NCBI GenBank assembly: GCA_037951105.1
Contig: JBAMJV010003962.1
Span: 62,001-126,000, forward strand
Source of the DNA: Echinarachnius parma
Taxonomy: Eukaryota; Echinodermata; Echinoidea; Clypeasteroida; Echinarachniidae
Length of the DNA: 64,000 bases
Direction of reading: 5' to 3'
In this document: positions 1 to 64,000 of the stretch, one piece after another
Numbering within the stretch: position 1 is the first letter of the stretch
Layout of the letters: each line of letters starts with the position of its first letter
Made by a program: the position numbers and the translations under genes
The notes under the pieces: generated by a model
What the model saw: only the letters and a program-made list of their open reading frames with translations
Told to the model about the DNA's origin: nothing
Databases searched by the model: none

Positions 1-55
1 TCTATTTATTCAGATGATATCTTGATGTATGTTTTCCCCCATTCCAATTCCTCAG

Positions 56-189
56 CAACCGTCATCTAACATGGACGATAGTGGGTTCTTCTCTATCCAA
101 GTGATCAGCAGGGCTCTGGTCTGTGTGGGGGGCTGCTGGAGCATTCCCATTGGCAGCTCAGAAGCTGGAACTGCCTCAATACAGCCTCA
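56..189 (+). CDS. ATXN3: ATXN3 exon: Josephin middle
   Basis: Acceptor ctcag at 51-55, donor gtaagt at 190. Starts in phase 0 with QPSSNMDDSGFF and leaves two bases, completed to Gln by the next exon. The second half (about 113-150) reads poorly against the family, although it is open. Confidence 0.92.
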
Positions 190-3100
190 GTAAGTACACC
201 AAACGTTGAGAGTTAAAGGTGATAACCACTACTGGTTGGAGTTTTTATATTATTTAAAAAAAATCACATGCTGTATAGCTTTCATGAGTACTGTTGAAAT
301 ATCAGCAGAGTTTAATTATATTTTGCATGATTCAATGCATATTTTTTGTCAAATTTGAAAATTAAAGTTGAACTCGCATTTCACTGTACATTATGGAAAT
401 GATCTCATGGGTACCTAGAGAAGTATTGATTTTTATCACATTTCACAGGGTTGCAAGCTTTTGGAGGGGGATCATTCTTATTTATAAGTCCTTAAATAAT
501 GTATTTCAAACCAGCCCATGCAAAACCCTCACCCCCCCCCCCCCCCCCCCCCCCCCCAACAAAAAAAATATATATATACAACAACAACAACAAACAAAAA
601 AACAAAAAATCAGAAAGAACCAGCACTTACACTTAATTACCTGAAAATCTGGGAAAAAACTATTACGTTCTTAGACGTTTGATAATCCTCCATTACAATG
701 TTAAAAAAGTAAATATAAATAACCAAAGTCCTCAGCTGCTGCTAGATAAGTGTGTTAATCTCCCAATTATAGCAGTAAGCCATACTGCATTTACATGTGT
801 TTAAATCATGTCCATTTATTAAAACAGTAGGGGCAAATTCTAGATGATCATTATGAGAAAGCTGAACAAACTTTTCAAACTAGTGTCCCATGATTGATCT
901 CCCTCAAAGAATAGAGAGTAATCTTATTACCTAATGAAGAACTCACTAAAGAGCAATATGCATTGTTACTTATCAATTTCTCTTTTCAGGAGAGAATGTG
1001 CGTTTATATGCAACTTTCGTGAGCACTGGCTGACTATTCGCAAACTAGGCAACCAGTGGTTTAACCTCAACTCGTTACTGACGGGCCCTGAGCTGATATC
1101 AGACACATATCTGGGCATGTTCCTCGCACAACTGCAGAAAGATGGTTAGTTTTGTTTGTTTGCTTGTCTGTTTGTTATTTGTAATACAAACGCCTCTGCA
1201 TCATTTTTTCGTTTTCAAGGAGATGATATAATAGTACTGTATTACAAGTGAAATTTATGATCTCAAATTCAACCCAAATAGAATACAGATAGATTGCAAT
1301 GAATTTTAATTTCTAGGTCATCTTGAATTTGTTTGCATGTTATAAATTAAAAAATTGGTTGCACCTTCTATTTGAAAAAGAGAATAAACCTTTCGAATTT
1401 AGAGTGGCTAAAATATGAGGGGGCATTTGTAAAGCTTCCCTTACATGTATGTTCATTAAATTAGATTGTTTTTGCCGAAGAGACAAGATGTTTTTTGTAT
1501 AGAGGAGAGGGGTTCTCAAAATACCCAAAACAATTCTCCCACACTTTAGATGCCTATATCAGTGGTACTGACAAGACAGGACCAACTCCTATCATAACTG
1601 GTCAAGTAATCTCTATTTTATTATTCCTTCTGTGCATGGAAACATTTCAAGGTTACTCCATATTTGTGATCCGGGGGAGTCTACCAGAGAGCGAGGCAGA
1701 CCAGCTATTGAGGCTCATCCCAGCTGTCCAGACAGAGAGACCCAAACTCCTCTCAGAACTGGCCCAGTCCTCTTCCTCCTCCTCCTCAACGTCTACTGCA
1801 TCCTCTGGGGCGAATGTCACGCAGGATGACCTCCAGAAGGCGCTTGAAGCCAGCAGGAAGGCAATGCCTGGTTTCCATGACAACGAATTGCAGGAAGCAA
1901 TCAAACTCAGTTTACAAGGTATGGAGAAATCCATATCAAATTCATGATTGATTCGGTTCATAAAAGTCAAAAGCTAGAAAGTGATTGATGTGTGTAAAAC
2001 TTGCTCCTCCTAGAGGTTGAATTTACATAGAGTAGAGTATCGCTCTCAAGGGAGTAGAAAGTGCACATTATGTGTCTGTTCGAAGACTGGGCCGGGTCAT
2101 GATATCGTGCATAAAGGGCTTAGAGCTGATCAACCATATTAAAGTTGCTATATAAATGTATAATTATTTGAAGTTTTCATAAAAAGCCAAACTAGACTAG
2201 GTTTGGAAAGGTAACTACTGATAATTTTCACAATTGAGACTTTTGCAGAATCAAAAGTCATAACTAGAATCAAGTAGTAGTATGTTGCTTGATCCATTCG
2301 GAATTAATCATGATAATACATGGGAAGTAGGGAAAAAAGAATTGATTTATTATTGTTTATTTCTTTTCATTTATCTTTGAAAGTCAATTTTAATTAATGT
2401 ACAACATTATTTTGGTACAGAGAGACAAACTGTGGATTTTCTTGAATATCATATAGGACAAATTTTTAATACGGATTACTTCATATTGTCAACTCAAGAT
2501 TTGTATCAACTTTTTTATTTGTTTGTAATCCTTACAGATAACGAAGGTTCCAGTGCCTCAAAAACCAGTGACCCTGTTAATATAGATGAAGTAAGAAGAA
2601 AGAGAGAAGCATATTTTAACAGGTATGTTCCATTGAAAAATATTATGCTATCTGGATTTGTGTCTCACCCCTTACTTTGATTACATTAAGATTTGAATAT
2701 AGAACAAAACTACACATTTAAGAGGAAAGGGTACATATACATATGCTTGCAAGTTTAGTTGGAATGGAACAAAGATTATTGAAAATAACTTGTAAACTGG
2801 CAAATTGGAAGGAAGATTTTGGATTAAAATCTATAACCAGCAAATGTCACAATTGGATGTGCCACTGACTCAAAATCATGAGGTCCTGAGCTCAAAACCC
2901 AAGTGTTGTCTTGGGTTTTATGTCTTTCAGCAAGAGATTTCAGAGTATAAATGGGTACTTAGGTGGGTGTCAATTAGCCTGATGCATCAAAAAGATTGGT
3001 TGCAGCTAGTATATGTTCCCCAGGGAGTTGAGAATTGCACAAGCTAATTTTGCTGGTTTGAAATGTGCCCAGATGACGAGTGGTAATATCTTTCTTTATG

Positions 3101-3516
3101 TAATTTTGTGCAATGTCTGGTATAGACATTTAATTTCTTCTAAATGAATTTCAATATTAGTAACCAACGGCCGATTGAAATTACTCCCTTGTTATGTTTC
3201 ACTTCACAGGCAAGCAACATCTCCAGATGCCACCACCGCCGCCTCATGCAACGGTGAAGAGAAATCTGATCAGCCAGTCATGCCTCCAACCACCCATAGT
3301 ACTCGGATCAAAGACTCATCATCTCCTCTTGAGAAAAAAGAGACGAATACAAATAACTCTGCAAAGACCTCAGATTTGTCTTGTTCGGCCGTCAGCAGGC
3401 AGGAGACTGGGGAGAAAGCTGTTACCACGGTTACCAATGATGACGACCTGACGGAGACGGCCATGCTAGAAGCTGCCATCAGGATGTCCATGGAATCGGT
3501 GGAGCAAAAAACATGA
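56..3516 (+). CDS. ATXN3: Ataxin-3 (Josephin deubiquitinase), 3' part, five exons
   Basis: Joined exons 56-189, 990-1144, 1652-1918, 2538-2622 and 3210-3516 give 315 residues ending in TGA; every junction is GT-AG and the phases agree. Seen: QPSSNMDDSGFFSIQVIS, then EHWLTIRKLGNQWFNLNSLL, which carries the Josephin catalytic His (EHW) and Asn (second N of FNLN), then the GYSIFV strand. The catalytic Cys exon lies outside the window. Downstream are a Ser-rich linker, UIM1 (DLQKALEAS), UIM2 (ELQEAIKLSLQG), the REAYF segment and a C-terminal UIM3 (MLEAAIRMSMESV). The polyglutamine tract that follows REAYF in human ataxin-3 is absent. Known of the family: a cysteine protease that trims ubiquitin chains and works with VCP/p97 and HHR23. 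Odd: residues near 113-150 look locally frameshifted (see findings). Identification is very secure. Confidence 0.96.
190..989 (+). other. ATXN3 intron with interspersed repeat
   Basis: GT-AG intron. Holds one copy of a dispersed repeat (268-540, second copy at 15363-15595), a 26-base C run at 532-557 and a short CAA/AAC-rich patch after it. No gene seen. Confidence 0.8.
990..1144 (+). CDS. ATXN3: ATXN3 exon: catalytic His/Asn
   Basis: Acceptor tcttttcag ends at 989, donor gttagt at 1145. Encodes RECAFICNFREHWLTIRKLG through LAQLQKD, with the Josephin His and Asn active-site residues. Confidence 0.96.
1652..1918 (+). CDS. ATXN3: ATXN3 exon: Josephin end, poly-Ser, UIM1 and UIM2
   Basis: Acceptor tttcaag ends at 1651, donor gtatgg at 1919. 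Encodes GYSIFVIRGSLPESEADQLL, a run of seven Ser in a Ser/Thr-rich linker, and two UIMs. The tcc/tct run suggests slippage in the Ser tract. Confidence 0.95.
1919..2537 (+). other. ATXN3 intron with possible SINE-like tail
   Basis: The stretch around 2040-2165 (GGGCCGGGTCATGATATCG, then ...GCTATATAAATG) resembles the 3' tail of tRNA-derived SINEs. This is weak, pattern-based evidence only. Nothing else recognised. Confidence 0.3.
2538..2622 (+). CDS. ATXN3: ATXN3 exon: REAYF segment
   Basis: Acceptor cttacag ends at 2537, donor gtatgt at 2623. Encodes DNEGSSASKTSDPVNIDEVR then RKREAYFN. In human ataxin-3 REAYF is followed by the poly-Gln tract; here Arg-Gln-Ala follows. Confidence 0.94.
2623..3209 (+). 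other. ATXN3 last intron; possible SINE at about 2840-3090
   Basis: The stretch with GTGCCACTGACTCAAAATC and ...AAATGGGTACTTAGGTGGG resembles tRNA-derived SINE bodies, but I could not delimit the ends. No coding signal. Confidence 0.25.
3210..3516 (+). CDS. ATXN3: ATXN3 terminal exon: UIM3 and stop
   Basis: Acceptor cttcacag ends at 3209. Encodes a low-complexity Ser/Thr/Asp linker and the C-terminal UIM (ETAMLEAAIRMSMESVEQKT), then TGA at 3514-3516. Confidence 0.95.
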
Positions 3517-3580
3517 ACATGTTCTAGCAGTAAAAGTGAACACATCTCATGGACTATGATTTACTGGTGACTATGTGTTG

Positions 3581-3767
3581 TACAGTCAAACCTGTCTGCG
3601 TGGCCAACTGTCTATAGCAGCCAACCTGCCTATAGTGGCCACAAAAAATGATCCCTTGTAGAGAAAATAGTCTTATGACTTAGGACACTTGTTATAGAGG
3701 TCATCTGTCTACAGTGGTCACTTTTCTTGTTTTCTCAAGGCGGTCACTATACATAGGTTTGTCTGTA
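3581..3767 (+). repeat. Foldback MITE family A (TACAGTCAAACCTGTC ends), copy 1
   Basis: Starts TACAGTCAAACCTGTCTGCG and ends with the inverted counterpart ATAGGTTTGTCTGTA; the inside alternates CTATAGCGGCCAC-like phrases. Lies in the ATXN3 3'UTR. Related copies at about 27606-27755 and 44446-44606. Confidence 0.7.
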
Positions 3768-4038
3768 TTTGATTGTGTGAATGGACTTCCTTCATTGTGA
3801 CCAGGGATGTATGTGTGTCCATTATGTCAACTATCTGTGATGACCGTTGATTGTGATGCAATCTTGATGTCACTAAATGGCACGTTCCAGTCAGTCATGT
3901 CACTGCATGTTATGACAAGCATAAGCAAGCATGGCATACTTCAAGACGGTCATGCTGGGAGATGTTGAGTAAATTGTTCTAGATGCTCAAAACATTAGTA
4001 ACTAGACTAGTTAGTGCACACTGCATAATACTGAGCTA

Positions 4039-4206
4039 GGCCCGTTGCAGAAAGAGATACAATCGATTGTAAGTTACAATTAATTGTATTTAAGTCAGAT
4101 CATGTGTTCTAAATGCAGAAATCTGATTGGATGAAATGCGCAAATGTTCTGACTTACAATCAATTGTAACTTACAATCGATTGTATCTCTTTCTGCAACG
4201 GGGCCC
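4039..4206 (+). repeat. Palindromic MITE family B (GGGCCC-GTTGCAGAAAGAG), copy 1
   Basis: The two halves are near-perfect inverted repeats: CGTTGCAGAAAGAGATACAA at the left, TTGTATCTCTTTCTGCAACG at the right, with internal ATCGATTGTAAGTTACAATT. Other copies at 50835-51000 and 58629-59398. Confidence 0.85.
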
Positions 4207-6648
4207 ATGTGTGCTTCACAAAGTGTGCAAGGCTTTTCAGTTTGGCACAGCACATCTGATCAAACAATCTGAATCAACTGTTATTGAAGATGACTCCAAA
4301 ACAATTGTAGCAGTATCATCAGGTATGGCAGTAGATGAGCGAGAACATGCATACATACAGCTGATTTATAAAAGACATCTTCATGCAGTAGTCCACTATA
4401 TCAATGAGTAAATATAAAGGTCTCCAATATTGCTATAATGTCTATTTAGTAGAAAACATGAATGCTGCTCATAGAGTCCTACTGGGAGAATCTAGAATAC
4501 TTTTTAATGCATACAAAGTGTAGATAGGAAATGTGAGCACACCTTGTGATGAGTTCATGTACATTATATGCTAAGAATGTGTAATTGTGTGTGAGAAAGA
4601 CATTAAAGGTGAATGACAGTAGTGGGAAACGCCCCACCCCCTAAAAATGAAATGTACCGCTCTTATTACCAACCATGTGAAAGAATATAGTTTTACTAAT
4701 ATGGGATTATACAAATTTGGCCAAGAAACCGCCTACTAATTGAGTATATTTGCAAAATTATAAATTGATCTGTTGGCGATAGATATCGCACACACGGAAT
4801 CGCGCATGTGCTACGTGCAATTTGACCACGTGCGTTCGCTATACGGCTTGTCCCAGCTTGTCGATATCTCTAGTCAGCGCTAGCGGCACGGACAGGTGCG
4901 AACATGCGGCTGGATTTATACATTTCACGGAGCGGTATTGGATTTCTTCCGATATTTCTGCATTTAACGCATCGTAAGGTTCGGAGTTTAGCACGCAAGC
5001 CCTTTTTAGATACTTATTCAACAATATTGATCAATTATAAATGTTTTCTGTAACTTTCCCAAAACTGTTATTCATCTTTAATGTTATAGGAATCATCAAA
5101 GTGACCATTATTTTGTTTTGTTAACTCTTCCATGTGTATTGGCATTGTCCCAGCTGGTGTACATGTGCATACATGTAGGATTTGTCATTGTTATTATGCC
5201 TCTTTGTATTCCTGCCAGATATCAATTTATTATCATGACTTTTTTGCTCTAATTTATGTATGATTAGGCAATAGATATTGCAAATAGTACTGCAAAATTG
5301 TATAATGTCTATAATGTATAAATGTATAAAATGTAAAATTTGATTATTTCCGAAGAACACCACTTTCTATAAAATTAGACTTTCATTTGCTACTGTCAGT
5401 TTGCATGTATTATTTACTTTCTTTTATAAATTATGCAATGTATTCAAGATGTGGAACATGGCTGAGCAAATATTACTGCAGTGTTATTATCAGCATTGAG
5501 CTAGAGTGTTCCATATATAAAAGCAATGTTCGCAAGTCTAGCTCTTTTAGATTATTTGTCATGTTTCCCCTGAACATATAATGAAATGCTAACAGATGTG
5601 GGAGTTGTCTGCCGGGCAGTGCCTGTCCTATCGTCAAGTTATCTGTCTATATTGCCTGTCATATTGATGTAATGTATCTCTTTAGCACCAAAGTGCAAAT
5701 TAAGTGTAGCTTTAATAGTCTCCAGTTATATAACTTAAGTGCAATGTAGTAGAAATCTATTCACATTAATAACTTCTAAAAAACACTTACACAGGCTGGG
5801 CGTCATTGTATTGCATTTTAATGTTGACTGCGGAATGTTTTTAGATTGTCTAAGTGGGGTGGGGTGACGAAGGTCATTGAGTTTTTTACTCTTTGCTTTA
5901 TCTGAGACCATTTGTCTCGGGTAAAGAATCCGCTATGATCATAGTAAAGCTCACACCATCATTTTTTCACAGACTTTGTTGAAGGTAATTTGTGCAGGAA
6001 AAAAAATTAACTAATTTATTATTACCACTTTTGTTGTATTGTGCTTCCTAATTGTAATATTCAAAGATAAAAGTGTCAACTCATTTGACATGTGACTTTG
6101 TAATTGCCTTTCTCGTTATAAAATAATGTGCTTCAAACACTGTTGATAGTAATTCTTGTTTATTATTCATGCCCATTTATTCAGAAAAAATCACGAAGAT
6201 ATGCTCTTCAACCAGCAATTGAAATGTTAGTGCCTTTATTTGTTATTTGGTTATTCGCATTCTTTTTTAATGCAGCTATTAAAAATAAACTTGAAAAGTC
6301 TATAATTATAATGGATGAATTGGATCTTTGTTTTGTTCTGTTCTTTCCTTCATGTTTGACATTATAATTAGAAATATTGGCACTTTAGATTATAATATCA
6401 CTACTCTTTCTGAATACATACTTTTAATTAATTGGTTTATTGGTCAAATAAAGACGTTATAGATGACTAAATTATATCTTCATTAGAATGAAAGCGATCA
6501 CATTCCAACTTTCAAATGAATGAGACAAAAAAGGTGCTGATTTTAGGTAGGTTTCTGGAATTACTGACATTGCCTCTTTATTTTCATTAAATATTTCCCA
6601 AATAAGAAAAAGGAACTGAAAATGTACAGATGAATGTACTGTATTTCT
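4207..6648 (+). other. Probable ATXN3 3'UTR / intergenic
   Basis: AT-rich with scattered short ORFs that have no recognisable domains. At 4603 a TTAAAGGTGAATG end resembles the TTAA-flanked MITEs, but I found no matching right end. No other feature supported. Confidence 0.5.
6447..6452 (+). promoter_or_regulatory. Candidate ATXN3 poly(A) signal
   Basis: AATAAA in TGGTCAAATAAAGACG. It is the last canonical hexamer before a cluster of mobile elements. Several other hexamers exist upstream, so this is only a candidate for the distal 3' end. Confidence 0.25.
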
Positions 6649-6828
6649 TTAAAGGGATAGTTGAGTTTTGGTATAGAGGGTGCTACACAAAATACATTTT
6701 TTGTGAGATAATGAAAAACTGAGTGTCAAATTCGAAAGAGCATACAATTTTACTGACAGAATAAACTTTATTTGATCAAAATCGGTTCAGAAATGGCTGA
6801 AATCCATAAACATAACCATTGGGCCCTA
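6649..6828 (+). repeat. TTAA-flanked MITE family C (AGGGATAGTTGAG), 5' fragment
   Basis: Begins TTAAAGGGATAGTTGAGTTT and matches the first ~180 bases of the full copy at 57890-58466, then breaks off at CATAACCATTGGGCCC. Confidence 0.8.
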
Positions 6829-6895
6829 CAAGGGTTTTGCAGAATGCAGATCCCTTTCTGATCTTTTGTTGTGGGCCACATCATAAACTTGGGTG

Positions 6896-6990
6896 TAGGT
6901 GTGTGTGTATGTTTGTTTTTTGTGTGTGTTTGTAAATACATACATGTGAGTATGTGTGCATGCATGTGTGTGTGTGTGTGTGTGTATGTG
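6896..6990 (+). repeat. (TG)n-rich microsatellite
   Basis: Degenerate TG repeats with TATG interruptions, purest at about 6964-6985. The His/Thr-rich minus-strand ORFs here are artefacts of this repeat. Confidence 0.9.
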
Positions 6991-7302
6991 TGTAGAAAAA
7001 TACTGTAAGTTTGCATGAAAAAAGTGATTTTTTTGTTTTTTTGTTAATCTTTACCATGTATTCATCTATATGTGTGATTGCCCCCCCCCCCCCCCCCAAC
7101 AAACAAGTCAAAGTTCATCCTGAAGTGCCCCTGCTATAAGTTGAGATGAAAATTGCATACCTTGGCCCCTCTCCTTTTAGTTGACAGATGAAAAACTTGG
7201 ATTTAGTGAAGTGAGTTGTTTGAAAACAGTCTAATTATTCTTGTTGGCCTAAAAAATGAAATTATTGTTAAAATTCTAAAAGAGAAAGAAACGGTACAGG
7301 GA

Positions 7303-7440
7303 CCAGGCGCGCCAATTCCATCCGAAAACACAATCCCAATGCATTGGGGGGGGGCAGATCATTGTTCACAGACAGTGCTCGCCCCCCCCCCCCCCCCCCC
7401 CCCCCCAATGCATTGTGTTTTCGGATGGAATCCGCGCCTC
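7303..7440 (+). repeat. Short foldback element around a C/G run
   Basis: Left arm AATTCCATCCGAAAACACAA followed by CCCAATGCATTGGGGGGGG; right arm a 25-base C run, CAATGCATTG, then TGTTTTCGGATGGAAT. The arms are inverted copies and bring a G run and a C run into pairing position. Confidence 0.8.
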
Positions 7441-7616
7441 TGACAGGGACCACTTATCACTCAGACCACATTATGTTTATTAGTTGAAATAGACAATACT
7501 GGTTCTGCATGCTCCAAATATTCGTTCAGGGTCTGCTCCCCTATAATATATATTTCAGTGCAGTATCTGTGGGCATGGGGGCACGTTTGTCACCCAGTAT
7601 CTATTTTGGCTGCATG

Positions 7617-7635
7617 CCCCCCCCCCCCCCCCCCC
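7617..7635 (+). repeat. Poly-C run (19)
   Basis: Mononucleotide C run about 170 bases upstream of the CGRRF1 start codon; another C run (17) lies at 7081-7097. Confidence 0.95.
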
Positions 7636-7807
7636 AACTCAGTCATACCATGTTATACGCCTCACCACTACCCCATATCATGGAGATCAAGATTTTATAA
7701 ACAAAAACTTGTTCTTTTTTCATTATCAGTTTCACTAGCTCTGCCAGCGAGGCTGTAACAAATGTAAAAAAGCGTGTGGATCATAGACTACGTCGAGACC
7801 TGCAAAA

Positions 7808-7917
7808 ATGGCTCAATCGACGGAAGAGGCGGCCATGGAAAGTGGAATAGATTCTGTATTCCTACCAATCATTGCCATCATATGTTGTCTTTCAGCCTTC
7901 TGTTTCTACTTGCAGCG
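7808..7917 (+). CDS. CGRRF1: CGRRF1 exon 1: start and membrane segment
   Basis: ATG in GCAAAAATGG (A at -3, G at +4); encodes MAQSTEEAAMESGIDSVF then the hydrophobic stretch to LQ. Donor gtaagt at 7918. A second in-frame ATG lies at codon 10, but the first has the better context. Confidence 0.85.
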
Positions 7918-9756
7918 GTAAGTGCCATCGAATTATCAAGAATATCATTACATGACATGTTTTTGTTGATTGTTATACTCCATAATAAAAAGCTGCTGAA
8001 CTTGTACCTAGAAGTATTGACGCAACTACGGGAGTCCAGCCCGATGGTACCCTAATAGCGCCTCGTACGCGATGAGTTCAGCATCAGCGGCACGTAATGT
8101 ATACTAACTCTCGTACACTCTTAACTCAAGTGAACGCTACCGCGGAGCGGTAGCGTTCAAGGTCGGGCTCATAGTGCCCCCGAATTTATGCGCTAATGTG
8201 CACAATAAGTGTGCTTAAAATTATAGATATGATACGGTACTTACCACCGTGTAGATGATACATATGTTATGCAACTATGGGGTGGATCAGAATGATGATT
8301 TTTCGCTCCATTCCGCATCAAAATGAGTGATTTATGCACCTCCTCGACTTCTATCTGTGTTATATCGCAACTTGGGAACGAGCGATGATCAGGCGAACGC
8401 GCGGGTACGGTCTCCTTTCATGTACCGCGCCCGCCGAATAGATGGCAGATCTGACTCGCGCGTTTAGTGGTCGTACGGTAATCGATCGTTCAGAAGTCGC
8501 GATACAACACAGATAGAAGTCGATGATGTGCATAAATCACTCATTTTGATGCGGAATGGAGCGAAAAATCATCATTCTGATCCACCCCATAGTTGCATAA
8601 CATATGTATCATCTGCACGGTGGTAAGTACCGTATCATATCTATAATTTTAAGCACACTTATTGTGCACATTAGCGCATAAATTCGGGGGCACTATGAGC
8701 CCGACCTTGAACGCTACCGCTCCGCGGTAGCGTTCACTTGAGTTAGTACACTCTAACACCTATGTCATAGGCAGGCTGCAGTAAATAAGTTTGTGAGACT
8801 GGCAAAAATCATTAAAAAAAAACATTTCTAGCTAAAATCTCACCTTTGCAGTAAATTTGTTCCCACTTGTTCCATCGATATGTATTTATAAAATATTGGT
8901 GGCTTATTCGCTCTATAGTTTGCACTTGTTCGCGCTAATTAGTAGGACTGCAGCTGCAGTGCACAGCTACATGACAATATGATTGAACTTAGTTTCATTC
9001 TTTATTTCTGTTTAAATTCTATCACACATGAATACATAATGTAATTTAACCAGGGGAAGGTACTGCAAGAGCACCATGTCATGCCATTCTCTTCTGGGTA
9101 TGAGGGAATCTTTCACATGAAATAGATATTTTCTCTTGATTACAATGATTTTGTCTTCCTTAGTTTAATCCTGACTTTCTTACATGTATAACTTTTGTTT
9201 CTTTTGTTCTCATTTTGCCTGAATCTATTTCATATATTCCCTGTTTTCCTTCACTATTTCCTACCTTCCCTCATAATTCTCTTTTCTGCTTGTAAACATT
9301 TTATGCGACTACTCTTGGTTCTGTATAGTTTGGAGCTTCCACACTTGGCAGACAGTATGTGGCAAGAACCCGAACCCATTCCAGAGTCCAGAGTCACTTC
9401 AACAACCCTTCCATTTAAAGTCAAGATTTGTGATAAGCCATCATTCCAAGCATCTATGAGAGGTAAGTACAGGTTTGTTATTCCATTTCTTGTCTTTAAA
9501 AAGTTTCACTTTTACAGGGTAGTGCACCATTTTTTCAACAATAGAGATATGGTTATCCGGTGTAATCATTTTAAAAGGTTCTCTGTTTTTTTATTAAAAC
9601 TACAGTTTACTGTGAAATTTATTAATACAAATGTTAGTAATATTTAGTGCCTGTAACCGATCATCGGATAGGCATGCCGATCACGATCCGATCATACATG
9701 ATCGGACCGTTTTTGCCGATTTCCGATCATGCAGAAAAAATCGGAAGATCGGATCG

Positions 9757-9831
<75 letters not shown>

Positions 9832-12800
9832 GTTTTTTTTTTCTTTGGAAAATGATCCCCAAAAACATATTTTGGGAATATAAATGAATACCAAAGCAAC
9901 ATATATCCATATTAATAAGCCCAAGGTAATCTTGTATGGGTATGCTTTCATTTAAAACTGATTACCTCTCCTTTTACAAAATTATTCGCGCCGATTTTGA
10001 GCTTAGTCCCATGTGTTTCTGAAAGGTTACGCCAAATTAATCACATGGGACTAAGCTCAAAATCGGCGTGAGTAATTTTGTAAAAGAAGAGGTAATCAGT
10101 TTGAAATGAAAGCATACCCGTACAAGATTACCTTGGGCTTATTAATATGGATATATGTTGCTTTGGTATTCATTTATATTCCCAAATTGTGTTTTTTGGG
10201 GATCATTTTCCAAAGAAAAAAAAAAAGATTTTTATAGCCGATCATCCGATCCCGATCATCGATCCGATTTCGAAGATCGATAAAATTTTGCCGATCCGAT
10301 CAAACGATCCGATCATCAAGGTCAGTTACAGCACTAGTAATATTATATAAATAGGTCATCAAAATAATTTGGGAATGTTATTTGTTTCTCACATAAAGTC
10401 ATGTATTTAAGTATATCTGCATGGGATGTTAATCAAGGTAATGCAGTGCTCTTTCCATTTAATTTTGTTGTTTTTGCACTTTTTGTTCTCATCAGAATGG
10501 ATAATGGTTTCATAAATTGTCCACCTGACCATTTGAAAAACATATGTATATTTTGTAAACATGTTCTGTTGTATATGTATACAGAAGGACTGCTGATTCT
10601 ACTGGGTATGTTGGTTGGAAAAACTAGTAGCAGTGACCTTTGTTTATCATTGCCTTTTATTATGTTATGGGCCGTTCCCTCTGAGTTTGTCTTTAGCATC
10701 TAAACAAGTTATTACTAGTAATAAATGCTTTCACTACAACATGAATCATAACTTGGAAATATGTTATCCTTATCTAAATTTTGTTCATTTGTTTGTGTAC
10801 AGATGGTTTGCGGCTTCAAGTAGAGGCATTGGTTGCGAGTACCTTGCAGTCTTTCTGGTGTGTGAGCTGCCAGGGTTTGACAGAGGCTCTCTGGTCATGT
10901 GACATGCAGCAATGGTCACATGACTGCCTGGAGGAAAAGCTTCTTGAGAATTCTATCTCATCCAGTGACAAACTTTCGTATCCTTTTTGTATTGGGGCCT
11001 ATACTATCTACCTCATTGTACTTAAATTATGTAGGCTACTGTTTCCAAAGTTATATTAGTTTAACATAACTTAGAACAATTTTATATCTTCCTCAACTTA
11101 GTTTATAAGAAAAATATCTATATAGGCCTCAATTTAGACATTAATTTTTAATTTAGTGATATGGTTGGAAACTTGGCATGCTGGGGTAAGTTTAGTTTTG
11201 AGTCTTGTGAAAGAAAATATATTACAATTATTTTCTTAACATTTCATATCAATACTCTCGCAGTCTTGATTCGGGTGAATCTAGAGAAGTTCATCAGAAA
11301 ATTGGATTGAATGAAGAGGGCAGCAATGAGAACAGACCTGAATCAGTTCTTGGTCCAGCTCCCAGGTCCAGATACCCTCTGGTCTTCCTGATGAGACAAG
11401 GTCATCGTGCATTCATACCAGAAAGTCCTTCAGTTTCCATCGTGAGTTTACTTCCCTTAATTATCTTCCCAAACTTTACTTCACAATCTTCACTTCACAA
11501 TCATCTACTATTGAAAATTGTGTATTCAGTTAAAGGGGACCACCATGCAAAGAACAACACACGCTTATATGTTGTAGTTCACTTATTTGTTTTAAATAGA
11601 TGTGGAACGTCTTGCAAATGGTTTAATAATTCATATACATTGCAATTAATCACCCAAACTTGTTCTGCATCAATTCTATAAACCCTTGCAATTGGAGACA
11701 ATAGAACATACTGTACGTCCTCGATAATGGACACAATATTACTAGTATTCTTCTGCAGACCTATGAACACATAATGTAGTACGATGATGAGTTTTCAAAT
11801 TATAAATTTGTCTGAATACCTATTTTTCTGAACTTTTGGGTGGAAGGACTGCTAAAATTATTCTTTCATCTATTAGAAAGAAAAAAACATTTTGGGGTGT
11901 TGGAACTTTTCCATACGATACCATAATGCAATTTGGATTCTCTGTTCTCAAATGTTATTTCAATTGTTGACAGGTGATAATGCTTCAATGCTCCATAGTG
12001 ATTTTTAAACAAAATTGCACTTTGTGTATACATTGTCAGTTGTGTGCATCGATTTTTAAAAGCAATATGAATATTTCTATTATTTTGGTCCTTATTTGAA
12101 AAGTTCATTAAAATAAACTTTTGTTATTATCATTATTATCCAGGCATGTGTGCTGTGGGTCTTTCACCTTCCAGATGAGATAGTTACTGAGCCATGTCAT
12201 GTGATAAGTCAGCTGATTATTACAACAGAGGGAAGAGTCTGTAATCTAGAGGTAAGCAGATAACATGGGTTGAGAAAGAGGAGGGTGCTAGGTTACTTCC
12301 TGTACTTTTACAATGTTTAATGCTTAGGAGCCTTGAAGAAACACAATTTCTCTCTTTTATTTTTGATTTAATTAAGGATTTACACAATGAAAACATTATT
12401 ATTATCCGAAAATTTGGCATCACATAGTAGAGAAGAATCTGTCCTACAAGATGGTATGAACACTTTTATAATGATCATTGATTAAAATAATTATTTGTTA
12501 CTTGTCAATACCTGTGTACTTAGTGTTTTTAATTTACCTGTATTGCGGTAGGCTGCAAAACCTCTAAATGGACTGAACTCCATTCTCACTCCCTTCTCTT
12601 TAAAAAGAAAATGTTGATGGAATGCATGGTGAGGGATGTGCAGCAACGCCTGTGCGGATCTCACAGGTATCATCACAGGAACAATATATATTGCGATGAT
12701 GCAGATAGAGTACTAATGTGTAGCGAATATCCTACAAGTAAACTTTTCTTTGATGAAACACTTAAATGAGTGATTGTTATTTCTGATTAATCTTCCTCTC

Positions 12801-13357
12801 AGAAAATGTTTGTTGAATCTCAAACTGGTGAGTGTGCAGCAACATCGATGATGTCACCAACTCCATCTTCCAATGGGAATAATATCTTGGGTCCAACACA
12901 GAGCAGAAGACATCTATCAAGAAATGGGGAGAACAATCAACAAGGTTTGACTGATGAAGGCGATTCAACTTGCCCAAATACAGACAGCCTGATCGATGAT
13001 CCAACCTCTCCAAATACAAGGAGGGGTGATGAAATCTACCCAAATATTGATAGTCATCCATCTTGCCCAGATGCAGGTGATGCGAGCCACGATCCATCAT
13101 ACTCGAGTATAGACAGGAGCTGTGCTGTCTGCCAAAATGCTCCCATAAGCCGCACCATACTGCCATGTCGCCATGCATGCGTCTGTGGGTCCTGCTTGGC
13201 TCACCTCATGGCCTGTCCAATGTGCCGGGGACCAATCACTTCTCACTTTAAGCTAAGCACAGCAGACGATGAATCTGTTGTGCAACGTGAGCTTGACTGG
13301 GTTATGAGGATCCAGTATGGAATGGAGAGACTAAATGAATGGTTGGGGTTTACCTGA
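7808..13357 (+). CDS. CGRRF1: Cell growth regulator with RING finger domain 1, complete, six exons
   Basis: Joined exons 7808-7917, 9329-9462, 10803-10977, 11264-11441, 12144-12251 and 12803-13357 give about 419 residues with consistent phases. Seen: an N-terminal hydrophobic segment (residues about 17-34, FLPIIAIICCLSAFCFYL) predicting a membrane anchor; the family signature APRSRYPLVFLM (human VPRSRYPLVALL); an IPD-like strand (HLPDEIV); and a C3HC4 RING at about 342-376 (CAVC, CRHACVCGSC, CPMC). Known of the family: human CGRRF1 is a p53-inducible ER-associated RING E3 ubiquitin ligase. Odd: longer than the human protein (332 aa), mainly through a Pro/Asn/Asp-rich region before the RING that contains a degenerate peptide repeat (CPNTDS, SPNTRR, YPNIDS, CPDAGD). 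Identification secure. Confidence 0.94.
7918..9328 (+). other. CGRRF1 intron 1
   Basis: GT-AG intron (gtaagt...gtatag) containing the long-armed foldback transposon at 8122-8745. Rest is AT-rich and unremarkable. Confidence 0.8.
8122..8745 (+). mobile_element. Foldback / MULE-like non-autonomous transposon with 9-bp TSD
   Basis: Two nearly identical inverted arms of about 250 bp (roughly 8122-8372 and 8497-8745) around a ~120-bp GC-richer centre. Flanked by the 9-bp direct repeat GTACACTCT at 8113-8121 and 8746-8754. Each arm also has its own terminal hairpin (GAACGCTACCGC / GCGGTAGCGTTC). Long TIRs with a 9-bp TSD fit Mutator-like or Foldback elements. No transposase ORF. Low arm divergence suggests recent insertion. 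Confidence 0.85.
9329..9462 (+). CDS. CGRRF1: CGRRF1 exon 2
   Basis: Acceptor ctgtatag ends at 9328, donor gtaagt at 9463. Encodes RLELPHLADSMWQEPEPIPE through QASMR. Confidence 0.88.
9463..10802 (+). other. CGRRF1 intron 2
   Basis: gtaagt...gtacag intron, half of it occupied by the hAT-like foldback at 9645-10336. Remainder AT-rich, nothing recognised. Confidence 0.8.
9645..10336 (+). mobile_element. hAT-like foldback MITE with 8-bp TSD
   Basis: Ends TAGTGCCTGTAAC and GTTACAGCACTA, flanked by direct GTAATATT at 9637-9644 and 10337-10344. TIR form and 8-bp TSD are typical of the hAT superfamily. The arms are inverted copies meeting around 10020, rich in GATCGGATC phrases. The left arm carries a 71-base A run (9759-9829) that is much shorter in the right arm. 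Confidence 0.88.
10803..10977 (+). CDS. CGRRF1: CGRRF1 exon 3
   Basis: Acceptor gtgtacag ends at 10802, donor gtatcc at 10978 (weaker, C before GT). Encodes DGLRLQVEALVASTLQSFWC and on to SSSDKLS, matching the human region around LLTCYWGCSVQKLYEAL in position. Confidence 0.85.
11264..11441 (+). CDS. CGRRF1: CGRRF1 exon 4: PRSRYPLV signature
   Basis: Acceptor ctcgcag ends at 11263, donor gtgagt at 11442. Encodes SLDSGESREVHQKIGL through GPAPRSRYPLVFLMRQG and ends at PSVSI in phase 0. Confidence 0.92.
11442..12143 (+). other. CGRRF1 intron 4 with TTAA-type MITE left end
   Basis: At 11530 a TTAAAGGGGACCACCATGC end matches the left end of the element at 25000-25395; the rest of that element is not clear here. 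No other feature. Confidence 0.6.
12144..12251 (+). CDS. CGRRF1: CGRRF1 exon 5
   Basis: Acceptor atccag ends at 12143, donor gtaagc at 12252. Encodes ACVLWVFHLPDEIVTEPCHV to VCNLE; corresponds to the human VIHIPDRTYKLSCRI region. Confidence 0.9.
12252..12802 (+). other. CGRRF1 intron 5
   Basis: AT-rich gtaagc...ctctcag intron; I see nothing else in it. Confidence 0.8.
12803..13357 (+). CDS. CGRRF1: CGRRF1 exon 6: RING finger and stop
   Basis: Acceptor cctctcag ends at 12802; open to TGA at 13355-13357. C3HC4 RING: CAVC, CRHACVCGSC, CPMC. The RING is followed by a 43-residue tail ending RLNEWLGFT. Its 3' ~150 bp is the founder unit of the tandem array that follows. Confidence 0.94.
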   Translation, partial: KMFVESQTGECAATSMMSPTPSSNGNNILGPTQSRRHLSRNGENNQQGLTDEGDSTCPNTDSLIDDPTSPNTRRGDEIYPNIDSHPSCPDAGDASHDPSYSSIDRSCAVCQNAPISRTILPCRHACVCGSCLAHLMACPMCRGPITSHFKLSTADDESVVQRELDWVMRIQYGMERLNEWLGFT

Positions 13358-13370
13358 GTTTACATTAGTG

Positions 13371-14480
13371 TGCCCAATGTGCATCGGACATTTACAGCTT
13401 CTGCACAATGAAAGCACCGCCGGTAGAGACCATGGTAGTGGAATGGTAGATAAGCCAGGCTTTGAGGATCTCAGAAGCATGGATTAAAGAGACTAAACGA
13501 ATGGTTAGGGTTTACAGGAGTGTAAGGTGTGCCCAATGAGCTATGGACAGATCTCACCTCACTTCCAGCTTGTGCATAAGGAAAGCCACTGCAGGCAGAG
13601 ACCCTGGAGTGGAATGGAAGATTAGCTAGGTTTTGAGGATCGAGCATGGATTAGAGACAGACTGAAAGAATGGTTAGGGTTTACCTGAGTGTATAGTGTG
13701 CCCAAATGTGCTATGGACAGATCTCACCTCACTTCCAGATTGTGCACAAGGATAGCCACTGCAGGTAGAGACCGTGGTCTATCAGTAGTGGAATGGGAGA
13801 TTAGCTAGGTTTTGAGGATCGAGCATGGATTAGTGACAGACTGAAAGAATGGTTAGGGTTTACCTGAGTGTATAGTGTGCCCAAATGTGCTATGGACAGA
13901 TCTCATCTCACTTCCAGATTGTGCACAAGGATAGCCACTGCAGGTAGAGACCGTGGTCTATCAGTAGTGGAATGGGAGATTAGCTAGGTTTTGAGGACCG
14001 AGCATGGATTAGTGACAGACTGAAAGAATGGTTTGGGCTTACATGAATGTATATGGTGTGCGCAATGTGCCATTGACAGATCTCATCTCATTTCCAGCTT
14101 GTGTGAAAGGGAGGCACGGCAGATAGAGACCCTGATCTATAGTTGTGGAAAGGGAGAGTAGCTAGGTTTTGAGGAACTAGCATGGATTAGAGAGAGACTG
14201 AAAGAATGGTTTGGGCTTACATGCATGTATGGTGTATGAATGTATGCCCAATGTGCCATTGACAGATCTCACCTCACTTCCAGCTTGTGCGTAAGGAAGG
14301 GACCACACAGAGAGAACCTGATATGACAGTCATTGGAAGGGAGATTAGCTTGGTTTTGGGGATGACAAAATGATGTAGAATGGAAAGAAGACTGAATGAA
14401 TGGCTAGGGTTTACATGATTGCATTTGATAGACTGGGTTATGAGGATCCAGCAAGGACTAGAGAGATCAAAAGCAAAATA
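13371..14480 (+). repeat. Tandem array of decayed copies of the CGRRF1 RING-exon tail
   Basis: The phrase TGTCCAATGTGC (RING CPMC codons, 13214) recurs as TGCCCAATGTGC-like phrases at 13371, 13530, 13699, 13878, 14059 and 14245, i.e. steps of 157, 159, 169, 179, 181 and 186 bases. Each unit carries counterparts of the exon's 3' end (GGACCAATCACTTCTCACTT becomes GGACAGATCTCACCTCACTT; GAATGGTTGGGGTTTACCTG recurs). The last unit regains GACTGGGTTATGAGGATCCA at about 14430. Units are frame-broken and probably untranslated 3'UTR. Confidence 0.9.
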
Positions 14481-14489
14481 GAGGGTGTT

Positions 14490-14495
14490 AATAAA
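14490..14495 (+). promoter_or_regulatory. Candidate CGRRF1 poly(A) signal
   Basis: AATAAA directly after the exon-tail array; its position would put the whole array in the CGRRF1 3'UTR. Another hexamer is at 14832-14837. Confidence 0.3.
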
Positions 14496-15220
14496 TAGGA
14501 TTTGCCATTTACACATTTTCGCGTGATAATTCCGCAACGCGGGCAGGTATTGCCGCGCGACTTCATGAGTTTTTTTCATTGAAGTCTTGCGCAACTTTTG
14601 AGACCAAATTTGCGACGACCGGGTATACCGTTCTAAAGTCATGTGACCTTTTGTAAGTGAACGTCGGCCCGAAAATCGCTAAATTTTGTGATTTGTGTAC
14701 AAATCCTATGGAAATTGATTTTTTCTTAGAATAGACAAAACCGTTATTTTTCATTCTATTCACTGCAATCATTTAATTTTTGGCTAAAAATGGTTGGATA
14801 ATGGTCAATAATTTATTCCATTGAAAAAAACAATAAAAAACATAAGTCGAAAAAACAAAGAAATACATAACCCTAGGGTTAAGGGTCATCGTGATTGTAT
14901 TTTTGTGTATTTGTCTTTGCCATATACCTTGCCTTGTTCTTTCATTTGAATTTGTATTTGATTATTAAATGAGATGTTTCAAGCAATACAGAAATTATAG
15001 CAGAACTACTTGTCACTACATTATGAATTAAAATTATTATATTAGCAAACAAGTGGATTTCTAGCGTATCTATTTTATTAACAGCTTTAACTGTTTTTTG
15101 TTTTTTTTACATGAAACTTCTTCACACTGGCAATGTATAGGGGCAACATTGTCATTCGGTTCTATATATAAATATAGTGCCAAAATAATGACATCACACT
15201 CTTTTGTTGAAACTTAGTAA

Positions 15221-15325
15221 TGGTTCTAAACAATCTGTTCTTTGGTTTGGGCTTTTAGTAGTGGGTTGGAGCGGGAAGATTGCTTGGTCACACATTCCTG
15301 ACTAGCCTGACATTGTTTAGAACCA
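15221..15325 (+). repeat. Short inverted-repeat element
   Basis: Ends TGGTTCTAAACAATCTG and GACATTGTTTAGAACCAGT are inverted copies about 105 bp apart. Confidence 0.6.
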
Positions 15326-15362
15326 GTACCCATATGGCAATGAACAGATGTGACATCTCATT

Positions 15363-15595
15363 TTAGTACTCTATAGCTTTCATAAATTCTGTTGAAATGT
15401 CAACAGTGTTATATTTGCATGATTCAACCTAAATATTTGTCATCAAAAATAAAAGCTTATCTCTCAATCCACAGTACCTATGGAATTGATTAAGGACAAT
15501 TGTAAAAGTTCACAAGTTTGTGAGCACTTGAAGGGGAATCATTCTTATAAAATATATATAAGTCCTTACTAAATACTGACATAAACCCCTAACAA
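15363..15595 (+). repeat. Dispersed repeat, second copy of 268-540
   Basis: Shares TATAGCTTTCAT, CTGTTGAAAT, TTGCATGATTCAA, GGGGGATCATTCTTAT-like and TATAAGTCCTTA phrases in the same order as 268-540. Class unknown. Confidence 0.65.
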
Positions 15596-16035
15596 AAAGC
15601 TCCTCAATTCAAGTTGGAGCTTTGATATTATTTTGTTATGAATTGATCGCACTCGAATTTGATATAATTAACAAGACCGTTTATTCCCCTTTACATCGAT
15701 GCCTTGTTTGTAATGATTAGGTAATTATGAAATGTGCAGTAAACCTGAATATGGAGCTGTGTAAAAAGCAAAATGTTGCAGTACGACGTTATTGTCAATG
15801 TGAATTCTTCATTTGTTTGGAGATTTACATTATTTTGAATGGTCACACAATAACAATGCATTTTGCAACATTTAAATCTTGGCCTGGCCCCATATTTAGG
15901 TGTAATGCACATTCCATGATTACAGAACTTTTTTTAGATGGGGGTTTAGATTCAAAACCAACCAATACACTCACAAAGAAGGCATTAGAAAGAACTTAAA
16001 ACAGAGAGGAGTCAAGTGTAGGCTGCAGCAATGTG

Positions 16036-16041
16036 TTTATT
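16036..16041 (-). promoter_or_regulatory. Candidate distal SAMD4 poly(A) signal
   Basis: On the minus strand AATAAA in GACAAATAAACACATTGCTG, followed by a T-rich stretch (GTTTTAAGTTCTTTC). It would imply a ~7 kb 3'UTR. A proximal alternative, AATAAA, lies at 22851-22856, ~340 bases after the stop. Confidence 0.3.
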
Positions 16042-19000
16042 TGTCAAGGATCCACCTTCGTTCAAATTAATACATATCTGCAAATCATAGGTCACTTTCA
16101 ATATGAATACACAAAAAGCAATACATAACTTCTCATAAATCTATGCCATGTCCATGTTGTACAACATGCAATGTGAACTAGATCTACATTTTCTTCTAGT
16201 CAAGAGAACTAGTAACTCAAATATCTAGCCTCTGATATCATTTGGGACCTGCCTGAATTTTTTACTTGCACCTGTTTTTTTTTTTGTTCAGATAAAATAT
16301 AATATTTACAATTTGTAACTTCTACATGAAGTTGGATTCTGAATAAACATCCATAAAATATCTGCCAAAAAGTCAACATCCAAGAAAAAAATATGCTGCA
16401 TCACAGATGCAAAATAGAATCTCGAAACAAAAGAAAAGATTGCAATTTTCTAGAAGAATTTTCTTCACATGTTTGATAGTATAACTTCCTACTTGTATAA
16501 ATGCATAGGGGTTAAACAATTAATTTTGTCCTTTTATTATTTTTTTAAAGTAAAAAATGCATGTCGCTATACCAGTTTAATTAATGAATCAAAATGTAAG
16601 CTCATTTAAAACAAAATATAATTGAAAAAATGTTTTTTACACCCTGACAAGTGACAAGCATATTGTTGCATGAAAGCATACTTTTGTTGTTGCCATGTAG
16701 GGCAATCTTCCTTTTGGTCGTTAGTGGCAACCATGTATCGAATCAAAAGAGCATGTATTTCTAATACATTGGTAAACAGGTATGTTGTGCTGTAAAATAA
16801 AAATGGATTTAGGCCACCCTCCATATATACATAAAATATAGCTTCATTCTGTGGGCCTATGAGAGTAGGATTAATTTCCCAAAAGATTTCCATCCAAATT
16901 TTTGTTATGGGTTGTTGAAAACATTAGGGGTTATGTAACATCCTTTTTGAAATGCGTGATAATATTCCTTATGTAAATTTGTATACTAAGGTTTGGATCT
17001 ACCTCCTGGCTACATCTTTTCTCACATGAAACAATATTTCAGATAAGTGATAAAAAATCAATCAAAACCTGCAAGGAAATGAATATCTTGTCTCTATCCA
17101 AGTAATTATGAGCAGATCACAAAGTTACTAACATGCAATATGGGTGATATAATTCAAATGCTTCTCTTACTATAATCAATATTCCACTGGAGTTGCAAAT
17201 ATAGCACAAGGGGAAATATAAATGTGCATGAAACATATTTTATATCAACATTATTGTAACAATACTCTAGTAATTAATACAAGGGCAAACGATGCTCTTA
17301 ACAAACTAGATGACTAAAAAAAAACAATACATGATCATAACATCTTCAATTAAAAAATAATAAAAATCAATAATTCTTCAAGAATGGTACATATCTTGAA
17401 GTACGGTTGGTATGAATAAGAAATTGCATACTGTTAATACTGGAATAAAACTACAATATTTCACAATTTAACATAATTTGTCATGCATATACGATATCTT
17501 TTCTTTCTTTTTTTTACAGGTGAGCTTTAGAACAATGTATTATGTTCTCTATGGAGGTCTTATGGTGACACTTCCTTTGTACATTGCATTAGATTTGATT
17601 TTGAAATTTGCTCTATTTGAAAAAGAGCCGTTTAATTTTTATGCATAAAACAATTTGTCAAATGACTGTTAGTTCTGTCCTGCAGTGCACACTAATTGAT
17701 AGATAATATGAATAAATGTGAAGTGGTTCATTAATGCATACGTATAGGCCAAGTTTCATAAACAAAATCTGGAGACAGCCTCCTTCTTTCAAATATAAAA
17801 TACTTTTATCCCTTCTATCAATATCAGAGAAGAAATGGATGGGTATATTTTGCTTATTTGTTTTTTCCATTTTCTCATCAATGATATCTTATGATGTATT
17901 AAAAGATGCAGGTTAGAAGCATTGAAAATTGAATGGCCAATCATGGTATTTTACACAAACAATCTTGTTTTAAAATTCATCTTTAAATAAAAAACTTAAC
18001 CTGCAATCTTACCAATTGGAAATGCATGATAAAAACATATTTGACCAAAAAGTAAAAATAGTATAACTGCAGAAAATAACACAATGTTATGTTAGCCAGA
18101 ATTAAATCACTTCATACAAGTTGTTACGATCATGTCCAACTATCAAATCTGCACCAATTTATGCTAAAATTGGAGCAAGTTACATCATTTTCGCTACTCT
18201 GGATCTATGCCAGTACATCATAAAACATCTATTTTGAAGCCTAAAATAAATATAAATGTATGACATTTCAACAGAAAAATTGTACATGCCATTTCAATCT
18301 GATCAGTGTGATACGATGCTGTATAACTTTGCCCAGCAATGCAGTAACAAAAACAAGACTACAAAGATAGATATACATCGTTACTCACAGTAGCAACATG
18401 TTGGCCATTTTGTTTGTGTCTGGTTAGAATAAAAACCCAAAACTTACAATATATTGATAAACTTTCAAATTAAAAAACTGGTGGTACTAGAATATGAATT
18501 GAAAGTTCTTTCGAGTGTGGGCCACATAGTCACAAAAAAGCAACTCATCAACAAAACATATACAAATTTCACAGTACACTGTATAACAGTTAAACATTTG
18601 TATTATAATGGGAAAGATACCCACATTTTCAATTAATTGGGAATCATCTGTTTCTACTGACAATAAATTCTTATTAAAAAAAACAAAACATGTATATTCT
18701 TTCTTGGATAATCTAAAACATGTAACATGTAATACATGTAACAAAATATGCTGAACTGCCCATCCACACGAGCCTGCCTGCATTGATAAGAAAAGGACTC
18801 TAAAATAAATGTAAACTTAAAACTTAACTCTTGATCTTTTACTACTTCTCTACATTTCAGCAGCAATCGTCAGAACAAAAAAAATCTACTTTCACATAAA
18901 GTAATAATTTCTCAAATGATATGTGTCATTAAAAAGGGTGGGGGGAAATACATAAGATATAAATACATACTAGAGTACTAGTATATATGACACAATACAA

Positions 19001-21510
19001 TCTAAACATCTGCATTGTAAGCTCATTATTATGCTCATCACTTGAACATGAATATTTGACATGAACATTGCTGGCAAATATCACTAACAACTAGGTTGTA
19101 CAGAACCTAAATATTTTATGATTCATGCAACAAAAAAACACAAAACGGTGTGCATCAGCACTGAGCTTCAACACAAATGCTGCTAAGTCACCATCCATGC
19201 TATTTATAGATATTCCTTTGACAAACATTTTCTTCAAAATATATTTTCTTTCTAATAAAATTTAAACATAGAATGATCACAAAAATAAATTGAGAATAAC
19301 CGGCTTCTCCATAAAATGTATACTCCATAAAAATGTCTTCTTTTTTTTCTTTTCTTTGTGTGAATCTGCCACCAGATTCATTTTTCTTTCAGTCAAATGG
19401 TCTGAATCTGTTTGTGATTTCATTCATACACAGCATAATTTACTTGGCTGATATCAACATTTTCATAACATGACTAAATATAAAGCACACAAGTTAATGT
19501 ATGATACAGCATGCATACAAGTCACCATACGTCGGTATGTTTTACCCACTTCAGGGGCATTAAGTACATAATGAAAATATACATCTACAACGCCTTTATA
19601 TGCAGGCCACAAGATTCTCACTATGGATATTGCTACATAAAACAAAATTACTGTTAGTAACACTGACTTGGTCATTTAAACAGTTTATACCTTGTCTTCA
19701 AATAAGAAAACAAATCAAGTAGTAAATACAATCTTTCAATTGTGTGTACATGTACATGTATTTATACCATTACACAAATCTTGACCTGACATCTTTCAGG
19801 TGTACAAGTTTCCTATAGCATATTTTCAATGATAGTGCATACATGTCATGTGAGTCAAGTGAAGTGATATAATAAGTCATGTAATATTACACAAACCATG
19901 TGATTATCAAGCAGGTCATGTGACAGTGATAACCCCTTGATTCATGTGATCTCAATTAAGTCATGTGATACCATTTAAGTCATGTGATTTCATATCATGT
20001 GATTCATGTCTAGTGCGATTACTATACAAGTCAAGGGATTCAACACCATTCAAAACAAAGGCTCCAAACAAAAAACCTAGTCAACATCTGTGCAATAAAA
20101 GGTATCCTCTCATTGAAATATATGTGCAGTTTTGTAATATTCTCTAAAACTCAAATTTTAGAAAAATTAGTGTCCTAACGTTGTGATAAATACAAGGTTT
20201 CATAGTATGGTATCCACGTCAAAGCCATTTGTGAAAATACATCATTTCACCTTTCTAAGAAATTGTCATTTCATTTCATTCCTATATGTCCATTCATATT
20301 GGCCATGGAAAAAAAAGACAGAATACCCATCCTACTTTCGAGATAGCAAGGGACTTCTAACATTCACGAGAATATAATTCAACAAGCATGCATGCTATAA
20401 TAATTGTTAGGGTTCTGGAACATGAAATAAAATCCATGTATGCTATTGAGAACTAAACCAGAAAACAGATGATAACTGTATGAGTATAATTTTGTGTTCA
20501 ACACTAAACATTATTATATGTATATGGTTTTTTTTTCTTTCTACAAATGCTGTGCTTGATGGATACATACATGTCATATAAATGTGAATTTCGGACGGTA
20601 ACAAGTCAATCAATCATTTACATAAATGGCAACTGTAACAGTTTGTGAACCACGTTCTGGACCTTCTATGATGGTTTCACAATAATAAAATTCACTAGTT
20701 TTTGACTTCATAGAGTGTTCTGGTGCACACAATCCTGTGCGATAATCATGTGCATTAAAAAGAGCTGCAACTATACCATCCATACCAAATTACAAACATA
20801 ATTTTGCTTGTTAGGCTAGATGAGATATCACACCCGTCTGTGCACCACAAAGATAGACACAGACTACTGCCCCAGGTTTAAAGCGTGTCACCTAACTTAT
20901 GATTACTTGTTCTAAGCTTATCCAAGAACTATGAACATGTACGTAAATATGTGTGTTGTACCACACAGCTGATAAATTAGCATCCTTGATTTTGCTTTCC
21001 TCTCTTGGATGCATTCATAGGTCAAATAATGAAAATATTGGTCATTTTATTAGACTCCTTGTGGTCTGCATCGGCATCAGCAGATTGTCAGAGATGAAAT
21101 CTTCACAACTGTAATGTGTTCAATCATCTAAGGACTGTCCAGAGGCACAAGGCCATCCATGTGACCCCATGGCATCCAATGTTTGTAGAGATCAAAGGGG
21201 TATCCATTCCGAAAATGATGGTGATGCTCAGAGTAATTCAAAGATATTCTTTTTAGTGCACAAGATAAATCCAAGAATTGAAGAGATGCACACAGTTTGA
21301 AAATCGAATTGCACTCTGTCAGCTATGTGTGGGGCTCTCCAAGTGATTAATGAGATCTCTCATCTATAGACTAAACATAAGCTCAGGATCATTCAAGGGA
21401 TTCCTAGGATGTCTACTGTTGTCTATGGACTAAACAGATGCCCAGGCTCATTTGAGAGATACTTGTGATGTCTAGTAGTATCCAAGGTTTAAAGAGATGG
21501 ACAGGATAAA
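16042..21510 (-). other. Probable long SAMD4 3'UTR or gene-free AT-rich DNA
   Basis: Over 5 kb with no recognisable MITE, in contrast to the rest of the window, and many stops in all frames. At 19845-20010 about eight spaced copies of the 8-mer TCATGTGA (TCACATGA on the minus strand). No gene seen. Confidence 0.4.
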
Positions 21511-22245
21511 CCAAGTGATGACTGTGGGTCATCCAAGTGAAGACTGTGGGTCATTCAAGTGATGCCTGGGGGTCATCGTAGTGATGACTGGGGGTCATCC
21601 AAGTGATGACTGGGGGTCATTCAAGTGATGCCTGGGGGTCATCGTAGTGATGACTGGGGGTCATTCAAGTGATGCCTGGGGGTCATCCAAGTGATGCCTG
21701 TGGGTCATCCAAGTGATGATTGGGGGTCATCCAAGTGATGCCTGGGGGTCATCCAAGTGATGATTGGGGGTCAATCCAAGTGATGCCTGGGGGTCATCCA
21801 AGTGAGGCCTGGGGGTCATCGTAGTGATGACTGGGGGTCATCCAAGTGATGCCTGGGGGTCATCGTAGTGATGACTGGGGGTCATCCAAGTGATGCCTGG
21901 GGGTCATCGTAGTGATGACTGGGGGTCATCCAAGTGATGCCTGTGGGTCATCCAAGTGATGCCTTGGGGTCATCCAAGTGATGCCTGGGGGTCATCCAAG
22001 TGATGCCTGGGGGTCATCCAAGTGATGACTGGGGGTCATCCAAGTGATGACTGGGGGTCATCCAAGTGATGCCTGGGGGTCATCCAAGTGATGCCTGGGG
22101 GTCATCCAAGTGATGCCTGGGGGTCATCCAAGTGATGCCTGGGGGTCATCCAAGTGATGACTGGGGGTCATCCAAGTGATGACTGGGGGTCATCCAAGTG
22201 ATGACTGGGGGTTATCAAAGTGATGACTGTGGGTCATCCAAGTGA
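21511..22245. repeat. 22-bp minisatellite, about 33 units, hairpin-forming
   Basis: Unit GATGMCTGGGGGTCATCCAAGT with two main variants (GACTG or GCCTG) and a CCAAG/CGTAG/TCAAG alternation. GACTG units contain the inverted repeat GATGAC...GTCATC around TGGGG. Around 21810-21945 the variants alternate as a 44-bp higher-order unit. Not a CRISPR: no unique spacers. Confidence 0.95.
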
Positions 22246-23191
22246 TGCATTAATGTCATCCCCCCAAATATATGTTATGTGCATGTTCATCAAAGAATTG
22301 CAGAGTTGCAGAGGGTAATTGATGCAATTCTTGTGATGCGTAGGGTGACATCCAATAATTGCAGAGATGCACACACATAGGGGAGATGAAGCTACAGGTT
22401 GCAGACACGGTTACTCTTTCATCCCCTGGCAAGGATTGTGGTTTGGCTATTAATCAGTTCTAAAGGAGTCACTCTGTGCTCAGCGTGTCAGTGTCTCACC
22501 ATGTCTCCATTGTGCTCACCCTCATCTATTCAGCATCAAAACACAAGAGAAGAGAAGAAAGAGGAAAAGAATATTAATACATGACTGAACCTGCTACACT
22601 ACAAATAATGTCACCATTTTCCCCCGATTGCATCTTAAAACTGTAGTACTGATCGTTTATATTACAACATATTTTTCTATCACAATTCTTCACATATTTA
22701 TAAGTGATGATGAAGCAAATTCTGTGGTTCCATAAACAACAAAGTTTGTCAACTCAAAATCAAAATTGAAGCATTTATTCTGGTAACAAAGTATTTTCGT
22801 AATAAATGATAATATGAATTTTCTATTGCACAGCTACTATGAATATAAACTTTATTTCATTATTACAGGTGTCCATGGCAAACAATTATAATGATATAAG
22901 TGGATATTTGTACAGCTTGCATTTCATTTTTAATGCTCATGACACTTTAAAAAAGAGAGAGAGAAAAAAGGAAAGAAAGCATACAACATGTCACTTAACG
23001 ATTTGTAGATCAGGTGTGCAGTGCCATCTTGCAATCGCCTTGCGCACGTTGTGTAATACATACTGGCACAAAGTCAAAATGGCAATCTGCAGTGTAGCAT
23101 TCAATCTTTAAATACTAAACAAGTACTGATTTACTAGAAAACTTAATGTAGATTGATAAAATAAACTAATTTTCTAATCAACTCATTACTA
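22246..23191 (-). other. SAMD4 3' flank / proximal 3'UTR
   Basis: AT-rich, includes the proximal poly(A) candidate at 22851-22856 (minus AATAAA). Degenerate GATGC/TCATC phrases near 22300-22380 look like decayed minisatellite. No ORF with recognisable content. Confidence 0.4.
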
Positions 23192-23401
23192 CTAACCTTC
23201 TAGTGCATGTTCAGTGACACTCCTACACAACCTCTCTGTCCTGTCCATGATGTCTGGCTCACCCAGGCTGTGCAGCGGCGTCTCTACCCTTGTCAGGGGT
23301 GGGTGCTGGGTGGAGAAGGTGGGTGGCCCTGGCTGGGACGACCGACGATTGGGAGCAGACTTGGTCCTCTGAACCAGAGAGTGAGCGTTACCTCCAAGAG
23401 A
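23192..23401 (-). CDS. SAMD4: SAMD4 terminal exon
   Basis: Minus acceptor ttttcacag, starts [20 protein letters not shown] (human HSSVQRTRSLP) and ends [24 protein letters not shown] with TAG at 23194-23192. Phase 0 with the preceding exon. Confidence 0.93.
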   Translation of the reverse strand, partial: SLGGNAHSLVQRTKSAPNRRSSQPGPPTFSTQHPPLTRVETPLHSLGEPDIMDRTERLCRSVTEHALEG

Positions 23402-26400
23402 CTGTGAAAATATAAATAATGATATCATGATTAGGTACAATAATAGTATAACGACTAGATCTCTACCCTTGTCATGGGTGGGTGCTGGGGGGGGGGGGGG
23501 GGGGAATAGGTGGGTGGCCCTGGCTGGGAGGACCAAAGGTTGGGAGTAGACTTGGTCCTCTGAACCAGAGAGTGAGGGATACCTCCAAAGAGACTGTGAA
23601 AAGACAAATAATGATATCATGGTTAGGTACAATAATAGCATCTGGTCAGGGGTGGGTGCTGGAGGGAGAAGGTGGGCGGAGCTGGCTGGGACGACCGACG
23701 ATTGGGAGCAGACTTGGTCCTCTGAACCAGAGATTGAGAGATACCTCCCAAGAGACTGTGAAAAGACAAATCATGATATCATGGTTAGGTACAATAATAG
23801 TATCTGGTCAGGGGTGGGTGCTGGAGGGAGAAGGTGGGCGGAGCTGGCTGGGACGATCGACGGTTGGGAGCAGACTTTGTCCTCTGAACCAGAGATTGAG
23901 TATCATAACTAGATCTCTACCCTGGTTAGCGGAGAATTTCCTCTTTGTTGAGGACCTAATTCTTTTCTCAAGCCACCATAATTATTTAAGTTTGTATTCT
24001 ACTCGTGTCACTAGGCAACCAGGCAAGTTAGTCAATATATTACCTTGATAGTCATTATTGACAACTATAATTTTTAAAGAAGCATGGTCACAAGATGACA
24101 AGACAGCCTGAAATATAGTTACCTCTCTACCATGCCCCAAATTATAAACAGACAAGTGTGTACTTATATGACCATTCTTCCCAATTGGCAATTCAACCAT
24201 TCAAAGAGGGGGAAAACTAAAAGAAAGGAAAGTGTGATAAAAGTTTGTTGACTTGGATGCGGCAAATTACGTGCAGAACTACTGCCCATTTGCCTGGCTC
24301 CCCTCAACTCGCCTCAGCAGGCCTCCCTGTGACTTCCTGAATGGGTAATCACATGCACAGGAATCACCCGACCGGCCTGCCCCTGTCACAAGGACCTGGG
24401 GATCTATACATAGCACAGGTGCATGGCCAATGTGTGTCAGTACAAGTACAAGACGTCCAACTACGTGTAGTAATGTAAACATATAAAGCAGTAATACTTG
24501 TAGTATATGGTTTAAATTTGACGGTACAAGAAGGATACTTCAACTAGTAGTGTCTAGCAATCCGGAGGTCTCAGGTTTGATATAGATCTGCAGAAGCCCA
24601 TTTTTTCTTCGCTCTCTTTACATTTATGTAACAAGTATTTCAGGTCAGTTTTCTTAAATTCTAATTTATTGCCCATATATGAAGCAGCAATAGTTTATGG
24701 TTAATATTTGACAGTAAACCCGAATACATTTTGAACTTCCCAGAAGTAACCCAACAGTAAATGAATCAACCCCTAACAAAATTGCATCCAGAGCCATGGG
24801 TTCATGATAAATGTTTGTTTTAGTATAAGCAGGATTAAGTGTACACTGTAAACTGAAGGGTGGGGAAGGGGGATTGTCAATCTGCCATTTTGATGACTGC
24901 TTTAACATTATCATCACATGTACATATATTTACATCATGATAGGTCCCACTGAACCTATACATTAAAAATAAGAATGATCAAGAGCAGAGCACACTGACT
25001 TAAAGGGGACCACCAGGCAAAGAACAACACATAATTAAATATCAAATAGATACCCAACATTTTGCGAAGGGTTGTGTAATTCATAAACAAAGCAATTAAT
25101 TTTCACCACTTACGGAACCACTGCTATTTCCTGGTTCCATACGGGCCAACATTTGCGAGTGCGCCAATGCTATTCACGCGTACGTTTGGAGAATCCCGGG
25201 CGATTCGTTCGCTCTGCACACATTAGTCTTCGCAATTCAGACCGCATGAACGCATGCTTTAGAATGGCGATGCGTTTTTCAATTACATATTTTTTTCTGG
25301 AAACATATTTTTGTGAACTAATTGATGGAATCGAATACTAAAGATGTTACCTTTCATTTATAACAATATTATTTTTGGGTGGTGGTACCCTTTAACCCTG
25401 CACAGTCCAGCACTTTGTCACTTTGATTCTGGACATAGCCAAAGCCATGATACAGTTTTCAAAAGTCACTTAACCGCTGAGCATTGAGCCCACGTTATCT
25501 CAAGTTGGGTTCTATGTAACAAACGTCCCCTATTTAAACAAATTAACCCATTCAGGACTGGTCCCGAAATGACTTGGGATAGGGCCTATGGAGAATACAT
25601 GTTATAGCGAATCAGTCAGACATGAATGGGTTAAAAACACTTCTGCACAATGTACAGTGGAGCCTACCAAGGATCATTGGCCCCTCACAAACTAAACTAC
25701 GGATCTATAAATAGTTGATATAATTATACAATTTATTTTCAGCTAAGGGTATAAGCCAGATCATGCCCTACTGATTCCCAAGTTAAAGGTCCATTGCCCC
25801 CCTACAACTTTACTAGGGATCTATGCACAGCCTGGTTTATATTGAGTATGTTATGCATTATAAACCCTGATACGTGTCTATCAAATAAAAGCACAAGCAG
25901 AATCAAAGCCTGTGATTATGATGAGCTACAATGATAATTGCAACAAGAATAGCTATGTTCACAATCAACTTTGAACAAAATGAATCAAGCTACACAGCCA
26001 CTCATCGGGAAGGAGAATATGAATGTTGTAATCAAACATTTAAAATTGCAAACCATAAAAGTAAATTCTATTTCAACATCTCAGTGCCTAACAGAGAATG
26101 TTGTAGCTATGCATCTATGTTCAAAATCAACTTTGGTCAAAAGTTTAAGTCAGAACTTGAAAATCATTGGAAGCACCACCCGCAGAAATACTGCCCATAC
26201 CAACGCGAATCCAATGCAGTAAAGAGGGGCACATAAGCTGAAGCTTCAAGCCTCAACACCAAAGTAAACTTAAGTAAGTAAGTAAGTAAAATAATTTTAG
26301 TTACATGATGCCTCGAAGGGAAGGAGAAGTTAATATTGTGATAAAACTATTAAATTGGAGCAACCCATAAAAGTAAAATGTTTTTAAACATCATAGTGCC

Positions 26401-29400
26401 AAATGGAGAATTTATTCTGGGGCACTCATACACACATTACTGTTGTGCGTCTCAGACAATGCATAGACAATGCAAGGCTAGCATGCACTTTTGTCACGCT
26501 AGAGCATGCAATGTCTATGTACACGGTACGACCTAGATATTGTGCATATATAGCGTGTAAATGGTCATAATTTGTAAAAGGACTATTTACATTGTAGATG
26601 TGCTCTGGGGTACATTTTCAAGGAAGATATCATGGACAGAAGTGCCATGGTGTCACAGTCTTTGATACTTTAACCCACTAACTGCTCAGCCTGATGTATT
26701 TCTAGCTGCAGTCTATGGACAAGGCCTGTTATATCAGCATCCAATGCTCTTCAATGGATGTAATCTCCCTCACTCATTGCGCCAAGTGAGTCATGGCATT
26801 AACACATCACAATGACTGGTGAGAACTGACACATGGATTACACATGACAACATTTAAAAGACTCTATTTGAAAGAAGAGGATTAGCTTGTCAGGTCCAGG
26901 ATTATGCGATCTCTACTCATACTCTATAAACAACAAAAAGTTTGCGCAAAATAAATGCAACAAGTCCTAGACACTGGGCCAAAAATTAATTTTGTTTGTA
27001 CTTTTGTACATGAATTTGTGAATTGGAAAGATTGCAAGCCTTCAAGTTATATCACCTATGTGCATACCAATGTGTTAGAAAGCTTTTTGAGGTCAATACC
27101 TGAAGTCATGCTAGCCTGTATTTCTCTCTTTATCTATTTTTCATCGAACATTATTCACATTCTCCACCTTTGTTCATACATTTATCTTTTTTTCAAAGGG
27201 TGGGGAGAAAATAGTAGTCACATGAACCCAAGGCCTAAGATTCCCGGTTCACAGCTCCCAGGCTACAGCTGAATGCTGCAAATATGCCCAATGTGACAAC
27301 ATGGCACTGAACAAAGCAGAGGTGACATCACGTGTCATGTGACGGCAGGAGTCACAAGACGCTGAAAGCCGGCTCCTGACTGAAAGTGATAGCCGGTTGC
27401 CGAGAGACGACTGGAACAAAAAATGGCTCTGCTGGGGATTGAATCACAAGCGAACCAGTGGTGTACGCTAAGGTGGGGGCACTAGGTGTTGATCGGTCTT
27501 CCCATGTGGTAATTCTTGCCCTCTTACTGCACCCCTCACATAAAAGGAGAGAATAAGACAAAACTAAATAAGAGTCAAACTTTTTCAATAAGACCCCGAA
27601 AGGAAGACTTGACAAAAGTAGTCTTTTTGGGCATGTGGTCTGTATAGAAATTATAATTTACAGGTAAAATGTGTTTTATGGGTGCTAGACTAGTGTTCAT
27701 CAAAGACAGGTGGTCTTTATAGGCAGGTGGTCACTAGAACAGGTTTGACTGTACACAACACATATTCCAATTTGTATCAGACCATACCAACATGGGTCCC
27801 CCCCCCCCCTTTGCAGTTTGCCCCCTCTCTAGATTGACCCCTGACCATACCTCAGAATGGAGACTAAGCCAAAGGGACTGTTTGGGGGGTCTGATTCCAT
27901 CACGTGCAGATCTACCCTGAAAATGGCTTACGTTAGGAAACCCATAAATACCCTTAAATACTTGCATATCACGTGAAAGTTATGAAGCTTTGGCATTTCC
28001 TCTATCCTATTCAGAACCCTCTCAAGTATTTCCACCATTCCGTTTTATAGAATGGGTTGATAAATCCCTGCAATCTGATTGGTTGAGAGCAAAATTTGTG
28101 CAGACAATTAATTGTACTGGATGCATGAAAAGTCATGCGTCCGGTAAAAAAATCATGCGTCCGGTAAAAATTTCATGCGTCCGGTAAAAATTTCATGTGT
28201 CCGGTAAAAAATGTCATGCGTCCGGTAAAAAAATCATGCGTCCGGTAAAAAATTTCATGCGTCCGGTAAAAAATTTCATGCGTCCGGTAAAATTATTTCA
28301 TGCATCCGGTAATTTTTCTAATTTTTAATTTTTTGACTTTTTTGGGGGCGTAACAATGCCCATTCTATAGATGATGCGCAAGTTTATTTCGTGGGTCGGT
28401 GGAATTGTTTGCACGCGGTAACTATGGAAACTAGTCTAAACCCACTCGGCTTCGCCTCGTGGGTTTAACAGTTCCATAGTTACCTTGTGCAAACAATTCC
28501 TACCGACCCACTCATACCTGCGCATCATTTGTATACTAATTCATGACCCAACCACAGAAGCTAACCCCAACAACACACTCAGCAGTGTGGAGACTAGGGC
28601 CAAATGGACTTTTTTGTGTGTCAGATTCCACCATGTGCAGAAATACCCTGCGAATAGCTTGCGGTGAAAAACACCTGAATACTTCCAAATCACGTGAATG
28701 TTATGAAGCTTCAGCCTTTCCTCTATCCTCTTCAAAACGTTCTCAAGAATGTCCACCTTTCCATTTTAGTTCAAGCATCAGTCTCCTTCCCATTAATGTT
28801 CAATACAAACTAAGCTCTCTTTTCCCTTCAACCATCATCAAACAGTTCATCCTCAAGGGACATCCCACATCATGAGACCTGACTAACTGCTGAAGTAATC
28901 AAGTTGAGATTAGTGATATAATCCCCCATTAACTAGTGGCCTTTGGGACTTTGTAGTGATACATCATGGGAAATCACAATGTCTTGTAGGCAACAGTCTA
29001 TGTATTTTATAGCCTGTGCATTAGTTATTAAAGCAAATCGACTGTGTGCAGATGAAAAATTTGCCTTTGCCTTAATATGGTGACCCTTAACCATTTGACT
29101 AAATATCTAATAAGATGGTTTGATTAATGTTAGTACATGACAAGTTCATGACATCACATTTAAGATAAGCCCTGTGATCTTTGACCACCGACGGCACAAC
29201 CGCCAAATTCTTCAAGATACATACATACATTTATACAAAGTTTAACGGTATTCCCTCAACCGGTTCTCAATTACGAGAACAAGATATGTACGTACATACA
29301 GACAGACAGATGGACGAACCGGAAAACATAATGCCTCCCTCTGGCCACATTGTTGCGAGGCATAAACAATTTTTTATTTCATTAACAAAAATCAAGGTGT

Positions 29401-32400
29401 GTTTTAAAATTCAAAATGCAACAGACAAATAGGGAAATGGCTTTCTTTGATAAAGATCCTTTGCTCCAGCATAAATAGCTATTTATTGATGAAAAGAAAG
29501 AAACAATGATTGCCCAACATAGCAACATCTACTATTACCAACCATGCTTTACTTGCCAGTGTAGATACAAATTATTACGTATAGCAGCTGATGAAAAAAC
29601 AAACAAATTGCTCGACATAGCCACTACTCCCCAACCATGCCTTACCTGCAGATGTAATCTATACAAATGTAGTAACTAATATTAACAATAAACAATAATT
29701 GCCTGACATATCACCAACTCCTAACCAAGCATGCCTTACCTGCCGATGAAGATACATGTTGCTGCCTGGAGACTGTCTGAACACCTGACTGGCTCCTCCA
29801 AGACCGCTCATGGGCAACAGTGGGTTGAGGTGGGGTTGAGTAATGCTGCCAAACGGTTGTCTACTGACGGGCCTCCTGGCAATGGGCATACCAGCAGGGC
29901 TACTGCTGTGCTCCCCAAAGCCTCCTGAGTAATGGCTCCACCTACAAACAACAAAGCAATTGGTTAAAAGAAAAGTCCATAACCTTTCGTTCAACTAATA
30001 TATTAATCATAGATGGTATAGGGTTGGTAGTCTACAGGTGCTTGTATATGCAGGCTTAACTGTCATATTTGTCCATTAATGCAAGAAATTAAGATAAATT
30101 TGCTGAACTCTGTGTGTGGACTGGAATATAACAAACATCAAACATGGCAGAAACAAATCATGTCTCAGATTTTGAATCCATCATCTACTTAGGTATGAGG
30201 TGCTACCACCAGGCTATCACTAGATCACAGCCAAATATCACAATTAACTTGGAACTAAACCAAATACCAAAGATAAAGACTGCTCTTCTGACTTAATGAG
30301 TCTCTAGGAGGCAGATGCTCTAACAATGCACTGGGATTAAATATCTAAGTTCATGATGGTTCCAGATGATTTCTAAGATTCCTTTTGTCATGGATGAGCA
30401 TACTGACCCCCTAGGTTTGCTGGCATCTATGGATGACTTCCTAGCGTAGGGATGCGGGCTGAACTTCTGACAGTTCTTTCTCCATGATAACAGCTTGCTC
30501 TTCTGTGCCTGGGTGAATGCCTCGTGACTGTAGCACTTGTCCAGTAGTTGCAGGTACTGTGTTATCGTCTCTTCATGGGGCCGTGCGGACATCAGGAGCT
30601 GTGTGCACACTGCACAGAAAGAACAATATCAATAAAAGAAATATGTTAAAAGAATTTAACATTAAGAATATTATGAAGCTCAGCTTTTTATTTTCCTGGG
30701 TGAATACCAGATGATTGCAACTCTTGTTGAGTAGCTACACTGCTACAGGTACTGTTGTATTGCCTTCTTGTGGCGCTATGTAGACACAAGGAGCTGTGTG
30801 CACTCTACATTATTACAGAGAAAGGAAAATTGATCCTCTGTGAGTTGACATCATTCACAGGAATATATTTTTCTTTCATCCTAACCCTGAAAAGAGTATG
30901 AATGTCTTTCAAACCAAAACAAATATGAACCGGTAAAAAAAGTTGCAGGGGAAGGAAACGCTGGAATTTTTGCTTGCTGTTACTGATAAGTGCAGAATTC
31001 CTGTCGTTTCTAGTCATATATTTCCTCTTGAGTATCACTAATAGTGGAAATAATCAATGTTTTTTAAACCACTATCAACTGTTTTGACTAGAGCAGTGGA
31101 GGCAGCCATGTTTTTCAACGGTTCCGTATGAAACGTCATCTGAGCGCAGCTGAGCGTGCACTAACAAAAGCAGGTTACGTAACCACTGACAAAGCAGCAG
31201 ATTCACCAACAGCTGAACCGTTGGAAAACATGGCAGCCAGTGCTCAGTCAAAATAGTTGATAGTGGTTTAAAAAACATTGATTATTTTACTATTAGTGAT
31301 ACGAAAGAGGAAATATACGACTAGAAGTAACCGGAATTCTGCACTTATCAGTTACAGCAAGTGAAAATTCCAGCGCTTCCTTCCCCTTTAAGTGTACACT
31401 AAATGACCATAATATGAGCCAATGGATAGATATCATAACAGGCCTTTAAGAGAAGAATTGAAATGATCCATTAACGTCATGAGTTTTTCTGAAAGTGATA
31501 TTTGAGACTTCAATTGTATACCAATACCATACAAGATTCTTGTGAATGATGTGTGATAGTTTCTTAGAAAAGGGTCACTATTTACCTTGCAAAAAGGTGA
31601 ACATTTATGTCAGATTTATCACCTACTGCCTATTGATTTTGGAAGGATTTAAAGGGATCTAGTAACTTTGTTGACATGTGCAAAATTGAAGAAGGGGTGA
31701 TATAATGTGTATTTCTGTAATTATCTGATATGTCCACTGAGTGATGTGTGAACATTTCAAGGTAAATGAATGTCATATGAAAGAGTAATGAGCAAAAATG
31801 CAAACTGATATTTGCTTACTCATTGCACTGACTTTCTACAGTTTAAATTATCCAGTGGATAATGTCAAAAAACCAAACCTTTCAATTATAAATATCTTTT
31901 TAAGGAAAGAGAAACGTGGAAACCAAAACCTGTTCCATGCTTGTATTGGTAATACAAATACGAGGTATGTGAGAAATGCTAGAGTTCTAAGTAAGTTTTG
32001 TGGATTTCGGCATCATAAATACATCATAAATACCTCTGTAATTAGGGAGACATTAGAAAGAAAGAAAAAACATTCTTATAGCCTTACAGCCTATCAAGTT
32101 ATCAACAAGGTAAAGAGAAATGTGGAAGCTTCAAGACATTTTGTCTGCATTTGACTATAAGATAATGGATCATTTTAAGAGAAGCTTATCAATTTTCTCA
32201 CACAAAAACAAACTTTGGAGCAGTTTGGCTATAAGGAACTACATGTAAATCTGGTAGGGGATTTCCATTTCAACACATGTAAAATGCCTTTTGTTGTAAT
32301 GCTTTATTCATGTAAAGAACAAGATAGAAACTGAAACATTAAGATATAAATGATAGCACTTAAAGACAAAATAACTTCTACATCATCCTACCATGCATGC

Positions 32401-35400
32401 CAAAGTCGCCCCATACAATCATGCGTTAGAGACATATAAATAGACATGAAGCTCACTGTAGAAGTACAGGAAGCAGTGTGTTTGTATGTGTAGCTCTTCA
32501 AACCCCAAAACTGAAATGACTGGAGGCACAGCAAGACCGGAGGAAACATCATCATTAACCCTGATATCATCAGTAGAGAAGGGGAAGGGGACTAACTCAC
32601 ACTTTTAATTCTCAGATAATCATGTTCAAATTAGGGGCGCCTTGTAGAAACACACTTTAATAGAGTCTACTGCTTTATTTGTTACAATATTCCCCAAATT
32701 AAAAATAATAATTATTTGACAACTTGGCTTTACATACAGAAGGCTCCAACCTACAAGGTCAAGTTGGTATGCAGAACTCAATTCAGCATAAATTCAGGAT
32801 AGTATAAAATCATCTTTGTTTGATCAACATCGGTTCAGAGACGGCTGAAATATCCATAAATATAACAATTTGTAATAAAGCTGGGGCCCCAGGTTTATTA
32901 GAGAATTTTGAACCAGCCATTACAAATTCAAAAAAATGCTTCCTCTTTTCAAAAAGTTACAAAATAGGTATTTAAATAGTTGTTGGTTATTTCTCTATCT
33001 AATCACTATTTCATCAAAACATCACATGCACAATATTTTATACAAAATGGTTGAAACCGATGAGTGTTTAGAGAGAGCCCTCTTACATTTTAACGGCTCT
33101 TTTTGAATGATAACATGATCTTTACTACATCATTTGTAATTTTGTGTTCCTTTCTAGTTATAACTATTAGTTTGTAATGTAATGATGCAGTTTTTGGTTA
33201 CTAAAATTCAGTTTCACCAAAACTGTACTCTCATTACCAGAACTCAACTATCCCTTTAATGCCATTCTCACTCTCACACAACGATATGTAAATCAGTGCC
33301 AAAATGCTGCCCCGTCCAACTTATTTTATCAGCTCCTCATATTTTCCTTGGACTACATGTGACACTGAGATTACACAGTGTCATGGGGGGAAGAAGTGAC
33401 TGCTTTATTTTTTTCTTGCGTCTACGTAATTTAATTTGATGTGGCCTAATAGATCACATCCAAGCATCCCTGGCAAGGATCCCATGGCAGTCTATATATG
33501 GTTCCCCACACAACCACTGGCTGGACACTAGCGCTGTACACTGTACACGCAATCAAGATTTGTGCTGAGGACTGCATATTGGCCAATTATGAGAGACATG
33601 GATCCTACAACATGTCCTATCGCTACTTTCTGTTCGTTAGTCTCAAGGAATAGATAATTGCAATAACATGATTAATATCATCAACAAATAATTTTATTGC
33701 CCATATTTATTAATTTTGTTTCCAAATTACAGTGCTCCCAAGTAATATTAGCTCCAAGCAATAATGTGTAGCTCATGTTCACCTATTCACCCCACAACCT
33801 TACTTAAGTCCAAAAAACAAATCAATGTACCAAAACCTGGTAATCTAAATCCATAAAATCTACCATAAAATAACATCAAATTCCAGATTACTCTATTCAC
33901 TATTAAAAGTAATCGTAAATTTGTTACTGTAGTTTACTACAAAATAAAATATAAAATACAAAATAACATAAAATCATTAATGACTGTGTTCACTAAGATT
34001 TTTCATTAACAGGTTTCTAATAACATTTTTTTGCTCACAGAGCAACCTTTAAATTGATTATCTGATGACTTTCAGGAGCATATATAATAAGAAATCCTGA
34101 TTATTCATTTTGAAAGGAAATATTTAATTCATTACTATGCCAACTGGAAAATCATTTTTTTTGTGCTAATTATAAATCAACATTACAGACAGATCTGAAA
34201 TGATAATTAATTTAGCTGGAGCTCTGTGTCTTCTATTTGGAGGCAGGGTGATTGCAAAGGTTATGTTGTTGATGAGATTAGAGTCTATGCTCATTATAGA
34301 GCTGTGCATTGTGGCAGGATGTAGCCAATCTAACTCATTCAGTGCTATCAACAACTTTTGCAATACACAGATTAAGACAAGATTAGGTCACGTATTCATT
34401 AAAAATCAGGGTACCAAAAAGATTCCCTGCCAGTTTGCATCGAATCTAAAAAGAAGTATGATATCTTTATACAAATATTGATCTAAACCAAAGCAGCATA
34501 CATGTATACTCCTAAAAAATACCCTTTTTAGAATCTACATGTAGGTTAATTGGGATATGTTGTCTTTCTTTTGATCAATGCTTTTTCACAAAACATTGAT
34601 TTAAAAAGCCCAGAGTGGGTAATCAATCCTTTCCACACTGCTAACTATCTAGTAGACATTAAATGTTCTTCCAGGGAAGCCGCCTCTTGACAATTTACTT
34701 CTGATAATTCAAGTTGGAAAAAAATCTAAATAGTGATGACAAAAAGAAATCATCCACTATGAATCTTGTCTTGAATCGCCCCTTGGGTGTCATCCAGGAA
34801 AGGGGGTGGGAATGAACACGATATAAATTTCAGCCAATTCTCATGGCGCCACTTTTGCTGCTAAGATGCAAATCCCAGGGACTTTATACACCGAGAGTAA
34901 CAAACTCCAGTTTTGAATACAATATGACAACAAAATTCTCAAAACAAACTCATTAAAAGAGGGGAAAAAGACCAATTTGGTGATGCGCACATCATAAATC
35001 TTTAATAATCATCATATACATGCTCATCCTCAGATGATACTTTCTCATCTAATGGTAAAGTTTACATCAGACAAATTTGAACTGGGAGTAAAATACTGAA
35101 CAAATAAAACAAAAGTAGGTGTCTAGATATAAACCAGGAGTTAAAAAGGGATGTACACAGGGGATGCATGCGCCATTAAACTGAACCAAACGTAATGATA
35201 CTACTTTTGTGTTGAAGATGTTCATCCTAGAGACTTAACATATATACGTGCGTTATAAAATCCAATTACAAAAACAGATGGAAACTATCTAGGCCCTAAA
35301 AAGACCCTGGGAGATACAAGAGGGAAATAAGAATAAGGATGAACATGTCATAAATCTCAACCAATAATTGTGCAGCCCCTTTTGCAGTCATCCTTCAGCT

Positions 35401-38400
35401 GATTCTTGCGTATCACTAATTTTTTCTTGGGTGAAAAAATAGCCCAAAGAGATTTAAACCTGGGAATATTGAACCGTTACTTCAATGATAACGAAAAAAG
35501 GTTTGAAATGTTTTAAAATGTCTAGTCAATTGTAGTTAGTGGATTGTGTGAAAATGTTTGATCTATCACCTTTACAGTTTTGTGTTATCCCTCAGGTGAT
35601 TATTGCTCATCAAACTGCAGATGCATGTATACATAACCTCAGAGGTATCAACATTTACACATGCTATTAAAGCAAAGGCATAATAAAATTCTACCCAAAA
35701 TATCATACCCTTTTATCATAGCTAAAAGGTTCATATAAGCTAGAGCAATGATTTGAAGTCTTTTCGTCACCTTATACAAATAATCTGAGAGCCCTATGTT
35801 ATGTCTGGCCGTGTGTTTTGAACTTAAGCAGTAAATAAGTGGTATCGGTTACATTTGTGCAGGGAGCATAAAACTTGAAACAAGAGCCAAATTGTAAATA
35901 TATATGGTCTACATAGTAATATTTGGTATCAATTTGAAGGAAATTTAATAGGATTTAACCGACAACTAATCACAAGTAACATGTTGTTTGTGTACTTGCC
36001 TTTTAGTACTTACCAACCTACTAGCACAGAGTAATCAGTTTATGTGTTGTTCTTTACCTGGTGGTCCCCTTTAAAGGACAATTTATAAGACTAATTGTGT
36101 ACAATTCAATGCAAACTTGTTGTAATAGTAACATGTTGCATTAGTATGCTCACTATTCAAACTGTTGGCTATAAACTTGGTAGGACATACCTGTATGGTC
36201 ATTGAGAAGTCAATAGGCTATAGGTTCATATTACAAATTCATTTTCAAGCGATTTTCCCTATTTCATCAAATTTATATCAATATTTCCAGAAAATTCATG
36301 TTTTATTATCATTAACTATTTCTAAAGATATTAGCTTCACTTGCAACTGCATTTTTGAAATCCTTAAACAATTTCCTTTTAGAATATGTACATGTATGTA
36401 TACATAAAATATCGCAAATATCCTTCCCTGAACCCACAACTGTGAAATTTGCAGAAAAATGCACATGTAATGTTTACTGGCCCAGTTCAAAACAGTTCAA
36501 AACACACGGCCGTCTCAAGACTCGGCTAGAGCTACTTACTCTTTCCCATGAATCGTGTGATTTGTCCAGGTAGATCTCCCTCCTGGACAGGCATGGAGCC
36601 CTGCTCCTGGTCCGAGACGGAGGAGGAAGAGAGGCTGGAGTCGGGGCGCATGTCCCCCACCACTCCTGCTGGGTTGGGCCCACTCTCCTCCCCCTTCCCC
36701 TGCTTACTGCTCCCACCACTGCCTATCCCACTGGATTTCAGCTCCTTCATAGCCTGGATCGGTGTGTTGATGATGTTCTTGATGTCGTTGAGGGCGTTTC
36801 GCAGATTCTTTGCACTCCCCGCGGACATTATTTCCTGCCATGGATGAAGTAAAAGAGACAAACAAATTGATTAATATCATACTGGAAATTCATATACATG
36901 TACTAGCTATTCATGTTTATTTCTATGCGCTCCATGTGGACCATATCTCCTACCATGGGTGAAGCGATAGTGAGACGAACAAAGATAAATTACTATCATA
37001 CTGTAATTATGAGCAAATTTGTATGATGTTGTTGATGTTGTTGATGCCATTTCGCAGATTCTTTTTGCTCCCCGTGGACATTATTTCCTGCCATGTGTGA
37101 GGCAAAAGAAAGACAAAATTTGAAAAAAAATCAATACCGTGTACTAGTAATTTCTGCAAATTTTGAAGATGTTCTTAAAGACATTGAGGTATGCAGATTT
37201 GTTGTGTACTATTGGTGACTTTCAAATGCGAGGCAAAAATGGGACAAAAAGGGGGAAATTGATATCATCTGAACATTAATGGCTTACAAGCAACCTCAGG
37301 GAAAATTGATTCATTGAAGTGTTTGTCCTGGAAAAAAATGACCTTTCAATATTTCTTTTGTTCAACACAACTGCAGGAGTGTGGTAATATTCACAGAACA
37401 GTTCTAGCAGATTGATCACACAAAAATAACATTGTAAACATTCTATTATTGACTGATCTTCAATGTAATGCTTCATGATATGGTTTCAAGACTAACTAGC
37501 TGCAAAGTTGCATTGTAGTAGTTGTATAAATGTACAAATCTTAAAGATTCTGGCACTGTTCTGGCAACCTTATTTCAGTAACACCAGGGGCAAATAAATG
37601 CTGACTCTCTAGTTGATCATTAGATAGAACCTCCGTGAACCAATCTTGTTTTTCAGCTCTCTCATGTTGCCCTGCATCATGACGTCAGAGTAAATTATCT
37701 ATTTTCATTTCATTGCATAAATAACTGGGGTTTCTTCTTGAAAATCAATAGAGAAGTTCACAGGGAAACGGGTGCACTGCAAACGAGCGTTGCAGAATGT
37801 TATCACTCCACACGCAAGTCGGGCAAACCACATTACTTCAGTGGTGAAACTAATTAACACTGGGAGAAATAAGGACATCTATACATCTATAGACATAAAC
37901 AACATCATAACACAATCTAGCTAATTGTACTAGTGCAATAAAAAAAAATGTAGATAAACTATACAGAACGTGTGAAAAGAAATATGTGTAGAAAATAACT
38001 AGCAATTTGAGGGTCTCAACATAAAAAGGTATAGAGGAAAGTAAAAGCATGTCAACTGGTAACACACACACAGAAACAGAAATTAAGAGAGAGAGATTAC
38101 TTAAGAGATAGAAAGTGAGGTAATCAATGGAGAGAGTGGAATGAGTAGGGTGAGAATGAGAGAAGAAGGGGAGAGAGTGGGGAAGGGTGTGACAGAGGAA
38201 GACAGACAAATTGAAATATATAAGAGAAAGGATGAAAGTGGGAGTGGGAAAGGGAGAGAGTAAGACAGGAGGAGGGGAAATAAAAGAGGGCAAGAATGAG
38301 TGGTGAAGGGAGAGAGGGGGGAGACAAGGGGAGACAGACAAATGGAAATATAAAATAAGAGAAGGGATTAGAGTGGGAGTGGTAAAAGGAGAGACGGTAA

Positions 38401-41400
38401 GACGGGGGGGGGGGGAATACAAGAGGGGAGAATGAGTGGTAAAGGGAGAGTTATTAGAGGGGGGGGGGGTAAGTGATAGTAAGTGGGAGTGGCAAAGGGA
38501 GAGATATGGGGAGACCGATGAAGGAACAGAGCCCTGGAGAAAAATAAGAGAGAGGGTAATAATGTGAGTGGGAAAGCCATAGGAGAGAGTGGGAGTGAGA
38601 AAAGGCAAGACAGAGACGGGGAGGGGAGAGAGATAAGACATATCACGGAGGGTGGGAAGAACAAGTTCAGGAAACAGACGTCCTCAAAAAAGTGACCTAA
38701 ACAAAGCCAAATTTAGAATTCAAGCCTTGTTAATATTGTTTACTAATGTTTTGCAAGCATTGTTGCCTAGTGACAAATTGCCATTAAAGCCTGGAGTTTA
38801 CAAAAAAATGTGTCAATGACCAGTTTTAACAATTCAATGATCATTAACTGGTTGATTTTACATACTAAATCATTAAAACTTTATTCATTCTATATTTGTT
38901 CCATTTACTAACAACTGGAGATAACTTCAGTATGTGATAAAGTAACAATCAGTTAACAGCGTACTTCATTAAAACACTTCTTTGGATAGGATCTTTTAAT
39001 CAGCGAAAGCTACCGTATTAACTAGACTGCAAAGCATAACTTGCCACAAGATTAAATTTATTAATTCATTTTCCAGAAAATATAATGGAAACTAAAATTA
39101 AAACTAAAAACCTTAACAACAAAAATCAATTTTACCCCTTCAGAACTGTAGCCCATTTAATAAAACACTTCAATTGTTGTAAGTGTCCAATTATTGTTAC
39201 TATTTGGTCAACAGCCAATCAGCATGGAGCATTACAGCTGTTACCATGGTAGTTACAATAATTGGACACTTGCAACAATTGCAACAGTTTTATGAAATGG
39301 GCTACTGGTCTATACAATACATTGGCTGAGGTCTATGAAAGTTGCATGTCATACCAAAATCAAGTCTTGTTTTCATTATTTTGCCAATTTAATAGAATGA
39401 TGTCATACATCAAATTATGTCATTTGGCAAATACAGGAACCACTGTAGCAAGTGTGAGATAATGTGCAGCCATGTGCCAGAATAAACGCAACGTATCACT
39501 CATTGACAATGCCCAGCACAAAATGTAAGCTGACATAAATTTTGTTTCTCTCTTATGTTTGATTCTATGAGCAAACAAGATGCCAAAGTTTGTTGTGATT
39601 AACATGCCTTCACAAAACTTGTTAAAGCCCAATGGAACACAAAAGAAGAGTATTGCAACACACTTCATATGAAGGGACTTTTCCTCTGCATTTTATTTCC
39701 CAAACTTCCCTTTTCTAAATTCTACATACAGTGTTATGACTTTAATCCATAACATAGACAGAATAGACAAATAAACGCTGTGTCATTTCAAGGTTACACA
39801 AAAACAGTTCAGTATTACACATTTTGCTGTCCAGCCCCCACACTTTTTTCTGTACTGGCCCATTCAGGCAAGAAGAAACCATAACTTTTCACTTTTTACT
39901 TGCCCCGAACAGAAAACTTACTTGCCCGCTTACTTCTAGATGAGATCTACATGTTAAAGAGTTTAGTCTCTCCTAGTTGACCAAGAAATTAGTTGCCCAG
40001 TTGGGCAACAAAACTAGGCCATTTTCATATGAAATTTTACTTGCCCGACATCAATTTTGACTTGCCCCGGGCAACAGGGCAAGTGTTAGTGTCGAGCCCT
40101 GCCTTAAAATCACCAATATCTACAGATCTATGAGATATATTGATAATCATAACAAACCAAATAAGCAAATTTATCTATTCGTTTTCAAAGTAGATTAGAT
40201 ATCAGACTATATGTAACATATTTTAATGAATATTTCCATTAATTGTATACTGAGCAATCAGCTGATTGGCTTTTTTTTAATCAGTACTGTTTCTATAGTA
40301 ACTATACTAATAAGCTCCATAAGTTAAATCTTTTATCCTCTCTAAAAGGAAAAATGTTATCTGGCTACATAACCTTTCTTCAAACATAAACAGTGGCAGA
40401 TCTCAATTAGTCTATGAGACACAATTCACACGTGCTCTATGATTTTTCATTCAGTATTCAACTCACTCGCTTCACTACTGCATGTTGCCTTTGCCCAATA
40501 TAAATACCATAGATTTTGCTAGAAATGTGTAAAATGGTAATATTATAATTGTTATCTTTCTAACTGGCATGAATATTCATGTTTTACTATTCTGAATTCT
40601 GATATTTCACCATCCATAAGTCGGTTGATTTTAAAAGAATTTCTGTAAATATTAGATGTTATTTAAAACTCTTTCATTTTTGGTGGATATAATTGAAAAA
40701 GTACAGCATGGATTCTCTTCATTTCAAAGCATGATAGCCAACCATGGCAGGGTGAGCCATAAAAATTGCATGATACTAACATACACACTTACAAATTATG
40801 TAAAGCATCTCAATCGTGTACACAACGCTCGAAATTGGCGTAGGCCCGATGGCCCGGGGCCAGTAAAAGTTGCGGTCGGGCCAGTAAAAACATGAAAATG
40901 CCAAAGTTTGGTGGCCCGATCGGGCCACCAAATGTTTAAACCATAAGAAGACAACATCAAGGAATATGAATCTCAAGTTTGACACCTCTTAAAAACACTT
41001 TAATTGTGATTTAAATATTTGCAAGAAATGAAAAGGACGGACATAAAAAGTCGCAAGCGCACTTGCGCTAGTTGAATTAATCCTTATTTATGCCTACAAA
41101 TATGTGCTATTTCCTCATATGAACACTCTCCCTTGAATTATCTACTTCTTGCATGATTAATCATGGTAAAATTAAACAACTTCCAGAGGTGTGTAATGAC
41201 TAAAAGTAAAAGCATGCTTATGCTGTTTTCTTAATTTCCCACACACCCCCTGGAAGCCTTTGCAACATGTAGAATATAAACATAGAACAACCAATCCACA
41301 GAGGGAGTATGTGTGCATAAACTAAGACCTATCAAAACACATGTCTAACTTTTCACATTCATTCATATTGCTTTGCGATACCGTCCGCGATACCGTCAAT

Positions 41401-44400
41401 AAAGGGGAATAATTTCATCTTTCGGATCATTATTCATATTTTTGAAGGTATTAGAAGGAATCATTTTTACAAGGTAGAGACTTGTGACTACTTGGAATTA
41501 TTTTAGCTTGTAAAATAACAAAGATTTAAGTGATTTCATTTCCCGATTTGAAAAGTTATTTTAGCTATGCTCAGTCCCATGTGTGTTTTTTTGTGTTGGA
41601 GATTTTATGGACCATAAAATAACAAAATCGTACATGGAAAAGAGCTTAGTTTCATCAGTTGATGACTCTTAGATGAAACTGCTCGATTCTAGCTTTCGTT
41701 TTGTTTATTCAGTGATGGATTTCTTTAATGATGGTGGTAATTTTAACACATAACTTCCATAATTTACCAATTAATGACCAAGTAGTCATGACCATTGTTT
41801 TTCTTTGTTTGTAAATTTTATTTTCGGGCCACCAGAAAAAAAGATAATTTCGAGCATTGGAATAACAAATGAGGCTAAACATTGCCCAGTACCCTGAAAC
41901 TATGAATATGGTTATTGTTTTAATTTTACTTTTGATTTTCCTTATTTTTTTCGGGCCAGTAGATTTTGGTTTCGGGCCACCAAAATTGGAAAAATTACTG
42001 GCCCGACCGGGCCACCAGCAAAAAAAGTTAATTTCGAGGGTTGGTGTACAGCAAGATTTTATACCAAATTCTGAAAAGCGCTTCTGAAAATATTCCTAAA
42101 ATACATCAAACTAAGGCTAAACTATGCAACACTATTATCCCCACAACATTTTACACTTTTCAGCTATATTTTGCTTGAACAATTGACATTTCAGAATGAA
42201 AGCAAGTTACCATACATTTTGAATTATATGAATACAAACTTAGTTTGATACATTCACCCAGTACACCCATGTACACAGTACATAGTCCTGGAAGTTCATG
42301 TATCTTAGTAGGCCTAAACTGCATGTTTTGCTGATAGCCAACAGCAAGAAATTACATCAGGGCAATTCTGAGCAAATGAGGACAAAATGTCACAATGTTA
42401 CCACAAAATAAACCCTTTCGGCATATTTAATCCATAAAATATTTATGTTCTCATTGTTATTTGTACTAAAATGGTTGCAGTTACCACACAAATACTGGAA
42501 GGATTCTTTATTTAAAAAGGGTGAATTTTGGGGTAACACCATGACGCTTTGCTTAGAATTGTTCATTACGTAACTATGTTCCCATGGCAATGAGCGGCTA
42601 CACTCAACATGTATGTAGAGACTGGAGACAACAATCAACTTGTACCCAGTTGTATTCCCATGAAATGCAGAAGGAAGCTTGAGTCACAAGAAAACAACAC
42701 ACGAGTTGACATGTCTAGGGCTTTACTTGAATACAAAATATCTACATGTACATTTAGTATGTCGTAATACTTGACTTGATTGCGTAAATATAACTTCATA
42801 GAAATGTACCACATACTTCATAGAAATGTACCACATACTTGAAAATGTTTTCTTCTCCAAGGGATTATTCCCACATACAATTTCTCCCTAAAACGACATG
42901 ACAGTGAAAACTTCAAGATAACTTTCCATTTCTAATGCCTATAAATATAGACAGACTTTCCATGCAGAATATAATGACTGCAGTAAGACACAATGGAAAG
43001 TGGCACTCATCCAAATGTTTATTATCCTTACCAAGAACTTCCCCTTTTCTCCCAAGTAGGAAATTAATCAATGTAGCTCGCTAACAATGCATCCTCATTA
43101 GCAAGAACCTAGACATGGAACATCACTGTAATTATCTTTCATTATTACAGTTAATAAAACACTCTCTTAGGATTTCAGATATGACTTAGTACTCAGAACA
43201 CACTGAACTTTCTTGTAAGTTGGAAGCACGAGAATTAAAAACATTTAATGAAAGATTAAAGAAAGGCTCTCATTGCCATTGGAACATACATAATTGATAA
43301 ATCAGTTTCATCGGTTAGTAGTAATACTGTAATAGGTTTTAAATGGATAGCAAAATACATAACTGAACAATTTCATGCATTAACACTCTCACTGCCATTG
43401 GCACATGACTCTTGGATAAAAAAACAAAAACAATGGACATGTTCATTGGATTTTAGTATGGGGATTAAGCATTATGGGTAACAGAAAAATGAAATAAATA
43501 ATTTCTTAATCTCTAAATGCCACATAAACAGTACATTGTGATAACTCAATGGACATTGTGTTGGTTGGAAGCAACAGGGTTAAGTGAACATGACTGACAG
43601 GTGCCAACTCTGAAGGCCATGTTGTAATGAGTTGCTTCCGTTTCTCTTTGCTCCCTTGCCTACAATGTCACTCACTTCCTTTCTTGTCTCATATCATATG
43701 CGAATTGTCGCCACTAACCCCCTTATCAAGTCACCAAATGTAAAGTTGAGAACATGGAGAAAATAGTCGACTTTGTCCATGCACTGTCTATTTCACTGCT
43801 AGATTGCTGATCCTTTTTTAATACATTGTTGTTATTAACAGAGTATAACAAGTATAACAAGTTATATATCATTGGAAAGCTGGAATTGTGGAGAATTCTG
43901 AAATACGCGGATCAGGAAATTTAAATACTGCAATTTTATTAGGTTTTTTGTGAAGACAGGTCACATATATATCTTACATTGTTCTTCTTAGGCATGTGTT
44001 GAGAGCATGGGAGCCAAGTGTAAGCAATTCATGTGTTTATTCAGGGCTAAATTAGCAATGGCCTGCTGCTGGCTTGGCCCGCTGGCTGGCCCAGGGCCAC
44101 CAAAAATGAGCTTTGGACTACCAATATTACATACTGCCATATTTCATTTGTATAACTGGGCAACCAAATGTAACAAACTTGTTATTTATATTCATTGCTT
44201 TGGGGCAACCTTTATTATATACTGGGGGTAACTTATATTCATAAATGTCTAAATCCTATTTGCCTGAACAAGCCGCAACGACGAAAACTAGGTTAATTTA
44301 TATCCTTGGTTTATTATTTAATTAAATATTAACCACAATGGAAATGAGCCATGCGCTCTGAGAACCAATCCATCCTTTCATGTCATAATAAAGTAACACT

Positions 44401-47400
44401 CTTGATAGCTATTTCAGTCTGTGTTGTGTATCATAAGAATGTACCTGTAGCCAAACATGTCTATAAAGACTACTGAAGATGGACAGAAATGGTGCTCCTT
44501 ATAAGCAAGTGGTCTCTATAGAAAGGTTCATTTACATGCAAACTGCTCTTCAGGGGATCACAGATAGCAGCATTTACAGACAGGTTATGGCAGGTTTGAC
44601 CGTATATTCCTAAACCCAGTCATGTGACTGTGTAATCAACAAGCAACCCTGATTTAGAGCAATTCAACCACATCCCATCAAAGTACACTATTTTGATAGC
44701 CCTGTCATACCATGGATCTCAAAGTTGACTAGACATTTACCATGAAATATTATGGCTGAAAGCAAGACTTAAAATTTGGTTTGGGGTAACTCCTAAAATA
44801 ATAGCGATAAAGGAAGTTATGACCAGCAGGAAGGATGCAAACTGTAACTTGAAAGATAAAAATGGTTGAATGATCAAGCAGAAAATGTGAAATATAAACA
44901 AATGATCTTGAATGGAAAGCTGTGTAAGTTAGACAAATGATGACCAGCGTCACAGCAAGCAAAGTGTCACAGTGTTAACTACCAAAATCACTTTGTCGTT
45001 TGAATCAGGCAAATATCTATAACGCTAATGCAAGTATTTCAGTATATTTCAAATGAAAACATAAATATTTGAAGAATTCCAATGCCAATGGGGTTATTTT
45101 GCAGAACACTTTGGTATTTTGTCCATGTTTGCTTTAATAGAATTACCCCAAAAGACAATGAAAGAACATACAATTTCTTCCTTTATTAATGATATAAAAG
45201 TTAAATGTGGTGGACCATTTGATTGGTCCACTAGAGCTACAATAATGCTTTGGTGGACTATTGTTCACCTTTGCATCTTATATAAAAACAATTTAAACAA
45301 ATTTTTTTCTTACCTTTTCTAGAGTTCTGATAACAGGTTGTCTCTCCTTTAATTTCAAGATGCTCAGCAGAATCTTATTCCTTGCACCTTTTGTTACATC
45401 CTAAAAGGGGGGAAAATTGCATTGAAGATTTATTAATAATGATAAATTAATAATTACTTTCATACATAGGAAAATCCCCTAAGGAGGTAAATTTTATAAC
45501 ACGAGAATCAGCATTATGATTTGCATTATTTCATACAGGCAATCATGGTTATTTTCTTTGTGCATCAAAGATTTGATTGTAATTTTCTGTAAGGTTCATA
45601 TCGGGAAAACCCCTAGTTAATGATTCAATCATGATAACAAGAGAATAAACATTGTCCGCCATAGTGCAATTGTGGTTAGTTTCTCTGTGAATTGAAGATA
45701 ACATATGGCAATTTTTCCAGAAGGTTCACATAAAGATCCCCTAATGGATGATGGTGATTAATTCAGTCATGATAACAAGAGAACCAGCATTAGGTCTTGC
45801 ATTTCGTGTCTTGTTTTCTAAAAATAATTATGGTTATGTTCGTTTACATGTAGCTCATTATGCTGTAATCAACAGTTCATCCACAATCATTGCACTGATT
45901 TTATAATCAATTCTTTGGAAAGTTTATACTCTTTTCATATTCACTACTTATTACTTTCACAATAAAACTACCCATTGTTTGAAGTTAACTCATTTTGCTC
46001 TAATACTGACTAATAATAAAATGACAAAATTGATGTCACAGCCATCACGGTCTAAAAATGGCAAACATGGTTATTGAAAAAAAAAGTGCCTTGAAATTAT
46101 TTGTATTCAATTTCATGCCCTTTGGGTAATGTTATGTCATGATTTAGTAGCCCATTGCCTATGGGAACTTGATGGGTCCTGTTACAGCCCTAGAATGGTG
46201 GGGGGGGGGGGGGGGGGGGGTTGCCAAATCTAGAACGGAACGGATTAATCCATGCAGAAGCTACTATCTTACCATTTCCTCCAGCTGCTTCTCTGTGAGC
46301 CCCATCATCTCATTGTAATCTAGGCTCTCAAACAGACCTGTGTACTTGTGTAGTCTCAGACTCTTCAGCCAGGAAGGTACATCTGTCGATCAATCAATAA
46401 TGTATCCATTAAATCTAGGCTCTCAAAGAGACCTGTATACTTGTGCAATGACGCAATAGTTTGTCAATTGAATATTCACTTAAATCATACAACTACTCCT
46501 ACTTCTACATTGTATCTATAGTAGATCAATCATATAATTATTCAATGATTTGCTCATCTCTTTTATAGTATTAAATATCATATTTTAATTTTCCCTGTTT
46601 TCTCTGAATATGAAATTCTGTCAATTGTAATTTGTTATTTGTGATACTGTTTTTTAACATCATCGTTTGTATGCAATGAAACTGAATCAGATTTGGAGTT
46701 AAAATAAATGAAATTGGAAATTATCAAAACTTGCTTTGGCAAAAGACAATTTGTCTGTTAAAAAAAACACACACACAAAAACATTATTTAATTCCCTATG
46801 AAGGAGTAAGCAAACAATTAGTAAATGAACCCCTCGAGACCACCTGTAAATAAAGACTTCCTTTTATACATTGTTTGGGAGATCCTTTATAGTGAGCCCA
46901 TAACATCAAGATTCAAGATTAATTGAATGATCAAAATTGGTTGATCGACAATTGATTTTGATCCTGTAATTAATCATACAATTGATGTGATATTGTATGT
47001 TAAGGGACCCAGGCTTGAAAACATTTGATGTAGCAACAAATAACTGTGAGTCTTACCCTTCATGCCACTCTTCTCTTCCAGGAAGCTGTTCCTCTTTCCT
47101 TTATGATGTCCGTCCTCTGCAATACAAACAAATTAAACAGTTTTCCTCAGATTAGAAATGACAGAGATTTGGAAAGTGCATACCACCACAACATCCTGAC
47201 TACTATATCATTTGCTACTTCATTAATTACAACATTCAACTACCCGATGCAAATGATGGGAAGTTTTTTTCTTTCATCAGACTAAAGGAGATATGCAATA
47301 TATGTGCAAGCAGGTTTGTAAGTTTAAGTCTAAATAAAGAGCACTCAGAAAATTCCCCCCAACAATTCTCCTTGGAGGATAGTGCAATAGTCCTCAGGTG

Positions 47401-50400
47401 ACAAATCAGGCTCCTTGAACCAGGAACTAAAGATAGAGGCAGAATAATTGTCCTCAGGAATAAAAGAGATGTACATAGGGTATATCTTATCTGTCTGTGC
47501 TCATAACATAGTGTAATATTATACTTTTCCCTCACCTGACGACGGTCCTGTGACATTGACGGCTGGTGGGGCAGACATGGTGGTGGTCAGTGGTTGGTGG
47601 AAGGCTGTTGACCCTGCCAACAGTCCTCCCCCTCCTCCATCCCCTATCCCTCCCCCTGAGTACCAGTCATTGACTCCTCCCGCCCCTAGGAGGCCCCTGG
47701 AGGACCCCTCAGATGTCTGATGCGGGGCGTAGGGGGAGGCCTTGAGGAACGGGGACACGAGGTGGTCTGATGAGAGGGAGGTTGAGTAGCCCCCTGAGGA
47801 GGAGGAGAAGGAGGGTTGTTCCTCAAACTGACTGATCCACTTGGTGCGGGGGAGATGCTCCTCGCAGCTGAGGGCGGGGTGGATGACCAGGTAGGTGTAC
47901 AGCTGGTGGGCCTCCTCCAGGAGAACGCCTTTCTCCTGCAAACCAAAGTAACCACATTCAAATAAGTGCATTCCAATGATATTCCATACAATACAATGCA
48001 ACTTGCAAAAGTCGTCACTGCCTTTTAAAATCAATGCAATGCCAATTTATCGATTGATACCTTATTTGTCATCAAGCAATGATAAATTACCATTATCTTA
48101 CAGAATAGTTTGACATGAATGAAGTAGTCACATTCAATTCTTAATATTCTGAAAATTATTCAATACATTCAACATCATATTCTTGATATTCATCAGGTGG
48201 ATAGATCATGAATAAATGGTAATCCTGCTCAAAGTTGGTCATACATTCAATAGAAATTACTGATACTTTCCCTTTATTTACAAGTAAATTCATACTGTTT
48301 TACAAGGTTTAATTTCAAACTGACATTGGAAAAAACAAAAAAAGTCTTTCTTTTTTTTAAAGCCAAAGTTCACATACTAGATTGAATGGATTGAAGTAAT
48401 CAACATTATGACAACATTTGTATCATCCAATGATTGACAATATTGGACATCATGTACCTGCGTGTATGCCAGTAGTTCTGGGATAAGCTTGAGGTACTCT
48501 GTCTTGGCCTCGGTGCTGCTGGGCTGCAGTAGTGGAAGGTGGGACAGGACCTGGGCCAGGGCTTCATCCTTACTCTCATGGGTCAACCCTCGCACAAAAT
48601 CTAATAGAGAAAAAAAAACATAAGATTTCAATTATACTATAGTTTAGCTAGAATAAGCTTTGGTTTTCTATTGTCTTGGCCTTGGTCCTGTTTGGCTGCA
48701 ATAGTTGAAGGTGGGACAGGACCTGGACTAGGGCTTCATTCTTGCTCACATGGTTCAACCCTTGCACAAAAACTAATGGACAAAGAACATAAAATATAAA
48801 TTGTTATGTAGTTTATCTAACAGTGTAAAACAGCTCACGACTGGGATAAGCTATGGGTACTCTTGTCTTGGCCTTGGTCCTGTTTGGCTACAGTAGTGGA
48901 AAGTGGGACAGGACCTAAGCCAGGGCTTCATCCTTGCTCTCATGGCCCATCCTTTACACAATATTATCATAACCAGAACGTCAATGACGTAGCGCTCATC
49001 CGGCATCTCGCAACATCAAAAATCGCAAATTTCATGTGGTACACTTTTCAACTGGTCAAAAAATAAAAATTTGATGCCCTGGAAGGGACATAAAAATAAA
49101 ATTTAAAAAAATTAGAGTGAACAAAATATAAATTTGATGCCCCGGAAGGGACATGGAAAAAAAAAAAATAATAATAATTTTTTTAAATGTAAAAAAAAAA
49201 ATCAATAAAAAAAAAAATCAATAAATAAAAAAAAAAATCATAATAATAATAATTTTAAAAAAATAAATAAATAAATTTAAAAAAAATTACCATAATGAAT
49301 TAATGGAGACAAATTTCAAAATTCTGTGTAGAAGTTTAGTGTACCAAACTTAGCTCTACCAGATAAAGCAAACCAAATCAAAATCGGTCAAGAAATGAAG
49401 GAGAAGAAGCATTTTTTGTGATTTCGAATAAATTTGCATAAATTACCATAGATAATGAATTTCACGATTCTGTGTAGAAGTTTTAAATCCCCCTCCTAGC
49501 CCTATCTTATGAAACAATCAGAATCAAAATCGGTTGAAAAATAACGAATAAGAAGCATTTTGAAAACTGTGGACGGACGGAATGACGGACGGACGGATGG
49601 ACGGACGAACGGACGACGGACGCCACACCATGGCATAAGCTCATCGGGCCCTTCGGGCCGGATGGGCTAAAAACAGTTAATGTTGTTGTAATGTGCAATG
49701 TGTAGGACGGATGAATCATCGATTCACACATAATTGTATATGGAGAAAATTAGCAATTTAGCCCCCAAATTACTGCAAAGAGCCCCCGAAAATGATCACA
49801 CAGCTCCTTTAATTTCTCTTGGTGTAATATGTAAAATACATTTCAATGTGCTATTTTAAGACAAGCAAGCTCGTCAAATAGCCCCCAACCAAACATGTTT
49901 TTATCCACTGCCCTGATAACATAATTTATAATAAGCAATTTTCCAAAGGGCAATGTGTTTTTTATGAGATACTTGTTCATATCCAGTTATAAATAGCCAG
50001 AGAGAGTGAAAAGGAGAAAAGAGAGATTTAATGGTATGCATTAAAATGTATTCATAACATTTCTTGAGGATGTGACATAGGGGGAAAAACACAACCACAA
50101 TTGAACTGAAAATAACTTACATTTACGCGAGTTACAAAATAAAAATCACTTTCTATCTTATTAAGCAGTCTATAGTTTCATGTCTTGTTTTCCCCGATAT
50201 ATGCCTCTTACAAACAGGATGTCATTAGGTACTTGTGTACATTACAATGGCAATCAGAAGGAGAGATGAGTACCAATGGATTTATCGAGACAGAATGTAT
50301 TTGAAGTACAATGTAACTGCTTTAGCCTTCAATCTTTCTATTTTTGGATCTGTTACACGCAATAATATTTTTCGATAATTGTTTTCTGTTCTTTGTATGT

Positions 50401-53400
50401 CATCAGAACATTTCACTGGATTAGATAATTTATGCTTTAATGCATTGTGTTGGTATACATTTTCCCAGGATGTACAGTACATAATTTATGTTTTCTATAT
50501 ATCTTGTAAATTGTTGTTGTTTTTGTTCTTCTTTAAAATAAAATAAAAAGCTATATCAAAATTCAAAACTTCAGAAGGGGGTTCTTTATATAAGAAAGCT
50601 TGTGATTATGTATGAACAAGTTAATATTACACTTAAATTTACATCATTATTTATAGCAAACATCAGACTGACCAAACAATTCCCTATAAATGTAGAACTT
50701 GTTTTTATTACCCTGGTCATTATTGATGCTGTTCTCAATACCAAATTGATCTTCTGCACCATCTAAACTCTTTGGGGAGCAAACTTATCAATAGCAACAA
50801 TATAGTATCGCACAGACTAATTTATATATGACCAGGGCCCCGTTGCAGAAAGAGATACAATCGATTGTAAGTTGCAATTAATCGTAAGTCAGATCACGTG
50901 TTCTAGATGCGCAAATCTGATTGGTTGAAACGCGTAAATTTTCTGACTTACGATCAATCGTAACTTACAATCGATTGTATCTCTTTCTGCAACTGGGCCC
51001 AGGTATCTATTGGTACTCCGAGTAAGCAGATTTTATGAGAGAATGTAATAGCTTGCTGAAGGGGATGAATGTCTGTGCATCAGTCTTGTGTATTGAACTC
51101 ATGACCTCCTTGTTGGAAGACAACTAGACAAGCACACATCTAATAATACCTCAACATTCAATATCCCTTTTTAGCAATTCCATGAAAATGTCTACCAAAA
51201 CTAACAAAATTAAGTTTGTTGTGGATTTTGTTTTCTTATGATGGTTGATAATGCATGACTTGAACTTTCTGAAACCAGATTTGCTTTTTTGATATTTTGC
51301 CATTTTTGCCCAAAATCTAGACATATTTTGTGAAAAATAAGGGTAATTTGAAACTTATAATATTCATATTATATCTGGATTCATATTAAAAAGCTGAATG
51401 CAAATAATAAATAAGAAGTGAAAATTCACATATAATTTACAAAAATTCTCTCATGTTTCTAGATTTACCCAGAAAAGGCAGGAAGAAATTACATTTTTTC
51501 TCTCTTTGAACAGAAATGTTAGTTGCCCGATCGGGCAACCAAACTAGGCAATTTATGAAATTCTACTTGCCCGATATCAATATATACTTGCCCTGGTCAA
51601 TAGGGCAAGCGCTAGTGTCGAGCCATGTTGTAGTGCAACAAAATTGATCAGTTTAACTTTAAATCAACAATGCAGAACTCATCGAGTCTTCAACTTTTGG
51701 CATGCCAAATCCCAAATCAAACAACGACATTTCATGCCTGTCCTTCTTGCACTTTAGTTTGGCGTCACAGCCCCATTGAATGCAACACTATTTCTCAAAT
51801 ACCAATAAATTTTGTTACAATACATACAGCTAGAGTATGTATTAAAGGGATCTAGTAACTTTGTTGAGATGTGCAAAAACTGATGAATGGTTGATGCAAT
51901 GTATACTGTTGTTATCTCATATGTCCTCAGGGTATTGTGTGAAAATTTCAGGTCAAATGGACAATGTATGGCCAAGTAATGAGCGAAAATGCAAAGTGAT
52001 ATTGGGTGATATTCACCAACTCACTGCATTCACTTTGTACAGGGATGAAAATCTCGCCCGGAGATTTTCTTGTCTAAATACTTCAATCATACATATCTTT
52101 GTAATGAAAGGGAAATTTGAAAAACCGAAAGCTGTCCCATGATTTTATTGTTAATACGAATACAACAAGGTATAAAGGAACCGCTAGAATTACAATTTTA
52201 TTTTGAGGATTTGGACAATGTTACTAAGTCCCTTTAAGTTTAAGCCGTATTAAGTTAGAAATGGGTGCCTCCTATTTATTTTTGGCATGGCCTCGTCTCT
52301 CCGGCCTAGGAATAAAAATAACATGCCGGTGGGTACTGTGGGACTATTGGATGACGTTGTAAGTCTGGTTTGGGCCTGTATTTGAGTGAGCCAGCTTCCT
52401 GCTGCCGGGTCATGCTGGTCTGAGTCATTGTGGACTTGCCCTGCCCTGGCTGGCAAGGAAATAACAATCAGTCACACCATGTACATGTACCTCTCACAGA
52501 TGAGAATCACCCTAAAGACAGATCTATTCATGAGCACTTGTATGCAGTCCAAAGCAGCATTCCAGACAAGAACTCTGGTAAAAGACCATTCGATGTTCAT
52601 CTTTGTTACATATTTTATGTCAAGTAAAGTTCTTGCATAGTGGACATACCCTTCCAAAGACCAAAGACCTGTGACATTGTAGGCCAACCAGACCAAAGAC
52701 CTGACATTGTAGGCCAGCAAGACCAAAGGCCTGTGACATTATAGGCCAGTAAGACCAAGGCCTGTGACATTGTAGGCCAGCAAGACTAAAGCCCGGGGGG
52801 AAGGGCGGAGGGCACTCATGTATATTGTCAATTGGGTATGTAATGTACCGCTTTGAAGACCCCCTTTTCAGGAGCAGATTGCCGCTCTCAAGTGTCTCAT
52901 TGTCTTCCAAAGTAGCCGCTCTATAGACCTATGAATAAATAAGTGTTGGTAGGGTCAGGGATTAATTCCCTGATTCCCTGATTTCAAATGATGTTTAATG
53001 CATGTTTATCATACAGACATATGCTCTCATAAATCCTTAGTCTTGCAGAAATTCTGTCTTGGAGAACATGCCTTTGGTTTACTGGACAGACTCCCACTTG
53101 ACTAAACAGAATAAGCTGACTAGAACTCTGATGTGAGACAATTTGATGTGAACAAATAACAAAATGCACTAATTATATCATACTTACTAATGGACCCCCT
53201 TCCCCAGTTATTGTATTCTTAAGGATGCCCCCTGCCCAACCCCCCCATTAGTTGCACTAAGTCAGATGATTGCTGGTTTATTGCACCAGTCCTCCCACGG
53301 TCCCACCTCTCTGGTGCACAATCAATGCCCTAGGACTGACTCTAGGATTGGAAAAAGAACTGAAGTGAGATCAATTATGTTTGCTGCAGAAATTGTCAAG

Positions 53401-56400
53401 TGCTATATTATTTTATACTTCTATAAATTACATTTTAAATGGCACATTTATAAATTGAATACTTGTGAATACACACAACAATTTATACAGTTGTGTTGCC
53501 AGCAAATATTTGTTTCATTAAATTTCATTTCCAACGTCAGGAATTTTGTGAGCTCTGTAAAATATCTCATTAGAGCCAAATATGTAAACTAAGCCTGAGT
53601 CATGTCGGAATTTTTTTGTTCCGGAATCCGCCGGTGTTGTGCCGGTCGGAATCCGGTATTCCGATAAAAAAAACCTGCCAATGAATGATACAGAACGAAC
53701 ACGCACTAGAAGGTCTGCCATAGCTTCGGCAGCGCAGGCAGGTCCCGCGCTGCGAGACAGGCCAACTCAACTGCCTTGTCCTTGCATTTTTCAAGTTGCA
53801 CTCTTAAAAAGTGCCGAAAAGGAACGAAAATGTAAGATTGTTACGATTCTAGACTATCTCTTATTTTACTTATACGAGAACAATTACCTGCAAAAACAGC
53901 AACAAAAAACCAGAACGTCAATGACGTAGCGCTCATCCGCCATCTCGCAACATCAAATATCGCAAATTTCATGTGGTACACTTTTCAACTGGTCAAAAAA
54001 TAAAAATTGTATGTGCTGGAAGGGACATAAAAATAAAAAATAAAAAAATTAGAGTGAAAAAAAATATAAATTTGACGCCCCGGAAGGGACATGGGAATTT
54101 AATTTAAAAAAATTAATTACAAAAATAAAAATTAAAAAATTAAAAAAATTAAAAAATTAAAAAAATTAAAAAATTAAAAAATTAAAAATTACCATAATTA
54201 ATGAATGGAGAAAAATTTCAAAATTCTGTGTAGAAGTTTAGTGTACCAAAGTTAGCTCTACCAGATAAAGCAAACCAAATCAAAATCGGTCGAGAAATGA
54301 AGGAGAAGAAGCATTTTTTGTGATTTCGAATAAATTTGCATAAATTACCATAGATAATGAATTTCACGATTCTGTGTAGAAGTTTTAAATCCCCCTCCTA
54401 GCCCTATCTTATGAAACAATCAGAATCAAAATCGGTTGAAAAATAACGAAGAAGAAGCATTTTGAAAACTGTGGACGGACGGACGGAAGGACGGACGGAC
54501 GGACGGACGACGGACGCCACGCCATGGCATAAGCTCATCGGGCCCTTCGGGCCGGATGAGCTAAAAATGAGCTGATTATATCTCGAACATTTTCTAACTC
54601 GCTCGGACCTGCATGAACTGAAGCTTGAACATACAACGACACGAATAAGTCAACACTAACACTTCACTTGTATACTTTGCGTGCAGCTTATCGGGTCTTT
54701 TTTCTTACGCGAGATATCCATCCGCCGGGAATTGGGGAATTCCCCAATTCCCGGCGGATGGATATCTCGCGTAAGAAATGAGACCCATAACCTGCACGCA
54801 AAGTATATATGGTGATATGGCGGGCTGTATCGGAGCATGCATTAGTTTAGTACCGGACTGGATGTCAACGTTTGAGAATCGTTTGATATCCATGTGCAGG
54901 TACATGTGTAGTATGATACACGTATGGGTGACATGGTACGACGCGCGCAGCTCTGACTGATAGCTAATAGCAGCTAGCTGCGGGGCGCGCCGGGGTAGCT
55001 AGCTAGTCTACGCGACGTCGATCGTATCGGCTGTCATAATAAACGCAGCGGATTTCTTGTCGTTGTAAGTTGCATTCGACATCGTCTTTCTTGTACTTTT
55101 TTGTCATTTGTTTTCTTCTGATAGTTTTCTACTACAAAATATGAATTTTGGAGGAAAAAGAGGTTTTCCGCGATTTTCATCGGAATACCGGAATGGAGAA
55201 AACAAAACCGGAACACGCACACAACGGACGGATTCCGGTATTCCGTCCGTTCCGACCCAGGCTTAATGTAAACATGGCAATTCTTAGTACCGTATTTGAT
55301 TAGTGAGTACTGATTTTAGTTACTTGTAAACGTTCCAATATTTATCTTGTTAAATTACAAGCATACATGTCCATTATTCATTATAAATACAAATGTACAG
55401 ATCCGTATTTCTGTAAAGTTACTGATGAAAAATTATGTTAAAAGTTTACAGGCCACACGATTAATTCTGTCTAATTTGATGAGGCACGGGAAATGAGTCT
55501 TAATGGAACAACAATTAACACAATGTGTGAATGTGTTGAATGAGCCTACTGATGCCAATACATTGTCAAGTGGCTTCACATGACAGTTTACAGTTAACTT
55601 CCTGGACAGGTCCACCTGAATGTGTTGTTTCCACAACATGTGATCAACAATACTTACATAGCAACCTTTATACAGATTTGTGGCTGAGTTATGCACTTTT
55701 TTAACCCAAATTATGGTGAATACTTTGTTAATGTTTTCCTCTCTTATTTCCCTTTTTTTCTTTTCCACAAAGTACCAAAGTACAATTCCCATGCCTGTTT
55801 TGAATCTATTTTGGGTGTAAATGACATACTGTACCAGCATACTTGTATACTGGGCTAGGCTAGTTGCTGCTTGGCATGATAATGTGTGTGATGCCCGAGT
55901 AACGTACTGATTGTGTAATTCCAGTATTCCACTGAAAATATTCCATAATAAGCTTTAAAAATTAAAGAAGTAGCTAGAATTCTGATGAAAGTAATTCACC
56001 CAGAATATATGTGATTGGTTTATTATTTGGGGTCATATTTTGCAATTCCCATATATCCATTTGAAAAAGGAGAAAATGAATCCAAACACAAGGTATACCA
56101 AGCTCACATTACTTAATAAGTTTATTGCCATGGGTTTGTATTGGTCTCAATCAGCACTTTTGCAGTAGTTGCCACGTATCTGAGGGCTCTAAGAAATCTT
56201 CTTAAGCTGCTGTGAACTACTGACTTGCCCAAGAGGATTCTTTTATACAATGTACAAGTTTGATATACATGGATGCATGGGCTAATTGTTCACTACATAT
56301 CAAAGGGGCAAACACATGTACCTCAAGGTGATTGTACAGAACACTGTATTTAATAATTGTAAGCTGTTTTACTTAAATGATCAAGTAGGATATATCAAAA

Positions 56401-58786
56401 CAAGAATGCAATTACCGTACACGCATGACCCTAAAATGACACAGATCATTTAACCGACACCTCTACATACATAGTACATTTCTGATTTAGATCTCTGTAC
56501 TGATTTTAGTACACAGATTATTATCTTGAACACACAGATCATATCTTCAATTGGACTGACAAGGACTTGAGTCACCTTGCCTGAACAATTCACAAGTAAT
56601 TAATCACAAAGTCATTGAAAATTGAACAATTGGTGCTTTTAAAGACCTGTGTACATTTTTTCAAAATTTTTACAAATATACATGGTAATTTAATCATGTT
56701 CTTCTTTTTTAAAAATCTGTACAGGTGTAATTTTCTATTATCCTACAAAACACAAAAAGTAAGGTCCTTTTACAGTATTGCAGGAGGGCTTCTAATTTGA
56801 CATACAGATTGTATGTTAATTTAACAGAAACTGGGGCTTTACATAATAATACCTTAAAGCCACATTGGTAATTAGAAGTTAGAACCCAGTAAACAGGCAG
56901 TCAAATCTGGTTCAGCAATATTCCTGAACATGAAAGGAGGAAGGGAAATGAATGGATCAAGCAGATCTTGCGACAACCCAACACAATGAGTGAGTGACCC
57001 TGGCTAATATCCCCCTTCCCAAGAAATTGACAGTGACATTGGTTAGCGAGTGGGTGACACACAGTCAAGAGACAGACATGAAGAGAATTAGTGTGGGGTA
57101 ACTAAATCGTTTGGGGAGGGGTGGGTGTATTTCTCCATTTTTATCCGTTTTACCCTGTATAAATGTTCTTTTATTGTATATTAATACTTTCACTAGTTGA
57201 TTGGATTAGTTGCCCTTATCCTCTTCCCTAACCCTCAATTTCACTATTAAATACTTATACAAATTCTACTTGATTCTATCCTCTTACCCTCCCTCAAGGC
57301 TATGTTACTGGACATATTCAAAGAGAGATAACCTATTCTCAGTGTATTTTAGCTAGACTCCTGCTACATGGCATGGATGGGTGTGGTGTGGGGGGGGGGG
57401 GGGGGGGGGGTCATCCCCTATGCCCCATCCTGACACCACCCCCCCCCCCCCCACCCCTTCCTCTATACTGCAGTTACACCACTGCAGGGAGTCATGGAGA
57501 GAGCCTTGCACTACACACGTTGGCAACCTTGCTTTTTGCTCAGGGTACTAACTACGTTGGAGACTCGTGCTGCACTGCACGCATGGATTTGGGATGACGG
57601 CACATGATACGGCCTCAATTATCCTGCAGAGGTGACAGCTATTTTTGGACTGCGACGACACAAGACCATATCACAGTGTTAACTGCCGATTCCTGCAGCC
57701 ACATCTTCATGTGACTAGCCTTACAGTGCCTTACATATTTTCAGTACATTACAACTTCATATTAAATAATGCTGCTGCATGCTATTTAAACCACCCTGAA
57801 TTAATTAAAACCATCATGATCTCATGTAAACCAACCTGATTTTTAAATTAAAATCACCCTGATTTTAATTTTAACTTTGTTTTAAAAACTTAAAGGGATA
57901 GTTGAGTTTTGGTATAGAGGGCGCTACACAAAATAATTTTTTTGTGAGATAATGAAAAACTGAGTGTCAAATTCTATTTAAAGAGCATACAATTTTAATG
58001 ACAGAATAAACTTTATTTGATCAAAATCGGTTCAGAAATGGCTGAAATATCCATAAACATAACCATTTGTAATAATTGTGGGGCCCCACAATTATTCGAT
58101 AATTTTTAACCAGCCGTTAATATATATTTTTTAAATGCTTCCTCTTTTCAAAAATTTACAAAATAGGTTTTTAAATAGTTGTTGATTATCTCTCTATCTA
58201 ATCACTATTTCAACTAAACATCACATGCACAACATTTTATTTAAAATGGTTGAAACCGATGAGGGTTTAGAGAGCACGTACCTCTTGAGTTTTAACGGCT
58301 CTTTTTGAATAACAGGCTGTTACTTAGTCATTAGTAATTTTGTATTCCTTTCGAGCATGGTGGAGTTATAGCTATCAGTTTGTTATGTAATGGTGCAGGT
58401 TTTGGTTACTAAAATTCAGTTTGACCAAACTGTACTCTCTTTACCAGAACTCAACTATCCCTTTAAGTTCAATTGAATTTCATGACAACTTACGTACATG
58501 TGTATCAAATTACAATTTTGGTTATCTGAGCATTAATTTCACGACAAAACTTTAATCCTGTTTCCATTTTAGCTGTGTTATGAAGAAAATGATTTTTCTG
58601 TTGTTACTTCATGTTATTGATAGATCTCGGCCCTGTTGCAGAAAGAGTTATGATAGATTGTATAGTTGAAATTAATTGCTAGTCAGAAAATATGCACCTT
58701 TGAACTAGAGCTGAGTCAAACCGGATATTTTGCATTTCGAATATGAGTCGTGTAAAAACGGTCGGATATCGAATATTCGAAAAAAA

Positions 58787-58835
<49 letters not shown>

Positions 58836-59163
58836 CCATAATTTTTTTAATAAATATTCTGTCCGTTTTTTTTCAATTAGAATCGGCAGTGCAGTGTGAT
58901 GTTAGTGTACAAACTGCTGTCAAGATGAAATACTTTGATATCTCATCATAGATTCTTCTAAATTTGGCACTCACTATACAATCCTCTTACCAAGGCTTTG
59001 GTTTATTATTTGTTTTGTTTATTTGTAATTTATGTAAAATACCTTAACTTTTAACTTTAGCAATATATAAGCAGGGTTCAATGTCCCATTTTCTGATCGA
59101 ATCTATCGAATGGGGATAACAAAATTAAACGGGGAAAAAAAAAAAAAAAAAAAAAAAAAAAAC

Positions 59164-59198
<35 letters not shown>

Positions 59199-62100
59199 CT
59201 TTTTTTTCTTTTTTTTCCCGGATATTCGTATCCGAAAATTTGTATTCGGTATCCGACCTTCACGGTCGGATATCGAATAGCCATTCGATTTGACTCAGCT
59301 CTACTTTGAACCAATCAGATTTTCACATTTAGTCAAATTCTGAATTGCAATTAATTGTAACTTTAACATTTATTGTAACTCATTCTTCAACAGGGCCCTG
59401 CTGATATCTAAGATCCAAATTCTAGCACGTTTAGCATAAATGAAGACAAACAGATAAAAGGGGTTTTGAAACTGTTGGTGTGCTTACCAGGATCATTGGC
59501 CTCTCTCTCTGTATGCTGTAGGTCTGATTCCGTCAGGGCCTGTTCTAGGACAAGGGACAGGAACTTGGCCTGGGTGCCTGACACCCCCTTCAACAGAGAA
59601 TATAGCACCAGGGTCTGCTCGCACTCGTTCCAGTCCTTGAAGCAGGACCAGAGGGCATTGACCTGGTCCCGGAACAGATCTGTGGGCTTCATCATGGCGT
59701 GCAGCGCCGAGGAGTTGTGATGGTGGTGCAGGGATGACCCCTGATGGTTCCCAAGGCTACCGTTGCCTGTGCAGCTGTTGGCGGTGGTGGTGATGGTGGG
59801 CGAGGCGGTGGTGAAGGCTGATCGTGAGTCCACGGCGCTAAGGCTCAGCCGCCGACCGTCATGGCTGAAAGGGTTCCAGTGGTCCACTATGGGGAAAAGG
59901 TTGCTCAGCTGTTGCTGCTCGGGCAGTTTGTGTATTCCTTTCTGTGGGACAAAATCATAACATATACGATAAAAGGATGTTCATTGAAGTTCTATTACAC
60001 CGGAGAGAAAAGAGTACAACATGGATAATTCTATGAGAAACAGGGAAGATAGTGTTTGTGCCACATAGGACAATACAAAGGACATTGGTAAAGGTAGCAC
60101 AAGTGTTAATAGAAGTAGGGGTAGTCGGGTAGTTCCCTAAAATGCCAACATCTCCTTCTTCCTTTGAGCTGGTTTTCTAACTACAGGCATGGAAACATAT
60201 TATATATTTTAATTAAAACTGTCATAAATGTATCACATGGAATATTTTGTTCACAATCCTGATTTAATAAATACCAAACATCTAGTGCAATTAGTTAATT
60301 TTGGAGTACAATAAAATAAGTAAGTTAACTCAATTGGTAACAACTGGTAAATCAAGAATGCAGGATAGCAAAGTTACAGTGTATTGTGTGGGTTCAACCA
60401 TGTGACATCTCCTAGATAGTGCTTTAATCCACATATTCCTATTTCGTACACAGCAGTACCTACTGTAAGTGTAGCCACTTAATGGGATGTATATAACTTG
60501 GTACTCATCTCCCGGGTTAATTCAGGATCAACCATGGCCCCAAGAGAGATGGATCACAAGGTAACTATTACTCGCAGCTGTTTTATAAACTGTGTGACTT
60601 TCCTTTAATTGGAAATCCTCATTCTATTCACTCATTCCCATGGCCAAGTTCTTCTAAGTAACCGCTAGTACATGTATACACGTGTAGGATCTGGATGCCC
60701 ATGAAAATATCAATCTCTTTTGAAGCAATAACATTTTGTAAATCTGTCTTTCTGCATTGCTGTAAAAAGAAAAAACAATGTTTCTAGCTAGGAACTCTAG
60801 CCCCTAAAATGCATACAAATTATAAGTATTTTGCAAGCAAAAAGCAATTTTAAGTAAATATTTTCAGAATGCTTGTTTAATGCAGATAACCTGAAAACGG
60901 CCTTTAAAGATAATATTTCATTTTCTTTCATGCTGCATTCATTGAGATGTAATTGCACGAGATAATTACAGTAACACAACCATATTATTCAAAATTTAAG
61001 TTAAAAATTGAGAGAAACAGATTTGTAATGGGATTATAGTGTGTTGTGAATGTAAACTGATGACTAAAAATCATTTGACATTGAATATTTACATAATCAA
61101 ATGGTCAACATAGTCTTTATATAAATTTATATATGCCAAATAAATTGTATTTGCACATGAAATACCTGCGGAAAGCAGCAGCATGAAATTAGCAATGCAT
61201 AGAGTCACAAGAGTAGACAAACAATGGCAAAATCCTGATTTTGCCCAGATATAAAGTGAACATGTACTGTACAGTCAACTGAAAAGGGAATCCAGTGCTA
61301 GCATTTTTGCTTAAGTCTGTTACTGATAAGTGTATAATTCCTGCCACTTCTAGTCATATATTTGCTCATGGTATCACTAATAATGAAAATAATGATCAAT
61401 GAATGTGATTTACCACTGAAGGCTGTCATGTTTTCCAACTGTACCATAATATGAAATGTCATCTGAGCATGCACAAACAAAAGCTGGTTATGTAACCACT
61501 GACATGGCAGCAGACTCCACAATACGGGTTAAGTGGACTGCTTTTATTTGTGCACCCTCAGATGATGTTTCATACGGTACAGTTCAAAAACATGGCAGCC
61601 TCCAGTGGTAATTAAAAAAACATATGATAACGGTCTAAAAAAAAACATTAATAATTTCCATTATTAGTGATACCCACAGGGAAACATAATGTACAACTAT
61701 ATTGCTTTTCTCTGCAAGGGATTACCTTAGTTGCCTCTAGATGTAAGTTGGCTGTTTATAAAGATGGCCCCTAAGACAGGTTTAACACTCTACTATTTCT
61801 TGTCCAAAGCTGTTATTTAAAGGCATATATGCGTGGGTTAATAGACGCGTGGATCCATCTTGCGCACTTTTACGCACGGTACGTAATCCCCATTGGCTCA
61901 GTTATAAGTAGCGATCGCAAACTGTCCCACTTCCGAATGCCCGAGTCAAAAATTCATCAAAAATAGTCGCGTTCGGAATGTTTGTACTAGTCGAATGGAG
62001 ATCCATCAGAGATGTTTACGAGCGAAAATATCACGTAACACGCTTAACCGCAACCGACAGCGTGAGAAATTTGTTTGCTGCATGCAATTTCATAAGAAGG

Positions 62101-63187
62101 CCTTTGTTCAGATATTTCGAAGCACCTCTCTTCGATCGATCCAACACATATCGTGAGTTTACCTCGAGAGATTACGGTGGAGTCGAGTTGGAATATGCTG
62201 ACTACCCTTTATAACCCACGCATATATGCCTTTAATATACGGTTTACTCTCCTTCTTTTATTATTTTCTTGATTCATACCTCACTCAATTACAATACATG
62301 TACCCACAGTTGAACAATATACCTTGACATTTCCATTCCATACCGACAATTGTGGTTGAACATATATATGGATAGTACGTCACTCCCTCTTTTGTAACCA
62401 CAACGTTAACATTATTATTTAATTTGAAGTGATATTTCCAGAACAAAACCAATCACTCATGACAGGATTCCAAAGTCCATCCGTCAGTAAGCACATGACA
62501 TGCAAACTTCTCTCTTTCCTCATTTCCCTCTACTGCACTTGTGTAAAAAAAATATATATGAACAAAATCAAAGCTTAAAAGGAAATACCATCGCTGCAAG
62601 CATTCATAAATATTGATTTTTATCAGCAATTTGGTCCTCAGTTGCTCTGAAGAATTTGTAATAAATTCCTAATTTATATGTAAGGGAGGAGTAGCATTGA
62701 TCAGTCTCCAGGATAGATCTCCAGACCAACTTGATAAAAATATATCAATCTTGAATATTGTGATGCATTTATTGTTTTCAACAAATTATAATAACCATAA
62801 ACAATTTTGTTGCACTCTACATTAAGTACTCATAAATTCTTGCAAATTAGAATTATACGAATTGCCTTCTTAATTGTTCTAAGTAATTTGTTTTTAATTA
62901 TCAAATGATGAATCCTGCTGTCAGTAATTTAAAACGGAAACCCTATATATCCCAAATTGTTTACACTTCATTAAATGTAAATCAAACAAACAAAAACAAT
63001 TTTAAAAATCCATTCTTAAAATAAAAAAATTAACTCATAATACAAATTTTAAAAGATTTGATATTTTCTGATTTCTACAAGCATTCATGAACGTCACTTC
63101 CCAAACGACTGTCAGCAAACAGTAAATATTTGCAAAATAAACAAGATGAAAAAAGTACACGCATGCTGATAAAAGTTCACTCACCAT
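23192..63187 (-). CDS. SAMD4: Smaug / SAMD4 RNA-binding translational repressor, complete
   Basis: Minus-strand exons 63187-63185 (ATG), 59941-59488, 48600-48458, 47935-47536, 47116-47057, 46382-46273, 45400-45314, 36834-36540, 30609-30408, 29941-29740 and 23401-23192 join in frame to about 721 residues (human SAMD4A 718). Domains: SSR1 about 90-150 ([20 protein letters not shown]), SSR2 about 165-270, a Gly/Ser-rich linker, SAM about 352-420 ([20 protein letters not shown] ... [12 protein letters not shown]), a PHAT-like region about 420-570 ([23 protein letters not shown]) and the conserved C-terminus [20 protein letters not shown]. Known of the family: cytoplasmic; the SAM domain binds CNGG-loop hairpins and recruits deadenylase and translational repressors. 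Odd: human GARHK is GARNK here, and several exons have decayed tandem copies beside them. Identification very secure; the start exon is less so. Which paralogue (4A or 4B) it matches cannot be said, and a pre-duplication orthologue is expected. Confidence 0.95.
23464..23900 (-). repeat. Three decayed tandem copies of the SAMD4 terminal exon
   Basis: Units at about 23464-23596, 23640-23758 and 23808-23900 repeat the 5' half of the real exon plus the upstream intron (AATAATGATATCATGATTAGG). Two keep the CACAG acceptor (exon edge at 23593 and 23755); the outermost lost it. The extra T (CTCTTTGG) and extra G (CTCTTGGG) after the acceptor shift their frames. An 18-base G run sits in the first. Confidence 0.9.
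25000..25395 (+). repeat. TTAA-flanked MITE family D (AGGGGACCACC), complete
   Basis: Left TTAAAGGGGACCACCAGGC, right GGGTGGTGGTACCCTTTAA; TTAA at both edges. Left end also at 11530; an inverted end (ACCTGGTGGTCCCCTTTAA) at 36055-36074. Confidence 0.8.
25547..25634 (+). repeat. Mini foldback, about 88 bp
   Basis: TTAACCCATTCAGGACTG at the left, GTCAGACATGAATGGGTTAA at the right; inverted ends with TTAA. Confidence 0.65.
27606..27755 (+). repeat. MITE family A, copy 2
   Basis: Right end GAACAGGTTTGACTGTACA, inverted relative to 3581; internal GGTGGTCTTTATAGGCAGGTG. Left end not sharply defined. Confidence 0.55.
27842..28046 (+). repeat. Direct duplication, copy 1 (pair at about 28585-28770)
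   Basis: Shared phrases in order: GGAGACTA, TCTGATTCCA/TCAGATTCCA, ATCACGTGAA, GTTATGAAGCTT, TTTCCTCTATCCT, TCTCAAG. About 200 bp, diverged, flanking the foldback and tandem array at 28046-28530. Confidence 0.8.
28133..28313 (+). repeat. Nine-copy tandem repeat TCATGCGTCCGGTAAAAA
   Basis: Units of 18-23 bases: a constant CATGCGTCCGG core, variable A/T spacer. It lies inside a small element bounded by TATAGAATGGG (28047) and CCCATTCTATAG (28360). Confidence 0.92.
28371..28530 (+). repeat. Inverted repeat with about 60-bp arms
   Basis: Left GATGCGCAAG ... GTGGGTCGGTGGAATTGTTT ... GGTAACTATGGAA; right is its inverse. The central AAACCCACTCGGC...GTGGGTTT forms the tip hairpin. Confidence 0.8.
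29495..29760 (-). repeat. Three tandem units across the donor side of SAMD4 exon 29740-29941
   Basis: Units beginning CAATGATTGCCCAACATAG (29505), CAAATTGCTCGACATAG (29602) and CAATAATTGCCTGACATA (29693), each containing CCAACCATGCYTTACYTGC, which covers the exon's 3' end and donor. The first two are decayed copies. Confidence 0.8.
29740..29941 (-). CDS. SAMD4: SAMD4 exon, Ser/Gly/Pro-rich region
   Basis: Acceptor ttgtag, donor gtaagg. Encodes [32 protein letters not shown] and on to GSNMYLHRQ; ends in phase 0. Confidence 0.88.
30408..30609 (-). CDS. SAMD4: SAMD4 exon, PHAT-like region
   Basis: Acceptor ctgtgcag, donor gtcagt. Encodes [50 protein letters not shown]; human [20 protein letters not shown] lines up closely. 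The first Met codon is split across the junction (human Val). Confidence 0.93.
30695..30825 (-). repeat. Decayed partial copy of SAMD4 exon 30408-30609
   Basis: CCTGGGTGAATACCAGATGA, then CAGGTACTGT, then ACACAAGGAGCTGTGTGCAC match the real exon's CCTGGGTGAATGCCTCGTGA, CAGGTACTGT and ACATCAGGAGCTGTGTGCAC. Interrupted by indels; not a functional exon. Confidence 0.85.
30944..31391 (+). repeat. Inverted-repeat element family E, copy 1
   Basis: Long inverted arms: GCAGGGGAAGGAAACGCTGG ... GTTACTGATAAGTGCAGAATT at the left and AATTCTGCACTTATCAGTTAC ... CGCTTCCTTCCCCTTTAA at the right; right edge TTAA. Diverged second copy at 61276-61690. Confidence 0.8.
31649..32160 (+). repeat. TTAA-flanked MITE family F (AGGGATCTAGTAAC), copy 1
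   Basis: Left TTAAAGGGATCTAGTAACTT; shares GTAATGAGC..AAATGCAAA.TGATAT with 51842-52237. Right end decayed. Confidence 0.7.
32800..33259 (+). repeat. MITE family C, 3' portion
   Basis: Matches 58015-58466 (GGTTGAAACCGATGAG, TTTTAACGGCTCTTTTTGAA) and ends CCAGAACTCAACTATCCCTTTAA with TTAA at 33256-33259; the 5' end is lost. Confidence 0.85.
36540..36834 (-). CDS. SAMD4: SAMD4 exon, PHAT-like N part
   Basis: Acceptor catggcag, donor gtaagt preceded by A. Encodes [36 protein letters not shown], a Gly/Ser linker, then [16 protein letters not shown] (human LPEGDLPGQFTRVMGK). Confidence 0.93.
36927..37240 (-). repeat. Three decayed copies of the acceptor side of SAMD4 exon 36540-36834
   Basis: At about 36927-37000, 37023-37115 and 37166-37240. 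The second is best: TTTCGCAGATTCTTTTTGCTCCCC..GGACATTATTTCCTGCCATG against the real exon's TTTCGCAGATTCTTTGCACTCCCCGCGG, sharing the same splice-edge sequence. All lie 5' of the exon in the intron. Confidence 0.88.
38040..38640 (+). repeat. Purine-rich (GA/GGGA) tract
   Basis: About 600 bases almost all A/G on the plus strand, with two G runs and degenerate ~120-bp periodicity (GAGTGGGAGTGG...GGGAGAGA). The long Ser/Pro/Leu minus ORFs here are artefacts. Candidate triplex-forming DNA. Confidence 0.9.
39149..39304 (+). repeat. Foldback MITE with TA edges
   Basis: TAGCCCATTTAATAAAAC at the left and GTTTTATGAAATGGGCTA at the right, with inner arms GTAAGTGTCCAATTATTGT / ACAATAATTGGACACTTGC. TA at both sides suggests a TA target. 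Confidence 0.75.
39989..40103 (+). repeat. hAT-like terminal fragment, copy 1
   Basis: TTAGTTGCCCAGTTGGGCAA ... CTTGCCCGACATCAATTTTG ... GTGTTAGTGTCGAGCCCTG. Same end at 51519-51627. Confidence 0.6.
40823..42043 (+). mobile_element. hAT-like element, about 1.2 kb
   Basis: Ends CAACGCTCGAAATT and AATTTCGAGGGTTG with GTGTACA outside both (40814-40821 region and 42044-42050); the sub-terminal arms carry GGCCCGATCGGGCCACC phrases in inverted order. A second inner end (CGAGCATTGG at about 41855) suggests a nested relative. No transposase seen. Confidence 0.7.
44446..44606 (+). repeat. MITE family A, copy 3
   Basis: CAAACATGTCTATAAAGAC at the left, CAGGTTTGACCGTATA at the right; diverged. Confidence 0.5.
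45314..45400 (-). CDS. SAMD4: SAMD4 exon: SAM domain C half
   Basis: Acceptor ccttttag, donor gtaaga. Encodes [29 protein letters not shown]; human [20 protein letters not shown]. The GARHK His is Asn here. Confidence 0.95.
45467..45850 (-). repeat. Intronic triplication, about 131-bp unit
   Basis: Phrases AAAACCCCTA-like, TGATAACAAGAGAA, CAGCATTA/AACATTG and AAGGTTCAYAT recur in order near 45467, 45601 and 45733. Non-exonic, so the local duplication process is not confined to exons. Confidence 0.7.
46200..46220 (+). repeat. Poly-G run (21)
   Basis: Mononucleotide run in a SAMD4 intron. Confidence 0.95.
46273..46382 (-). CDS. SAMD4: SAMD4 exon: SAM domain N half
   Basis: Acceptor tcgacag, donor gtaaga. 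Encodes [37 protein letters not shown]; near identical in key positions to human [20 protein letters not shown]. Confidence 0.96.
46407..46455 (-). repeat. Partial copy of the SAM exon
   Basis: AATCTAGGCTCTCAAAGAGA then CCTGTATACTTGTG repeats AATCTAGGCTCTCAAACAGA then CCTGTGTACTTGTG of the exon (46317-46350). Too short to be an exon. Confidence 0.88.
46456..47056 (-). other. SAMD4 intron remainder
   Basis: AT-rich; AATTGATTG-like phrases at 46920-46990 but no defined element. Confidence 0.6.
47057..47116 (-). CDS. SAMD4: SAMD4 micro-exon (60 nt) before SAM
   Basis: Acceptor tattgcag, donor gtaaga. Encodes [20 protein letters not shown]; human ARNTFQEEGSGMK aligns at this position. Confidence 0.93.
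47536..47935 (-). CDS. SAMD4: SAMD4 exon: SSR2 end and Gly/Ser linker
   Basis: Acceptor gtttgcag, donor gtgagg. Encodes [39 protein letters not shown], then a low-complexity Ser/Gly/Pro linker including [15 protein letters not shown]-richer than its surroundings. Confidence 0.93.
48458..48600 (-). CDS. SAMD4: SAMD4 exon: SSR2
   Basis: Acceptor tctattag, donor gtacat. Encodes [48 protein letters not shown]; human ESKDKVISLLLTHLPLLKPG matches. Confidence 0.95.
48665..48968 (-). repeat. Two decayed tandem copies of SAMD4 exon 48458-48600
   Basis: Copy at 48665-48780 keeps an AG acceptor (CCATTAG) and an open frame ([27 protein letters not shown]...). Copy at about 48840-48968 has in-frame stops (GCTTAG, CTGTAG on the minus strand) and a damaged 5' edge. 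Both lie upstream in transcript sense. Confidence 0.92.
48971..49673 (+). repeat. Interspersed element family G, copy 1
   Basis: AACCAGAACGTCAATGACGT..GCTCATCC at the left; GGACGG tandem repeats, CATGGCATAAGCTCATCGGG and CCCTTCGGGCCGGATGGGCT at the right. A/T-rich variable middle. Second copy 53908-54567. The ends share GCTCATCCGGC inverted. Resembles repeats widespread in marine invertebrates (from memory). Confidence 0.85.
49674..50834 (-). other. SAMD4 intron, no feature
   Basis: AT-rich; I see nothing beyond simple composition. Confidence 0.5.
50835..51000 (+). repeat. MITE family B, copy 2 (best)
   Basis: GGGCCCCGTTGCAGAAAGAG to CTCTTTCTGCAACTGGGCCC, 166 bp, almost fully self-complementary. 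Confidence 0.9.
51519..51627 (+). repeat. hAT-like terminal fragment, copy 2
   Basis: TTAGTTGCCCGATCGGGCAA ... GCTAGTGTCGAGCC; as 39989-40103. Confidence 0.6.
51842..52237 (+). repeat. MITE family F, complete
   Basis: TTAAAGGGATCTAGTAACTT at the left, AATGTTACTAAGTCCCTTTAA-type right end, TTAA at both edges; ~396 bp. Confidence 0.85.
52655..52792 (+). repeat. Four-copy tandem repeat, about 34 bp
   Basis: Unit AAGACCTGTGACATTGTAGG plus CCAGCAAGACC, repeated with small deletions. Confidence 0.9.
53908..54567 (+). repeat. Interspersed element family G, copy 2, nested
   Basis: Near-identical in the conserved parts to 48971-49673 (for example GTTAGCTCTACCAGATAAAG, GAAGCATTTTTTGTGATTTC), with a different AT-rich middle and GGAC repeats. 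Confidence 0.88.
54671..54808 (+). repeat. Near-perfect 138-bp palindrome without spacer
   Basis: Centre GGGGAATTCCCC at 54739/54740; arms of 68-69 bases from TATACTTTGCGTGCAG to CTGCACGCAAAGTATA with about five mismatches. Confidence 0.93.
55274..57370 (-). other. SAMD4 intron, no clear feature
   Basis: AT-rich with stops in all frames. A 135-aa minus ORF at 55433-55840 has no recognisable domain. Confidence 0.5.
57390..57452 (+). repeat. Poly-G run facing poly-C run
   Basis: 21 G at 57390-57410 and 14 C at 57439-57452 with 28 bases between; could pair as a hairpin or form a G-quadruplex. Confidence 0.92.
57890..58466 (+). repeat. TTAA-flanked MITE family C, full-length
   Basis: TTAAAGGGATAGTTGAGTTT at the left, CCAGAACTCAACTATCCCTTTAA at the right, TTAA at both edges, 577 bp. 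Partial copies at 6649 and 32800. Confidence 0.9.
58629..59398 (+). repeat. MITE family B, copy 3, split by an insertion
   Basis: GGCCCTGTTGCAGAAAGAG at the left, CATTCTTCAACAGGGCC at the right; the centre is interrupted by the element at 58706-59303. Confidence 0.85.
58706..59303 (+). mobile_element. hAT-like MITE with 8-bp TSD, nested in MITE B
   Basis: Ends TAGAGCTGAGTCAAACCGG and TTTGACTCAGCTCTA, flanked by CTTTGAAC at 58698-58705 and 59304-59311. Sub-terminal GGTCGGATATCGAATA inverted pairs and long A/T runs (58780-58835, 59133-59217). Confidence 0.9.
59488..59941 (-). CDS. SAMD4: SAMD4 first large coding exon: SSR1
   Basis: Acceptor tcccacag, donor gtaagc. Encodes [20 protein letters not shown]..., a Ser/Thr/His-rich stretch (HHHHNSS), then [40 protein letters not shown] (human [20 protein letters not shown]). 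An internal Met-Met just before FRDQV matches the human start and could be an alternative start. Confidence 0.93.
61276..61690 (+). repeat. Inverted-repeat element family E, copy 2
   Basis: Shares GTTACTGATAAGTG, ACTTCTAGTCATATATTTGC and AACATGGCAGCC with 30944-31391; diverged. Confidence 0.75.
61817..62235 (+). repeat. TTAA-flanked MITE family H
   Basis: TTAAAGGCATATATGCGTGG and CCACGCATATATGCCTTTAA, perfect ~22-bp TIRs with TTAA at both edges. The 78-aa ORF inside is element sequence, not a gene. Confidence 0.88.
63185..63187 (-). CDS. SAMD4: Probable SAMD4 start codon at the end of exon 1
   Basis: On the minus strand CAGTTATG is followed directly by the strong donor GTGAGT, and joins in frame to [12 protein letters not shown] lies in frame 21-24 bases upstream, so this is the first possible start in that frame. 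An earlier out-of-frame ATG (ATATATGTACAG) would make a short overlapping uORF. No transcript evidence. Confidence 0.5.
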
Positions 63188-63239
63188 AACTGCTGTACAT
63201 ATATGAAGCTATCCTATCACTGGCAAGAGGCAAACTAAA

Positions 63240-63830
63240 CCCGTAACTAATCCAACAAATTCTATTTACGCTCACTCCGAGTGAGCTGACATCAGAGTGT
63301 GTGTGTAATTTCCTATGAGCAACAGACAACCAGGAACTAACATATCAAGGAAGTTTCCCCTCAGTTATAGCAAAAAGAGAGAGAGAGAGCAGACTGACTT
63401 TACTCCAAAGCTGCGAGTACTACTAGTCAAAATGTGTCTTTTCCATTATTAAACTGTCCTGTCTCAAAACTGTCTTCAACTCTGGGAGGAGGAGAGGGTG
63501 CAAAAGAGTGAGAAACATAAGAGACAGGCAAAGAGAGGAGGGAGAGGGGGAGAGAGAGCGATAGAAAATGAGGCTTCAATGTGAGGGGGCGGAGTCACAG
63601 AATCGTGCATGTGCTGCTCTGCCAAATCCAAGATTCTATCGTTGTTTTCAAACACAATTTCAATGACATGAAGATGAGAGTATGTATGTTTCTTCATCCC
63701 ACTCACAATGTTTACACTTAGCTGCCATTTAATGTACCATAAGGTTCTGAGTACAGACTAAACACATGTAACTGCAGCTCTACTGTCCCGCCCCCTTTTA
63801 ACCAAATATGGTATGAGTGCCTTTTTTCGA
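63240..63830 (-). promoter_or_regulatory. Candidate SAMD4 5'UTR / promoter region
   Basis: Less AT-rich than the surroundings, with GAGAGAGAG runs (63376-63388 and 63480-63580) and GC-box-like GGGGGCGGAG (63586) and CCCGCCCCC (63786). No clear TATA box; transcription start not determined. Confidence 0.25.
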
Positions 63831-64000
63831 TGACATCACATATTGTGCAAACAAAAATAGGATGTTGATTGTGACTCAATTCATATCTGAAAGTCACAAG
63901 TCCAAAGAAAGAAAAGGGTTAACAAGTTTTGTGAATTATACATTTGGTCATCTTATTCTTAGGAGCTATTTTTGGTAGAGTTATGATTCACTCCGTTTTT

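What the first reader, a model, noticed from the sequence alone, without database searches (positions are those of the whole stretch)
23192..48968. Recurrent partial tandem duplication of SAMD4 exons into the adjacent introns
Seen directly: decayed copies beside exons at 23401 (three), 30609 (one), 36834 (three), 46382 (one) and 48600 (two), plus the donor side of 29740 (two). Most lie 5' in transcript sense and several include the acceptor. Divergence rules out simple assembly duplication. An intronic, non-exonic triplication at 45467-45850 shows the process is not strictly exon-directed, so exons may just be where it is easiest to see. This could be a general short-tandem-duplication mutational habit of this genome and a source of cassette exons.
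Basis: seen in the sequence. Interest (0 to 1): 0.75.

Follow-up and report, generated by a model that had tools for sequence, protein, structure and literature searches.

The report
Decaying partial exon copies in introns
In this animal genome short stretches of DNA are often repeated on the spot, so many exons sit beside decaying partial copies of themselves; a 2026 paper described the same pattern on small GC-rich bird chromosomes, but here it turned up, without high GC, in about four in ten of the exons sampled.

Summary
Six SAMD4 exons have neighbouring direct copies of part of the exon. Five are tandem copies spaced about 100-195 bp; the sixth (46412) is only a 34-bp match. The copies decay without coding constraint and none examined spans a whole exon, so they do not look like cassette exons.

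The window's own 1.2-Gb genome could be searched. Of 39 distinct kinase exons elsewhere, 18 have such copies, all direct and none inverted. Window density (2.6 local direct repeats per 10 kb) is ordinary for the sampled stretches (2.1-3.5). Of 662 unique random segments, 185 have a local copy. A conserved exon stays recognisable beside an old copy about 1.7 times longer, so about 47% of exons should show one; 24 of 57 do. The habit is therefore widespread and not clearly aimed at exons.

The closest known phenomenon is 'exon stuttering' on bird dot chromosomes (PMC12954441, 2026). Here it occurs at about 37% GC, on many contigs, with a narrow unit size (167-247 bp at kinase exons) that is not explained. 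One near-identical contig pair differs by one unit; the shorter one's exon looks like a crossover between exon and decayed copy.

The parts
23199..23401 (-). SAMD4 exon E10 (source exon, open frame)
   Evidence: tblastn with recalled SAMD4A; frame and splice sites
23460..23900 (-). three decayed partial copies of E10 with acceptor side, offsets 179, 353 and 515 bp
   Evidence: one extra base after the acceptor in two of the copies
29741..29942 (-). SAMD4 exon E9
29480..29689 (-). two decayed copies of the E9 donor side (last ~20 bp of exon, donor, intron), spaced about 100 bp
30409..30609 (-). SAMD4 exon E8
30688..30809 (-). one old copy of the E8 acceptor side (67%), offset 187
36541..36834 (-). 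SAMD4 exon E7
36921..37204 (-). decayed copies of the E7 acceptor side: 36921-37006 (74%), 37023-37123 (82%), weak 37163-37204
   Evidence: genome search lists E7-like DNA only here
46273..46383 (-). SAMD4 exon E5 (SAM domain)
   Evidence: only place listed in the genome
46412..46445 (-). 34-bp copy of the middle of E5, 32 of 34 identical, not a full tandem unit
48458..48600 (-). SAMD4 exon E2
48648..48964 (-). two decayed copies of E2 (offsets 170 and 363), lacking the last ~20 bp of the exon and the donor
12804..13355 (+). CGRRF1 last coding exon (RING finger)
   Evidence: Pfam zf-C3HC4_3; tblastn with recalled CGRRF1
13371..14440 (+). about six decayed copies of the last ~150 bp of CGRRF1 coding sequence with the stop codon, spaced about 157-183 bp
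45459..45844 (.). intronic, non-exonic triplication (~136 bp spacing, 64-67%)
25953..26411 (.). intronic local direct duplication (71%)
27853..28768 (.). intronic local direct duplication (77%, about 730 bp apart)
34808..35385 (.). intronic local direct duplication (61%)

Best explanation
This genome makes short head-to-tail duplications of unique DNA in many places, often with units of about 140-260 bp. Shown: the copies are local, direct, partial and decaying, and they are common at exons of other genes and in random stretches. Inferred: a duplication with one end in an exon and the other in the flanking intron (or 3' region) leaves one complete exon in a working place, so it is tolerated; the extra partial copy lies in non-coding DNA and decays. 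Once two units exist, unequal exchange or slippage adds and removes units, sometimes with the coding exon as partner. Exons look like hot spots mainly because they hardly change, so an old copy can still be recognised beside them.
For: 18 of 39 distinct kinase exons have local direct copies, against 250 of 1000 random segments. Inverted copies: 0 of 39 kinase exons and 0 of 18 window exons, against 117 of 1000 controls. Density per 10 kb: window 2.60, contig flanks 2.09, arbitrary contigs 3.46, E. coli 50 kb 0.20. No clear exon excess: 185 of 662 unique control segments times about 1.7 (hand integration) predicts 47%; observed 24 of 57. With the exon masked and only decayed copies compared: 9 of 39 exons against 162 of 1000 (p 0.18). 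Decay: flat codon-position pattern. Partial: 18 of 18 nearest kinase copies lack one end of the match. Turnover: L049 and L048 are 98.3% identical over 932 bp but differ by one ~170-bp unit, and the L048 exon is like the copy in its 5' part and like the exon in its 3' part.
Against: Without the detection correction exons are in excess: p 0.004 against all controls, p 0.014 against unique controls, and the correction rests on an assumed exon rate (0.15 of neutral) and constant age. Unit lengths at the 39 kinase exons (167-247 bp in 18 of 18) are narrower than in controls (97 of 250 hits in 160-250, 79 below, 74 above); within that class exons are 18 of 39 against 97 of 1000, more than a 1.7-fold correction covers. 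Exceptions to the narrow size: L073, dropped as near-identical to L060, has 131 bp; with wider queries the nearest offsets of L070 and L071 are 147 and 84; E9, E5 and E7 in the window are shorter. One of the nine masked-exon cases (L071) rests on a 21-bp minisatellite. The sample is one protein family plus three genes, and control stretches may contain some exons. The chimeric L048 exon could be an assembly artefact. No RNA data.
Confidence: 0.72

Rival explanations
1. Exon-directed duplication: exon borders themselves (positioned nucleosomes, transcription- or splicing-linked breaks) start nucleosome-sized tandem duplications.
For: All 18 kinase-exon units are 167-247 bp; the six new ones of the second batch fell in the range set by the first twelve. 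In the 160-250 class exons are 18 of 39 against 97 of 1000 controls. Seven of 16 window events touch exons against a shift mean of 2.55 (4 of 1278 shifts reach it).
Against: Total frequency matches the unique-DNA control after the detection correction. Comparing decayed copies only gives no significant excess (9 of 39 against 162 of 1000). Control arrays of this kind also mostly have 140-260 bp spacing (124 of 162). L073 and three window exons have shorter units.
Confidence: 0.2
2. Selection keeps the copies as regulatory pseudo-exons or decoy splice sites.
For: Several copies keep AG acceptors or a consensus donor.
Against: No coding constraint; the acceptor AG is lost in the outer E2 copy; similar local repeats occur in arbitrary stretches of the genome.
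Confidence: 0.05
3. The arrays are internal repeats of transposons (pearl/Helentron type), not duplications of host DNA.
For: One such element with a 146-bp internal repeat and a GGAC microsatellite occurs twice in the window.
Against: The genome searches with E10 and E7 list no other place, and the arrays begin inside host coding exons.
Confidence: 0.04
4. Assembly artefact from merged haplotypes.
For: The assembly seems to keep haplotype-like contig pairs.
Against: Copies mostly differ from exons by 5-33% and from each other, carry indels, and paired contigs share similar arrays (L035/L036, L039/L040).
Confidence: 0.04

Closest known systems
Sequence stuttering / exon stuttering of avian dot chromosomes (PMC12954441, Genome Biol Evol 2026; abstract and sections 7, 9 and 16 read)
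   Same: Direct tandem repetition of the edge of a coding exon, with its splice site, into the adjacent intron; exon intact; repeats of purely intronic origin alongside; imperfect copies; length variation between individuals there, between near-identical contigs here.
   Different: In chicken 190 of 236 such introns lie on dot chromosomes and the authors suggest a link to high GC. Here it is on many contigs with a background GC of 0.376 and no GC difference between exons with and without copies, in 24 of 57 sampled exons. In chicken 1 to 44 copies (median 4) with exon parts of median 36 bp; here mostly 1-4 copies within about 700 bp (CGRRF1 about six) and a narrow unit of 167-247 bp at kinase exons.
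[quoted passage not shown] passages read)
   Same: Tandem duplication of a segment within a gene, in the potato case spanning an intron-exon edge.
   Different: Here no new intron or exon is apparent; the copy decays inside an existing intron or 3' region.
Short satellite-like arrays of the oyster genome carried by Helentrons (PMC7492417; passages read)
   Same: Many short dispersed arrays with monomers of about 140-180 bp.
   Different: The main clusters there are transposon-borne and dispersed; the two exon arrays searched here (E10, E7) were found at one place only.
Tandem exon duplication giving mutually exclusive exons (recalled; search listings only)
   Same: Exon copy beside its source.
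   Different: Copies here are partial, lack one end of the exon and evolve without coding constraint.

Membership tests
[quoted passage not shown]
   direct only. For CGRRF1 the copies lie in the 3' region, not an intron
Sequence/exon stuttering | copied part reaches the exon border and includes the splice site | tested here: inconclusive
   seen for E10, E9, E8, E7, E2, not for E5; kinase exon borders were not determined, though 16 of 18 alignments run past the domain match on one side
Sequence/exon stuttering | extensive length variation within the species | tested here: inconclusive
   one contig pair (L048/L049) differs by one unit; alleles, recent paralogs and assembly error not separated
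Sequence/exon stuttering | association with GC-rich dot chromosomes (an association, not a definition) | tested here: not met
   background GC 0.376; mean exon GC 0.526 with copies (18), 0.533 without (21)
Mutually exclusive / cassette exon duplication | whole exon with both splice sites and open frame | tested here: not met
Helentron/pearl-type arrays | dispersed copies with transposon ends | tested here: not met
   E10 and E7 listed at a single place in the genome; transposon ends were not looked for separately
Intron gain by tandem duplication | a new intron with both splice sites from the duplicated segment | not testable with these tools
   no RNA data; copies lie inside existing introns

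The most novel reading that the evidence does not exclude
This genome duplicates unique DNA in nucleosome-repeat-sized steps of about 170-250 bp at a high, continuing rate, and coding exons recombine with their own decayed copies, so that each array acts as a private reservoir of exon variants and of intron length change. If so, stuttering is an old, GC-independent animal process.
Probability: 0.3. Interest if true: 0.75.

Novelty: new variant of a known kind. Interest (0 to 1): 0.62.

Why it matters
Exon stuttering was described in 2026 as a peculiarity of bird dot chromosomes with a suggested link to high GC; its authors report not finding it in other vertebrates except GC-rich gerbil genes. 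A genome at about 37% GC in which roughly 40% of sampled exons carry such copies makes the GC explanation insufficient and gives a richer place to measure rate, unit size and mechanism. Conserved exons work as fixed markers that let old local duplications be counted, which helps to separate a real hot spot from an easily seen one. The copies may also confuse gene prediction and could feed changes back into exons by unequal exchange.

Tried and rejected
Whole-window self-BLAST missed the E5 match, so the scan was redone with 200-bp tiles. A 70-bp match beside an ATXN3 exon (1544-1773, score 22) and one at 8131-8736 (score 23) are below the threshold of 24 and were not counted. Exon targeting looked strong at first, but the total excess disappears when the conservation advantage and dispersed repeats are taken into account; the size-class excess remains. 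Local inverted repeats are nearly as frequent as direct ones in the background, so part of the background direct count is probably transposons. The C1q family (28 matches) was tried as a hint about the animal group; the organism was not identified. A single SAM-domain exon fits a non-vertebrate, since vertebrates have two SAMD4 genes (recalled). The MHC class I search did not complete. Confidence in the best explanation was lowered from 0.75 to 0.72 on rechecking, because of the shorter unit in L073 and the uncorrected p values.
Full report
WHAT WAS CHECKED. The window holds parts of three genes: ATXN3-like (+, 53-3516), CGRRF1 (+, coding end at 13355) and SAMD4 (-, 59939 to 23199). The last SAMD4 exon was not found, and the CGRRF1 and ATXN3 exon lists are probably incomplete; 18 exons were used.

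OBSERVATION. Self-alignment confirms direct copies beside six SAMD4 exons. E10, E2, E7 and E8 have copies on the acceptor side and E9 on the donor side; E5 has only a 34-bp match. A scan with 200-bp tiles finds 16 local direct events at score >=24 in the window and none in 20 shuffles. Seven touch exons: E10, E9, E8, E7, E5, E2 and the end of CGRRF1. Of the other nine, three are inside a dispersed element (48971-49673 and 53908-54567) and one is a purine-rich tract.

ANATOMY. The clear copies keep one exon edge and lose the other. The E2 copies lack the last ~20 bp and the donor, the E10 copies the last 80-90 bp, and the E9 copies hold only the donor end. One complete exon remains in each case. 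Between exons and copies, differences fall on codon positions 1, 2 and 3 in 44 of 241, 31 of 237 and 39 of 237 sites, summed over seven exon-copy pairs of E10, E2, E7 and E8. So the copies evolve without visible coding constraint. Frameshifts or stops are present in several.

GENOME. The window is C3960:62001-126000 of a 1.2-Gb assembly of 14,790 contigs. Searches with E10 and E7 list only the window, and the SAM-domain exon is listed once. Local direct events per 10 kb: window 2.60, seven other stretches of the contig 2.09, thirteen arbitrary contigs 3.46, 50 kb of E. coli 0.20. The window is ordinary for these samples.

INDEPENDENT EXONS. From 133 kinase matches I chose 36 exon-like ones without stop codons, then 14 more (13 with a stop inside the match), each with about 700 bp or more on both sides. 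Of these 50, 26 have a local direct copy (17 of 36; 9 of 14). Eleven were dropped as near-identical to others, eight of them with copies, leaving 39. Eighteen of the 39 have a local direct copy at score >=24, against 250 of 1000 random segments of the same lengths (p 0.004). The controls come from 19 of the 20 fetched stretches and may include some exons. Inverted copies: 0 of 39 kinase exons and 0 of 18 window exons, against 117 of 1000 controls. Translations of seven loci show the SAMD4 anatomy, for example three partial copies before the exons in L060 and L043, and copies after the exons in L039 and L050. The nearest copy is partial in 18 of 18. The kinesin listing, of which no letters could be fetched, shows overlapping partial domain matches close together on C10331, C4289, C12482 and C1423.

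EXON LINK. A conserved exon stays similar to an old copy longer than two neutral copies do. In simulation the detection ratio is 1.0-1.5 up to 0.2 substitutions per site, 1.5-3.4 at 0.25 and 3.8 or more at 0.3 and beyond. Integrating over constant age by hand gives about 1.7 (assumption: the exon changes at 0.15 of the neutral rate). Among 1000 random segments, 662 have no relative elsewhere in 341 kb of sample and no inverted copy; 185 of these have a local direct copy, which predicts about 47% for exons. Without the correction the exon excess over these is significant (18 of 39, p 0.014); the exons were not filtered in the same way, since 22 of 39 have relatives in the sample, as alleles and paralogs would. 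Observed: 18 of 39 and 6 of 18, together 24 of 57. With the exon masked and only decayed copies compared, 9 of 39 exons against 162 of 1000 controls qualify (p 0.18; one of the nine, L071, through a 21-bp minisatellite). So the total frequency gives no clear sign of exon targeting.

UNIT SIZE. Minimal offsets at the 39 kinase exons are 167-247 bp in 18 of 18 cases with copies. The first twelve set the range and the six new ones of the second batch fell inside it. Of 250 control hits, 97 lie in 160-250, 79 below and 74 above; in that class exons are 18 of 39 against 97 of 1000. This is unexplained. Against a strict rule: L073, dropped as near-identical to L060, has 131 bp; wider queries give 147 for L070 and 84 for L071; SAMD4 E9, E5 and E7 show about 100, 95 and 115. 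A filter against mis-splicing could remove short units, and a nucleosome-sized mutational step could set the upper limit; both are inference. GC does not matter here: mean exon GC is 0.526 with and 0.533 without copies.

TURNOVER. L048 and L049 are 98.3% identical over 932 bp, but L048 lacks one ~170-bp unit. Its exon reads like the decayed copy in its 5' part and like the exon in its 3' part, apparently still open. The simplest reading is unequal exchange between a decayed copy and the coding exon. An assembly error, or paralogs instead of alleles, is not excluded.

KNOWN. A 2026 paper (PMC12954441; abstract and sections 7, 9 and 16 read) describes 'sequence stuttering', called 'exon stuttering' when an exon edge is repeated, in 115 chicken genes, 190 of 236 introns on dot chromosomes, with a suggested link to GC. 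The pattern here matches in anatomy but differs in setting, frequency, GC and unit size. Searches of the held papers listed no other report of this kind for another animal; only the top rows of the larger result lists were seen, and most subscription journals are not held.

VERDICT. This is a real, widespread local tandem-duplication habit of the genome that overlaps exons at about the rate expected from its general density. It is not a SAMD4 peculiarity and not a visible source of cassette exons.

Noticed in passing
window 48971-49673 and 53908-54567: Two 88% identical copies of a ~0.7-kb element with an internal 146-bp repeat and a GGAC microsatellite, resembling pearl/Helentron non-autonomous elements (resemblance recalled).
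   Followed up: partly
window 10799-59939: CGRRF1 and SAMD4 are neighbours, as I recall they are in the human genome (14q22): perhaps an old microsynteny.
   Followed up: no
L048 and L049: Near-identical contigs differ by one exon-copy unit and the shorter one has a chimeric exon, suggesting exchange between exon and decayed copy.
   Followed up: partly
G000 kinase and kinesin listings: Many matches come in pairs on different contigs with equal scores: the assembly seems to keep both haplotypes.
   Followed up: partly
window 29638-29650: A decayed copy of the E9 donor keeps CAG/GTAAGG; it could act as a cryptic or recursive splice site.
   Followed up: no
window 21511-22248: 22-bp minisatellite of about 33 copies downstream of SAMD4 E10.
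   Followed up: no
whole sample: Local inverted repeats are also dense, about 2 per 10 kb, yet none was found at the 57 exons.
   Followed up: no
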